From: Owenia fusiformis
Taxonomy: Eukaryota > Annelida > Polychaeta > Sabellida > Oweniidae
Direction: 5' to 3'
Assembly (NCBI GenBank): GCA_903813345.2
Contig: CAIIXF020000008.1
Location: forward strand, 39,062,867-39,126,866
DNA: 64,000 nt
The first letter of the stretch is position 1. The number at the start of each line of letters is the position of its first letter. A program made the position numbers and the translations under genes. The notes under the pieces were generated by a model that was not told where the DNA came from, made no database searches, and saw only the letters and a list, made by a program, of their open reading frames with translations. This document shows positions 1-64,000 of the stretch, one piece after another.

Positions 1-579
1 ACAGATGACTCTAATGTTCCTAGTGATAAACCAGGCCATTCTAGTGAAAAATCAGGCCAGAGTGAAAAACCAGGTCTACGTGACAAATCAGGCCTCGGTG
101 ACAAATCAGGCCTTAGTGATAAACCCAATGTTACAAATGACAAGCCAAGACTTTCTAATGAAATGCAAGAGTCAACAAGTGACAAGCCTACCCTTTCAAG
201 TGACAAAGATATCCCATGTGACAAGAGCCTTCCTGGTGACAAGGCCAACCTTCCAAGTAGCAGCAAAGATGTTCCTTCGTGCAGTACAGACAATAGTAAT
301 GACTCTTCAAGTAAAGATACCTCTGAAGATCAAAAATCAAGCGATAATGACTCAAAACCTGTCACTCAAGATCCAAAAACAAAAACTATGAAAAAGTCCA
401 GTGAAAAACCAAGCACTTCAACGAGGGCTTACGAAAAACCTGGCCCACTCTCGAAAAAATTAGCAAGAAACCCTCGAGAGAGGCCAGGTCCTGTGGATAT
501 GTGCATTAGAAATATTGATAATTTATTTGGGATGATAAACAAAGGAAGGGACAGTAGTGAAGAAACAGAAGACCAATGA
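1..579 (+). CDS. C-terminal exon of an unrecognised Ser/Lys/Asp-rich protein (5' end outside window)
   Basis: The first reading frame is open from base 1 to a TGA at 577-579, giving 192 residues with no start at the left edge, so this is the last exon of a gene that begins outside the window. Residues 1-60 are a degenerate repeat of about 7-8 residues built on S/G-D/E-K-P/S-G-L. The middle is rich in Ser, Asp and Lys. The last 60 residues are more ordinary and basic (KKLARNPRERPGP), ending in an acidic tail (SSEETEDQ). I see no catalytic motif, membrane segment or signal. It looks like a disordered tail. I do not recognise the family. Low-complexity Lys/Ser coding could be a chance open frame, but a 579-nt frame with a consistent repeat phase makes that unlikely. 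Confidence 0.65.
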   Translation, partial: TDDSNVPSDKPGHSSEKSGQSEKPGLRDKSGLGDKSGLSDKPNVTNDKPRLSNEMQESTSDKPTLSSDKDIPCDKSLPGDKANLPSSSKDVPSCSTDNSNDSSSKDTSEDQKSSDNDSKPVTQDPKTKTMKKSSEKPSTSTRAYEKPGPLSKKLARNPRERPGPVDMCIRNIDNLFGMINKGRDSSEETEDQ

Positions 580-632
580 TGTGGAAATAACAACATCAAA
601 AATGTCATGACAGTATTTTTAATGTTAATAAT

Positions 633-786
633 ACAGTGAACCTGTCTAATACGAACACCAGTAATTTTCAGATTAGCAGGTGGCCACATTTCAAGTTTTT
701 TAATCAAATTTGAGACAGACAGAAAGCATTTAGATTGAGAGGTGTTTCATGGATTAGAGAGGTGTTTGGATATACAGGTTTAGTGC
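633..786. repeat. Short TIR element, GTAAAACCTGTATATCC-type
   Basis: The left end acagtgaacctgtctaatac and the right end ggatatacaggtttagtg are imperfect inverted repeats, and the inner copies of gaacacc / ggtgttt extend the match. Related ends occur at 1819-2052 and as fragments near 31820, 33120, 48570 and 54625. Nonautonomous DNA transposon remnant. Confidence 0.5.
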
Positions 787-1818
787 ACAATGAAAATATG
801 GTAAATATAATATAAGATTTTTTCAAAATGGTTGTAAATGTTCACAAAGTTTGTCAAGATTGTATTCAATGCTATGGAGATCACTGAAAAGAAATGTGAG
901 AAAATAAGACTAATATTTTTGAGAGAAATTTAATGAGTACATGTGCACTTTGTATGATTGTTACAAAATTGAAAACATGAATGTCGTTTAATAATTGGCC
1001 AGGGTGTCCTCTGGATTGTGTTATATTATGCATTTTATGGAATATATAAGCGAATCATCGTACATGTACATGATGTTGTGCGTATGTGTTCATATTCCTG
1101 ATGTTCTTATTCTACAAGAAAATAGAGACAGTTTGATAAGTAAAAGGAACTGTACAATGTATGTATTAAATGGGTTAATTTGACTTTTTCATCTCAATTT
1201 TACTAGCTGAATTTTAGATTCCCATTTGTTTTGAATAAATTGTAATTAAAATTTAAATTTAAATTTTGACTGAAATATGTTGCATTTAGAAGTTTGACAC
1301 CTGTCTTTATTATGAATAATTTGTACAATTCATTGTTTGAATTTAAACATATAGAATACATGTGGATACACTTCAATAAGGTATTGCTGAAATAACATAA
1401 TATAAACAGTTTATATAAAACATGATTGGAGTTTGGATGTTTCTTCAATCCTCTCTCAAAAGGCCACATCTATGGACTATTTTTGTTGATGAATATGTGT
1501 ACCAATGTCATGAAAACTTGTTTAAAAGGACTTAATAAGTAATATACATGTACTATGTCCATAGTGTTAACAAGAAAACTTATTAACTATTTAGTGAAGT
1601 CACAGATCCACTAAGATGGATTCAAAATATGTTGCCCCAGCAAGTTGTATTGATGTGTTTAGATGCGTCAACAATAGATGGCAGTCTGTGAAGAGTTAGT
1701 AGACAAACCACTGGTGCCATCTAGTGCCAACAAGGAAATGCCTAAAATGAATGAGAAAGTCTAATCTGAATGCCTGAAATTAAAATTACAGTAATCTGAA
1801 TGCCTAAAATGAAAATTA

Positions 1819-2052
1819 CAGTAAAACCTATTAATCCGAATGCCTATGGAAACGGCTAAGAGTTAGAATAAATGGATTTTAATATTTTGAGGTTTTTTGA
1901 ACACAAAAGTCCTTGGCAGATAAAAAAATGAGTAGCTTTCACATTGAGAGCTATTTGATTAAGAGAGTTCAGATATACAGGTGTTCAGCTATACAGGTGT
2001 TCAGCTATACAGGTGTTTAGCTATACAGGTGTTCGGATATACAGGTTTTACT
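1819..2052. repeat. Short TIR element with an internal 16-bp tandem repeat
   Basis: The left end cagtaaaacctattaatccg pairs with the right end cggatatacaggttttac. Inside the right part, the 16-bp unit tacaggtgttcagcta is repeated about four times (1974-2040). Same family as 633-786. Confidence 0.5.
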
Positions 2053-2301
2053 TTAGAAGGCACAAGAGTGGAGTCACTCAGGAATAAAGTGAACAGGCAT
2101 GTAATGAACACTGTAAATGACACCAGGTAATGCGAATCATGCAGTCAATTCTAATTTAGGGAGAAAACCTGTAAAATGGCATGAGTGATTCTTCTCAGCT
2201 CCAGCTCTCTGTAGGAGAACACGCAACACGCGGTGCTTGTCATATTGACAAAAATGAAAAGTTCTAGTTCTGTCTTTGTAACTTGAACATTTTATAATAA
2301 A

Positions 2302-3229
2302 CTATTGTCTCAAAGACATGCATAATTGTGTTTTGTGCGATTTGAGGTTTCTTTCAATACTCATTGTATTTTTACCGACATCAACTTTGTTAAAATGTAC
2401 AGATGGCATTTAAGACTGTATATTTCTGTCCAAAAGCTTCGAAGCATATGTTACACAGTATATAGATCGAATACCAGTGAAGATATACTTGATATGTGGA
2501 TCAAGATATCATATTTTAGCAAAAAATGCCCAAAACCATCGAATATCACTTCTTAAAAAGCGATATTCGATTGTTTCAAAAGTGATATTCTATATTAAAA
2601 ATTTTATCAATTTTTCAAAAAAAAATGTTGCAACCATTTTCAACATTCTTTCGCTGTTCAACGCTTTTCTATGGAATAAACGGTAAATTATATTTTTCAC
2701 TTTTTATCAGTGACACGTGACTTCGTAGAACTCTGCGGCTCAATACATTAAAATACATTTGAAATACATAGGCTAATACAATTAGATTAAAAACAATAAA
2801 AGATAAAAAACAATTCGTACACGATACATGTATAGAATATCAGATAATTTGACTTAGAATCTTAAATTGAATTTATACCATGTTTACAAGTGATGTGTTC
2901 TATTATTTTGATTTTTGAGTCCTGAGTTTTATCCACAAATGGATATGTAATGCAAGAGCGAGCGCATACGCCAAACAATATTATTTTGCACTTGTTACAT
3001 AACAACCCATGGATACCACGGTAACATGAGATAAAATGAAGATTCATCAAAATAAATTACCCTTTCTACTTTCCAAATATAGTTGCTCACTGTCAACTGA
3101 CAGTATATGTGAACATTTGAATTCAATTTTCTCTAAAATGTTAATGAAATAATTTTTGAAGTGCTTTGTCCGTGAAGTACCACGCCACTTGTTATTTAAA
3201 TAATTAATCCTCGGTAACATTTTTTGCTC
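2302..3229. other. Intergenic, no gene seen
   Basis: AT-rich sequence between the polyadenylation signal of the first gene and the convergent GPCR gene. Only short, unsupported open frames. Confidence 0.5.
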
Positions 3230-3325
3230 TACGGCGGCCGTAGCTTTATAAAATATGCATCAAACTGCTTATCCTTATATTTTGGGCTTCATATTTCTCA
3301 ATTTTGGAAAGCTACGGCCGCTGTA
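3230..3325. repeat. Inverted repeat (hairpin)
   Basis: The arms tacggcggccgtagcttt (3230-3247) and aaagctacggccgctgta (3308-3325) are inverted with one mismatch, with a loop of about 60 bases. A further gccgtaga lies just outside. Its GC-rich arms stand out in AT-rich DNA, suggesting a foldback element remnant. Confidence 0.55.
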
Positions 3326-3447
3326 CGGTTGCCGTAGATCAAATGTGACCAAGAAATTACATGTTATCGAGAATATAATCAGTTTCTCAATACTTTGCTA
3401 TATCATGCTTCGAGCCATCTTTATTACAACTTGGGTCGTCTTTTTTA

Positions 3448-4611
3448 TTATGTCCCGCAGTGTTTTTCAACTTGATACACTTCTTGTATATTCAAATCAT
3501 CTACTGAAAAAGAAGTATCTGCGGTGGACACCCCTGCGATAGATCTCCCTGAATGGTCATCAAGTTTATTCAATGATGTCACAATTGTGGTTCGTTTTGT
3601 ATCATTCGATGTAGTGCTGTCCCGATGTCTGCCATTTGTGAATATATTGATCATCGCATTGCGAAATGTGGTATGGCTGAACGCATATATCAGGGGGTTG
3701 ATACAGCAGTTTGTATAAGCTGCCAGCGCTCCAATTTGGAATTTAAGTCCTACGTAGTTGTCAACTATTCCAGCGTAGAAACACACTGAATATACATGAG
3801 ACCAAGTCCAACACAGGAAAAATGCCATGGCAACACCAATTAATGTGCGTATGACCGTAATCTTGCTTCGTAGCATTTGTTTTTCCCGCTGCGACGTTCC
3901 TACATTTGTTTTCGCCTGCCTGTGTATAAGGACAACCATTCTGCTGTAGCAAAAGATCATCAGGCACATTGGTATAAAATATTTGATAAAAAATTTAACA
4001 ATACCAAAAACAGTTTCGAATGTTCTGCTTGGCATCTCTGTCCATAAAGAGCAAGAATTACCTTTCATCGTTGACGTCGTTATTATATAGATATCAAGTA
4101 TGATTCCGACAAGCCACACCATAATGATCGTAGTCCAAATATGTTTTCTTGTGATGTATGCTTTATAAGATAGCGGATGGATCAAAGCTATGTAGCGTTC
4201 CATGGTTAATGCAACAAGGTTGAACGTCGATGACGTCATGCATGTCCATAATAGAAACTCAGATAACCACACCGAACAGAAAAATGTTACAACCGGTCCT
4301 GGTTCAGAAATCCATGGCCAGGCCATTCCATCAAACATTTTATTGAAAAATATGAAAAATGATGCAAACAAATCGATTATACTTTGGTTAATAAGCAACA
4401 TATTACTGATCTTTCGCCTCAGGTCAATTGATTTGAGAAAGACAAAAAGTACAAATAAATTTCCGAAAAATCCCATGCCACCAACTGCGTAGAAGAATAT
4501 TTTTTCGGTAAATGAATTTGAGAAATTAACATCAAACGTAAACTTTGTATCGTTAAAATGCGGTGACGTGTCTACTGTCGAATTTCCATTATCATGTCCA
4601 TTGCTCTCCAT
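3448..4611 (-). CDS. Class A (rhodopsin-family) G protein-coupled receptor, single exon
   Basis: A 387-residue seven-transmembrane receptor at the plasma membrane. The extracellular N terminus (1-36) has three N-glycosylation sequons (N10, N20, N29). TM1 carries GN (50-51), TM2 has the conserved Asp at D80, and TM3 starts after C112, which should bond to C187 in loop 2. TM3 ends with ERY (138-140), TM4 has W166, TM5 has P214 and TM7 has NPLIY (305-309). The Ser/Thr-rich C-terminal tail could be phosphorylated by receptor kinases. The TM6 toggle reads CWTW (267-270), so the usual CWxP proline is replaced by Trp. The start is the first ATG, at 4611. AATAAA signals overlap the stop and lie 22 nt beyond it. 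Length and motifs fit peptide-type receptors, but the ligand cannot be told. Confidence 0.92.
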   Translation of the reverse strand: MESNGHDNGNSTVDTSPHFNDTKFTFDVNFSNSFTEKIFFYAVGGMGFFGNLFVLFVFLKSIDLRRKISNMLLINQSIIDLFASFFIFFNKMFDGMAWPWISEPGPVVTFFCSVWLSEFLLWTCMTSSTFNLVALTMERYIALIHPLSYKAYITRKHIWTTIIMVWLVGIILDIYIITTSTMKGNSCSLWTEMPSRTFETVFGIVKFFIKYFIPMCLMIFCYSRMVVLIHRQAKTNVGTSQREKQMLRSKITVIRTLIGVAMAFFLCWTWSHVYSVCFYAGIVDNYVGLKFQIGALAAYTNCCINPLIYAFSHTTFRNAMINIFTNGRHRDSTTSNDTKRTTIVTSLNKLDDHSGRSIAGVSTADTSFSVDDLNIQEVYQVEKHCGT

Positions 4612-4829
4612 AGTTGATAAATATGTCTAGTACATGTAGGTAGTTAGAGTCCATTCAGTAAATGTTTTTGTGAGTCACATCGATCCCATCATGATCCTGG
4701 TTTCTGTTTACCGCTCCGTCGTGCCATCGACGTTTTATTATTCATTTTTATATATAATTAGTGGCCCTTACAATAGATTTTCTTTTTTAAGGAGAAACAT
4801 TTTTCAAAAACTGAGATGGGCTAATAATA

Positions 4830-5051
4830 CAGTGGCGGATCCAGGGGGGGGGGGGGCATTTGTGGGCCCAGAAAAACCTTGTAGGGCTTCAAAAATGGGC
4901 CTTTTGGGCCTACTTTGGTCTTTCAGGCCTTTTTAGTCCAAATTATCAAAAATGGGCCTCAAGTTTTCAAAAGTTGGTTTTAGGGAAACAACATTTTTTC
5001 CAGACTCAAAATTTGCCCCTCCCCCGTTGTTAGCTTCTGGATCCGCCAGTG
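4830..5051. mobile_element. TIR miniature element (cagtggcggatccag family)
   Basis: The left end cagtggcggatccag and the right end ctggatccgccagtg are inverted with one mismatch. The 222-bp interior is G/C-tract rich and non-coding. I do not see a clear target duplication. Superfamily not assigned. Confidence 0.7.
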
Positions 5052-6240
5052 TGACCCAGTATCTATCGGAATGATTCAAATGACATTTCATTAGTCTAGC
5101 GTCAAGCCCCTGCACACAGAAGTGAGAAATGAGAGGTGTTTAGTCAATAGAGGGGGGGGGGGTCATAGAGGCTTCCAACTAGACCAACTTTATTGTTTAA
5201 TTTTGAAGATAACATATTGTTTTAATGTAAAACGAGAAATATGTGGTCTACCAGTAATGCCAGTCAAAATTAAATCTGTCCAAAATTGTTCGCGATACAT
5301 TACGTGGTCCGTTCTGTAGATTAATGTATATAATTTTATCCTATTGAAGGAGACAACAATTCGTAAAGTTAAAACCACAGACATATAAAAGGCCTGATTG
5401 AGTTTCTACTCTTACCCGGCCAGATCTAGATCAGATGAAACATAATGCTATCCCATGAATGCTATATGCATTGTCCTATTTACTTGAGTCCATTAACCTT
5501 ATCCATGGAACAAAAAGCTCTTAATAGCATTCAAAGATTAATTAACAAAGTCCTATTATTTCCCGATATTTTCAACACTGATACTCACCTAGTTACGCTG
5601 ACGATACGCCAGCGTAACAAGATGGAAGAACTTCAGGGCTTCGGTTTCGGTAATATATTTTTATTTCTCGATTCTACACCACTTAAAAGTCAAGTTGTGG
5701 ACAATAATTTTGCTCAAAGTTAAGTAATCGTTAATATACATAATAACAGTTATGTAACAAACGGCAGGTAGTGGTAGAATCTACGTGTGCCCGCAAAGGA
5801 CATTTAGAGCACATGTTGAAATGCTAATAAAGGTACATAGTTGAGCTAGTCATCAAAAACGTTTGTGGAGTTGCTCCATGGAGCTAGTTTTAATGTGCTT
5901 AATGAATAATGAGAATAATATTATACAGACAGAAAATGATACACCATTGTGTAGGTGGGTGGTTGGCATTTTTGTGTCACCCTGTATATCAAAAATAATC
6001 AGTAAGAAATATTCATTCTTTAGAACCAGGCTCACCTTCAAACATAATGGCATACTGGGATATCACACAGGATATTCTTTGTCACGTAAGGTATGTTCAA
6101 GAAATGAAAAAGATGACAGTGAGAAAAAGAAACAGCAGTTTTCGCAGTATTTGACACTTTACTAAGAAACACAAGTCTCATATTTTTCTGTGGAAAAAGT
6201 ACAGATATATTGAACATTCAGCTTAAATTACAATTTTTCA
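5052..6240. other. Intergenic between the divergent GPCR and AHSA1 3' end
   Basis: No supported gene. At 5445-5723 (+) a 92-residue frame has a pattern like the end of a non-LTR reverse transcriptase (LxxIQRLIN...LxxLTIRQR), but this is too weak to call. At about 5970-5985, tgtcaccctgta resembles one end of a mariner element; I found no partner. Confidence 0.4.
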
Positions 6241-6242
6241 AG

Positions 6243-6248
6243 TTTATT
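6243..6248 (-). terminator. AHSA1 polyadenylation signal (AATAAA)
   Basis: AATAAA on the minus strand about 95 nt past the AHSA1 stop codon. Confidence 0.5.
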
Positions 6249-6340
6249 GTTCAAGACAGTCACATGCACATTTTCTCAACATATTTGTCAAGATGAAATA
6301 ATTTACAAGTTTATAATAATTGATCCTATGAGTCCACTTG

Positions 6341-6565
6341 TTAAAATAAACTAGCACCATAACCAAATGTTTGCTTGATTGGAAGCCAATAATATTTCAT
6401 CCAGCCCTCTTGGGTTTTTTCATAGTCTTGTTCTGGGATACCCGTTTGTTCAAGATTTAATTGAGTACAGTCAGCCTTTTCCTCCAAACTGAGAGTCACT
6501 TCTGAATAATGGCCCGTGGGCCAATGTTTAAATCTCCACTTTTGTTGTATTGTTTTATAGGGTTC
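6341..6565 (-). CDS. AHSA1: AHSA1 exon 9 (last)
   Basis: Acceptor tttcag|GAAC, ends with KQTFGYGASLF and TAA at 6341-6343. Contains WRFKHWPTGHYSEVTL and GWMKYYW. Confidence 0.95.
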   Translation of the reverse strand, partial: EPYKTIQQKWRFKHWPTGHYSEVTLSLEEKADCTQLNLEQTGIPEQDYEKTQEGWMKYYWLPIKQTFGYGASLF

Positions 6566-9500
6566 CTGAAATAGTAAAAATTGTATTGTTTATTAAAGTG
6601 ATTTTACAGTTTGATTAAATAGAAACAAATATATTTTTGCATTCCACTACAATTGATAGTAATTATAAATAAATGAAGAGAGTGAAATATCTTCAAAGAA
6701 AGGCATGCAGACAATTGTCAATCTATTTAAATAATTGCTTTTTTTCAAAGGAGGAGGGAAAGTATCGCAACAGATTTAAAACATTCATATGTTGGATATT
6801 CGCTATTTTTTTAGGATTTAAACAGGTGCATATGTTAGGCCAATGCATTTCCTTCAGGAAAATCACTCATAGAGATGATAAACTTGAACTATATGTCAAA
6901 CTAATACATTTTATAGGTATATTACCAAAATTCCAAACAGTAATACTCATTTCAAAAATTATTTGAGTTATATCCCAACTGAACTTTGTTCGTTAGGATA
7001 TTAAAAAAATTGTACATACCACATTGATAAATTGTCCTGCTACATTTCCCCCGAAGTAAGTAAAGTTCGCCCCAGGTTCTGCCTGGTTCTCAACAGGTCC
7101 TCTAGTGAAAGCCTGGACCCTCTATAGATAATGCAAATACACAAATAAATTTATATTTCATGTACTTTTTCAATTTGGAACTTGTCATGCCACCTATTAG
7201 ATGATACAATTTCATAAAACTTAAATATTGTAAAAGAAATAAATGTTTCTATTCATGATGTAAACTGCCGGCTGTAATAACTCTTTAATCATATATATTA
7301 GTATTTTAGGGTCAGAAATACTGTAGGTAATGAGTAACTGTAATGGGGAAATGATGACCAACCTCTCTTTCTGTAAGAGCCCTGTATAGATCAACAGCCT
7401 GACATTTGAATTCTTCTTTCAATTTTAACGTTTTAGTTCTTATTTTTACACCAATGTCCAACTGCCCAACATCCACTTTTGATAATATACTTGAAGTGGA
7501 AGCCTGAAATAGAAATAGATTTTGAAAAATAATAATTAAAGGTCCAATGCAAAGAATTTTTGTTATCATGTTTTTCATTATTTGAGACATTTTTCAAAAA
7601 ACCTTTGTAACAAAGTAACTGGCCTTAAAGGCAGAATCAGATCTATAGTGGTGACAAAGTTACAGACAACATGTACAATTTACCTACCAATCCATTCCTT
7701 ACAATCTCAAATACAATATCTCCAAAAAGATTCAGGATATGTTATAAATTGGTGAAGTCATTATGGATTCAAAGTGCAAAAATGGGTGAAAAGTGTTTAA
7801 ATTCTTCCAAATAATAATAATGATATAGAAAAATAATGCATTACTGTAAAAGTCTTTAGTTTTCCTGAAATAAAGTGTGAACTTTTGGGATTTTTAGAAA
7901 ATAGACATGATAAGGAATGACATGAGCCAGAAATATTCTAAAATTGAAACAATTTTTTGTTTGTCTGCCTGCTAGATCTGTTTCTTTTTTTAATTTTAAA
8001 ATATTTGATTACATCAATTTTATAAATATTTCTAAATGGTTTAAATTTCCATGGGGCCTTTAACTTTTTATTTTGAATATGCATTCGAAATATATTGTAC
8101 TATATTATGTACAATGTTACGCCTTAAAGGGTCAGAAATATGAACAATCAAACCTCTCCTCATGTATTATATTATACCTTTTGCTTTGATATCAGATTTG
8201 CCTTTTGACTTTACCAATGATATCACAAGACTGTGATGTTACCAGTTACAAGGTCACTGTCAAAATAATAATGTCAAGGTGAAATTTATTGGGGATGGCT
8301 GGATCATTGTTTTTATTGAAGCACTGATTTATTTAATTCTTATATTGTACATTCAATACGCACCTTTTGTGAAACTGTATTTTTATTTGTAGTTTTGTTT
8401 ACTGGTTTAACAACTTCACCATCTTTTGCAGTGGGAAGAATCATACCCTGACTGTATTCTGAAAATACCATAAGTAGAAAATGTTTTAGGTAGAAGCGAG
8501 AAGCTAAATAATCATGGTCAATGAAACTTATTAGAATGAAAGAACATCGAACAAGATTTAATTATGGCAAATATGAATTTAAACCCATGCTGGATGACAG
8601 ACAAGTTTGATTGGGTAACCTTTTTGGCTCAGCCTGTATTAAAACATCATGTTATCTTGTTAAAATGAAAAACTTTTTAAAAGCATTAGAAATGTTTTGA
8701 GGAAACTGGCATATAGAATGATCAGCATTATTTACAATGTAATTCAACTGAAATATGATATATTTTGAGATCACATTCATTTTATAATACTAGTACCTTC
8801 TTTTAACTTTTTGATATACTGGCCAAGTTGCTGTTGTATTTTTTCCGTGCCATTCACCCTGAGGATTTCTTTTAGTTTATATGCATCATCATTTTTGCTT
8901 TTGGTAGTTATTTGAATCTGTAAGAGAAACAAATGTTATCAATTCAATCTTGAATAATTCATTTGTACAATTTCTCTATATCTGCCTCGACTTCTTTTGA
9001 TGAGACATGAAGAGATGGTATTACCTAGAATTCATAGATGAACATTTTTGTATGACTTACATCAAGGTCTTCAGGATCATTCTCATCACTGAGATTCGGG
9101 ATCTCCATGGTGCCTTTGAATTTGCTCTTTCCATCTGTGAGTTTGCCTTAATAATGAAAAAAGATAAACCAAATGAAGATTTAAATAGGTCAGTTTCTGC
9201 AATACTGATCTTATATTGCATCAAAATTATTTTAATTTCTATTTAACCATAGCCAGAATACTCTCAACCAATCAAATTGTTTACTGTATATTGGGTTAAT
9301 TTTGCGCTACTTAATTTGGCTATTTTGGTATTTTTCACATTGGCATGGCAGCTATTCCATTTGGCGGACACTAGGGCTTTGACATTGCTCTGACACCACA
9401 ACTTCCAAATACATCAGAATAAGAAACAATAATTGTTGAATAGGTACTCCCTATGGGAAGCTCAATAACGTTCATTCAGCTTATCTTTTCAGATTTTGTA

Positions 9501-12500
9501 AAATCTGAACTGGAAGTAACTTAAATACACAGGACGAAGCTCCCTGGAAGATTCCCAGGAATCCTTTCTAAATTTTGGCTAAGATGTAAATTGGTGTTTT
9601 TTTCATTTCGCCAAATTAAAGTGGGCGCCAAATGTACTTTAACTCAAACCTTCAAACTTATGAAAATAAATTGCTTACAAGTAAACATTAGGAGTTTCAA
9701 ATTGAAAAAGGTTCTTACCTTTTTCAAATTTCAAAAGTGATTTGGGGGTGGAGGGAGGTAAATTGCAAGGATTGGATTTGTTACAGAAAAATCTTGAATA
9801 TTACTAAGTGGTTGATAATGCAACTTCAATACTGTATTTTATAAAATTTAATTTTTATTTCCCATTCATAGAAAAATATGAGTTTTGCTTTCCTATTATT
9901 TGCTGAGGCTTCGCCATCTATTTTGCTAACTTCGGTGATTTCACAACATTTTTCAAAATGGCCGCCTTCTACTAAAAGTGTCTTTAGACAGTGTGCAATG
10001 TTTATAGTATTCACATACCAAATATGAACAAAATCGCTCCACTACTTTTCGAGTTACAGCAAAAATCGTAAAATAATGAGTAAAGACCGCCATTTTTCAA
10101 GATGGCTGCCGTGTGCTTCTTTAATATCTACATTTCTAGCTTTAATAATGTCCTATATAATTTTTTTACATCTATAACATATTGCTATTACAGTTTTACA
10201 TATTGCACCTAAATTACTGTAAATTCGGCACTAAAATGGCCGCCATTTTGAAATGAGCGGCCATTTTGAAAATCGGCTTTCGAGCAGAACTTCTACCCCC
10301 ATAGGGTATAAGTGTACAAAATATGAACAAAATCGGGCCAACGGTATTTGAGTTATTGCCCGGACGGACGGACGTACGTACGTACGTACGTACGTACGGA
10401 CGGACGGACGGACGGACGTATGTACGGATGGACGGACGGACGGACGGACGTACGTACGGATGGACGGACGGACGGACGGAGGCGTTCCCTATATCCCTCC
10501 GAACTTCGTTCGATGGGATAATAATTGTAAAATTATTCACTTTTTATGGTAATTTCATCGGGAACAATTTTGTAGTCTTCAATTATGACATATTTGGCCT
10601 AAATCTTTTGATTTTCAGTATGGAGAATCAAATTCATCTGCATATTTCGACTTTATCAATGTCGCCAAAGATTATCATATTTTTAGATATTGTAGATTTA
10701 AATGTCCTATTTTGTATACTTTAGTTTTAATGATGGTAATATTTTTAATTTTTTCATTTACATCTACATAAATAATCTGCAAAAGGCTGATGAGCCCATT
10801 TAAAGCAGATATATTTACTTCCTGCGAAAGCTATGTGGATTTTGATACATAGCTTTCCCATGGCGCACTGGACAGCTGAATAATAGTGACCTTTAAAACA
10901 TGAATAATGAGATCAGCGACTAACTTTTGGTCTCTAACTGAGTCTTACATCAGTATCATCCATCCGTGCAAGTATTGGATACAAGTCTTGATCGAAAAGG
11001 AAGTACATCAGCGCTCCAATACTTTGCATGGAAGGATGAAAATGATGTATGACATAGTTCAGTAGTTAGAGAGCAAAAGTAAGCCGCTGATCACCTTAAT
11101 TCGTGTTTCAAATAATGAAAAAAGATAAACCAAATGAAGGTTTAAATATTTTCTTCAATTCTTATCTTATATTGCATCATAATTATTTTAATTTCTATGT
11201 AAAGGCCCACTATACTTAATTTAGAAGAATAACGAAAAAAGTAATCATTGAAACATGTTACTCACACACTCGCTCAAATATGACACAAAGTTTTAGTTGC
11301 TCTAATATTTAACCAAGAAAAAAATAACTCACATAGAAAAAAGCATTTGAAGTTGAGAGATAATTGGTAGTGCATACACATGTTAAATAAAGCGCGTGTT
11401 TTAAATTGATCTTGATTTAAAAGATGGCGACACTTCTTTAAAAATGAATGTTTCATGTAATACAAACAACTTCGCCATCTTTCAATGACATTGATAAAAA
11501 CTTGAAATATATAGCTTGACAGATCGAAATTATTTTTTGATTATTTATTGTAAGCTTTGATGTGGTCCGTTTGAGCTGCTGTTGGTGTCAAATGAAAGAT
11601 AAGGGTCTTATCAATACATAGGACAAACTATGAAATTCAAATATAAGCCTTTATTTTGACGAAAAACGTTGAAAATACGCAAAGTGGGCCTTTAACCATA
11701 GCTAGAATACTCTCAACCAATCAAATTGTATACTGTATATTGGGTTAATTTGGCGCTACTTAATTTGGTTATTTTGGCATTTTTTCACATTGGCATGGCA
11801 GCTATTCCATTTGGCGGACACTAGGGCTTTGACATTGCTCTGACACCACAACTTCCAAATACATCAGAATAAGAAACAATAATTGTTGAATAGGTACTCC
11901 CTATGGGAAGCTCAATAACGTTCATTCAGCTTATCTTTTCAGATTTTGTAAAATCTGAACTGGAAGTAACTTAAATACACAGGACAAAGCTCCCTGGAAG
12001 ATTCCCAGGAATCCTTTCTAAATTTTGGCTAAGATGTAAATTGATGTTTTTTTCATTTCGCCAAATTAAAGTGGGCGCCAAATGTACTTTAACTCAAACC
12101 TTCAAACTTATGAAAATAAATTGCTTACAAGTAAACATTAGGAGTTTCGAATTGAAATAGGTTCTTACCTTTTTCAAATTTCAAAAGTGATTTGGGGGTG
12201 GAGGGAGGTAAATTGCAAGGATTGGATTTGTTACAGAAAAATCTTGAATATTACTAAGTGGTTGATAATGCAACTTCAATAATATATTTTATAAAATTTA
12301 ACAAATAGGGGAAGGAGCAGGCCTGAGACTTTTCAAATTAGTTTTCCCCCTCTCATGAAATTCAACAGTCTGTTTAAATGTTTAATTGTGCAAAAATTAG
12401 AGACAATTAAAATTAAAAAATAAATGAATGAATGAATAAATAAACATTTTTACATAATATGTTGAACATACCTGACCATTCTGCTTTTATTTCCCATTCA

Positions 12501-13113
12501 TAGAAAAATATGAGTTTTGCTTTCCTATTATTTGCTGAGGCTTCGCCATCTATTTTGCTAACTTCGGTGATTTCACAACAGCCTGAAAAATAATATATTT
12601 TTCAAAAATCTGCAAAAATATAGAGGTATAAATTGACATTACTAAAAATTAATTATAAATTTTCAAAAATTTCAAAGTATGTTTAAGTTTCTAATGTTTT
12701 CATAATGTTTCTGTTCAAACTGAGCTACAATTCATCCTTTAACTTCTTAAGATTATTTCTTAAATTTTACCTTCATCTGTTTCTACTTTAAGGCCCACTA
12801 GTAAATCTGTAAGCACCTTTTTTGACCATTGTGTTGCGTTTTTCTCGGTCCTGAAATTTCATATGGTATAATCATGTAATTTTTTCAATCATCAATAAGC
12901 AATAATTTGACCCTTCCCCTATAAGAAATATGTTTAATTTGGACGGATTCCCTAGACACTATAAATTCTATAGAATCAATAAAAGGTACAATTAAAGACT
13001 TTAATTTAACTCTGAATGAAAATGTAAACTTACCAGTGCCAATTGTTCACATTAGTAGCATCAGCCCTTTCCTCAACAATCCATCTAGGGTCACCTTCTC
13101 CCCATTTGGCCAT
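6341..13113 (-). CDS. AHSA1: AHSA1, activator of Hsp90 ATPase (Aha1), 9 exons
   Basis: A complete gene for the cytosolic co-chaperone that binds the Hsp90 middle and N domains and stimulates ATP hydrolysis. Exons in transcription order: 13113-13034, 12850-12771, 12582-12472, 9146-9061, 8917-8797, 8458-8364, 7503-7363, 7121-7020, 6565-6341. The junction phases are consistent and give 1,041 nt, 346 aa plus stop, close to the 338 aa of human AHSA1. The N terminus starts MAKWGEGDPRWIVEER and contains NVNNWHWTEK, matching the conserved NxNNWHW motif that tunes Hsp90 nucleotide exchange. The N-terminal Aha1 domain covers about residues 28-160 (TEVSKIDGEAS, EIPNLSDEN, EYSQGMILPT). A linker of about 45 residues follows, then the START-like C-terminal domain (about 205-345; YRALTERERVQAFT, KQTFGYGA near the end). 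Intron 3 is inflated to 3.3 kb by a duplication and transposons. Confidence 0.96.
7020..7121 (-). CDS. AHSA1: AHSA1 exon 8
   Basis: Acceptor ctatag|AGGG, donor ATGTG|gtatgt. 34 codons, including RVQAFTRGP and FGGNVAGQF. Confidence 0.93.
7363..7503 (-). CDS. AHSA1: AHSA1 exon 7
   Basis: Acceptor tttcag|GCTT, donor GAGAG|gttggt (weak beyond GT). Starts the C-terminal START-like domain (VDLYRALTERE). Confidence 0.92.
8364..8458 (-). CDS. AHSA1: AHSA1 exon 6
   Basis: Acceptor tttcag|AATA, donor AAAG|gtgcgt. Encodes YSQGMILPT and the Lys/Asn/Thr-rich interdomain linker. Confidence 0.93.
8797..8917 (-). CDS. AHSA1: AHSA1 exon 5
   Basis: Acceptor ttacag|ATTC, donor GAAG|gtacta. Encodes the helix before the linker (LGQYIKKLKE). 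Confidence 0.93.
9061..9146 (-). CDS. AHSA1: AHSA1 exon 4
   Basis: Acceptor attaag|GCAA (an AAG acceptor with a poor tract), donor GAT|gtaagt. Encodes KFKGTMEIPNLSDEN. Confidence 0.94.
9151..9945. repeat. Copy B of the AHSA1 intron-3/exon-3 tandem duplication
   Basis: From the start of the intron next to exon 4, this segment matches 11117-12580 almost base for base. It lacks the 489-bp insertion present at 11203-11691 and about 186 bp next to the exon (12298-12485). Confidence 0.9.
9838..9945 (-). pseudogene. Truncated duplicate of AHSA1 exon 3
   Basis: On the minus strand it encodes CCEITEVSKIDGEAS through YEWEIK, nearly identical to exon 3. The acceptor side is replaced by sequence of the neighbouring repeat element (aaaaatgttgtg) and the donor end is deleted, so it should not be spliced as an exon. 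Confidence 0.88.
9946..10525 (-). repeat. Interspersed repeat with (GTCC)n and 'aatggccgccattt' motifs
   Basis: Read on the minus strand it begins atcccatcgaacgaagttcg, has a GTCC/GTAC microsatellite (10360-10480), then cccgattttgttcatatttt, then alternating patches of aaatggccgcc. The same order recurs at 38436-38830 and 49509-50400, with partial copies at 57660-57900 and 59045-59460. No protein is visible. Confidence 0.8.
10820..11110. repeat. Foldback element, copy 1 (right end truncated)
   Basis: Long inverted arms: atcagcgactaacttttgg and catccgtgcaagtattgga on the left pair with tccaatactttgcatgg and aaaagtaagccgctgat on the right, around a loop of about 45 bases. The outer left arm (agctgaataatagtgacc) has its partner only in copy 2. 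Confidence 0.75.
11117..12580. repeat. Copy A of the AHSA1 intron-3/exon-3 tandem duplication
   Basis: Matches 9151-9945 and includes the functional exon 3 at its right end and a TIR insertion at 11203-11691. Confidence 0.88.
11203..11691. mobile_element. piggyBac-like miniature element (TTAA target)
   Basis: Ends aggcccac...gtgggcct, flanked by gtaa on the left and ttaa on the right. The duplicate copy at about 9241-9247 preserves the empty site ctat-ttaa-ccatag. So 489 bp was inserted at a TTAA that was duplicated, with one base since mutated. No coding capacity. The TTAA target points to piggyBac; the TIR sequence alone would not. Confidence 0.8.
12472..12582 (-). CDS. AHSA1: AHSA1 exon 3
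   Basis: Acceptor ttttcag|GCTG, donor tcag|gtatgt. Encodes CCEITEVSKIDGEAS and LIFFYEWEIKAEW. A truncated second copy lies at about 9838-9945. Confidence 0.95.
12771..12850 (-). CDS. AHSA1: AHSA1 exon 2
   Basis: Acceptor tttcag|GACC completes the last Trp of NNWHW, then TEKNATQWSKK. Donor G|gtaaaa, phase 1. Confidence 0.94.
13034..13113 (-). CDS. AHSA1: AHSA1 exon 1
   Basis: Start ATG at 13113, donor TG|gtaagt, phase 2. Carries the MAKWGEGDPRW start and most of the NxNNWHW motif. Confidence 0.96.
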
Positions 13114-13690
13114 TTTATGATGTTTAGTTTAACTGAAATGGTTTAGATTATCATTGATGAACTTCAATGTCAATTAATTTTCACCAATATTCATTACCAA
13201 ATACTTTACTGCAAACAATTGCCATCTACTTGCCTGAATGGCTTCATGAATGTTACCAGATTGAATGTTACCAGATTGAATGTTATTTGGAAAGATATGC
13301 TGCCATTTTTCTCACAGATAACCTGGATTAACATTCATTTGGCTATCACGTTGGTAGCATTTGTAAAGCCATTCAGAAAAAATTTGATGGCGGATAAGCT
13401 AAAGTGAATTTGCATTGGCAAGTTGAGAAGTGCCAAAACGTCTGTCTCAAAAGAAAAGATAGAAATTAATCTTAAAGAGTCAATTGTGGTAAGAAGTCAT
13501 AAAGTAAGGGCTGAAAAAATCAATTTTTGGAATATAATGTAGGGCTGTACCTGATGTCTTTACAACTACTCTTCAAGGTAGGTGTGGCACCGGAGATGAT
13601 AGAAAACCATTTAACAAAAGGCAGCAGAAAGGCAGTAATAAATATGGGGTAAATTCACAATTTTAATTAACATTAATAAGTCGAATAAAA

Positions 13691-13945
13691 AGCGACTTAC
13701 TTTTGGTCTCTAACTGAGTCTTACATCAGTATCATCCATCCGTGCAAGTATTGGATACAAGTCTTGATCGAAAAGGAAGTACTTCAGCGCTCCAATACTT
13801 GCACGGAAGGGTGAAAATGATGTATGACATAGTTAGAGAACAAAAGTAAGCCGCTGATCACCTTAATTCGTATTTCAAAGGTCACTATTATTCAGCTAAC
13901 CATTTCTCCGTGGAGAGCCATAAGTTTCAAAATCTAAAATGGCTC
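13691..13945. repeat. Foldback element, copy 2 (left end truncated)
   Basis: Same palindromic core as 10820-11110, plus the intact outer right arm (ggtcactattattcagct) that matches the inverted left arm of copy 1. Confidence 0.75.
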
Positions 13946-14225
13946 TCAAAGTGAGTAAAGATATATAGTTCACTATAACAGTGATAGAATTTGAATAGGA
14001 TAGATTTTAAACCTTAACATTCAAAAAATAGATTTATGGTTTACAACTCATTTTAAAACTGAAAGGAAACTCCCTGGTTGGCCAATGTACCGCCTAGGAA
14101 GTCCATAAAAATTATTAGCTCACCCCCCCTACGTCATTTTCATGATAGTCTGCATAGTTTGTATTTTCATCTCTAATTTAGCTCACTTCTAACTCTATGA
14201 TTTGAACATAAAATAGTCTAATGTG

Positions 14226-14685
14226 AAGTGTTGTCGCGATTAATCGATACATCGCGATATACATCGCCAAAGCTGGTTTTGGCGATGCATCGATGTCTGA
14301 AACAAAACATCGATATTTTTAAAAAAATTTAATTTGCTAAAAATCGCCCTTTCTTATCTTATTTTGACGCAAATTGCCTACCTTTTTTCATGTCTTATTT
14401 CATTTCCCAATGTTTTCTGATATTCTTTCGCTTTAAAACTGTTTTAGCTAGTCGAATTGAACCATTAATAATTAAAGAATTTACTTTACTTTCATTTCAC
14501 CGTTACTAGAAGTTCCCGGATGTACCAGCCTACTCTTATTAATATGTTCTGTTCGGTATTTTAGTGCATTAGCCTTCGGTATTTCAGTGCACTTTTCTCG
14601 AACTTTTTCGCGATGTACATCGATGTTTACTACTGAAAATTGCCGATGCATCGATGTACGATTATGGCACATCGCGACAACACTA
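14226..14685. mobile_element. hAT-like nonautonomous element with 8-bp target duplication
   Basis: Inverted ends agtgttgtcgcgat / atcgcgacaacact. The flanks ctaatgtg (14218-14225) and ctaatgtg (14686-14693) are identical 8-mers. The interior is rich in atcgatgcatcg-type palindromes. The 8-bp duplication and ends beginning TAG are typical of hAT. No transposase. Confidence 0.85.
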
Positions 14686-15341
14686 CTAATGTGTGAGGTA
14701 AATTAAAAAAAATTCAAGAACAAAACTGAATGCAAATCTTCCCCACAGAAGAATTTATAGGGGTAGAATGCAGTGCCCAATCATTGAACCCCTTATGATT
14801 ATCTGGGTGCCAATCAAGTCCTACGAATGCTAATTGACGTCATATCTAATAATACATTATAAGGGATAACCTTTATGTCACTATACCGTAGAATAAATGA
14901 ATAAAGAAAATGTCAAAAACATGTGGCTTATGAAAAAAATGTCATAGCAACCAAATAAACCATTTAGAGTACAATCAGGATAATTATTATAATTTAAAAG
15001 ACACAAATCGTAAGCTGATCATTTACCTGTATTCGGATGGTCGTATATTTTGCCTCGAACCTTCTATCCCTTGCTATATAAGAAAAATAAAAAAGCAAGA
15101 AGAAATTTCTGGAAAACCGGAAGTACAAATTTGTCTGTGGGAATCTAGGTCATGACACGCCAGAAGTTGGTATCGCGGGAAAGACAAAATTTGAAAACCA
15201 AATTGTAACACTTGTTTCACCAACATCGCTTGATATATGACAGAAAACTTCTTCAAATATTAGAATATACAATGATTTCGATCTAAAGAATAATACCAAA
15301 AAAGAAAACTGGGAGAATCATCTTGTATCAGTGAGTACATG

Positions 15342-15531
15342 CACAGGAAGTTGTATCACTAGCCTAGGCCTAGAGCTATCAAGACCTTTTTCGGCCTTTA
15401 TTAGCCTAGATCTATGGGCTTTTGCCCCCCACCCCTCTCATAAGAGATGAATTCCGAGATTGGGGAAGGGCAAAAGGCTCCGTTAGGGCCAAAAAAGGAG
15501 GCCCAAAAATGTCTTGATACAACTTCCTGTG
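15342..15531. mobile_element. 190-bp TIR miniature element
   Basis: Perfect 17-bp inverted ends cacaggaagttgtatca / tgatacaacttcctgtg, with further pairing inside (gagctatcaagac / gtcttgat; aaggcctt-type tracts). Confidence 0.8.
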
Positions 15532-15589
15532 AGTAGCCTACATGTTTGTTTCAAGTTCCTAAATTTGTCTTCACAGTTGTTGTTGTTGT

Positions 15590-15740
15590 GTACCCCCATA
15601 AATGATAAATGTGGGGTTATTTTGAGTTTTTTGATATTTCGGACATTCTCAAAATTAATAACAAATGTCCGAAATATAAAAAAACCTCAAAATAAATATC
15701 AAAAAACCTCAAAATAACCCAACATATATGGGGGTATTGT
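15590..15740. repeat. Foldback element
   Basis: tacccccata near 15591 pairs with tatgggggta near 15730. Inner arms gatatttcggacatt / aatgtccgaaatat and copies of cctcaaaataa complete a long hairpin. Confidence 0.7.
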
Positions 15741-15972
15741 TGTGTTGCATACGCCGCTGTTTCCTCGGCAGTTCGTCTCGTGTACTGTAATTTCTCTTTG
15801 TGCTCTCTCATGTGCTTCAATTTTCACTTGTTGCGCAGATATTGTATTCCATTATTTTGTTTCCAAGGCAGTGGCGTAGGAATAATGTACGCTAATATGC
15901 CAATGCGTAGTGTTGAAGTGAGAGCATGGGCTCTTTTTCTATGTTCTTCAGTCATATTTTCATACATATTGC

Positions 15973-16254
15973 AGGGGCGTAGCCAGCTTTCAGTTAGGGG
16001 GGCTGCGATCGCCCAAAAAATTTTGGTTATCAGTCAGAGGGGGGGGGGGTGCGATTGTGGCATAAACTAGCCCAAAAAATAAGATTTATTTTGAATTTTA
16101 CAAAAATTGATGCAACTTCCTTCAAAATTGAGCTACAAGCTTCAAATAAAAAGCATTTTAAAGTTTGTTTCTTCTTCTTTCTCATGATTTTATTTTAATT
16201 GGTTATGGGGGGGGGGGGGTGCACCCATCGCTTCCCCTCTGGCTAGCTACGTGA
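15973..16254. mobile_element. TIR miniature element (caggggcgtagccag family)
   Basis: The left end caggggcgtagccagc pairs imperfectly with the right end ctggctagctacgtga. Interior G tracts (ggggggggggtgcgat / gcacccatcg) are also inverted. Confidence 0.6.
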
Positions 16255-16863
16255 GTTTAAAATAACTGGTTTGTGGTCTCAAGCACTCCAAAGGAATGTT
16301 TTTAGATGCATGTACTACTCCAAGAAATACATAACGAAATTCACCTAAATGATGAGAAGGTTCGTGCCACTTTAAGAAAAGACCAAGAAACTGAGCTTGG
16401 TTCCATAAAACCTCAGATAAAACCAAATTATCTATATGTATCTCAGACCTGCCAACATACCATTTATGGGGAACCTATTGTAAAAGTTTTGTTTTTTCCT
16501 TCTAATAACATTCAACTTTTATTTATGGGAACAATTAATCAAAATTAATTTCAAATTAATTTAAGTGTGACAAGACCCTTTAAAGTACAAGTTTATGTAT
16601 ACGTTTTCAAAACAACTTTTATCGAAACCTCTCTAGTGTGAGAACAGTTACCCGCCCAATTAATCTCTTTATGAATTATAAATCATGGTTAGTTAGTAGT
16701 ATTGCAATTGCAACATCAAGATCACCCTGTATTTAATCAGAGACATAATAATAGATAACACATATCATCTGTCTCTGATTTACTATGGTTATTACCATTT
16801 TCTTTGAAGAACAATGCAACAAGAAGCAATGGGTACGTGAAATCATGGAGAGAGTCTAGCATC

Positions 16864-17058
16864 ATGATCAGAGTTCTATTTATTGGACTGTTGTGTGTGG
16901 GTCTCGCCTATGGGAGAACTTCATGCTCCTGGGGTGTGGAGGTTGCCGAGTCATTCAACCTCTCATCGACAACCAGCAGGATCTTTAGTACAAAAGATAT
17001 TGTACCCGTCAACGAATATATTAAAAACCTTGAAGTTTACCCTCTTATAGCTCCAAAG
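16864..17058 (+). CDS. CATSPERG: CATSPERG-like exon 1
   Basis: 65 codons, donor CCAAAG|gtatgt, phase 0. ATG at 16864 is chosen because it starts the signal peptide directly; an in-frame ATG at 16804 would add 20 hydrophilic residues. Confidence 0.82.
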
Positions 17059-20000
17059 GTATGTACAGTATTGAGAAGTCATTGATAAATAACTAAGGAT
17101 ATTGAATTTTGAATGAAAGGGTCAGTAGCTGTAATTCTCATGATCCTGAACACTATTATATTTTTCATTCATAAATGAACAATAAGAAGACTGAAAATAT
17201 CAGATTGAAAAAATAGAGAGAAAATAGCCTGTCCAATTGGCCTGCTTTCAATGAAATCTAACTATCTTTATTGTATTTCCAGGATGAAGCTGTTTTCGCT
17301 TACCCCTATGTCCTAAAAATAAGATTATTGTGCCAAGATGCGGTAAGTTACATGCATACATATAAATGTATTGCATAATTTTTAATCATAACTAATCATT
17401 ACTATTAATTCAATGACTATTGCCCCCCTGTAGCCAGGATTTGCCAAGAGGGGGTTCACTTTTTGAAAAATTCCAGGGGGAGGTTCACATGTAACAATTT
17501 TTGTCCAAAAATGGCCAAAATCAATTAAAAAGTGCTCAGAATGGTGAAAATTGCATGATTTTGAAAGATTTTTTGGCAAGGGGGGGAGGTTCGCTCAAAC
17601 CCCCCTGGCTACGGGCCTGTTTGAGCAGTCAGTTCGCACATCCTAAATCCTGCTCTTGAGTCCCGCTGGACAATTTTATTTTCATTTTAGTTTAATTTTT
17701 AAGATTCAGCTGGAAAGTAACATTTTGCTTAAACTATCCACAATTCATTGGGCCCTGGTCTTAAATACTTTGAAGTTTTTGCAATTAAGATCAATTGTTC
17801 ATGAATCTTTTTTTGTTTAGGACCCATTTTTACAAACAAGGCGCTTGATTCTTTTTGGAATCACCCCTGAGGTCCATATGGAATATGAGCTTGAAGACAG
17901 CACCTACATTAGCAATACATTACATGGTCAGCTGTTAGATCTTATGAAATACCCAGGTGAGTGGGGGGAGGGCAGGGGGTAAATTGAAGACGACTCCTAC
18001 ATTAGCAATACACTACGTCACGGCAAGGGCGTTACAATACCCGGGAATTTATCGGTTCGTGCAGTACTTGTTTGTGATAGCGCCCTCTGTAGGTCACTGT
18101 GCTTAATAGCCTACAGTAATACAGGGTAGGATATCGGGAATTCGGTCAGTTTCTATCCGTCGATTACGCTATGAATTGAAGCAAGTGTGACCACTTTATT
18201 CACTTAAACAATTGATAATTGATTAAATCTTTAAACAAAATCGATAAACACGTTATACACTTCCTATCTCCTTAGAAATTAGCATGTATTTATGGATTGT
18301 GTTTTCGAACAAGGCTCGACCCAGACCAATAGGGAAATCCTTATGCTAATTAGTATGACGTCATATTTTCCTGGGGAATCCTAGATTTCAAAGCCTCACT
18401 GTTATTGTGACAGTGTCAAATGTAAACGCTCTTTTTGCAGACAGAAAATTGACAGATTAGCTTTTAACTTTCAGCTTTGATGTTTAAATATTCTGTATTT
18501 CTACAGGACTTCTTGCTGAATATCATATAATGTTATAACTTGATTTGGACCATGCCTGATTGATCATTCTGAAATTTTGATTGTCGTTCATCATTATTGA
18601 TTGGCAAGAAAAATAATTCCTATTGTTTTCCAGCGAAGTCAAAATGTTACACCATGAGTTATGATGTCGAGTTTGCATCATGTTAAATTCTGCTAGTGAT
18701 TAGAAGTCCATGCACAAGCATACACATATGTCTCTTATGATAAGAGACAAACACACCTAGGCTCCAGGCCGTGGATGGAAATATAAAACTATTTAAGGCA
18801 CAAACTGGTATTTAATAGACCGATATGTAGTGTCTGCCATGTATTGAAGGTAAAACAATGTGCATTATTAATGTTACTTCTATCAATACATGGATTGTGC
18901 AATGGAAAAGCAATGGCACAATCAAAAATGTGCATATCAATCGTGAATATCTCTCGGTTCAAAGCTTATTTCCAACAGATTCGTGTCAAAATATGTGTCT
19001 GAGTAACAGTTATACATTATAAGATCGCAAACTCTTACCAATTATCAGCCGAATGGCTCATTTTCAACGAAATGTCCTTAAGACAACAGCCCTGGGTCGC
19101 GCCTGAGACCAAAAACTATTTCAAATAGCCCTCCCCTAAATATATTGGATAATCACATTTATGCGTGCGCGCGCAGCTCATCCACTGAACGAAACGCCAC
19201 TTCCTGCTGAAATCACCGGGTATTGATCTTTCCCTTGGTCACGGTCAGCTGTTAGATCTTATGAAATACCCAGGTGAGTGGGGGGGGGGGGGTAGTTTGA
19301 AGACAGCTCCTACATTAGCAATACACTACATGGTCAGCTGTTAGATCTTATGAAATACCCAGGTGAGTGGGGGAGGGGGTAGCTTGAAGACAGCTCCTAC
19401 ATTAGCAATACACTACATGGTCAGCTGTTAGATCTTATGAAATACCCAGGTGAGTGGGGGAGGGGGTAACTTGAAGACAGCTCCTACATTAGCAATACAC
19501 TACATGGTCAGCTGTTAGATCTTATGAAATACCCAGGTGAGTGGGGGAGGGGGTAGCTAGAAGACAGCTCCTACATTAGTGTTATGTATCTGGTTTCGGT
19601 ACTGGTCATTAAGATATCTGATACCCTTAACTGAGTTTACCATGCCTATAGCAGACATTTGTAAGTCTGGCTTCCTACTAGAAACACACTAACTATGTAG
19701 TTCTTATATTATGTTTGATGTATAATAAAGTCTTGATACAAAACACAACATGGTGTCAGATGTGGGATTCAGAATTAGTAATGATCATATTTCAATGAGA
19801 TGACTGTTAAAGTTTAATTTGTTTTTAAACTAAAAGAAGGGAGATGTTATGTATCTGGTTTCAGTACTGGTCATTAAGATATCTGATACCCTTAACTGAG
19901 ATTACCATGCCTATAGCAGACACTTGTAAGTCTGGCTTCCTACTAGAAACATACTAACTATGTAGTTCTTATATTATGTTTGATGTATAATAAAGTCTTG

Positions 20001-23000
20001 ATACAAAACACAACAATTAGCAATACACTACATGGTCAGCTGTTAGATCTTATGAAATACCCAGGTGAGTGGGGGAGGGGGTAACTTGAAGACAGCTCCT
20101 ACATTAGCAATACACTACATGGTCAGCTGTTAGATCTTATGAAATACCCAGGTGAGTGGGGGAGGGCAGGGGGTAAATTGAAGACAGCTCCTACATTAGC
20201 AATACATTGCATGGTCAGCTGTTAGATCTTATGAAATACCCAGGTGAGTGGGGGAGGGCAGGGGGTAAATTGAAGACAGCTCCTACATTAGCAATACATT
20301 GCATGGTCAGCTGTTAGATCTTATGAAATACCCAGGTGAGTGGGGGAGGGCAGGGGGTAAATTGAAGACAGCTCCTACATTAGCAATACATTGCATGGTC
20401 AGCTGTTAGATCTTATGAAATACCCAGGTGAGTGGGGGAGGGCAGGGGGTAAATTGAAGACAGCTCCTACATTAGCAATACATTGCATGGTCAGCTGTTA
20501 GATCTTATGAAATACCCAGGTGAGTGGGGGAGGGCAGGGGGTAAATTGAAGACAGCTCCTACATTAGCAATACATTGCATGGTCAGCTGTTAGATCTTAT
20601 GAAATACCCAGGTGAGTGGGGGGAGGGGGTTGCTTAGCAGGGGGAGGTAGAGGGTGATAGTATGGATAGGGGAATGGCAGACAACAAAAAGATTGATAAC
20701 ATTTCAAATAATGCGATTCATAGGGCTAAAATATTTCAACACAATAATTAATTTGTTAGAAAGTTAGTTTTGGAATATACTGGATTATATATGGACTACA
20801 AGTTTAACTAACCTAATGAATAATTATGTATTTTACATTGTACCTGTACTCTCAGCCATCAATGTTTGGGCTTATAAAATCCCCAGTTTTCTAACACGGG
20901 GAATCTTAGCTTCATGTTACATGTATTTAGGTCTGTCTTATTTATATTGAGTACATTTATGTCATTTTATCTTGCAGAAAGTTTCTCGCTGACGCATTGT
21001 TTCCAGGCAGTATGTGAACCAATCTGGACTGCCCCCCTTCCTATACACATGAATACAAAGTGGATCCACATCACATTCACTCTACCAGGCTTTAAATATA
21101 TGATGCCAACTTATAGGTGAGTTTTGAGTACATGATGTCAACTTTTTTGTGAGTTTTGAGTACAAAGTTCAAACTAATAGGTGAGTTTTGAATACACAAT
21201 GCCAACTTATACTGTATATGGGTTTTGAGTACGTGTTTTGAGTACATGATGCCAAATTATATTTGACTTTTGAGTACACATTTCCAACTTATGGGTGAAT
21301 TTTGAGTACATGATGCCAACTTGTAGGTGTGTTTTGAGTTCATTGTTCCAACTTGTAGGTGTGTTTTGAGTATATGGTTCCAACTTATAGGTGTGTTTTG
21401 AGTATATGGTTCCATTTTATAGGTATGTTTTGAGTATATGGTTCCAACTTGTGTGTTTTGAGTATATGGTTCCAACTTATAGGTGTGTTTTGAGTACATT
21501 GTTCCAACTTATAGGTGTGTTTTGAGTATATGGTTCCATTTATAGGTATGTTTTGAGTATACGGTTCCAACTTGTGTGTTTTGAGTATATGGTTCCAACT
21601 TATAGGTGTGTTTTGAGTACATTGTTCCAACTTATAGGTGTGTTTTGAGTACATTGTTCCAACTTGTAGGTGTGTTTTGAGTACATTGTTCCAACTTGTA
21701 GGTGTGTTTTAAGTACATTGTTCCAACTTGTAGGTGTGTTTTGAGTACATTGTTCCAACTTATAGGTGTGTTTTGAGTACATTGTTCCATTTTATAGGTG
21801 CGTTTTGAGTACATTGTTCCAACTTGTAGGTGTGTTTTGAGTACATTGTTCCAACTTGTAGGTGTGTTTTGAGTACATTGTTCCAACTTGTAGGTGTGTT
21901 TTGAGTACATTGTTCCAACTTGTAGGTGTGTTTTGAGTACATTGTTCCAACTTGTAGGTGTGTTTTGAGTACATTGTTCCAACTTGTAGGTGTGTTTTGA
22001 GTATTTGATGCCTATTTATAGGTGGAACCGGAGCCAACTGTGACCTGATATGTGCATTTTGAGTTCATGATATCAATTTATAGGTGGGTCTTGAGTGCAT
22101 AATGCCAATTTTAGTACATAATTTTTGTTGAGTCATGAGTACATGATGCCAACTAATTGCTGATAAGTCTTAAGGGGATGTAGAATGTCTTCAATAACTT
22201 GTTTATTAAATATTTTAACTGTATAAAATGTTACACATACATGTACAGTGTAAACACATTGTTGGGAAATAACAAAAACTAAATTGAAAGATAATTTTTT
22301 CAGTAAAATGATATCAGTCAATGGCTATGGTACTGAATTATCCCCCAAACCATTCAGTCTGCTTGGAGACAGTTACAGCATCTCCAGTTTAGATGTGAGT
22401 GTCCCTCTGTCAGTCCATCAGACTCCTAATCTGGCCCAGGCCTCAATTGCTAGTGGATTCACCCAATCCAACATAGGACTCTTCAGTGAGGATCACTTCA
22501 AGACTTTTAACACATTTCAGGTAAGTAACATGGTCAAGGTAAGATATTGATACATGTATGTCTCAAATGATGTATTTTACACCCACTTGAAAATCATTGT
22601 TTCTGCACTTCCATGCAAACTGTACTCTGAAGATTTACATCAATTACTTAAATCCCTTTACTTGTAATGATAACAAACACAAACATCATGATATTGCTCA
22701 ACCTTAGTGCATTAATCCAGGGCCTATAGCCAGATTTTGCCAAGGGGGAGGGGGTCAGTTGTTAAATAATTTCATCCCAGCTACCAGCTTGCTCTGTATC
22801 TTGTTTGGAGTAAATAAAGGAAGGTCTAGCAAATCAAAATGATAAACATCAATCTTTCATATTGAAAAAAAGAATTGTCATTAACTTTTTCATTCACATT
22901 CATTAATTTAAATATCATTCTTGTTTTTAGTTTGATATATTGGAGCACCTAGCGACATCTATAGTCTGTCCCAGCAGTCTCAACATAACAGGAAATGACA

Positions 23001-26000
23001 TCATTGATATGGTTGTTTTAAATGATCGCACAATTTTTGCAACTGTGGTAAGTTCTTATACATGTACTAAGTAAAATTACTAAAAAAAGGGTCAACGATA
23101 CATAATTGGCCATTTAGTTGCATAGAAATCACATACCCTCTGTTAAGAAAAAAAGGTGCATGGTCCTTTATTAGTCATATCATTTTCAAAATTTTGTAAA
23201 ATATTATTAAACGCTTTGAGGCACATGACACAAATATTGTTAATAACTGGTAGAAATTTTAAAAAATTAGATGAAAATTTAAAAAAGTTAGCAATGGTTA
23301 AAACCATTGTCTCACAACCTAACTAATGTGACTTTTTCCTTTTTATGTCATAAATTACACTGTGCTATTATACAGTGCAATATATTTTCTTCTAAGCCTA
23401 GGATATCATCTTCTATATGTTATATTCTTCATACCATTGTAAAGTTCATTCCAAACTGGTCATAACTGACAGGTTTGAAATAAACATTGACACACTGACA
23501 GAAAATTATGGAGGTGCCAAAATCTGTCTAAAACATGATTATTTGGACAATTTTACGCCTTAAATAGCAGTGAAATTAAGGATAAGATGTGACCATTTTG
23601 CTGAATAAATAAATTCATGTCTCAGAAGATCCTCTTCTTAAGCACATTGCTGGGTATAGGATTTCTCAAATTTATAATGTCAATTTATGGTAAAAAGTCA
23701 CACTCACGATTTTTGGAGTTGTTATATTCAATTCTTTCCAACTTTTCACCATATTTACAAAATCCTTTGAAATTTTTTCAATTTGGTCAAAGTCTAAATA
23801 CATCATGCCTCTGAAAGTTTGGTATGATAATAATGAAAAATAGAAAAGATATGATTGGTAAAGGACAATGCCCCTTTTTTCTTTACAGAGATTTTTATTT
23901 CAAGTTTGGTTCGGTAGAAGTACTCGGCGCATACTATAGTGTATTGGTTTTGCATATTTTTTATTTTATTTCCAGTATGTTTTAGAAGTCCTAAGCGCAT
24001 ACTGTAGTGTATTTGATTTTATGCTTTATTTTCAGTATGGTTTAGTAGAAGACCTAGGCACATACTATAGTGTATTGGATTCATACTTAAGTTCCAGTAT
24101 GGTTTAGTAGAAGTCCTAGGCACATACTATAGTGTATCCAATTAATACTTTATTTCCAGTATGGTTTAGTAGAAGTCCTAGGCACATACTATAGTGTATC
24201 AGATTAATACTTTATTTCCAGTATGGTTTAGTAGAAGTCCTAGGCACATACTATAGTGTATCAGATTAATACTTTATTTCCAGTATGGTCTAGTAGAAGT
24301 CCTAGGCACATACTATAGTGTATGGGATTAATACTTTAGTATGGTTTAGTAGAAGTCCTAGGTACATAGCATATCAGATTGATACTTTATTTCCAGTATG
24401 GTTTAGTAGAAGTCCTAGGCACATACTATAGTGTATGGGATTAATACTTTATTTCCAGTATGGTTTAGTAGAAGTCCTAGGCACATACTATAGTGTATTA
24501 GATTAATACTTTATTTCCAGTATGGTTTAGTATAAGTTTTAGGCACATACTATAGTGTATCAGATTAATACTTTATTTCCAGTATGGTTTAGTAGAAGTC
24601 TTAGGCACATACTATAGTGTATCAGATTCATACTTTATTTCCAGTATGGTTTAGTAGAAGTCTTAGGCACATACTATAGTGTATCAGATTAATACTTTAT
24701 TTCCAGTATGGTTTAGTAGAAGTACTAGGCACATACTATAGTGTATGGGATTAATACTTTATTTCCAGTATGGTCTAGTTGAAGTCCTAGGCACATACTT
24801 ATATAGTGTATGGGATTAATACTTTATTTCCAGTATGGTCTAGTAGAAGTCCTAGGTACATACTATAGCATATCAGATTCATACTTTATTTCCAGTATGG
24901 TTTAGTTGAAGTCCTAGGCACATACTTAGTGTATGGGATTAATACTTTATTTCCAGTATGGTCTAGTAGAAGTCCTAGGTACATACTATAGTGTATGGGA
25001 TTAATACTTAATTTCCAGCATGGTTCAGTAGAAGTCCTAGGCACATACTATAGTGTATGGGATTAATACTTTATTTCCAGTATGGTTTAGTAGAAGTCCT
25101 AGGCACATACTATTGTGTATCAGATTAATACTTTATTTCCAGTATGGTCTAGTTGAAGTCCTAGGCACATACTATAGTGTATGGGATTAATACTTTATTT
25201 CCAGTATGGTTTAGTAGAATTCCTAGGAACATACTATAGTGTATTCGATTACTACTGTACGCCCGGTATAATTTCGTGAATTTCACAAGGTTGAAATTCA
25301 TTACTATTCCAGGAATTCTTGAGCTACTCGTGATGTCATATTTGGATGAGATTTACTATAACTGGGATCTTTATCATCGGCAAGCTGCATATCAACCTCT
25401 ATTGCATCGTCATTTTTAATATTAAAGCAAAAGTGCGTGGCTCCCATAATAACTTTACCGTAATTCATACTGTATTTTATCGTATTCGGGGATTCCCCAG
25501 TATATGATGTCCAATCAAATTGCAGGCTACGATCACGTGAACAATCATGCGCACGTGCTCTTTCATTGCCGCACATGCGCATAGTAAAGTCATGGAGTTG
25601 CACAGTACTATTGAAGTACTATAACTCGATCCAAACTAGTAGAGAAAACTCACAAAGCAACAGCGAACATTGGGATACAGTACTAGTATCCATTTCAATG
25701 GCAAATGAGGTCAGTTTATAAAATTGGTTATCGAACGTGCCAATAGCAAAACGAAATGCATCAGAGCCCCGGGTAAAAACAAATTCCCGGGGATTAAATT
25801 GGCAATTTCGCGACGATAATTTTTTCGCGATTATAACACCCTCCCGAAAAGCGCGAAAGTAAATCGCACGCGAATAATACCGGGCATACAGTACTTTATT
25901 TCCAGTATGGTTTAGTAAAATTCCTAGGCACATACTATAGTGTATCAGATTAATACTTTATTTCCAGTATGGTTTAGTAGAAGTCTTAGGCACATACTAT

Positions 26001-29000
26001 AGTGTATCAGATTCATACTTTATTTCCAGTATGGTTTAGTAGAAGTCTTAGGCACATACTTTAGTGTATCAGATTAATACTTTATTTCCAGTATGGTTTA
26101 GTAGAAGTCCTAGGCACATACTATAGTGTATGGGATTAATACTTCATTTCCAGTATGGTCTAGTAGAAGTCCTAGGTACATCTATAGCATATCAGATTCA
26201 TACTTTATTTCCAGTATGGTTTAGTTGAAGTCCTAGGCACATACTTATAGTGTATGGGATTAATACTTTATTTCCAGTATGGTCTAGTAGAAGTCCTAGG
26301 TACATACTATAGTGTATCCGATTAATACTTTATTTCCAGTATGGTTTAGTAGAAGTCCTAGGCACATACTATAGTGTATCAGATTAATACTTTATTTCCA
26401 GTATGGTTTAGTAGAAGTCTTAGGCACATACTTATAGTGTATGGGATTAATACTTTATTTCCAGTATGGTCTAGTAGAAGTCCTAGGTACATACTATAGC
26501 ATATCAGATTCATACTTTATTTCCAGTATGGTCTAGTAGAAGTCCTAGGTACATACTATAGTGTATCCGATTAATACTTTATTTCCAGTATGGTTTAGTA
26601 GAAGTCCTAGGCACATACTATAGTGTATCAGATTAATACTTTATTTCCAGTATGGTTTAGTAGAAGTCCTAGGCACATACTATAGTGTATCAGATTAATA
26701 CTTTATTTCCAGTATGGTTTAGTAGAAGTCCTAGGCACATACTATAGTGTATCAGATTAATACTTTATTTCCAGTATGGTTTAGTAGAAGTCCTAGGCAC
26801 ATACTTATAGTGTATCTGATTAATACTTTATTTCCAGTATGGTTTAGTAGAAGTCTTAGGCACATACTATAGTATATCCGATTAATACTTTATTTCCAGT
26901 ATGGTTTACTAGAAGTCCTAGGCACATACTATAGTGCATCTGATTAATATTTTATTTCCAGTATGGTTTAGTAGAAGTCCTAGGCGCATACTATAGTGTA
27001 TCAGATTAATACTTTATTTCCAGTATGGTTTAGTAGAAGTCCTAGGCACATACTATAGTGTATCAGATTAATACTTTATTTCCAGTATGGTTTAGTAGAA
27101 GTCTTAGGCACATACTTATAGTGTATGGGATTAATACTTTATTTCCAGTATGGTCTAGTAGAAGTCCTAGGTACATACTATAGCATATCAGATTCATACT
27201 TTATTTCCAGTATGGTCTAGTAGAAGTCCTAGGTACATACTATAGTGTATCCGATTAATACTTTATTTCCAGTATGGTTTAGTAGAAGTCCTAGGCACAT
27301 ACTATAGTGTATCAGATTAATACTTTATTTCCAGTATGGTTTAGTAGAAGTACTAGGCACATACTATAGTGTATCAGATTAATACTTTATTTCCAGTATG
27401 GTTTAGTAGAAGTCCTAGGCACATACTTATAGTGTATCTGATTAATACTTTATTTCCAGTATGGTTTAGTAGAAGTCCCAGGCACATACTATAGTGCATC
27501 TGATTAATATTTTATTTCCAGTATGGTTTAGTAGAAGTCCTAGGCACATACTATAGTGTATCAGATTAATATTTTATTTCCAGTATGGTTTAGTAGAAGT
27601 CCTAGGCACATACTATAGTGTATCCACACAGCCAACAGTGATCTTACAGCACTGTGTTGACAGAGTTAAATCTCAAGACTTTGATTTGCATACCAAGTCC
27701 TATCTGATTGCTATTGGTCATGGAGAGAATAACACAGAGATTCACATGGGCAATCTGAATCTGGCTGAACCAGGTAAAAATCTTGATTAGAATTTTTATT
27801 TCTTCAATTTGTTTTAAACATACATGTACATAATCTTTCACACTTCCCTCCAAAAGTCCTCAATGCAACCCAAGTCTTCCATTGCTATTTCAATGTTTAC
27901 GTTATAAAAAAGTTCCTCATATTTGTTTTCATGCTCACAAATTTACAAAATGTGTACTGTAGCTTATAAATTATAAAGTTGTTTTTATTTGATAGTAGGG
28001 ATCAGGTGTTGTCACCATTTTCAGTTTGGTTTTTGAATCCCTCAGTTTGGTTTTTCGTTTTGTTATTTAGTTCTTATTGCACCATTATATTCTGCTACCT
28101 GTATGATCATAAGAATGTAAAACAAAATTAACCTAACCATGTATTTATTATCTCATGTTTCAGGCTATGTCTCTGTTTTTCAAATGTAATACTAGACACT
28201 TTACTGTTGAAATGATATTGGTGTTAGCTGAATCTAATACTTGAACATGAATATCTTTCTCATCCATTGGTGTTTTTCTCAATGTCCTCAGCAGTCATTT
28301 TTTCTTGATCTGCGTTATTTTAGGTGCACATGTATTTATGAACTGTACTTTTCCTCAATTAATGTGAAATCCGAGAATTGAGCCTACAGTTGTGGCCAAT
28401 GATGGTTGGAGCTCTGCAGTATGCAGTTTAGATTAACTGTCTGACGCCTAGTTGGAACTACAAGAAAAGTAGCTACAACGCCGTTTTGGCATCGAACAAA
28501 TTTGGCACTGTTCCAGCACCATTTCGACACCGTTCTGGCACTGAAACCTTTCGACACCAAAATTTGCTACCGGACTAGTCAGTCCATTTGGTGCCGAATT
28601 AGGCACCAAAGTTTGGCACAGAAACGGCGTCGAAAATCAGATTGCATTTTTAGGGTGATCAGACCATATATTTGACTACATACACATTTGCTGATTTGGA
28701 TGTGCCAATTACAAGGTCCCCCTGGTTGTTCAGAGTAACTGCACTAGGGTATTTAATTCCATCACTTTCACTCATTATGATTTTCTTGAAATTGGCCTCA
28801 GGGGAGAGGAGCTGGATGTTGTGCTTTCCATAGTCAGCTATGATGATGTAACCAGCACTATCAACGCAAACACTCATAGGATACTTCAAATTGTAGTCTC
28901 CCTCACCTCTATAGAAGGCTAGCAGATCCCCCTTTCTGTTGATGATTTTCACAGACGCATCTTCAAAGTCAGCGATTAAAATGGAGTTGTGGTTGATGGA

Positions 29001-32000
29001 GGCAATGCTGACCATGGCTTTGAACATCCCACTTGGAGTTGTGTTTGTAACATTACGTGTAATGATGTTGAAGTGAGAAATCGTTTTGTCTGTGTGATTA
29101 GCTATGATTAGCTCTTGGTGCTCGTTGAATGCTATAGCCATTGGGTTTTCTATAGTGGGTATTAGTATGTCTCTTATGGGTTCACCTCTGATGTCAAACA
29201 ACCTCACTCTACCAGTATCATTGTCATAACCTGTCCACACTGCCACCATGTCAGCATAAGTTGCTACACATAACGCTTTATCTGCAACTAGAGTCTTCAA
29301 AACATTACACTGATTGTCACACAGCAAGGTTTTATAACTTTTTTTGTATACATTTAATTCTGCATCTGCTCCACACATAACATAGAGTCCATTTGATAGG
29401 ACTATTATAGATCTTGTGAAATTGAGAACATTCTCTTCGATGGACTTACTCTCTTTGATTTGAGCAACATCCAGCAACATCCTGTCAGATGAGGTGAATG
29501 GTTCTCTCTGTGTTCCATCTGTTCTTTCAGGAACCTGATCTATATGCAGCTTGTTTGTTTGTTCATCTCCATTAAAAGCACCATCTTTGTCATCTGCTTT
29601 GGCTGCTTTTTTCTCAACATTATACTTGACTATCAGTTTTTGTGCCAAGGCTTCAATGTTCTTTAACATAGTTTGCATGTTGCTAAGTTCGTTAGGTTCC
29701 AGTGCTTCTACATCAACTGGGGCAATGTCAAATGCAAGTTCTAAATTGATGCTAGCTTGGACAAGAGTTTCCTCACGGAGTCGCATTTCAATCATTGTTG
29801 CCAAAAAATCATAATGTTCCTTCAATGCTTCAATAAATGAATTAAATGCTTTTATAGAACGTGTTTCTAGTTTTCGTAAAAAGATTCTACATCTCTCTGA
29901 GGCTGTTTTCTCTGCCATAACTTCTTCGATCATAGAGCTTGTTAGAATCTCATCTCGGTGGCAAACATCGACTAAATCCCTGATTTCCAGGTTTGGGACT
30001 ATATCATAGTGACATCTTTGTAAAGTCCTTTTATGCACATCAGTAAGGGGACTGTCTTTGCTGTGCTTTGCTGCCATTCTGAAGTTATGTAAAAACAATA
30101 CATTTGCATTATTTAAGAATCAAAGGTTTTTTATTTCTTTTTACTCTTAACACTATAGCATCTTAGATTAAGACATGTTTTTTTTTATTCTTTATATAAA
30201 TAGATAAAATCATTTTATACCATACAGACATTAAGACCATCACACATGTTTTAGGTGTATAGAAATTAATAGGTGTCAAGGAATAATTATTATGTATTCC
30301 ACTTCCTTACCAATCCTAGCATTTCCCCCTCCCTCCCATGAATTCAAATCATAAAAGTACCTACCTTAATTTCCGTGTGGTAAATATATATGATATATTA
30401 TTTATTCATGTATTTTTACAGTTAGTAACATTACACATAAAAATTAAGCCGTGTACTTTTAGTGTATGTGTAGATGTGCACGTTTGAAGTGTTTATTTGT
30501 ACAACATTTTATCAGGTTTAAGTACACATTTAACACTCATCTTCAAAAGTTTGGCAACCCCTCCACAACTATTAGACTACATGTTCAAGTTTATTCAGGA
30601 TTTTTAAAATTTCATCTTTCCAATACGTTTCTCACAATATTGTTAGCTTTTGCAATCACTCACTCACTTGTACTTCCTGGGAAGACTTTGTTCACACTAA
30701 ACAAACAGGCTTACAATATGTTATCCAATGAGGAGGCAGCTTATATTGACAGACTTTTAGAGGGAAGTATACCTTTATCTTAAGTTAACAATTCTTATGG
30801 TAAACACTCCTGCCAACTGGGTCACACTGACTTTTCATATCAGTTGAGAGCTTTAAAGAACCCATATAAGAGTATAGTTTAAACCACTATTGGTTTTAAA
30901 CACCAGATTTAATCGAAAAAGTCTTACCCAGTAATATCAAAATGTGAAATGCACAACTATTTTAAAAATTTGGTTTTAAGAAGTTCAGGTCTTGAAAAGT
31001 TATATATTTAGATGGGGTCTTTAAAAGTCCCACATGAAGAGAAATGAACCCATCTATGCATGAAAATGGTTCAGTGAATGGTCTTTAGAAATAATGCATT
31101 TTGTACTTTATAATGGAATATTTAATAATTACAAAAATGGTGTGTAATTTGAAAATTTGAGAAATGAAAAGCTGATAACTTTTCTTTCAAAACATTAAAT
31201 CAAAAATCTCTAAAATAATAAGTCATGAAAAATAGTAAATGAAAAATTAAAACATATTTTCAAAGTTTGCATGAGGCTTTTAAAGCACAAGACTAATTTC
31301 TGCATTCAAATTGCTATGTCTTGTTAAAATGAGCCTACATGTATAAAGATGTATTCTCATAACAATCTTTCTCATATGACTGGCACAGATTCCAGCATCT
31401 TTCCCCCTAAATATGCTTCAATGTACATATGACATGTATGTATACATTTTTAAGTGTGTGAATTTTAGAAAGTCCAATTCATCAAAACATACACCCTCAC
31501 CCAAATTTCCTCAATTTAGAATGTATTATGTTCAATAACCTCCCAATGTATTTCAGTGTTATTGATTTTTACAGTATTCCATTTCAGGTTCACAGTTAGC
31601 GTTCACAACAATGAGTTTGAACTGTAGTTTAATGTGTGGAGCTATCAATGAGTCTGTAACCAACTGCACAGTCATAGATGGCGCTATAAGTGGTATTGAA
31701 GGCGATACTACAATTCTTTTGGTCGATTGTTACTTCGCAGAACATGCCCCACATTTTGCTCTGGTGAAATATTCAGGTAAGTTACTGCTATACTTAAGCT
31801 TAATGTTTAATAAATGTTACAGTAAAACCTGTGTATATTGAACATCTTTTTTCCAAAAAATGAGAAAAAGGGTTGTTAGGTGTTCACTATAGAGGGGGTA
31901 TTCATCCAGAATTCAGTTGATGGTTTGTCTGGAGGAATGGTGTCTACTAGAGACAGGTTTTCACTTGAGAGAGATTAAGATTTTGAACACCTGAGAAGCT

Positions 32001-35000
32001 GATTTGACAGGTTAGAAAATTTGAAGCCAAATTATGGTACCTACGTTATGATACCTCCAGAATATGATGTTTGATCTTAGATTCCAAAATGTATGTTAAT
32101 ACCTGGGTTTCCATGTAATGTTATAGCTCAGGAAGACCCTGCCATGAGCCTGCAGTCTGCTATCCCACATACAATGGACTCTCAGAGTGACATAACAGTG
32201 CACAATGCACCTGGTGTTTCTAGCCTGCCAAGTATAGAGATCAATCTCACTGCAGTCGCATTCACTAGACACATATCACCACACCTCTACATATGGGGAA
32301 ATGTGCTACTTTTAAGGTATGGGTTGTTGCCTTTTTGACTTGCACATATCACCACACCTCTACATATGGGGAAATGTGCTACTTTTAAGGTATGGGTTGT
32401 TGCCTTTTTGACACGCACATGTCACCACACCTCTACATATGGGGAAATGTGCTACTTTTAAGGTATGGGTTGTTGCCTTTTTGACTCGCACATATCACCA
32501 CACCTATACATATGGGGAAATGTGCTACTTTTAAGGTATGGGTTGTTGCCTTTTTGACTCGCACATATCACCACACCTCTACATATGGGGAAATGTGCTA
32601 CTTTTAAGGTATGGGTTGCCTTTTTGACTCGCACATATCACCACACCTATACATATGGGGAAATGTGCTACTTTTAAGGTATGGGTTGTTGCCTTTTTGA
32701 CACGCACATATCACCACACCTATACATATGGGGAAATGTGCTACTTTTAAGGTATGGGTTGCCTTTTTGACTCGCACATATCACCACACCTATACATATG
32801 GGGAAATGTGCTACTTTTAAAGTATGGGTTGTTGCCTTTTTGACTCGCACATATCACCACACCTATACATATGGGGAAATGTGCTACTTTTAAGGTATGG
32901 GTTGTTGGCTTTTTGACTCGCATATATCACCACACCTATACATATGGGGAAATGTGCTACTTTTAAGGTATGGGTTGTTGCCTTTTTGACTCACATGGAA
33001 TCACTCACATGCCCATACTTTGTATGTCCATAAACCCACCAATGCATCCAATACAAACAATAAAATATACATTACAGTATAAGGTTTATATACAGAAATA
33101 TACATTTTCTGAATACAATGAACCTGCATATCTGAACACCTCTCTAATCCAAACATCTCCATCCTTCACTTCTTTCATAGCACGCAATGATTACTCTTGG
33201 GCCGAGGATGAAATATCTTTGAATATGAACATCATTTTTAGTATTAATTTAACATAATGTTTGTATCTTACAGTCCAGACCAAGGTGATACTGTGCACAT
33301 GATGGCTGTTGTACAGGAGGATGATTCCTATATAACAACACTAACCTCATCCAAGCAAGGCAGAATTGCTATTCTTCTAGCAGATAGTCAGGTAAGGATT
33401 CATATCATAGTCTACAATACAGTATGATTCTTTGAGCTTACATGTACTTGGTAGTGTGACTATTCATAGTCAGGTAAGGATTTACATCAAAGTCTACAAT
33501 ACAGTCCAAATACATCACTATGGTGTGGATTGATTTAAATGTTTCAGATATGTTAGTTGAATAGATTGTGATTGCACTTGGTGAATTTGAAGACATTTGT
33601 TTTGTATATGCATTATGTTTGCATTAGAATGTATTTCAGGTCCCATGATGTTTGAGATGAAGGCTTTTAATCAGCTCTGCTTTTGTTTCACATGAAAAAT
33701 ATTATTAATAAATAGTGTACGATGAATGCATTTAATCATTAATGCCACACCAAGTACTCCTAACACTACCATTAATACAATAAATCCAATGATGTCCAAA
33801 AGTAAATACTGGAACCAGTTCAGTTGATGAAGTCCCTGAGATCTCAGATGTGGGGCACCCTTGTGACGTAAGATGTAATTCACCCAGTATTTGACAGTGG
33901 CCTCTGCCTCTATAGGACGATCATTGAATATTTCCGCAGCTGCCTTGGCTTTCTCTTTGTATGTGGAATTCCTTATAACCTGCAAGGAAATGTCACAATG
34001 GTCATGTTATAAGATACAACTTAAGAGAATATGAGTGGAATAAACATGAAAATAGAAGAGAAAGGAGTGGAATTAGTTAGGATAAACAGTATAGTTTCCA
34101 CTCTAAGTTGTTATAGCAATGGAAGAATATCATACAGAGATAGATAAAGTTAAAAATGGTATATGTACCTCTTGCATCTCTTGTATGAGTGTCTCGCTTG
34201 TTAATCCAAGAATATCAACACTTCTTCCCGATTGGATACGATTTGTGATTTTTTCTGAGTTGTATCCTTGATCGAGAAAAAATGGGATATTTATAGTCAG
34301 CACTGCATGCTGTACAGCTTGGTATGTACTTAGTAATCCACAGTGATGGATGAATAACTTTACATCTGGGTGTCCTAAGAGGTCATTTTGTGGAATCCAT
34401 GGCCTTACAATCGTATTCACTCCTAATGATTTTGGAGCTAGACCTTCATAACTCCAAATGACTTGTTGTGGCATGGCGGAAAATGCCTCCGCAAACATTT
34501 CTGCCATTTGCATTGGAAGGTTACGAAATAAAGAACCAAAACTTGCAATTATAACTCCATTGTGGCCAGCCTTTTTAAATATATCATTGTAGAAAGTGTC
34601 TAATTTTGATGGTTGCTTCAATGTAAATCCATCAATTGACACAACATGTGGCATGAATGGTTGTGGGTAATGCAACATATTATTTCTGTTAACAAACACT
34701 AGGGAAACTGTTTCCGAGAAGTTCTCAATATTTTCACAAGATTTTGAATTTACATGCTTGTATTTGAGACATATATTTTTACCAATTGACATCATGTTAT
34801 ATGCCACCCATCTTAGATGAAGATACTCTTTGACATTCATAAGGCGCTGTGCAAATGTCATTGTGTCACTATAGTATGTTGATGCGGGCACATATGCAGG
34901 GTTAAGTGGGAATATATTGTTTGATAATGGGGTCATTGGGCCCCAGTTGATATAGGAAATAACTGGTATGTTGAAATGGTCTCCAAGTATTCGAGCAATT

Positions 35001-38000
35001 AATGTATGGTCATCCGTAACAATCAATTCAAAATCAGACGTTTCCAATATTGACCAAAGTTCCTCATCTTGCAAGGCAAGTTCCATAATTTCTGGAAATA
35101 ATGGTGAGAATGTTGCCATACATTCTGTCATTGTTAATCCAATGTAAGACAACAGCCATTCCTTATTTGCAGTGCTTCGGGTTTCAGGTTTTGTTTGATA
35201 TGTAATAACATTGAATTCCTCAGTGAATCGATCTCCCTCTACAGTTTTCAACAATGGCTGGTGTTGCATTTGATCTGAGCACAATACACTAATATTATGC
35301 CCCACCCCCTGGAGAATACGCCCCAGGGTGAGGAGATTCGTTACCCTGCTATTGTAGCCTGCATCCAAGGGGGTGAGTAGTATCCTAGCTCCATCACTAC
35401 AGGATATTGAAAGCATCAACAGAAACATCAGAAAAACCTTCATATTTGTAAATGCAATGTATTTTAACTTCAAGTTTTACATGTATATTTTACCTCTTAG
35501 TTGACCTTCACTTAAAACAAGAGTAAAGAATAAACCACTTGTATCCTCTATCTCTGAATTCAAACTTAAAAGTGTTGCAGGTCAGTGTGCCATGCCATTT
35601 ATGGCAGATAAACTTATTCTAGCATATGTTTTATATTTAACATATGTTCATGTGCACATTGATTTAAGTTGAGAGTATAAGCAGAAATTCATTCCCTCAT
35701 TTTCTATGAATCTAAAGTTTAAGCTTTATAGTACTTATTTTTGTATATTCTACCATAGAAGAGGTATAAAAATGTAAATTAAGCAGTTGCTCAGCTAAAA
35801 TAAAAATCTTTGAACATGTGAAATTACCTTATAAAATGCCTTAGCAACTTTTTCCAGGGTATATAGGTGCAACCTCAACATTATTGTTGTGCTCAAAATG
35901 TAGTAGAGCAATTATATACATGACAGCTTGGATAATAAAACATCCACTTTTCAAAATTAACACTTGTATCTTTCTTGCTATTACCTAGTTTTAGTCTAAA
36001 TGGACTTGTTCCTATAGACTCTTTGCATTTATTTTATCATACCTTTTATAGTATATATGTTTTACACGTTTCATTAAATTATCTTGTTGTGTTTAGTTTT
36101 ATTTTATTTTAAAGGGTCTGATTCTTGATACCATGGACTTTCATTACAGATATTTTACTGTGTGTCTGAATTACATGTCCATGTTATGCTCTCTGTTTTT
36201 TTTTGATGGCGGTTGGTTGTTGGAATCTGGCGATTGGTGGTTGACAGTTGATGGTTGGCTTCCAGCATCTGTAACAAATTCTTACAACTTCCAATAACTT
36301 AACAAATACTGTTCAGATAATTTTTTTCTAAATCATCTACAAGTTTTCAGAAATTCAAATCTGACTTTGGATATAAGATTTGACCTTCAGTGACCTTCTC
36401 AAGGTCTAAAAGGTCTTTTTTCAACTTGCTTCTAATGGACCAATCTTTTTTTTCAAAATCATCTACAAGTCCTCAAGAGCTCAAATCTGATTTTAGATTT
36501 TTTCAACTTGTTTAAAATTGACCAAAGTTTTTTGAAACTTTAGATTTGAGATTTGACCCTCTATGACCTACTCAAGATCAAAAAGGTATTTTTCAGCTTG
36601 CTTAAAATTGACCATTTTTTCAAAATCATTTGCTCGTTCTCAGAAATTAAGATCTGATTTTTAGTTTCAAGATTTGACCTTCAATGAGCTTCTCAATGTA
36701 AAAAAGTATTTTTTCAACTTGCTTCAAATTGACCATTTTTTCAATATCATGTACAAGTTCTCAGAAATTCAAATCTGACTTTAGATTTGAGATTTGACCT
36801 TAAATGACCTACTTAAGGTCAAAAAGGTATTTTCAACTTGCTTCAAATTGACCATTTTTAAAAAGAAATCATCTACAAGTTCTCAGAAGTTCAAATCTGA
36901 CTTTAGATTTGAAATTTGACCTTAAATGACCTACTTAAGGTCAAAAAGGTATTTTCAACTTGCTTCAAATTGACCATTTAAAATAAATCATCTACAAGTT
37001 CTCAAAGTTCAAATCTGACTCAATTAAGATTGAACTCATAATTTGTGAGCAACTAGGTGGTGACATTTTGTCATGCTTATGCCTTGTTTCAATGTATGAT
37101 TCAGCTCTGGTATGGTACAGTGGGAAGCATAGTCATACATAAACTCTACCCATCAGCTGCTTGGGGCTATGTCTACAGCCATCATAGTGACCTGATAACA
37201 TCACTATTAATGCTTTGTTTCAATGTTAATGCTTTGTTTCAATGTATGATTCAGCTCTGGTATGGTACAGTGGGAAGCATTGTCATACATAAGCTCTACC
37301 CATCAGCTGCCTGGGGCTATGTCTACAGCCATCACAGTGAAGGAATGCCTGATAGCATCACTATTAATGCAGTATACTTTGATATAGAAGGAGATCTACA
37401 CATTGTGAGTATGGTTTATGACAATTAAGTTAAATACCAATAAAATACCAAGAGGGTGATAGTTACAGTGTATATACACTATAGAGTTGAGGGATAAACC
37501 TCATATCCAAAACCTCCTATAACATAACTTCCATATCTGTATGTTTCAGTTGACAAGCTAATTACCAAGAGGGTGATAGTTACAGTGTATATACACTATA
37601 GAGATGAGGGATAAACCTCATATCCAAAACCTCCTATAACATAACTTCCATATCTGTATGTTTCAGTTGACAAGCTAATTACCAAGAGGGTGATAGTTAC
37701 AGTGTATATACACTATAGAGATGAGGGATAAACCTCATATCCAAAACCTCCTATAACATAACTTCCATATCTGTATGTTTCAGTTGACAAGCTAATTACC
37801 AAGAGGGTGATAGTGACAGTGTATATACACTATAGAGATGAGGGATAAACACCATATCCAAAACCTCCTATAACATAACTTCCATATCTGTATGTTTCAG
37901 TTGACAAGCTAATTACCAAGAGGGTGATAGTAAGGCATTGCTGTATTTAAGGATAAACCTCATATTCAAAGTGTTCCAGGTCCGTAGCCAGGATTTGCCA

Positions 38001-41000
38001 AGGGGGGGGGGGGGGGGTTCAGTTTTCAAAAATTTCAAGGGGGTTCACATTTGACAATTTTGGCCCAAATATGGCTAGAATCACTTGAGAAGTGCTCAAA
38101 ATGGTGAAAACTGCATGATTTTGAAAGGCTACGGGCCTGTGTCCCATTCCATAAAAATCATATCCCTATGTTTCAGTTGGCAAGTTATGGGAATAATACT
38201 ATCGCATTGAGGGATAAGCCTCATATCTAACACTTCTCATTACATAACTATCATATCCCTATGTTTCAGTTGGCAAGTTATGAGGAGAATAGTACTATTG
38301 TCTTGAGGGAGCATACTGTATTTGTGGAGGAGTTATTGGCTTATGGGAACCAGATGGCAGCTGCTAAGCTACATAATCACCCCAGTGTGTGAGTCACATT
38401 TTTGAAAGCACTTGAAAGGATAGATATGCCCAATTTTTATCCCATCGAACGAAGTTCGGAGGGTAGAGGGAACACCTCTGTCCGTCCGTCTGTCCGTCTG
38501 GGCAATAACTCAAATACCATTGGCCCGATTTTGTTAACATTTTGTACACATATACCTTATGGGGGTAGAAGTTCTGCTCGAAAGCCAATTTCCAAAATGG
38601 CCACTCATTTAAAAATGGCGGCCATTTTAGTGCCGATTTTACTGTAATTTAGGTACAATATGTAAAACTGTAATAGCAATATGTTTTAACGGTAAAATAA
38701 TTATAGAGGACATTTATGAAGCTAGAAATGTAGATGTCAAAGAAGTTGGCCTTTACTCGCTATTTTACGATTTTTGTTGTAACTGGAAAAGTAGTGGAGC
38801 GATTTTGTTCATATTTGGTATGTCAATTCTAGAGCACTGTCTAACCCAGTAACGCTACTTTGTAATGAGACAGTACCATTGAATGATTCCTTCTTTTGTT
38901 CTTTATTCTAGAGCACTGTCTAATCCAGTTACACCACTTTGTAATGAGACAGTACCATTGAACGACTCCTTCTTTTGTTCTTTATTCTAGAGCACTGTCT
39001 AATCCAGTAACGCCACTTTGTAATGAGACAGTACCATTGAACGATTCCTTCTTTTGTTCTTTATTCTAGAGCACTGTCTAATCCAGTAACGCCACTTTGT
39101 AATGAGACAGTACCATTGAACGATTCCTTCTTTTGTTCTTTATTCTAGAGCACTGTCTAATCCAGTAACGCCACTTTGTAATGAGACAGTACCATTGAAC
39201 GATTCCTTCTTTTGTTCTTTATTCTAGAGCACTGTCTAATCCAGTAACGCCACTTTGTAATGAGAGACAGTACCATTGAACGATTCCTTCTTTTGTTCTT
39301 TATTCTAGAGCACTGTCTAACCCAGTAACGCCACTTTGTAATGAGAGACAGTACCATTGAACGATTCCTTCTTTTGTTCTTTATTCTAGAGCACTGTCTA
39401 ATCCAGTAACGCCACTTTGTAATGAGAGACAGTACCATTGAACGATTCCTTCTTTTGTTCTTTATTCTAGAGCACTGTCTAACCCAGTAACGCCACTTTG
39501 TAATGAGACAGTACCATTGAATGATTCCTTCATTCAACTTTGTCCATTTAAAAGCATCCACTTCAACTCAGAATTTGAGCAGCGTTATTCCAGATTCCAG
39601 GTAAGTCTCATAGAATATTTAATATATGCAAAATTCATTGGGTACGGGGTGAATGGAAAACTGCTACCTTTCTAGTAAGGCAGGCAATGTGGAATAATAT
39701 TAATTGCGACTTATTTTGGACATGGTATGTTCTTCAATATAAGCAGTTGTTGAGAGTCTTTATGTTTTACACATATAATATAACACATATGTTTATGGTA
39801 ACAAAGATATCATTGATTTGTCAGATATTTTGATTTGTAGTTTTAATATTTATCTCAAACTGTTCATGTCTTTTGGCTCTTCTCAGTTTTGGTTATGCCA
39901 TCTCAACACGAGGCTGTTAAAACAACTGAACACTGTATGGATGTTATTTCAAAACAATATGTACTTCATAATGATCATATAACAATGAATTTTTTTCTTA
40001 TATTTGACAAGTAGATCTATGATTAGATAAAGCTTTATGATTCTAGCACTAAAGATCATTTTCGACTAAATATGGCACAATCTATTGTAATAGAGATACT
40101 ATCTATCCTCCAGAAAAAAACACAAATACATAACACTTGGACTTAACCCTACAACTGCATGCATTACATGTAGACTAATGTTTATCTAAATTATTATATA
40201 GATTCTCCATCAACCCTCCAAGAACATGGTCATATGCCAGACTTCACAATGAAGCCTCTTTGTTACTGTACCAAGCACAAATACATAACACAAGGACAAC
40301 CCTACAACTGCATTACATGTAGACTAATGTTTATCTAAATTATTATATAGATTCTCCATCAACCCTCCAAGAACATGGTCATATGCCAGACTTCACAATG
40401 AAGCCTCTTTGTTACTATACCAAGCACAAATACATAACACAAGGACAACCCTACAACTGCATTACATGTAGACTAATGTTTATCTGAATTATTATAGAGA
40501 TTCTCCATCAACCCTTCAAGAACATGGTCATATGCCAGACTTCACAATGAAGCCTCTTTGTTACTGTACCAAGCACAAATACATAACACAAGGACAACCC
40601 TACAACTGCATTACATGTAGACTAATGTTTATCTGAATTATTATAGAGATTCTCCATCAACCCTCCAAGAACATGGTCATATGCCAGACTTCACAATGAA
40701 GCCTCTTTGTTACTATACCAAGCACAAATACATAACACAAGGACAACCCTACAACTGCATTACATGTAGACTAATGTTTATCTGAATTATTATAGAGATT
40801 CTCCATCAACCCTCCAAGAACATGGTCGTATGCCAGACTTCACAATGAAGCATCTTTGTTACTATACCAAGCACAAATACATAACACAAGGACAACCCTA
40901 CAACTGCATTACATGTAGACTAATATTTATCTGAATTATTATAGAGATTCTCCATCAACCCTCCAAGAACATGGTCGTATGCCAGACTTCACAATGAAGC

Positions 41001-44000
41001 ATCTTTGTTACTGTACCAAGCACAAATACATAACACAAGGACAACCCTACAACTGCATTACATGTAGACTAATGTTTATCTGAATTATTATAGAGATTCT
41101 CCATCAACCCTCCAAGAACATGGTCATATGCCAGACTTCACAATGAAGCCTCTTTGTTACTACTGTATACCAAGCACAAATACATAACACAAGGACAACC
41201 CTACAACTGCATTACATGTAGACTAATGTTTATCTGAATTATTATAGAGATTCTCCATCAACCCTCCAAGAACATGGTCGTATGCCAGACTTCACAATGA
41301 AGCCTCTTTGTTACTATACCAAGCACAAATACATAACACAAGGACAACCCTACAACTACATGCATTACATGTAGACTAATGTTTATCTAAATTATTATAG
41401 AGATTCTCCATCAACCCTCCAAGAACATGGTCATATGCCAGACTTCACAATGAAGCCTCTTTGTTACTATACCAAGCACAAATACATAACACAAGGACAA
41501 CCCTACAACTGCATTACATGTAGACTAATGTTTATCTAAATTATTATAGAGATTCTCCATCAACCCTCCAAGAACATGGTCATATGCCAGACTTCACAAT
41601 GAAGCCTCTTTGTTACTGTACCAAGCACAAATACATAACACAAGGACAACCCTACAACTGCATTACATGTAGACTAATGTTTATCTGAATTATTATAGAG
41701 ATTCTCCATCAACCCTCCAAGAACATGGTCATATGCCAGACTTCACAATGAAGCCTCTTTGTTACTATACCAAGCACAAATACATAACACAAGGACAACC
41801 CTACAACTGCATTACATGTAGACTAATGTTTATCTGAATTATTATAGAGATTCTCCATCAACCCTCCAAGAACATGGTCGTATGCCAGACTTCACAATGA
41901 AGCCTCTTTGTTACTACTGTATACCAAGCACAAATACATAACACAAGGACAACCCTACAACTACATGCATTACATGTAGACTAATGTTTATCTGAATTAT
42001 TATAGAGATTCTCCATCAACCCTCCAAGAACATGGTCATATGCCAGACTTCACAATGAAGCCTCTTTGTTACTATACCAAGCACAAATACATAACACAAG
42101 GACAACCCTACAACTGCATTACATGTAGACTAATATTTATCTAAATTATTATAGAGATTCTCCATCAACCCTCCAAGAACATGGTCATATGCCAGACTTC
42201 ACAATGAAGCCTCTTTGTTACTACTGTATACCAAGCACAAATACATAACACAAGGACAACCCTACAACTGCATTACATGTAGACTAATGTTTATATAAAT
42301 TATTATAGAGATTCTCCATCAACCCTCCAAGAACATGGTCATATGCCAGACTTCACAATGAAGCCTCTTTGTTACTGTACCAAGCACAAATACATGACAC
42401 AAGGACAACCCTACAACTGCATTACATGTAGACTAATATTTATCTAAATTATTATAGAGATTCTCCATCAACCCTCCAAGAACATGGTCGTATGCCAGAC
42501 TTCACAATGAAGCCTCTTTGTTACTATACCAAGCACAAATACATAACACAAGGACAACCCTACAACTGCATTACATGTAGACTAATATTTATCTAAATTA
42601 TTATAGAGATTCTCCATCAACCCTCCAAGAACATGGTCATATGCCAGACTTCACAATGAAGCCTCTTTGTTACTATACCAAGCACAAATACATAACACAA
42701 GGACAACCCTACAACTGCATTACATGTAGACTAATATTTATCTAAATTATTATAGAGATTCTCCATCAACCCTCCAAGAACATGGTCGTATGCCAGACTT
42801 CACAATGAAGCCTCTTTGTTACTACTGTATACCAAGCACAAATACATAACACAAGGACAACCCTACAACTGCATTACATGTAGACTAATGTTTATCTGAA
42901 TTATTATAGAGATTCTCCATCAACCCTCCAAGAACATGGTCGTATGCCAGACTTCACAATGAAGCCTCTTTGTTACTGTACCAAGCACAAATACATAACA
43001 CAATGACAACCCTACAACTGCATTACATGTAGACTAATATTTATCTGAATTATTATAGAGATTCTCCATCAACCCTCCAAGAACATGGTCGTATGCCAGA
43101 CTTCACAATGAAGCCTCTTTGTTACTATACCAAGCACAAATACATAACACAAGGACAACCCTACAACTGCATTACATGTAGACTAATGTTTATCTGAATT
43201 ATTATAGAGATTCTCCATCAACCCTCCAAGAACATGGTCATATGCCAGACTTCACAATGAAGCCTCTTTGTTACTATACCAAGCACAAATACATAACACA
43301 AGGACAACCCTACAACTGCATTACATGTAGACTGATGTTTATCTGAATTATTATAGAGATTCTCCATCAACCCTCCAAGAACATGGTCGTATGCCAGACT
43401 TCACAATGAAGCCTCTTTGTTACTACTGTATACCAAGCACAAATACATAACACAAGGACAACCCTACAACTACATGCATTACATGTAGACTAATGTTTAT
43501 CTGAATTATTATAGAGATTCTCCATCAACCCTCCAAGAACATGGTCATATGCCAGACTTCACAATGAAGCCTCTTTGTTACTATACCAAGCACAAATACA
43601 TAACACAAGGACAACCCTACAACTGCATTACATGTAGACTAATGTTTATCTGAATTATTATAGAGATTCTCCATCAACCCTCCAAGAACATGGTCATATG
43701 CCAGACTTCACAATGAAGCCTCTTTGTTACTGTACCAAGCACAAATACATAACACAAGGACAACCCTACAACTGCATTACATGTAGACTAATATTTATCT
43801 GAATTATTATAGAGATTCTCCATCAACCCTCCAAGAACATGGTCGTATGCCAGACTTCACAATGAAGCCTCTTTGTTACTGTACCAAGCACAAATACATA
43901 ACACAAGGACAACCCTACAACTGCATGCATTACATGTAGACTAATGTTTATCTGAATTATTATAGAGATTCTCCATCAACCCTCCAAGAACATGGTCATA

Positions 44001-47000
44001 TGCCAGACTTCACAATGAAGCCTCTTTGTTACTACTGTATACCAAGCACAAATACATAACACAAGGACAACCCTACAACTGCATTACATGTAGACTAATG
44101 TTTATCTGAATTATTACAGAGATTCTCCATCAACCCTCCAAGAACATGGTCGTATGCCAGACTTCACAATGAAGCCTCTTTGTTACTGTACCAAGCACAA
44201 ATACATAACACAAGGACAACCCTACAACTGCATGCATTACATGTAGACTAATGTTTATCTAAATTATTATAGAGATTCTCCATCAACCCTCCAAGAACAT
44301 GGTCGTATGCCAGACTTCACAATGAAGCCTCTTTGTTACTGTACCAAGCACAAATACATAACACAAGGACAACCCTACAACTGCATTACATGTAGACTAA
44401 TGTTTATCTGAATTATTATAGAGATTCTCCATCAACCCTCCAAGAACATGGTCGTATGCCAGACTTCACAATGAAGCCTCTTTGTTACTGTACCAAGCAC
44501 AAATACATAACACAAGGACAACCCTACAACTGCATGCATTACATGTAGACTAATGTTTATCTGAATTATTATAGAGATTCTCCATCAACCCTCCAAGAAC
44601 ATGGTCATATGCCAGACTTCACAATGAAGCCTCTTTGTTACTGTACCAAGCACAAATACATAACACAAGGACAACCCTACAACTGCATGCATTACATGTA
44701 GACTAATGTTTATCTGAATTATTATAGAGATTCTCCATCAACCCTCCAAGAACATGGTCATATGCCAGACTTCACAATGAAGCCTCTTTGTTACTGTACC
44801 AAGCACAAATACATAACACAAGGACAACCCTACAACTGCATTACATGTAGACTAATGTTTATCTGAATTATTATAGAGATTCTCCATCAACCCTCCAAGA
44901 ACATGGTCATATGCCAGACTTCACAATGAAGCCTCTTTGTTACTATACCAAGCACAAATACATAACACAAGGACAACCCTACAACTGCATTACATGTAGA
45001 CTAATGTTTATCTGAATTATTATAGAGATTCTCCATCAACCCTCCAAGAACATGGTCGTATGCCAGACCTCACAATGAAGCCTCTTTGTTACTGTACCAA
45101 GCACAAATACATAACACAAGGACAACCCTACAACTGCATGCATTACATGTAGACTAATGTTTATCTGAATTATTATAGAGATTCTCCATCAACCCTCCAA
45201 GAACATGGTCATATGCCAGACTTCACAATGAAGCCTCTTTGTTACTGTACCAAGCACAAATACATAACACAAGGACAACCCTACAACTGCATGCATTACA
45301 TGTAGACTAATGTTTATCTGAATTATTATAGAGATTCTCCATCAACCCTCCAAGAACATGGTCATATGCCAGACTTCACAATGAAGCCTCTTTGTTACTG
45401 TACCAAGCACAAATACATAACACAAGGACAACCCTACAACTGCATTACATGTAGACTAATGTTTATCTGAATTATTATAGAGATTCTCCATCAACCCTCC
45501 AAGAACATGGTCATATGCCAGACTTCACAATGAAGCCTCTTTGTTACTATACCAAGCACAAATACATAACACAAGGACAACCCTACAACTGCATTACATG
45601 TAGACTAATGTTTATCTGAATTATTATAGAGATTCTCCATCAACCCTCCAAGAACATGGTCGTATGCCAGACTTCACAATGAAGCCTCTTTGTTACTACT
45701 GTATACCAAGCACAAATACATAACACAAGGACAACCCTACAACTACATGCATTACATGTAGACTAATGTTTATCTGAATTATTATAGAGATTCTCCATCA
45801 ACCCTCCAAGAACATGGTCATATGCCAGACTTCACAATGAAGCCTCTTTGTTACTATACCAAGCACAAATACATAACACAAGGACAACCCTACAACTGCA
45901 TTACATGTAGACTAATGTTTATCTGAATTATTATAGAGATTCTCCATCAACCCTCCAAGAACATGGTCATATGCCAGACTTCACAATGAAGCCTCTTTGT
46001 TACTGTACCAAGCACAAATACATAACACAAGGACAACCCTACAACTGCATTACATGTAGACTAATATTTATCTGAATTATTATAGAGATTCTCCATCAAC
46101 CCTCCAAGAACATGGTCGTATGCCAGACTTCACAATGAAGCCTCTTTGTTACTGTACCAAGCACAAATACATAACACAAGGACAACCCTACAACTGCATG
46201 CATTACATGTAGACTAATGTTTATCTGAATTATTATAGAGATTCTCCATCAACCCTCCAAGAACATGGTCATATGCCAGACTTCACAATGAAGCCTCTTT
46301 GTTACTACTGTATACCAAGCACAAATACATAACACAAGGACAACCCTACAACTGCATTACATGTAGACTAATGTTTATCTGAATTATTACAGAGATTCTC
46401 CATCAACCCTCCAAGAACATGGTCATATGCCAGACTTCACAATGAAGCCTCTTTGTTACTGTACCAAGCACAAATACATAACACAAGGACAACCCTACAA
46501 CTGCATTACATGTAGACTAATATTTATCTAAATTATTATAGAGATTCTCCATCAACCCTCCAAGAACATGGTCGTATGCCAGACTTCACAATGAAGCATC
46601 TTTGTTACTGTACCAAGCACAAATACATAACACAAGGACAACCCTACAACTGCATTACATGTAGACTAATGTTTATCTGAATTATTATAGAGATTCTCCA
46701 TCAACCCTCCAAGAACATGGTCGTATGCCAGACTTCACAATGAAGCCTCTTTGTTACTGTACCAAGCACAAATACATAACACAAGGACAATCCTACAACT
46801 GCATGCATTACATGTAGACTAATGTTTATCTGAATTATTATAGAGATTCTCCATCAACCCTCCAAGAACATGGTCATATGCCAGACTTCACAATGAAGCC
46901 TCTTTGTTACTGTACCAAGCACAAATACATAACACAAGGACAACCCTACAACTGCATTACATGTAGACTAATGTTTATCTGAATTATTATAGAGATTCTC

Positions 47001-50000
47001 CATCAACCCTCCAAGAACATGGTCATATGCCAGACTTCACAATGAAGCCTCTTTGTTACTATACCAAGCACAAATACATAACACAAGGACAACCCTACAA
47101 CTGCATGCATTACATGTAGACTAATGTTTATCTGAATTATTATAGAGATTCTCCATCAACCCTCCAAGAACATGGTCATATGCCAGACTTCACAATGAAG
47201 CCTCTTTGTTACTGTACCAAGCACAAATACATAACACAAGGACAACCCTACAACTGCATTACATGTAGACTAATGTTTATCTAAATTATTATAGAGATTC
47301 TCCATCAACCCTCCAAGAACATGGTCGTATGCCAGACTTCACAATGAAGCCTCTTTGTTACTGTACCAAGCACAAATACATAACACAAGGACAACCCTAC
47401 AACTGCATTACATGTAGACTAATGTTTATCTGAATTATTACAGAGATTCTCCATCAACCCTCCAAGAACATGGTCGTATGCCAGACTTCACAATGAAGCC
47501 TCTTTGTTACTGTACCAAGCACAAATACAGAAAATATTGGAAAAGAACAAACTGGATGTGAAACCATACCAAAGTGAATACACAAATGCTATAGAGGAAA
47601 TGAAACTAGCTACAGTTGAGGAAATGGTAAGTTCAAAGAGCAGAACTTCCTTAAGAAAAAGGGGGGAGGGGGGTTATTCTTGTATCTGTCATATATGTTC
47701 TTGTATTTGTTTTTATGATTCCTTTATTGAAAAAACATAATATGCAACATTGACCTAAGGGCCTATGAGACATTATTAACCCTGTAAGTATTTTGTTTAC
47801 AAGCACTTGTACTGCATACATACATTTCTAAATAAGAAAAAATGGCCTGTAAAAATAAAATCACATCTAATGTGATTCAAAAGGATTTCACTCTCTTCTA
47901 GCTGAGATAAGGTAATGGTAAATTTTCTATCATGCCACTCTATTGCCCCCCGCCCCACCCCTTATTCCCCATTCTGTTCAAAAACTAGGTTTTAGAAATA
48001 ATCTTGAATGTTGATAGAGTGCAAGAAGGATGAATATAAAAGTTAAACAGGACTTCAAGTAAAATGGCAAAAAAGTATTAAAAAAAATCACTTTTTATAT
48101 ATTTCCAGCAATTTCTTCAATACCAGTTTAGGAGATTGATTTCCATGAGTTACATTTTCCTGGATCTGTCGTACTCAGAGAAAATTCTTGGAGAGCCTGA
48201 AAATTCATACGAGCCACTGCCAGAGGCAATTCATCTTGACTATAGAGAGAAATATAGCTTTTCTATCTCTATGAATTTATATCCTGAAGGTGGGTCAAAT
48301 ACAGGGTTGTGTGTATCTTATGGATAGTTTTGAATATTAGGCATATCCTATATATCTACTTAATCTTTCCAAGTCCCATTTTCCAATATGTGTGATCAAT
48401 CAACTAAGTAAAACTATTTCTGTTGAAATAATTTACCAGACCTTATACTGGATGCCAATGAGGCCTTCAAAAAGTGTTGGAATATGCAGGACAAGGTTTT
48501 TGATATGTGAGTCAAGAGGAGATAACAAAATTAGAACAGAAATTAAGAGGTGATTGAATAAGAGGTGTTCAGTAAGACATGTTTTACTGTATATACTACA
48601 ATTTATATATATCCAATTTATATATCAAATTATTCTATTTTAGTGAGTGATTCTGGTAATTTTGATGCTGTCAGGCTGAACTTTGAAGTGTCTCACCCTA
48701 GCTACCTCAGTATTAACACAACACGAGATGAGTTTACGTATAACAAGTCTGTTCGATACCAGGTAAATGCTGATGTAGCCAGCAACCTTTCCAATTTTTT
48801 ATATAAAATAACATTTTTAAGTTTTTCATTTTAAACCAGAGTAATAATGTTATTGTTTGAAATGTTTGTAGTATATTCACAACATCTATCTATTTCACAT
48901 ATATTCTGTGTTTTTCACCCTGACCTCCAGGGGCTGTGTATGGGGGTTTGGAAAACAGGAATTTTTCGATAATTTTTTTCACAGCTTTATTTTACTCAAA
49001 TGAAAGGCAATTTAGAGTAGATTGCAAATATTGTATTCTTTTTCTGATTCTGCCCTCGTAAAATGGCTGCCTAATGTTGCATTTCTTAAAAATGTTCTGA
49101 AATCTTCAAAGTATGGCTTGTATTATCCTCAAATTGAAGGAATTTTAGAGATCACAATTATGGTATTGTGTTTTTCTGAGTTATGCCTCAGAAAGTTCAA
49201 AATGGCTGCCTAGTGCAGGAATTCTCTATTACTTGAAGATCTCGTCAATGTTTAGAAGTGAAGTAAGAATGTGGAATTTTTTATTCAATTTATTTTTTCT
49301 CAATTCCTAATGTTTGCCAATTGTCATGATTCCAGGTGACTCTTGGGGAAAAGGGAGAATACAATGTTGCCAGTTCTCCAGGCAAGCTGCCCTACCCAAC
49401 AACTATGATGATTAGAGTTGAGAACTCTGACCTACAGTGTATAGATGCAAGCAATGGACCTTTACAGTTAAAGGTAAGCTACCCTACCCAACAACTACGA
49501 TGATTATTATCCCATCAAACGAAATTCAGAGGGATATAGGGAACACCTTCGTCCATCCGTACGTATGTCTGTCCGGGCAATAACTCAAATACTGTTTGCC
49601 CGATTTTGTTCATATTTTGTACACATATACCCAATGCGGGTAGAAGTTCTGCCCCAAAACCGATTTTCTAAATGGCCGCTCATTTAAGATGGCGGCTATG
49701 TTAGTGCTGATTTTACTGTAATTTAGGTACTGCATATAAAACTGTAATAGCAATACATGTATGTTTTAAATGTAAAAAAGTTATATTGGACATTGATTAG
49801 CTAGAAATGTAAATATAGAAGAAATACATGGCAGCCATCTTGAAAAATGGCTGCCTTTGCACGTTATTTTACGATTTTTGCTGTAAGTCAAAAAGTAGGA
49901 GAGTGATTTTGTTCATATTTTATATGGCACACTGTCTAATGACATTTTGAAAAATGGCCACCAATTTTTACATTTTTTAGTATAACTTGAAAAGTAGTGG

Positions 50001-53000
50001 AGCAATTTTGTTCATATTTGATATGTGAATACTTTAAGCATGGCACATTGTCTAAAAAAACTTTGGGGAGTAGTCGGCCATTTTGAAAAATGGCCACCAT
50101 TTTTATGTGTGTTATTTTACATTTTTTATAATTATTCCAAAAGTAATAGAGCGATTTTGTTCATATTTGATATGTGAATACTTGTAAGGATTGCATACTG
50201 TCTTACGACATTTTAGGTAGTAGGCGGCCATTTTAAAAAATGGCCAGCATTTACATGTATGTGTGTGCGATTTTTAAAAAATTTTACATGTGGCTACTTA
50301 AAAGCATATTACTTCTTCTGATGACAACTTGGCAAGTGAGCAACCATTTTGAAAATGGTGGCCTTTCTTATGGGTGTTATTTTATGATATTTGTAATATA
50401 TCCTTAATTTTTTCATTCATATTCTAGGATGTGTTTACTATGCAAGTTATATTGGGTTGTCCCCCAGGTAGGAGACTTGTGTTTGACATGCAAGCAACAT
50501 TGGATCGCCTGAAGACCACAACAGACAGAAACTATGACTGTTCTACACCTGACCTTGAGTTACCGTGTCTCTACTATAGTTCCAGTAAGTATTCTGAATG
50601 AAACTAAACATACGTAAGGATTTATTGCACATCAGTCACAAGATATCCAAGCTATACTAATAACTTTTTTAAGTGTGCGCCAAAGTTTAAAACTGCGCAG
50701 GCGCAGCGCTCTCGCTAACCTATATAAAGAGATTACAGGGTACAGGCTTCAGAGTAGCCTGGTTTATATAATATTGAAGGGCATGCTAATTGTACACACG
50801 GGTACATGCATGAAGCCAGGGAGGTGAACAATCTTCGTCCCGTGTTGATTTCCCGTAACCAGGCAAGTTTCACCATTGAAATTGAAAATTACTATTAGAT
50901 ATACTTTGTAGATATTGTTTATGAAGCTATTAAGTGTATGCATCAGTCAAATGGCTCATTTTGAACATATAAAAGGTATTTGTGTTTTGTTTCCCAGGGA
51001 ACTGTATTCCCATGTAGTACACACATAAATAGTATACATTATGTTAGTACTTGAATAGCCTGGTTTATATAATATTGAAGGGCATGCTAATTGTACACAC
51101 GGGTACATGCATGAAGGCCTAATATTGATATAGCTTGCATACCTAAATAAAAAATAAACTCTTCTAATCCCCTTATGTAAACACGGCGGTATACGTAGCC
51201 CGATTTATCGGGGACTTTAAGGAGGTCAGCGGGTCAGAATTGAGAAAGCATAATCATGACCAGCTGTATATCTTAAGTCCAGGACTCATTTCCAATTTTA
51301 CTTAAATATATTTCAAAGTCTGGACTGATCTAATAATTCAGCCTTTGGCCGCCCTGTCACTTGGGTGAAAGAGAGATTCACTGGAGAGTACACTTTATAT
51401 AATTATTATAGAGAATAGCTATATAGCTTTGTGTGAATATGTGTTACAGCATTCTGGCCTTTCTTCACTCTGGTGGATGCTGTCACTTGGGTGAAAGATA
51501 GATTCACTGGAGAGTACACTTTATATAATTGTTATAGAGAATAGCTATATAGCTTTGTGTGAATATGTGTTACAGCATTCTGGCCTTTCTTCACTCTGGT
51601 GGATGCTGTCACTTGGGTGAAAGAGAGATTCACTGGAGAGTACACTTTATATAATTGTTATAGAGAATAGCTATATAGCTTTGTGTGAATATGTGTTACA
51701 GCATTCTGGCCTTTCTTCACTCTGGTGGACGCTGTCACTGGAGTGAGAGATTCACTGGAGAGTACACTTTATATAATTATTATAGAGAATAGCTATTTAG
51801 CTTTGTGTGAATATGTGTTACAGCATTCTGGCCTTTCTTCACTCTGGTGGACGCTGTCACTGGTGTGAAAGAAAGATTCACTGGAGAGTACACCTTGAAG
51901 GTTATAGGTGGCAGTCATGAGTCAAAAGATAAAATTGTCCAATTTTCCAAATTCCAGATACTGACCTACAATAACGCAAAATCGTAAGTTGATGCCTTGA
52001 TTTATTGATTAGTACTGCAGATTTAAAGTATCATCATTTCAGAATTTTAAATTGTTTGGATCATTTGATAACTTGATGTAACCTGGTCAATTTCATATAT
52101 TTTTATTATTTCCTATTTTTATGTTGATCAATCCCCATTTATCTAACAGTTTCATTTGAACAGGTCCCTACTTCACACCAGTTTGTCAAGTATTTAATTC
52201 CAATGTTTTCAATTTTTTGTATACTTTCTACGTTAGCTTCTTTTGTTTAAACCAGTTTTTAGCTTTTCATGCTTTGCTAGTTTTCTTACAACGATTGTTC
52301 CTTTATAATGTCATACACACTCACATATGAGTTGGGGTGTTGCCCAGTAAGTCAGGTAGCTAGAGTTGCTTCAGAGTTTCTGAGATGATCATGCAGGCCC
52401 GTAGCCAGGGGGGGTTCGGGGGGTTCCGGCGAACTCCCCCCTGGCCAAAATTTTTTGTATGATTTTTGGCCAAATTTGCCAAAGTGAACCCCCCCCCCTA
52501 GAATTTTTGGGAAAAGTGAACCCCCCCTTGGAAAATTCTGGCTACGGGCCTGTCATGTGTAGCTGATTGTAAAGAAAAGTGTAATGAATATATAAGCACA
52601 AATGCTAAAGGGAAGGGTGACTAAAAACTTTAAAGAAACCTAACAAGAAAAGCAAACTGTAAGTGTAAATCTGTCATAAGAAAAGTAGACCCTATATATC
52701 CCAAAACCATGATCTAACGTGAAAAGAAACAATGTCTAACATCCCCCTACCCCCTCCAATCGAGAACCAATATCACAATCCAGGACCAGAACACAAAGGG
52801 ACATTTCATTCATACTGAAGTCATTACAATACATGTTGAAGAAAAATTGAAAAAACTGATAGCCAATACTCATAACATCAAAAATTCAAAGGGTCAACAT
52901 CCGTTCGCAAAGCCATCATCATAATCCATAAAACACAACAATTCAAAATGGTCATCAGGAGAAAACTACGGCTGGTTTCGATCCCTATTTCTCAACCATT

Positions 53001-56000
53001 AATGCCATAGCTGGGATCCACCTCAAAAGGTGCCAAGTGAAAAAATTGTGATTTCATTGCCAATTTAATTATACCATTCCTACATCCTTCATGAAATAGA
53101 CTTTTGAATTTTACATTATTTCTTGTTTACTTCTTGCCTTCCACTCGCCCCTTACATTGACATGTTCTGTAAAGCACAATTAAGGTTGTGGCAAATATAG
53201 CTACACTTTATCAAATGAAACTGGATGAAGTGAGATTATTTTTGGAAAATATAGTACAATGCAAGAGTGATTGTGTGACTAATGTGACTGAAGTAAAATT
53301 GATTGTGGCAAATGAGAATAAGCAATTGTAACAAATGGTGGTCTTAATAAAATGCAATATGTTACACAGGCCAGAACCTACTCTGATTATGGAAGCAACA
53401 AACGAAGGAAAGTACACAAAGTCTGGTTGGGCAGTGTATGATTCTACCTCTAATGCTATAAGGTATGGACTTTTAACTTTTTTTCAATCATTCAATCATA
53501 TATATGCCATTTATTATTTCCGAATGAGTGGTGACTTATTCTTAAAGTCTCCCAATTTTTTGTAATATATCCTGTTCTAATAATGAACAAAATTTCACAA
53601 ATTAATTTTAAAGATATTATGTTTTAGGATCTAGAATCAGAATGAGTCTAGGGGAAGGGCCAAATCACACTTTGGCAGAATGTTGACCTTTGTGTTTTAA
53701 ATATTTATATGTATATGGTCATATTTACAGTTGGATGTGTGTATCTAGCGCCCCATGTACCAATGTACCTGTAAAATTCCTGTTACCCTTTGTGTTTCTC
53801 TATATACATATGGTTATATTTACAGTTGGATGTGTGTATCTGGCTCCCCATGTACCAATGTGCCTGTAAAATTCCTGTAACCCTTTGTGTTTCTCTATAT
53901 ACATATGGTTATATTTACAGTTGGATGTGTGTATCTGGCTCCCCATGTACCAATGTGCCTGTAAAATTCATGTTACCCTTTGTGTTTCTCTATATACATA
54001 TGGTTATATTTACAGTTGGATGTGTGTATCTGGCTCCCCATGTACCAATGTACCTGTAAAATTCCTGTTACCCTTTGTGTTTCTCTATATACATATGGTT
54101 ATATTTACAGTTGGATGTGTGTATCTGGCTCCCCATGTACCAATGTGCCTGTAAAATTCCTGTTACCCTTTGTGTTTCTCTATATACATATGGTTATATT
54201 TACAGTTGGATGTGTGTATCTGGCTCCCCATGTACCAATGTGCCTGTAAAATTCCTGTTACCCTTTGTGTTTCTCTATATACATATGGTTATATTTACAG
54301 TTGGATGTGTGTATCTGGCTCCCCATGTACCAATGTACCTGTAAAATTCCCAAACTCTCCAGAGTATTATTTCTTAATGGAAGTATCAAATGTGTAAGTT
54401 GACTATCTATTTTGATCTCATCAATATTTCTATCCTCTAAAATTTAGTCTCAGTCTTATTTTTCTGAAATTAGACACATAACTTTTTAAAGAATGATTCA
54501 ACATTTAAAATTTATTTCCTAAACTTCAATTTACAATAATATAAATGTTGAATTACAATTGATTTTGTCACAGTCATGGATATGTCAAGACTAGATTGAT
54601 ATTTATTGATTTAGTATGTAAAGTAAAACCTAAATCAAGTGGAACACCTCCTTTATAATTCATGTTAAAGAAGAACACCTTTACCTCTATATTATTGACT
54701 TAATGTTAATTGAACAAAAGGGACACACCTTAAGTAGAACATCTGGAACCAAGTCAATGGCAGGCCCATAGCCAGGGGGGGTTCGCAGTTCTTTCAAAAT
54801 CATGCAGTTTTTCACCATTTTGAGCACTTTTCAAATGATTTTAGACATACAGGGTGATCATTAAGTTCTGGGAATTGGTTTGCCATTTCAAGATTTCTCA
54901 ACCATTTGAGTTGAAATTTTCAGCAGGTGTTCATTGTATAATTCTGAATTGACAAGCAATGTTTCATATACATATCACATCTACAATTTATTTTATTGTA
55001 ATTACAAAAAAAGTAAAAGTGGTTTGCGGGTCAGCAAATTTTGACTGATGTTAATTTGAAAATTTCCTGCCAAAACATATTCATCTTGCTTAGATAGTTG
55101 CTTCAAACTACCTGTACTAGAGGCAGAACAGTACTCTTGAAGTCATTTATTCAGAAGTATTCTTCATTGCTGAGAGGATCATTTCATTTATGATTGTTTC
55201 CATTAGCCTTGGACGCACATGCGTTGTTGACAAACTTCATAAAGATGTGTTCCAGTCCTCCCTTTGGTATCCCTTGAAGATTTGCTCAAGCCGTTGAAAT
55301 CAGTCCCTTATTGGAATCAAACTTATGACCTCTCATATAATGCTTTAGCACCCAAAATGTATTGAAGCCTAATGGTGCTTCATCTAGTGAATATTGTCTG
55401 GTGAATATGGGGCAGTAATAACTTGTGTGAACCCTAATTCTTCAAGAGTAGTATGGGCAGCTTTAGTAATCGGAAGAAGGATAGTCTTAATGAAAGATAA
55501 CTCCCCACTATTTTTAGTCATGATTGTTACTTTGAGATGCTGATGAATGATACAAAAATAGAGCAAAGTACACTCTTATATAACAATAAAGATGTTACTT
55601 TAGAAACATAAGTTAGAAGTATTTGAAAATATAAAAAATCACAGAAATATGTCCACCAAATAGATATTTATTAACCATACTTTTGGATCAGGCAAAATTT
55701 GAATTCATTTTTTATTTTACTTGACCCGCTACGGCATTTATCTTGTTGCTATAGTAACAATAATTATCCATTGTGACATCAGATGATAATGAGACTGTTT
55801 TATCCAACCCAAAATTACATTCCCCATTTACCTTGAAAATTTCAAGTAAATTGGTTAAAAAATAATGAAATGACAGATAAATTCCCAGAACTTAGTGATC
55901 ACCCTGTATTTGGGCCAAAATTGCCAAATGTGAACCCCTTCTGGAAATTTTTGAAAACTGAACCCCCCCCCCCCTTGGCAAATCCTGGCTACGGACCTGA

Positions 56001-59000
56001 AGGGTGTTACCCAGTGAGAACCCAGCAAAATCTAGTACAGTAAGATCTATGTTAATGGTACTAATGTACCTTGGTACATTTAAAGTGTTCTACTGCATGA
56101 GGGGGTGTTCCATTTACAGAGGTGTTAACTTTGTAGATGTTTCGGTACCTTGGGATATGAAGATATAATTTGATAATAATCCTCATTATTGGTCAATATT
56201 ATAGTCTCTGCCAATATACTCTGCAGTTTATATTTTGATTATTGTTTTAATAGAGACACAGGAAACACCGACTCTTAACTGCCAATATACTCTGCAGTTT
56301 ATATATAAAGCACCGACTCTAACTGCCAATATACTCTGCAGTTTATATATAAAGCACCGACTCTAACTGCCAATATACTCTGCAGTTTATATATAAAGCA
56401 GCGACTCTAACTGCCAATATACTCTGCAGTTTATATATAAAGCAGCGACTCTAACTGCCAATATACTCTGCAGTTTATATATAAAGCAGCGACTCTAACT
56501 GCCAATATACTCTGCAGTTTATATATAAAGCAGCGACTCTAACTGCCAATATACTCTGCAGTTTATATATAAAGCACCGACTCTAACTGCCAATATACTC
56601 TGCAGTTTATATATAAAGCAGCGACTCTAACTGCCAATATACTCTGCAGTTTATATATAAAGCACCGACTCTAACTGCCAATATACTCTGCAGTTTATAT
56701 ATAAAGCACCGACTCTAACTGCCAATATACTCTGCAGTTTATATATAAAGCAGCGACTCTAACTGCCAATATACTCTGCAGTTTTTATATTGATTGTTGT
56801 TTTAACAGGGACACAGGAAGCACCGACTCTAACTGCCAATATACTCTGCAGTTTATATATAAAGCACCGACTCTAACTGCCAATATACTCTGCAGTTTAT
56901 ATATAAAGCAGCGACTCTAACTGCCAATATACTCTGCAGTTTATATATAAAGCAGCGACTCTAACTGCCAATATACTCTGCAGTTTATATATAAAGCAGC
57001 GACTCTAACTGCCAATATACTCTGCAGTTTATATATAAAGCAGCGACTCTAACTGCCAATATACTCTGCAGTTTATATATAAAGCAGCGACTCTAACTGC
57101 CAATATACTCTGCAGTTTATATATAAAGCAGCGACTCTAACTGCCAATATACTCTGCAGTTTATATATAAAGCAGCGACTCTAACTGCCAATATACTCTG
57201 CAGTTTATATATAAAGCAGCGACTCTAACTGCCAATATACTCTGCAGTTTATATATAAAGCACCGACTCTAACTGCCAATATACTCTGCAGTTTATATAT
57301 AAAGCAGCGACTCTAACTGCCAATATACTCTGCAGTTTATATATAAAGCAGCGACTCTAACTGCCAATATACTCTGCAGTTTATATATAAAGCACCGACT
57401 CTAACTGCCAATATACTCTGCAGTTTATATATAAAGCAGCGACTCTAACTGCCAATATACTCTGCAGTTTTTATATTGATTGTTGTTTTAACAGGGACAC
57501 AGGAAGCACCGACTCTAACTGCCAATATACTCTGCAATTTATCGTAAAAGTGCATGGTCTTCCAATAGATGGCATTCAGATGTCACTAGTTATTGTTGTC
57601 GTAAGTCAATTTCTCCCAACTTTAAATTATTTAATTTGCTCCGTCTCGAAATTACCCTTTTAATTATCCCATCAAACAAAGCTTTGGGGGATATAGGGAA
57701 CGCCTCCATGCTGGCATCCATCCACCTGTCTGTAATTATTGTAAAGTACAATATTTTGGTCAAAAAAGCAAATGCTAAAAGGCAGATTTCCTTCTTATTG
57801 TCCAACAAAGTTTGGGGGATATAGGAAACACCTTCTGTCTGTCTGTCCGTCCGTCCGTCTGTCCGTCCGTCCGTCCATCTGTCCATCCATCTACAAAACA
57901 AACTAAAACATACAAAAGTTAGGACATGTATAAATGTTACTAGTTTTACATATTCTGTTTCAATATGGTCCTTTAATTGCTTATTTTTTAGATTCAAAGT
58001 AGTTCCAAACATTTAAAATTTTTCCGGAGTATCATTTCTGTCATTATTAGAGCTCAAAAATCTAACAAAATCTCGGAGGGGGGGGGGGTCACCCCCGACA
58101 TCCTCCCCCTTCCGACGCCAATGATAAAATTCCCTCAATACTAACATTGGGCTTTCAATAGATCTCTTGAAAGCCCATGATACTAACCAAGGCAATCGAT
58201 GCATTAAGATAAATTACATTCACTTCTTAATGTTGAATTTGACATATTTGCTTATACAGGGTGTCAAATGGCGTTGTGACCCCCCTCCACTGCATAAACT
58301 AGGAAAGATACACACACATACCATATACCATTGGAAAGAGCATTTAATTGTTGTTAACATGTGAAAAGATGTAGATGCATGATGGAAAATAAGATATATT
58401 TTTAACTTACTTTTAAAAGTGAGTATGACCCCCTTGGGCAGCCTTAACCGCTACCAATCTAGCCGGATATGAAGCTAAAAGGGAATGGAAAAGGGCTGTG
58501 TCTTTCTCAAGAGATTTTAATACTTTTCGGAGGTTCTTGAGCAGGGCATCTTTGGAATATCTGTTCTCTGCAGCTTCAGTGTCCATAAGTTGCTCTGTTT
58601 TATCCATTAATATGGACCCCATGTGCTCTGCAGCATTCAGGTCAGGGCTGTTGCTCGGGTATTCATCAATACCAAAAAAGTCTATGCCAGATTCTCAAAA
58701 ATCAATGAAATAGAGCACTACACTAGTACATTTCAAATGCATGTGACACTATGTAGCAATATCTGACCTAGGTCATCTAGGGTTTATTTTATCCAGAATT
58801 GAATGCTCTTTCCAATGACATACATAATGTGTAGGTACCTTTCTAAGTTTATGCCGTGGAAGGGGGGCACAACGCCATTTGACACCCTGTATATGACTTA
58901 AACAGATGGCTAATACTGATAATACAGGTAATAAAGTCATATCTATTTTTTATATTTACAAGTAAAGGAAGGAGAAAAATATTGATTTTTTCGAATTAAA

Positions 59001-62000
59001 TGGTATAAAGTAAATTCACCTATTACTCCCACCATATTTTTTATTATCACAACGAACGAAGTTCGGTAGGGATATAGTGAAGCCCTCCGTCCGTCCGTCC
59101 GTCCATCTGTCCGTCAGTCAGTCAGTCCGTCCGTCTGTCCGGAAGATAACTCAAATACTAGTAGATGGATTTTCTTCATATTTAGTGGAAAGATGTATAT
59201 TGATGAATAGTTTTACGCAAAAAAATTTTTTTCAAGATGGCTGCCGCTTTAAAAATGACGGGACTTTTTCGCAAAAATCATAAATTTTTCATTCTAAACC
59301 AAAGTAATATATATTATTGTTTGAAAATTCAAAATGGCTGCTTTGCAGGAATTCGCAATTCTAAAATCTAATTTTTCAATTTTAACCAAAGTAATGAGTA
59401 TAATTGATTGGAATTCGGTAATCGATATTTTGTTCGTTGGGATTTGCTACTCCGCGGAGTTGCCGTTATCTAGTTATTTATTTTTATAATTAAAATATTT
59501 AAATGTGGTAATAAAGGACACAATACAATACATTTTAGAAGTAATATAATTTTATAATCATTACAGACATATTTGTTTCATAACTATTGTTTTTTCATCT
59601 GTTCTGTCTGTCTGTTCATCTATTCATTCTGAATATTTAAACCTTATTTACCCACAATTTTGTTTTTAGGATAGGTTCTGAGAAAAGCATATTGTCTGTA
59701 TTATTTGCATTATTATTTCATTTCAATATTACTTTTGCAGCTACTCACACAATGTTTTGAAGAATAATTCCATAAATGCAGTATAAAGTTTCTCATTATA
59801 ATGGATACCATCTCTATACCACTCCGTTTTATTTTTACTCAAGTCATATATTCCGTAAAATGGATGAAAAAGCCTTGGATTTGACTCATAGTATTTATAT
59901 ATCACTTGTAAAGCCCATTGCTTATATTGCTCATATTCATGTTTAATCTTCCATTTGTTTGAAACATATGTTGGTTCTATCCAGTACACTCTCGTATTAT
60001 TGTGAACTACTTGCTGTAATAGCTCAAGGAACCATGTTAGGTCCCGTTTAAGATCGGAGCAACCTCGCCTTTCTGGTTCGTGGTGATTCCCAATGATTAC
60101 AATAAGGGTTGGGTAGTGTGGCTCGGTGTAGAGATATTCATTGAAGATGAATTGTTGCGTTGTCATTGATTCACGCAGTAACTGCCATATTTGGAAGAAC
60201 TAAATGGGTATTTCTTTGCATTTTTACACTGTTTTGACCTTCTCTGGGTTATCATTTCATTGTCCATGTAATACTCCATTGCTAAGTATTCAATGTCAAG
60301 CTTATGTGTAAACGCCTGTACAGTTGCATTATGGGATACCCCACTCGTATTATGGGAAACTTCAGTTGCATCATGGGAATTAACTGGTTGCTTGGTGACA
60401 CATTGGTATAGAAATGAAGTACATGTTAAACAATCCCTTTTATGGAATTTTGCATCTTTCACCTCTTTAAAATATTCTTCTGTTGGATCACTAGTCCCAT
60501 CAATTTCCTTTTTCACTACTTTACATTTGTATTCCCTTTGGAGTAACTTCAATGCCGCATATCCCCATCGTCGCCCATTAGAGTCTCCTAATATCAACAT
60601 TTTTCTAATTTTTAAATCTGGAAGACATTTTGGAAGATATGAATTGCCAAATGAGAACTCACAATTGCTTGGTATCCACGTGTTATTTATCCATGATCCT
60701 TCAGTGTACAACAAATTGTTTTTCAATAAAACTTTCCGCAGAAATTCCGAATTGCATTTTTCCACTAAATAATTTGAATATATTTGTTTAGGCCTAGTAG
60801 TAAAATTGTTCAAATGTATATTTAAATATTTCAAAGAGCTTCCAAAGTTAAAATATGTGTACATGTATGTTAAAACAGCTAAAACTGTAAAACAAGCTCG
60901 TATAGTAATTTTCTGATTCATAATGTAGTTGCTCAAGCTACAGAGTACAGTGATTCCCTGAGAAATATTTAACTATAGTAATAACAATAAGACAGATATA
61001 TAAATATATATTGCATTGTAGCTATTACTCATCCCAGTCAGTGATTAATACTTCATGTACATGAATTTAAAAAGGAACTTCTTGGATTATATAATCAATA
61101 TTGTATCAAAAGGAGACTGGCCTTTGACAAATTTCAAGTTTTCATACCTCACGTGACCTACTGCATAGAAGTGTAAATTCTGTATTCACGATTAGTGTAT
61201 TGATATAATTTCAAAAAATATTAGGTCAAAAAAGAGATCTTCAAATCAATAACTGCACATAGACATAAAACTAGAGCATTTTCACAGTATGAAAGCACTA
61301 TAGGATTTTTATCGGACATTTCTCCATGTGTTATCATGTGCAATGGCTCTAATCATACTTCTCTCTTGTTTAAACTAGGGCCGTGCCATTCGACCGGAAT
61401 CGGTCCGAACCGCGGACTTTTGTTAAAATACCGGAATTCGGAATTTTAATATCATGTTCCGAAGGGTTTCGGAACAATATCGGACCCTTACCTTAGTACT
61501 TGCTTTGAATCGTTAATATCCGTGACCATTGTTCCTCCAGTGATGTTTTCCTTCAAACTACATCCAATTTGCATGTGTATTACTCGCATAAACAAAATAA
61601 ATAGCGGAGAAATCAACAGAAATCGTTATGATTTCGTTTCAAAACTTTTTCAATTACGCATGCGCATTATGGTCAGAGCAGCCGGAAGTGAAAACAAGTA
61701 GAAAAAAGATCGAATTTTCTCTCTTTTTACAGATTTTAGAGTCTATTTCTTTCGTAAAAACATTCAAACTTGCTTGACAGGAAAGGTAAGTGTTAACCTG
61801 ACAAACTTGGACGACGATATCGTCATGATCGCCGTCGAACTCACTCATACATAATTATTTTCATTTGTGAACCAAAAGGGGTTCCGAAAGTTCCGATTCC
61901 GTGAGACCAAGTTCCGGTTCCGATTCCGAACCGTCCGAACCGGTTCCGGCACAGCCCTAGTTTAAACTCTCCGATGCTTCTTCAAGGGAAAAGCCATGAT

Positions 62001-64000
62001 TTCCCAAGGTGGTTCAACTTTTCCCTTGTCTGGGGCTTCAGTTTAGAATGAAGAGGTAAAGTCAAGGCAAAGCGGATGGAGGTCGCAAGACAGAAACTGT
62101 TTTAACAAACCAATTGAATTACAGAAAATAGTAGGAAATAGCTAGTGTAGATGTATGATTCATTGTTTGCGAAAAGAAAAGGGGGTTGTCATGGGTCATG
62201 TGTTTTTACAAAGATAGGGGGTTCAAGGAGAATGGGAGTTCGCATGAGGCCCACACTATGGCCAAGCATCTAGAGTTGTAAATGTGGACAGTGTCTTAAA
62301 ATGGCCACGAAATCGTGACCATAAAAAGTATACCAATGAAAATTAAAAGTAGAAAGAAAGAACAGAAAGTAGAATGAACTTTATTAAATATGAGTTCATA
62401 TTCATGTTGGAAAATATAGTTATTAACATTTGTTTTAGTTTCCTTTTTCACTCACCCTATACATACAACTTGTGGTCCTTTGATGAAGCAAGGAATTATA
62501 TAAACTGTGACTGGTTTGAAACCAAGATTTTCTCACAATAATACCTCATAAAACCCATTGATGTCATTTTGATCCACTATGGCTTATTGTAAAGATTGTT
62601 GAAATTTATTTCAGTGTAGTGTACTTTGCATCAGTAGTTACGTCATGTGTTTCTACGCCTGGTACAACAAACAGGGTATTAGGTCATACTTGTTGAAGTT
62701 CCCAGTTTTCCAGAAAATCCTTCTTTGGAAAAAATCAAGTGAAGATTTTGAGATGGAAACTACTGTGCTGCAACCTCCAAAACTGAGTAAGTACAGTAGG
62801 CTCCTTATATCTGCATATCATACATTCTTCGCTTTGGGCTTTTGTCCAGATTATGCTTTGGAATTTTAATGTTTGAGACATGAACAGGTGTGGGTTTGAT
62901 TCTCTGTCTAGTGTCCCTCTATCACTGTATGGTTAATGTACATATATATTTCAGCATTCAATTTTGAAGACATGAATAGTGATTCTGTGTCAAGTGTCCC
63001 CCAATCTTCACAACGTCTCTGGGAAAAAAGTGCTGAAACTATCATAGAAGATGACGAAGAAGATGAAGTGGAAGAAGAAGAGTTACAGGCAGATGAGGCT
63101 TCTGACTCAGATTATGATGAACAGGTTATTGTCATTTTTGTTGCTTTGTGATAAACATTTGTGATTGAATGACTGACGGCAATTAATATGCTAAGACATG
63201 TAAAAATATTCAGAATCCATGTGTCTGTAAAATAGGCAAGGTAAACTATTTTACACTAATCATTCAAGCAAAATGTATAGTTACTACTAGAATTAAATTT
63301 CAAATGAGTGCACACAAGGTGAGTGAAGGCAGATTTTAATCTTAGTGTCGTTACGGGGTTTTTGGAGTGAAGGTGTACAGTGTTACTGCTTTAAGTACTG
63401 AATTCTTTTTCAGGTTATTAATGATATCCAGATAATCCCAACTACAGATCCCTCAACCAACAAGCTAGACCTTGTTAAAGTTCAAACCATTGGACCTGTA
63501 GTTCCTAAAACACCATCATCTCCTCGTGTTTATGGTAAACTGCAACCCGCTGGACTATCAGGTACTCATCCGTTTTCTCTGCCTGTGTCTCCAAAAAAGG
63601 ATGTAAGACCTGGTTTAGTTAAAAGCAAACAAGGATCAAGCCATAATGACAATCAAAACAATGCTAATGTTGATGAACATACAGAGGTTGATATGAAAAA
63701 AGGCAATCAGAGTTATCCTATTGATCAACATAGAGACAACAACAATCAAAGTAATTCAAATGAAAAACTGGAGACAGAATTTGATGAGAGAGAGAATGAG
63801 AATGTTAACAATAATAATATTGATGAACATGAAAAAACAGAGACCATGAGAGAAAGGATGCACAGCAATGACATTCTGATATTACCTAGTATATCTGAAG
63901 GATCGGATTCATGCTACATAGAAATGAATGACATAACGTCCATTCGTAACGAACAAGAATTTAAGGATGTAGGGTGTTTGAAAGATTCTGAACAATCTCA
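16864..64000 (+). CDS. CATSPERG: CATSPERG-like gene: CatSper channel auxiliary subunit gamma, 25 exons seen, 3' end outside window
   Basis: Twenty-five exons join with consistent phase into at least 4,109 nt (more than 1,365 aa). It has an N-terminal signal peptide (MIRVLFIGLLCVGLAYG), an ectodomain of about 1,050 residues with many N-glycosylation sites, one membrane helix across exons 22-23 (SLVIVV|CSVLCISSYVMCFY), and a long acidic cytoplasmic tail still open at the window end. The assignment rests on remembered family features of CATSPERG: FWPFFTLVDAVTG...FTGEYTLKVIGG and CQYTLQF...VHGLP just before a C-terminal membrane helix, and an early LQTRRLILFGITPEV. Human CATSPERG is about 1,159 aa. 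The product would sit in the sperm flagellar membrane as part of the CatSper calcium channel canopy. Alternative: another CatSper ectodomain subunit (beta, delta, epsilon). Introns carry junction-spanning tandem arrays and three nested antisense genes. Confidence 0.8.
17283..17342 (+). CDS. CATSPERG: CATSPERG-like exon 2
   Basis: ttccag|GATG ... GATGCG|gtaagt, 60 nt, phase 0-0. Encodes DEAVFAYPYVLKIRLLCQDA. Confidence 0.82.
17427..17620. mobile_element. TIR miniature element (ggcccgtagccagg family)
   Basis: The left end ccctgtagccaggatttgcc pairs with the right end cccctggctacgggcctg. Same family as 37977-38139, 52394-52552 and 54761-55999. Confidence 0.65.
17821..17956 (+). CDS. CATSPERG: CATSPERG-like exon 3
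   Basis: gtttag|GACC ... TACCCAG|gtgagt, phase 0-1. Encodes DPFLQTRRLILFGITPEV and HGQLLDLMKYP. Its 3' half plus donor is the unit of the array downstream. Confidence 0.85.
18024..19237. mobile_element. 1.2-kb nonautonomous TIR element with 7-bp target duplication
   Basis: The ends are imperfect inverted repeats (caaggg....caatacccgg / ccgggtattg....cccttg), flanked on both sides by gtcacgg (18017-18023 and 19238-19244). Joining the flanks restores an exon 3 array unit. No transposase frame. Superfamily not assigned. Confidence 0.8.
19580..20015 (+). mobile_element. Miniature LTR retrotransposon (TRIM-like)
   Basis: Two 171-bp direct LTRs (19580-19750, 19845-20015) start TGTTATG and end ACAACA, and differ at about 4 positions. 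Between them is only 94 bp: a primer-binding-site-like tggtgtcagatgtgggattc directly after the first LTR, and a purine tract aaaagaagggaga before the second. A 5-bp target duplication, attag, flanks it (19575-19579, 20016-20020). Each LTR has an AATAAA-type signal. No coding capacity, so it must have moved by borrowed enzymes. Confidence 0.93.
20978..21116 (+). CDS. CATSPERG: CATSPERG-like exon 4
   Basis: cttgcag|AAAG ... ACTTATAG|gtgagt, phase 1-2. Encodes SFSLTHCFQAVCEPIW and KWIHITFTLPGF. Confidence 0.83.
21117..22110 (+). repeat. Donor-spanning 32-bp tandem array of exon 4 (about 30 copies)
   Basis: The unit ccaacttgtag|gtgtgttttgagtacattgtt copies the exon end ATGCCAACTTATAG, the donor and the first intron bases. 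Early copies keep gtgagt; later ones are homogenised to gtgtgt. Open frames on the minus strand here are only periodic shadows. Confidence 0.92.
22304..22520 (+). CDS. CATSPERG: CATSPERG-like exon 5
   Basis: ttttcag|TAAAATG ... CATTTCAG|gtaagt, phase 2-0. Encodes ISVNGYGTELSPKPFSLLGD and FTQSNIGLFSEDHF. Confidence 0.83.
22931..23047 (+). CDS. CATSPERG: CATSPERG-like exon 6
   Basis: tttttag|TTTG ... ACTGTG|gtaagt, phase 0-0. Encodes FDILEHLATSIVCPSSLNIT. Confidence 0.82.
23890..27583 (+). repeat. Acceptor-spanning 62-bp tandem array of exon 7 (about 49 copies), interrupted by a transposon
   Basis: Each unit is ctttatttccag (acceptor) followed by the first ~40 nt of exon 7 (YGLVEVLGTYYSVS) and a short intron-like spacer, cagattaata. 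In most copies the exon frame reaches TAA right after the exon-like part. Only the last copy, at 27584, runs on into the real exon. Some units have single-base or 2-3 base variants (tagaagtctt, ctataga). Confidence 0.95.
25255..25891. mobile_element. TIR element at a TA target inside the exon 7 array
   Basis: Ends ctgtacgcccggtat / ataccgggcatacag with TA on both sides; removing it gives gattac-TA-ctttatttccag, a normal array unit. 637 bp with CG-rich ends (ttcgcgacg, gcgcgaaag), unlike the host sequence. The TA target suggests the Tc1/mariner group. No transposase recognised. Confidence 0.8.
27584..27773 (+). CDS. CATSPERG: CATSPERG-like exon 7
   Basis: tttccag|TATGG ... GAACCAG|gtaaaa, phase 0-1. 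Encodes YGLVEVLGTYYSVSTQPTV through HMGNLNLAEP. Confidence 0.83.
27774..28658. other. Intron 7, first part
   Basis: No gene. A G/C-richer patch at 28437-28640 contains repeated ggcacc/gacacc motifs with weak inverted pairing (cgccgttttggcatc / ggcacagaaacggcg); perhaps an old TIR element. Confidence 0.35.
28659..30077 (-). CDS. CARD-NHL protein: death-fold domain fused to an NHL beta-propeller, intronless
   Basis: A 472-residue protein. From the first ATG at 30077 (MAAKHSKDS), residues ~12-99 look like a CARD: LQRCHYDIVPNLEIRDLVDV, then LTSSMIEEVMAEKTASERCR, then FLRKLETRSIKAFNSFIEAL and HYDFLATMI. This is the six-helix pattern seen in CARDs of caspases and adaptors. A helical, probably coiled-coil stretch follows (~100-165), then a charged linker. 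From about 215 on there are repeated propeller blades typical of TRIM-NHL proteins (NPMAIAFNEHQELIIANHTD, YPMSVCVDSAGYIIIADYG, YPSAVTLNNQGDLVIG). There is no RING or B-box. The lack of introns suggests retroposition. It lies antisense in intron 7 of the CATSPERG-like gene. Inferred role: a cytosolic signalling or innate-sensing adaptor, with the propeller as the recognition part. Function is not established. Confidence 0.85.
   Translation of the reverse strand: MAAKHSKDSPLTDVHKRTLQRCHYDIVPNLEIRDLVDVCHRDEILTSSMIEEVMAEKTASERCRIFLRKLETRSIKAFNSFIEALKEHYDFLATMIEMRLREETLVQASINLELAFDIAPVDVEALEPNELSNMQTMLKNIEALAQKLIVKYNVEKKAAKADDKDGAFNGDEQTNKLHIDQVPERTDGTQREPFTSSDRMLLDVAQIKESKSIEENVLNFTRSIIVLSNGLYVMCGADAELNVYKKSYKTLLCDNQCNVLKTLVADKALCVATYADMVAVWTGYDNDTGRVRLFDIRGEPIRDILIPTIENPMAIAFNEHQELIIANHTDKTISHFNIITRNVTNTTPSGMFKAMVSIASINHNSILIADFEDASVKIINRKGDLLAFYRGEGDYNLKYPMSVCVDSAGYIIIADYGKHNIQLLSPEANFKKIIMSESDGIKYPSAVTLNNQGDLVIGTSKSANVYVVKYMV
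30099..31587. other. Intron 7, second part, upstream of the CARD-NHL gene
   Basis: AT-rich, no further gene supported. A possible minus-strand splice donor (AATTAAG|gtaggt, near 30364) and an acceptor-like ataacttcag just before the CARD-NHL ATG would allow a non-coding first exon for that gene. Confidence 0.3.
31588..31776 (+). CDS. CATSPERG: CATSPERG-like exon 8
   Basis: atttcag|GTTC ... ATTCAG|gtaagt, phase 1-1. Cys-rich (NCSLMCGAINESVTNCTV) with N-glycosylation sites. Confidence 0.82.
32127..32316 (+). CDS. CATSPERG: CATSPERG-like exon 9
   Basis: gttatag|CTCAGG ... CTTTTAAG|gtatgg, phase 1-2. Encodes AQEDPAMSLQSAIPHT and HISPHLYIWGNVLLL. The 3' boundary is the first of ten donor copies. 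Confidence 0.82.
32270..32993 (+). repeat. Donor-spanning 73-bp tandem array of exon 9 (10 copies)
   Basis: The unit cacatatcaccacacctcta...cttttaag|gtatgggttgttgcctttttgactcg starts at 32270, 32343, 32416, 32489, 32562, 32632, 32705, 32775, 32848 and 32921. It contains the last 46-47 nt of exon 9 and the donor. Two copies lack gtt in the intron part. Confidence 0.95.
33274..33391 (+). CDS. CATSPERG: CATSPERG-like exon 10
   Basis: tcttacag|TCCAG ... AGTCAG|gtaagg, phase 2-0. Encodes PDQGDTVHMMAVVQEDDSY and GRIAILLADSQ. The donor region is repeated once 82 bp downstream (tagtcag|gtaaggat at 33474). Confidence 0.83.
33671..35443 (-). CDS. UDP-glycosyltransferase (UGT), two exons
   Basis: Exon 1 is 35443-34169 (ATG at 35443; the frame upstream starts only with TTG). 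Exon 2 is 33979-33671, joined GAG|gtacat ... ttgcag|GTTATA, about 527 aa in total, the usual UGT length. A signal peptide (MKVFLMFLLMLSISCSDGA) leads into an N-terminal acceptor domain. The C-terminal donor-binding signature is present but divergent (RPWIPQNDLLGHP, HHCGLLSTYQAV, PFFLDQ). It ends with a membrane helix (GFIVLMVVLGVLGVALMI) and a tail KQKQS, a KxKxx ER-retrieval motif, so an ER-lumenal enzyme is expected. UGTs transfer sugar from UDP-sugar to small lipophilic molecules. The N-terminal catalytic His of the family (usually GSH) is not seen: the region reads DAGYNSR. The signature Glu of 'xEA' reads Gln (YQAV). It may be inactive or specialised. Antisense in intron 10 of the CATSPERG-like gene. 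Confidence 0.9.
35474..36300. other. Intron 10, region upstream of the UGT gene
   Basis: AT-rich, no gene or clear repeat seen. Confidence 0.4.
36300..37020 (+). repeat. Intronic tandem repeat, about 120-bp unit, six degenerate copies
   Basis: Units carry caacttgcttcaaattgacc, tcatctacaagttctcagaa and tttgagatttgacct. The copies nearest exon 11 are the most alike. Unlike the other arrays, no exon sequence or splice site is included. Confidence 0.8.
37064..37210 (+). pseudogene. Extra copy of the first ~95 nt of exon 11
   Basis: The acceptor gattcag|CTCTGGTATGG and the coding part for LWYGTVGSIVIHKLYPSAAW and GYVYSHHS occur at 37105 and again at 37255 (period 150, a multiple of three). The frame stays open from one copy into the next. 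Confidence 0.88.
37255..37404 (+). CDS. CATSPERG: CATSPERG-like exon 11
   Basis: gattcag|CTCTGG ... CACATT|gtgagt, 50 codons, phase 0-0. Encodes LWYGTVGSIVIHKLYPSAAW through YFDIEGDLHI. Confidence 0.83.
37447..38269 (+). repeat. Acceptor-spanning tandem array of exon 12 (117-bp unit, four regular plus two diverged copies)
   Basis: Units end ctgtatgtttcag|TTGACAAGCTAA, mimicking the exon 12 start TTGGCAAGTTATG. Acceptor copies lie near 37549, 37666, 37783, 37900, 38176 and 38269. In the four regular copies the exon frame hits TAA within four codons. A TIR element (37977-38139) sits inside the array. Confidence 0.9.
37977..38139. mobile_element. TIR miniature element (ggcccgtagccagg family)
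   Basis: The left end caggtccgtagccaggattt pairs with the right end ggctacgggcctg. It interrupts the exon 12 array. Confidence 0.7.
38270..38388 (+). CDS. CATSPERG: CATSPERG-like exon 12
   Basis: gtttcag|TTGGC ... CCCAGTGT|gtgagt, phase 0-2. Encodes ASYEENSTIVLREHTVFVEE and GNQMAAAKLHNHP. Confidence 0.82.
38436..38830 (+). repeat. Interspersed repeat with (GTCC)n, copy in intron 12
   Basis: Starts tatcccatcgaacgaagttc, then gtccgtccgtctgtccg, then cccgattttg and aaatggcggccatttt. The 3' end (gttcatatttggtatgtcaa) abuts the exon 13 array directly. Confidence 0.8.
38831..39470 (+). repeat. Acceptor-spanning 79/81-bp tandem array of exon 13 (eight extra copies)
   Basis: The unit is tttgttctttattctag|AGCACTGTCTAATCCAGTAA ... 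GAACGATTCCTTC. Exon-like starts at 38833, 38912, 38991, 39070, 39149, 39228, 39309, 39390; the true start is 39471. The last copies gained a GA (gagagaca), changing 79 to 81. Each copy's frame ends at the TAG of the next acceptor. Confidence 0.95.
39471..39600 (+). CDS. CATSPERG: CATSPERG-like exon 13
   Basis: tattctag|AGCAC ... AGATTCCAG|gtaagt, phase 2-0. Encodes ALSNPVTPLCNETVPLNDSF and KSIHFNSEFEQRYSRFQ. Confidence 0.83.
39601..40160. other. Intron 13, non-repeated part
   Basis: AT-rich, no feature seen before the exon 14 array begins. Confidence 0.4.
40160..47443 (+). repeat. Acceptor-spanning 149-bp minisatellite of exon 14 (about 48 copies, 7.2 kb)
   Basis: Each unit has the acceptor gaattattatag|AGATTC, about 80 nt matching the start of exon 14 (SINPPRTWSYARLHNEASLL and YQAQI), then ~65 nt of spacer (cataacacaaggacaaccct ... 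tgcattacatgtagactaat). Lengths vary by an optional gcat or tact. Single-base variants (catatg/cgtatg, ctgaa/ctaaa, gcctc/gcatc) recur in runs, as expected from unequal exchange. Read from the exon frame every unit reaches a stop in the spacer. Only the final copy (47444) continues into unique exon sequence. Confidence 0.96.
47444..47626 (+). CDS. CATSPERG: CATSPERG-like exon 14
   Basis: ttattacag|AGATTC ... GAAATG|gtaagt, 61 codons, phase 0-0. After the array-like first 80 nt it encodes KILEKNKLDVKPYQSEYTNA and EEMKLATVEEM. Confidence 0.84.
48109..48289 (+). CDS. CATSPERG: CATSPERG-like exon 15
   Basis: tttccag|CAAT ... CCTGAAG|gtgggt, phase 0-1. Encodes QFLQYQFRRLISMSYIFLDL and SFSISMNLYPE. 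No array. Confidence 0.84.
48644..48762 (+). CDS. CATSPERG: CATSPERG-like exon 16
   Basis: attttag|TGAGTG ... ATACCAG|gtaaat, phase 1-0. Encodes SGNFDAVRLNFEVSHPSYLS. Confidence 0.83.
49336..49473 (+). CDS. CATSPERG: CATSPERG-like exon 17
   Basis: attccag|GTGAC ... TTAAAG|gtaagc, 46 codons, phase 0-0. Encodes VTLGEKGEYNVASSPGKLPY and ENSDLQCIDASNGPLQLK. The donor starts a copy of internal exon sequence. Confidence 0.83.
49474..49508 (+). repeat. Partial tandem copy of exon 17 that supplies its donor
   Basis: The exon has ggcaagctgccctacccaac at 49381 and the same sequence recurs as ggtaagctaccctacccaac from 49473. The gc-to-gt difference is exactly the splice donor. Period 92. Confidence 0.85.
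49509..50400 (+). repeat. Interspersed repeat with (GTCC)n, copy in intron 17
   Basis: Begins tatcccatcaaacgaaattc, then a short gtccgtccg-like stretch, then alternating blocks of gcgattttgttcatatttg and aaaatggccaccattttt repeated about five times. Confidence 0.8.
50428..50584 (+). CDS. CATSPERG: CATSPERG-like exon 18
   Basis: tattctag|GATG ... AGTTCCA|gtaagt, phase 0-1. Encodes DVFTMQVILGCPPGRRLVFD and DCSTPDLELPCLYYSS. Confidence 0.84.
50756..51116. repeat. 60-bp direct repeat pair 300 bp apart
   Basis: tagcctggtttatataatat ... cgggtacatgcatgaag occurs at about 50756 and again at about 51056 with no visible difference. It could be the ends of an old LTR-type or other element; no further hallmarks. 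Confidence 0.5.
51340..51823 (+). repeat. Acceptor-spanning 126-bp tandem array of exon 19 (three extra acceptors plus a partial)
   Basis: Units hold tatgtgttacag|CATTCTGGCC, about 70 nt of exon 19 (FWPFFTLVDAVT...FTGEYT) and an intron spacer tatataattattatagaga. Acceptors at 51450, 51576, 51702 and the used one at 51824. Confidence 0.93.
51824..51983 (+). CDS. CATSPERG: CATSPERG-like exon 19
   Basis: tgttacag|CATTC ... GCAAAATC|gtaagt, phase 1-2. Encodes FWPFFTLVDAVTGVKERFTG and YTLKVIGGSHES, the region most like vertebrate CATSPERG. Confidence 0.87.
51984..53369. other. Intron 19
   Basis: No gene. Holds the TIR element 52394-52552; the rest is AT-rich without visible structure. Confidence 0.4.
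52394..52552. mobile_element. TIR miniature element (ggcccgtagccagg family) with 5-bp target duplication
   Basis: Ends caggcccgtagccag / ctggctacgggcctg are perfect inverted repeats; tcatg flanks both sides. 159 bp. Confidence 0.8.
53370..53462 (+). CDS. CATSPERG: CATSPERG-like exon 20
   Basis: tacacag|GCCAG ... GCTATAAG|gtatgg, phase 2-2. Encodes PEPTLIMEATNEGKYTKSGW. Confidence 0.83.
53713..54300 (+). repeat. Acceptor-spanning 95-bp tandem array of exon 21 (six extra copies)
   Basis: The unit is atggttatatttacag|TTGGATGTGTGTATC...GTAAAATTCC followed by the spacer tgttaccctttgtgtttctc. Exon-like starts at 53731, 53826, 53921, 54016, 54111, 54206; the used one is 54301. The overlapping ~89-residue open frames here are periodic artefacts of the 95-bp unit. 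Confidence 0.95.
54301..54393 (+). CDS. CATSPERG: CATSPERG-like exon 21
   Basis: tttacag|TTGGATG ... TCAAATGT|gtaagt, phase 2-2. Encodes WMCVSGSPCTNVPVKF and SPEYYFLMEVSN. Confidence 0.85.
54761..55999. mobile_element. TIR miniature element split by a mariner insertion
   Basis: The left end caggcccatagccagg and the right end cctggctacggacctg belong to the ggcccgtagccagg family. The interior is interrupted at 54850-55906; the two parts together are about 180 bp, the usual size of this family. Confidence 0.8.
54850..55906. mobile_element. Degenerate mariner element
   Basis: Inverted ends cagggtgatcattaagttct / agaacttagtgatcaccctg (one mismatch), flanked by TA on each side. 1,057 bp. On the minus strand near 55384-55490 a remnant reads HTTLEELGFTQVITAPYSPD, like the mariner transposase motif preceding its last catalytic Asp. 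The frame is otherwise broken. Confidence 0.88.
56206..57540 (+). repeat. 44-bp tandem array from exon 22 (about 30 copies) with three acceptor-bearing copies
   Basis: The unit aactgccaatatactctgcagtttatatataaagcaccgactct copies the exon 22 stretch for STDSNCQYTLQF. Longer copies that also carry ttttaacag|GGACACAGGAAGC occur near 56250 (mutated, aatagagacac), 56795 and 57490 (the true exon). Variant cagcgact versus caccgact runs in blocks. Confidence 0.93.
57495..57600 (+). CDS. CATSPERG: CATSPERG-like exon 22
   Basis: ttaacag|GGACAC ... GTTGTC|gtaagt, phase 2-0. Encodes DSNCQYTLQFIVKVHGLPID and the first half of the membrane helix (MSLVIVV). Confidence 0.86.
57660..57900 (+). repeat. Fragment of the (GTCC)n interspersed repeat
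   Basis: Two partial heads (tatcccatcaaacaaagctt; tccaacaaagtttgggggat), the second followed by gtctgtccgtccgtccgtct. Confidence 0.6.
58257..58889. mobile_element. Deleted Tc1/mariner-superfamily element
   Basis: About 50-bp inverted ends (cagggtgtcaaatggcgttg ... caacgccatttgacaccctg minus one base), with TA on each side; 633 bp. On the minus strand, 58690-58413 keeps the end of a transposase: YPSNSPDLNAAEHMGSIL (the SPDLNxxEH block of DDE transposases) through a stop near 58413. The 5' part of the gene is missing. Confidence 0.9.
59045..59465 (+). repeat. Relative of the (GTCC)n interspersed repeat
   Basis: Begins cacaacgaacgaagttcggt and gtccgtccgtccgtccatct, includes aagatggctgccgc, and ends gttcgttgggatttgctact. 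The ending cggagttgccgttatc differs from the other copies. Confidence 0.65.
59741..60166 (-). CDS. SGNH/NXPE-like esterase, 3' part (second frame)
   Basis: 141 codons after ATG 60166, TAG at the end. Carries the rest of an SGNH hydrolase: IIGNHHEPE (G26, N27), LTWFLELLQQ, and WYRDGIHYNE with the catalytic-type D119xxH122 near the C terminus. It completes the 5' part at 60163-60921, with which it overlaps by ATGA. The reading frame upstream of its ATG stays open for 11 codons (FFQIWQLLRES) before a TAG, which looks like continuation of the domain. One shifted base between two halves of one gene is more likely than a separate protein. Confidence 0.75.
   Translation of the reverse strand: MTTQQFIFNEYLYTEPHYPTLIVIIGNHHEPERRGCSDLKRDLTWFLELLQQVVHNNTRVYWIEPTYVSNKWKIKHEYEQYKQWALQVIYKYYESNPRLFHPFYGIYDLSKNKTEWYRDGIHYNEKLYTAFMELFFKTLCE
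60163..60921 (-). CDS. SGNH/NXPE-like esterase, 5' part (first frame)
   Basis: 252 residues from ATG at 60921 (the frame upstream starts only at TTG). A short cytoplasmic head and one membrane anchor (residues ~8-25, FTVLAVLTYMYTYF) indicate a type II Golgi or secretory-pathway protein. Then comes CEFSFGNSYLPKCLP and the nucleophile block KMLILGDSNGRRW (GDS near residues 112-114), as in PC-esterase / NXPE C-terminal domains that act on O-acyl groups of glycans. There is a small internal repeat of SHNTSG/SHNATV. The frame stops (TGA) before the GxN and DxxH blocks, which are in the next frame. Antisense in intron 22 of the CATSPERG-like gene. Confidence 0.78.
   Translation of the reverse strand: MNQKITIRACFTVLAVLTYMYTYFNFGSSLKYLNIHLNNFTTRPKQIYSNYLVEKCNSEFLRKVLLKNNLLYTEGSWINNTWIPSNCEFSFGNSYLPKCLPDLKIRKMLILGDSNGRRWGYAALKLLQREYKCKVVKKEIDGTSDPTEEYFKEVKDAKFHKRDCLTCTSFLYQCVTKQPVNSHDATEVSHNTSGVSHNATVQAFTHKLDIEYLAMEYYMDNEMITQRRSKQCKNAKKYPFSSSKYGSYCVNQ
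61376..61959. mobile_element. hAT-like nonautonomous element with 8-bp target duplication
   Basis: Ends tagggccgtgcc / ggcacagcccta; the flanks gtttaaac (61368-61375) and gtttaaac (61960-61967) are identical. Inner inverted runs ccggaatcggtccgaaccgc / cgaaccgtccgaaccggttc. 584 bp, no transposase. Confidence 0.88.
61968..62614. other. Intron 22, end part
   Basis: No gene or repeat recognised. Confidence 0.4.
62615..62786 (+). CDS. CATSPERG: CATSPERG-like exon 23
   Basis: tttcag|TGTAG ... AAACTGA|gtaagt, phase 0-1. Completes the membrane helix (CSVLCISSYVMCFYAW) and starts the basic juxtamembrane tail (YLLKFPVFQKILLWKK). Confidence 0.83.
62955..63124 (+). CDS. CATSPERG: CATSPERG-like exon 24
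   Basis: tttcag|CATTC ... GAACAG|gttatt, phase 1-0. Strongly acidic tail (IIEDDEEDEVEEEELQADEA). The donor lacks the usual A at +3/+4. The 10-mer acaggttatt at this donor is nearly repeated at the next acceptor (tcaggttatt). Confidence 0.78.
63414..64000 (+). CDS. CATSPERG: CATSPERG-like exon 25 (open at window end)
   Basis: ttttcag|GTTATTAATG, phase 0, open for 587 nt to the window edge without a stop. Encodes VINDIQIIPTTDPSTNKLD, proline-directed sites (PKTPSSPRVYG, LPVSPKK), then Asn/Asp/Glu-rich sequence. A disordered cytoplasmic tail with possible kinase sites. Confidence 0.78.

Follow-up and report, generated by a model that had tools for sequence, protein, structure and literature searches.

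Tandem copies at thirteen exon borders of a CATSPERG gene in the annelid Owenia fusiformis

We analysed a stretch of 64,000 nucleotides from one assembly of the annelid Owenia fusiformis, referred to here as the window. Its central feature is a CATSPERG gene on the plus strand, of which exons 1-22, in the numbering of the preliminary description of this DNA, span 16864-57600. In the model, 22 exons bounded by GT/AG sites join into an open frame of 1060 codons, and the 1060-residue product shows no difference from residues 46-1105 of P0121, a deposited protein of 1593 residues. The product carries four Pfam domains above cut-off (CATSPERG NTD, beta-propeller, Ig-like and C-terminal), and CatSper gamma 2 chains are its solved relatives (9ubw_F, E 7e-57 over 56-1060; 7eeb_F, E 8e-57). 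Further coding exons lie on either side, one upstream near 15262-15330 and others after 62600. Three genes are nested in the introns on the minus strand, at 28662-30119, 33674-35476 and 59744-60972. Among them, Pfam matches point to a UDP-glucuronosyltransferase and to a CARD/NHL-like protein whose gene looks intronless; the UDP-glucuronosyltransferase, in intron 10, matches a protein of Owenia fusiformis with 100% identity across 95% of the query. The gene at 59744-60972 is presumably NXPE-like, and its tested part (60166-60972) gave no Pfam match. An 18-21 bp tandem repeat at 20-123 lies within the open reading stretch that opens the window.

The preliminary description had claimed that at least thirteen exon-intron borders of this gene are multiplied. 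We looked for repeats independently of any annotation by aligning the whole window to itself with BLAST and keeping direct copies that lie within 1500 bp of each other. This self-BLAST search gave 18 clusters, 16 of them between exon 1 and exon 22; the two outside are a CGGA microsatellite (10361-10480) and two distant copies of an element (57804-59140). Within exons 1-22, 13 clusters touch an exon border, three are confined to introns and none is confined to an exon. The border clusters comprise five donors (exons 3, 4, 9, 10 and 17) and eight acceptors (exons 7, 11, 12, 13, 14, 19, 21 and 22). All thirteen borders that had been named thus carry local direct copies in a search that is free of the gene model, and the two lists of donors and acceptors are the same; the range, which had been drawn as 16864-64000, contains such repeats up to about 57542, where they stop. 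The copies form multi-copy arrays at ten of the thirteen borders, and these ten were also found by Tandem Repeats Finder (TRF) and seen by eye. At exons 10, 11 and 17 there are two copies only, partial ones at exons 10 and 17. Unit lengths range from 32 to 150 bp across the borders. Together the border clusters cover 20,319 of 40,737 bp, 19,138 bp of this beyond one unit each; three inserts make up ~2.3 kb of the clusters, and the remaining 18.0 kb amounts to 44%. Very short periods tend to escape self-BLAST, and three further short rows, all intron-only, come from TRF between exon 1 and exon 22 (23253-23291, 39805-39838 and 48590-48625).

On the donor side, where all features lie on the plus strand, the exon 3 array (17888-20635; TRF and self-BLAST) consists of ~12 copies of an 87-92 bp unit with 67 exonic and 25 intronic nucleotides. 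It is split by inserts at ~18021-19239, with limits set by eye, and at ~19580-20015. In the second insert, two direct repeats of 171 bp (TG...CA) lie ~95 bp apart and are flanked by ATTAG on both outer sides; the insert resembles a short, TRIM-like LTR element that would have entered after the array had formed. At exon 4 (21091-22114; TRF and self-BLAST), ~30 diverged copies of a 32-bp unit are present, and 17 of the 25 listed copies have GTGTGT where the exon's own donor reads GTGAGT. The exon 9 array (32270-32996; TRF and self-BLAST) holds ~10 copies of a 73-bp unit, 47 bp exonic and 26 bp intronic. The donor of exon 10 (33384-33505) carries a partial duplication in two copies, 40 bp at a spacing of 82, that includes 8 exonic nucleotides (self-BLAST E 7e-9). 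At exon 17 (49380-49506), a 92-bp exonic segment is partly duplicated, with 35 bp matched between 49380-49414 and 49472-49506 at a spacing of 92 (self-BLAST E 4e-6). The first of these stretches is coding sequence in gap-free alignment to the CatSper gamma 2 chain 9ubw_F. The second copy starts two bases before the end of the exon, and the present donor AG/GTAAGC is therefore a copy of exonic AGGCAAGC. In the simplest reading, an exonic segment was duplicated and the second copy gave rise to the donor, so that intron 17 would now open with former exon sequence.

On the acceptor side, again on the plus strand, the exon 7 array (23894-27625; TRF and self-BLAST) comprises ~50 copies of a 62-bp unit, 41 bp exonic and 21 bp intronic, and is interrupted at ~25257-25887 by ~630 bp of mostly unrelated sequence. 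Exon 11 has two copies at a spacing of 150 with more than 100 exonic nucleotides (37073-37370; self-BLAST). The repeats of exon 12 (37443-38310; TRF, self-BLAST and inspection by eye) fall into two generations, four copies of a 117-bp unit at 37446-37931 and older, diverged copies of ~93 bp; it is the latter that adjoin the exon, while the 117-bp array lies further out. Exon 13 is preceded by ~9 copies of a 79-bp unit (61 exonic, 18 intronic; 38826-39534), and exon 14 by the longest array, 7.4 kb with ~49 copies of a 149-bp unit (86 exonic, 63 intronic; 40118-47532), in which 44 of the 49 copies read ATAG where the last, exon-joined copy has ACAG. Shorter arrays stand at exon 19 (~4 copies of 126 bp, 70 exonic and 56 intronic; 51354-51896) and exon 21 (seven copies of 95 bp, 50 exonic and 45 intronic; 53680-54350); these four arrays were found by both TRF and self-BLAST. 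At exon 22 (56208-57542; TRF, self-BLAST and eye), 44-bp units of exonic type are embedded in higher-order units of ~690 bp.

The anatomy of the unit could be determined for nine arrays (exons 3, 4, 7, 9, 12, 13, 14, 19 and 21), and the exonic share is smaller or diverged in the units at exon 4 (32 bp) and exon 12 (117 bp). The units had been described as combining coding sequence, a splice site and some intron. This needs amending at exon 17, whose unit is essentially all exonic with the second copy starting at the donor, and at exon 22, where the 44-bp unit lacks the acceptor and the ~690-bp higher-order unit holds it. The proposal that the arrays arose as independent events is supported, as each border has units of local sequence with their own length and junctions.

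Ordinary intronic minisatellites are tandem units of 30-150 bp that grow by slippage or unequal exchange. The CATSPERG gene differs from this pattern in that 13 of its 16 clusters sit on exon borders. The three counter-examples, all on the plus strand, are a tandem array in intron 10 with a unit of ~122 bp (36321-37020; TRF and self-BLAST), a local repeat within a stretch that resembles a dispersed element in intron 17 (49834-50262; self-BLAST) and a 64-bp direct repeat at a spacing of 301 in intron 18 (50752-51116; self-BLAST). In addition, inspection by eye showed a dispersed element, its ends resembling CCCGTAGCCAGG and CCTGGCTACGGG, to recur in introns at ~17430, 22710, 37980, 52390, 54760 and 55940.

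We compared the position of the clusters with a null in which each cluster was cut to one unit, leaving a gene of 21,385 bp with 42 borders, and the unit lengths were placed at random; placements that were entirely exonic or crossed more than one border were dropped. Against 3.14 border clusters expected, 13 of 16 were observed (P 1.1e-7, for a gene selected for the pattern). The excess persisted when exons 10 and 17 were left out (11 of 14, P 2.3e-6), when four extra intron-only rows were added (13 of 20, P 9e-6) and when the nested genes were masked (3.75 expected, P 1.0e-6). It shrank when intron space was restricted to 500 bp or less from an exon (4.6 expected, P 1.2e-5) or to 300 bp or less (5.5 expected, P 1.0e-4). 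These P values are optimistic, because the gene was picked for its pattern, and the 1e-4 of the harshest null would not survive correction for 26,966 genes. Furthermore, if the duplications preceded the entry of dispersed elements into the introns, less intron space was truly available and the enrichment would be lower. Hits are clear-cut: a sensitive alignment of exons against introns gave 12 of 42 borders that beat all 200 shuffles, and it showed no old, decayed border duplication among the other 30 by the same 200 shuffles, the acceptor of exon 18 reaching P 0.03; exon 10 falls among these 30 since its copied segment includes just 8 exonic bases. In no case are both borders of one exon affected, for which the chance probability is 0.08.

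One explanation of this pattern is that neutral duplications occur everywhere, that purifying selection removes those in exon interiors, and that the gene is simply a chance extreme among ~27,000. The absence of any exon-only array agrees with it, and the P of 1e-4 that the harshest null gives is nothing unusual for whichever gene of a genome is the most extreme. However, intron-only arrays are the neutral class on this account and should form the majority, outnumbering border arrays by about 4 to 1, whereas three were found against 13. Also against it, self-BLAST of 1-16800 yields the CGGA microsatellite alone, though TRF finds a few short repeats in this part, the longest a 16-bp unit in five copies at 1967-2046. 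Thus, purifying selection, which the preliminary description had offered as a cause, explains why there are no exon-only arrays but fails on the rarity of intron-only ones; selection alone is insufficient, and either a biased origin or some advantage of the border position is needed in addition. We regard a chance extreme as unlikely, though worth keeping in mind.

The reading we favour, with a probability of about 0.58, is that these are minisatellites of the type called mirages: tandem duplications biased towards borders, of which ten expanded, filtered by selection and with copies that are mostly inert. In this scheme, a short segment including exon sequence would have been duplicated in tandem at each of the 13 borders, at several junctions apparently between short homologies of 4-10 bp. 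Ten of the duplications would then have expanded in the germline by slippage or unequal exchange, the functional exon staying at the end of the array. Breakpoints would favour exons or their borders, and purifying selection would remove duplications that are wholly exonic. The homologies were read by eye and without a chance control, and were seen at five of the six junctions where both flanks seem to survive: GCTT at exon 3, ATGATG at exon 4, CACAT with two extra bases at exon 9, ATGC at exon 11 and CACAAATACA at exon 14, where the match may be what is left of a truncated copy. No short homology was seen by eye at the junction of exon 21. A gradient of growth away from the exon, or of an interior homogenised apart from its edge copies as in mirages, was weak at best: similarity to the exon copy dropped with distance in six of seven arrays, reached P <0.05 at exon 7 alone and was reversed at exon 3.

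Several causes of such a border bias were considered. Composition does not set the affected borders apart, neither GC nor GC skew nor exon length distinguishing the 13 borders with copies from the remaining 29 (P 0.13, 0.33 and 0.89). The strand skews of the arrays are opposite in sign, positive at 20-22 kb and negative at 40-48 kb, which argues against a simple R-loop model. In array-masked 4-kb bins, the observed-to-expected ratio of CpG was 0.07-0.51 at 16-56 kb, 0.56-0.78 upstream and 0.62-0.63 at 56-64 kb, and outside the arrays within 16-56 kb exons (0.29) and introns (0.31) were similar. The low CpG content in the middle of the gene suggests long-standing methylation in the germline. 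If so, the gene has probably been transcribed in the germline, which would fit instability linked to transcription without proving it. Exon methylation itself is not favoured as the cause, because 5mC in Owenia fusiformis is reported to be higher in introns than in coding exons (PMC11292947); the 3' part of the gene (56-64 kb), which is not poor in CpG, also counts against methylation.

We then compared the copies for signs of function. At 11 borders, the exon-joined copies differed from the array consensus at 17 sites, of which 13 were synonymous and four changed an amino acid (neutral synonymous share 0.218, P 2.5e-6); exons 4 and 7 contributed no differences and exon 12 had no alignable copies. 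This P value is soft: exon 11, with its single extra copy, accounts for five of the 17 sites, and at exon 19 two sites lie in one codon beside a possible small indel. The exon-joined copies are thus shown to be under coding constraint, and the deposited protein corresponds to them. The other copies behaved differently: singleton changes in eight arrays were synonymous in 16 cases and not in 61, as expected for neutral change (expected share 0.225, P 0.79), and variants shared among copies leaned slightly towards synonymous (26 of 78, P 0.03). Codon positions 1, 2 and 3 carried 43, 23 and 72 changes (P 4.5e-7), a bias that would have pointed to coding constraint on intronic copies; it was rejected, since it vanished when distinct variants were counted (55, 49 and 51; P 0.86), shared variants having been counted repeatedly. 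The exonic and intronic parts of the units diverged alike (337 of 8703 versus 264 of 6380 cells; 0.039 versus 0.041 pooled).

These comparisons bear on the possibility that extra copies are selectively kept because they buffer or regulate the splicing of a testis gene, as had been suggested. In its support, windows of 12-14 nt at the exon's own splice site recur 1-48 times at 12 of the 13 borders, and nearly every copy retains its splice dinucleotides, with 12 changes in 353 cells against 20.9 expected (P 0.026, a soft value because divergence sums count copies of one mutation several times). This deficit is the sole hint of constraint on the copies. The splice windows as a whole are not clearly conserved (122 changes versus 134 expected, P 0.15), and at exon 14 they are more variable than the rest (0.024 versus 0.010-0.011). 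Moreover, singletons show no coding constraint, and at 11 of the 12 borders with a close copy a premature stop would truncate the product if the adjacent copy were used in splicing, the frame staying open at exon 11 alone. At exons 4 and 14, the commonest copy is judged to have a weaker splice site than the exon's. We therefore consider a selected splicing function improbable; the data support the extra copies being mostly inert intron filler, although the splice dinucleotides hint weakly at the opposite. In seven other arrays most copies match the authentic splice site, and site strength alone cannot select the right copy there. Under the favoured reading, the exon-joined copy would probably be chosen through exon definition, in which pairing with the nearby splice site of the same exon gives the shortest exon. 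Such nearest-site pairing across the exon, an established principle, would pick the authentic copy in donor and acceptor arrays alike.

It is very improbable that the arrays are an assembly artefact, collapsed or inflated by the assembler. The copy numbers of near-identical arrays, above all that of the 7.4-kb one, do come from the assembly alone, and an aberrantly assembled mirage was reported in the paper on amphioxus globins (PMC3087553). The Owenia assembly, however, is reported to rest on PacBio reads with an N50 of about 26-31 kb from the sperm of one male, several times longer than the longest array, together with Bionano maps and Hi-C, and its gene models were guided by RNA-seq (PMC9977687). 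In addition, the copies differ from one another, one array carries a retroelement-like insert with a target duplication, and the frame of the gene is intact. Delivery of the sequence to the exon borders by introner-like or other mobile elements is scarcely credible, for although dispersed elements occur in several introns and inserts in two arrays, each unit copies the edge of the exon next to it, and the consensus units differ in sequence.

The closest known counterpart to the CATSPERG arrays is found in amphioxus, where the tandem units of mirages are reported to span an existing exon border, each border with its own unit of 10-160 bp, on the donor or acceptor side and with splice signals in many copies, splicing being undisturbed (PMC3087553, PMC3902484). 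The CATSPERG copies likewise span borders with a border-specific unit on the donor or acceptor side, in part at exon 17 and through the higher-order unit at exon 22. They differ in that Owenia is an annelid, and in that 13 borders of one gene are affected, with up to ~50 copies and close to half of the span. In potato, a single duplication across a border is reported to have created a new intron (PMC4974935). The CATSPERG gene shares with this route of intron gain, the AGGT model, a duplication across or near the intron-exon boundary, and exon 17 resembles its exonic AGGN version, with the donor at the start of the second copy (PMC4974935). Unlike intron gain by duplication, the CATSPERG introns were lengthened by multi-copy arrays and no new intron is evident; the arrays lie within single introns of this gene model and the exons are continuous in frame. 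The gene is also unlike those shaped by introners, as its units are local copies of different exons and not related sequence at many sites. In the earthworm metallothionein gene, minisatellites in intron 1 and duplications of exon 4 are reported, and the passages concerned describe no border unit (PMC12783039). A literature search on border repeats, made up mostly of titles and the openings of abstracts, returned amphioxus and potato, nothing for Owenia and no case with so many borders in one gene. As far as this search goes, the kind of repeat is already known, if rarely described, and the phylum and the density are new.

It is possible, and we suggest it tentatively, that an active duplication process is common to animal genomes as distant as those of lancelets and annelids. 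Such a process would be anchored on exons or on splice junctions in genes transcribed in the germline; it would seed a separate minisatellite per border, lengthen introns and multiply splice sites while purifying selection only trims the outcome. The locus offers a clean natural test of two questions: by what rule a spliceosome chooses a single site among as many as 50 that are nearly identical, and whether DNA is marked for duplication by its transcription or splicing. Should border arrays reach a similar density in other parts of the Owenia genome, the birth of minisatellites would not be blind to gene structure, and introns could lengthen by the copying of exon edges. The spare splice sites would then be raw material for the gain or shift of introns, and exon 17 looks like such a shift.
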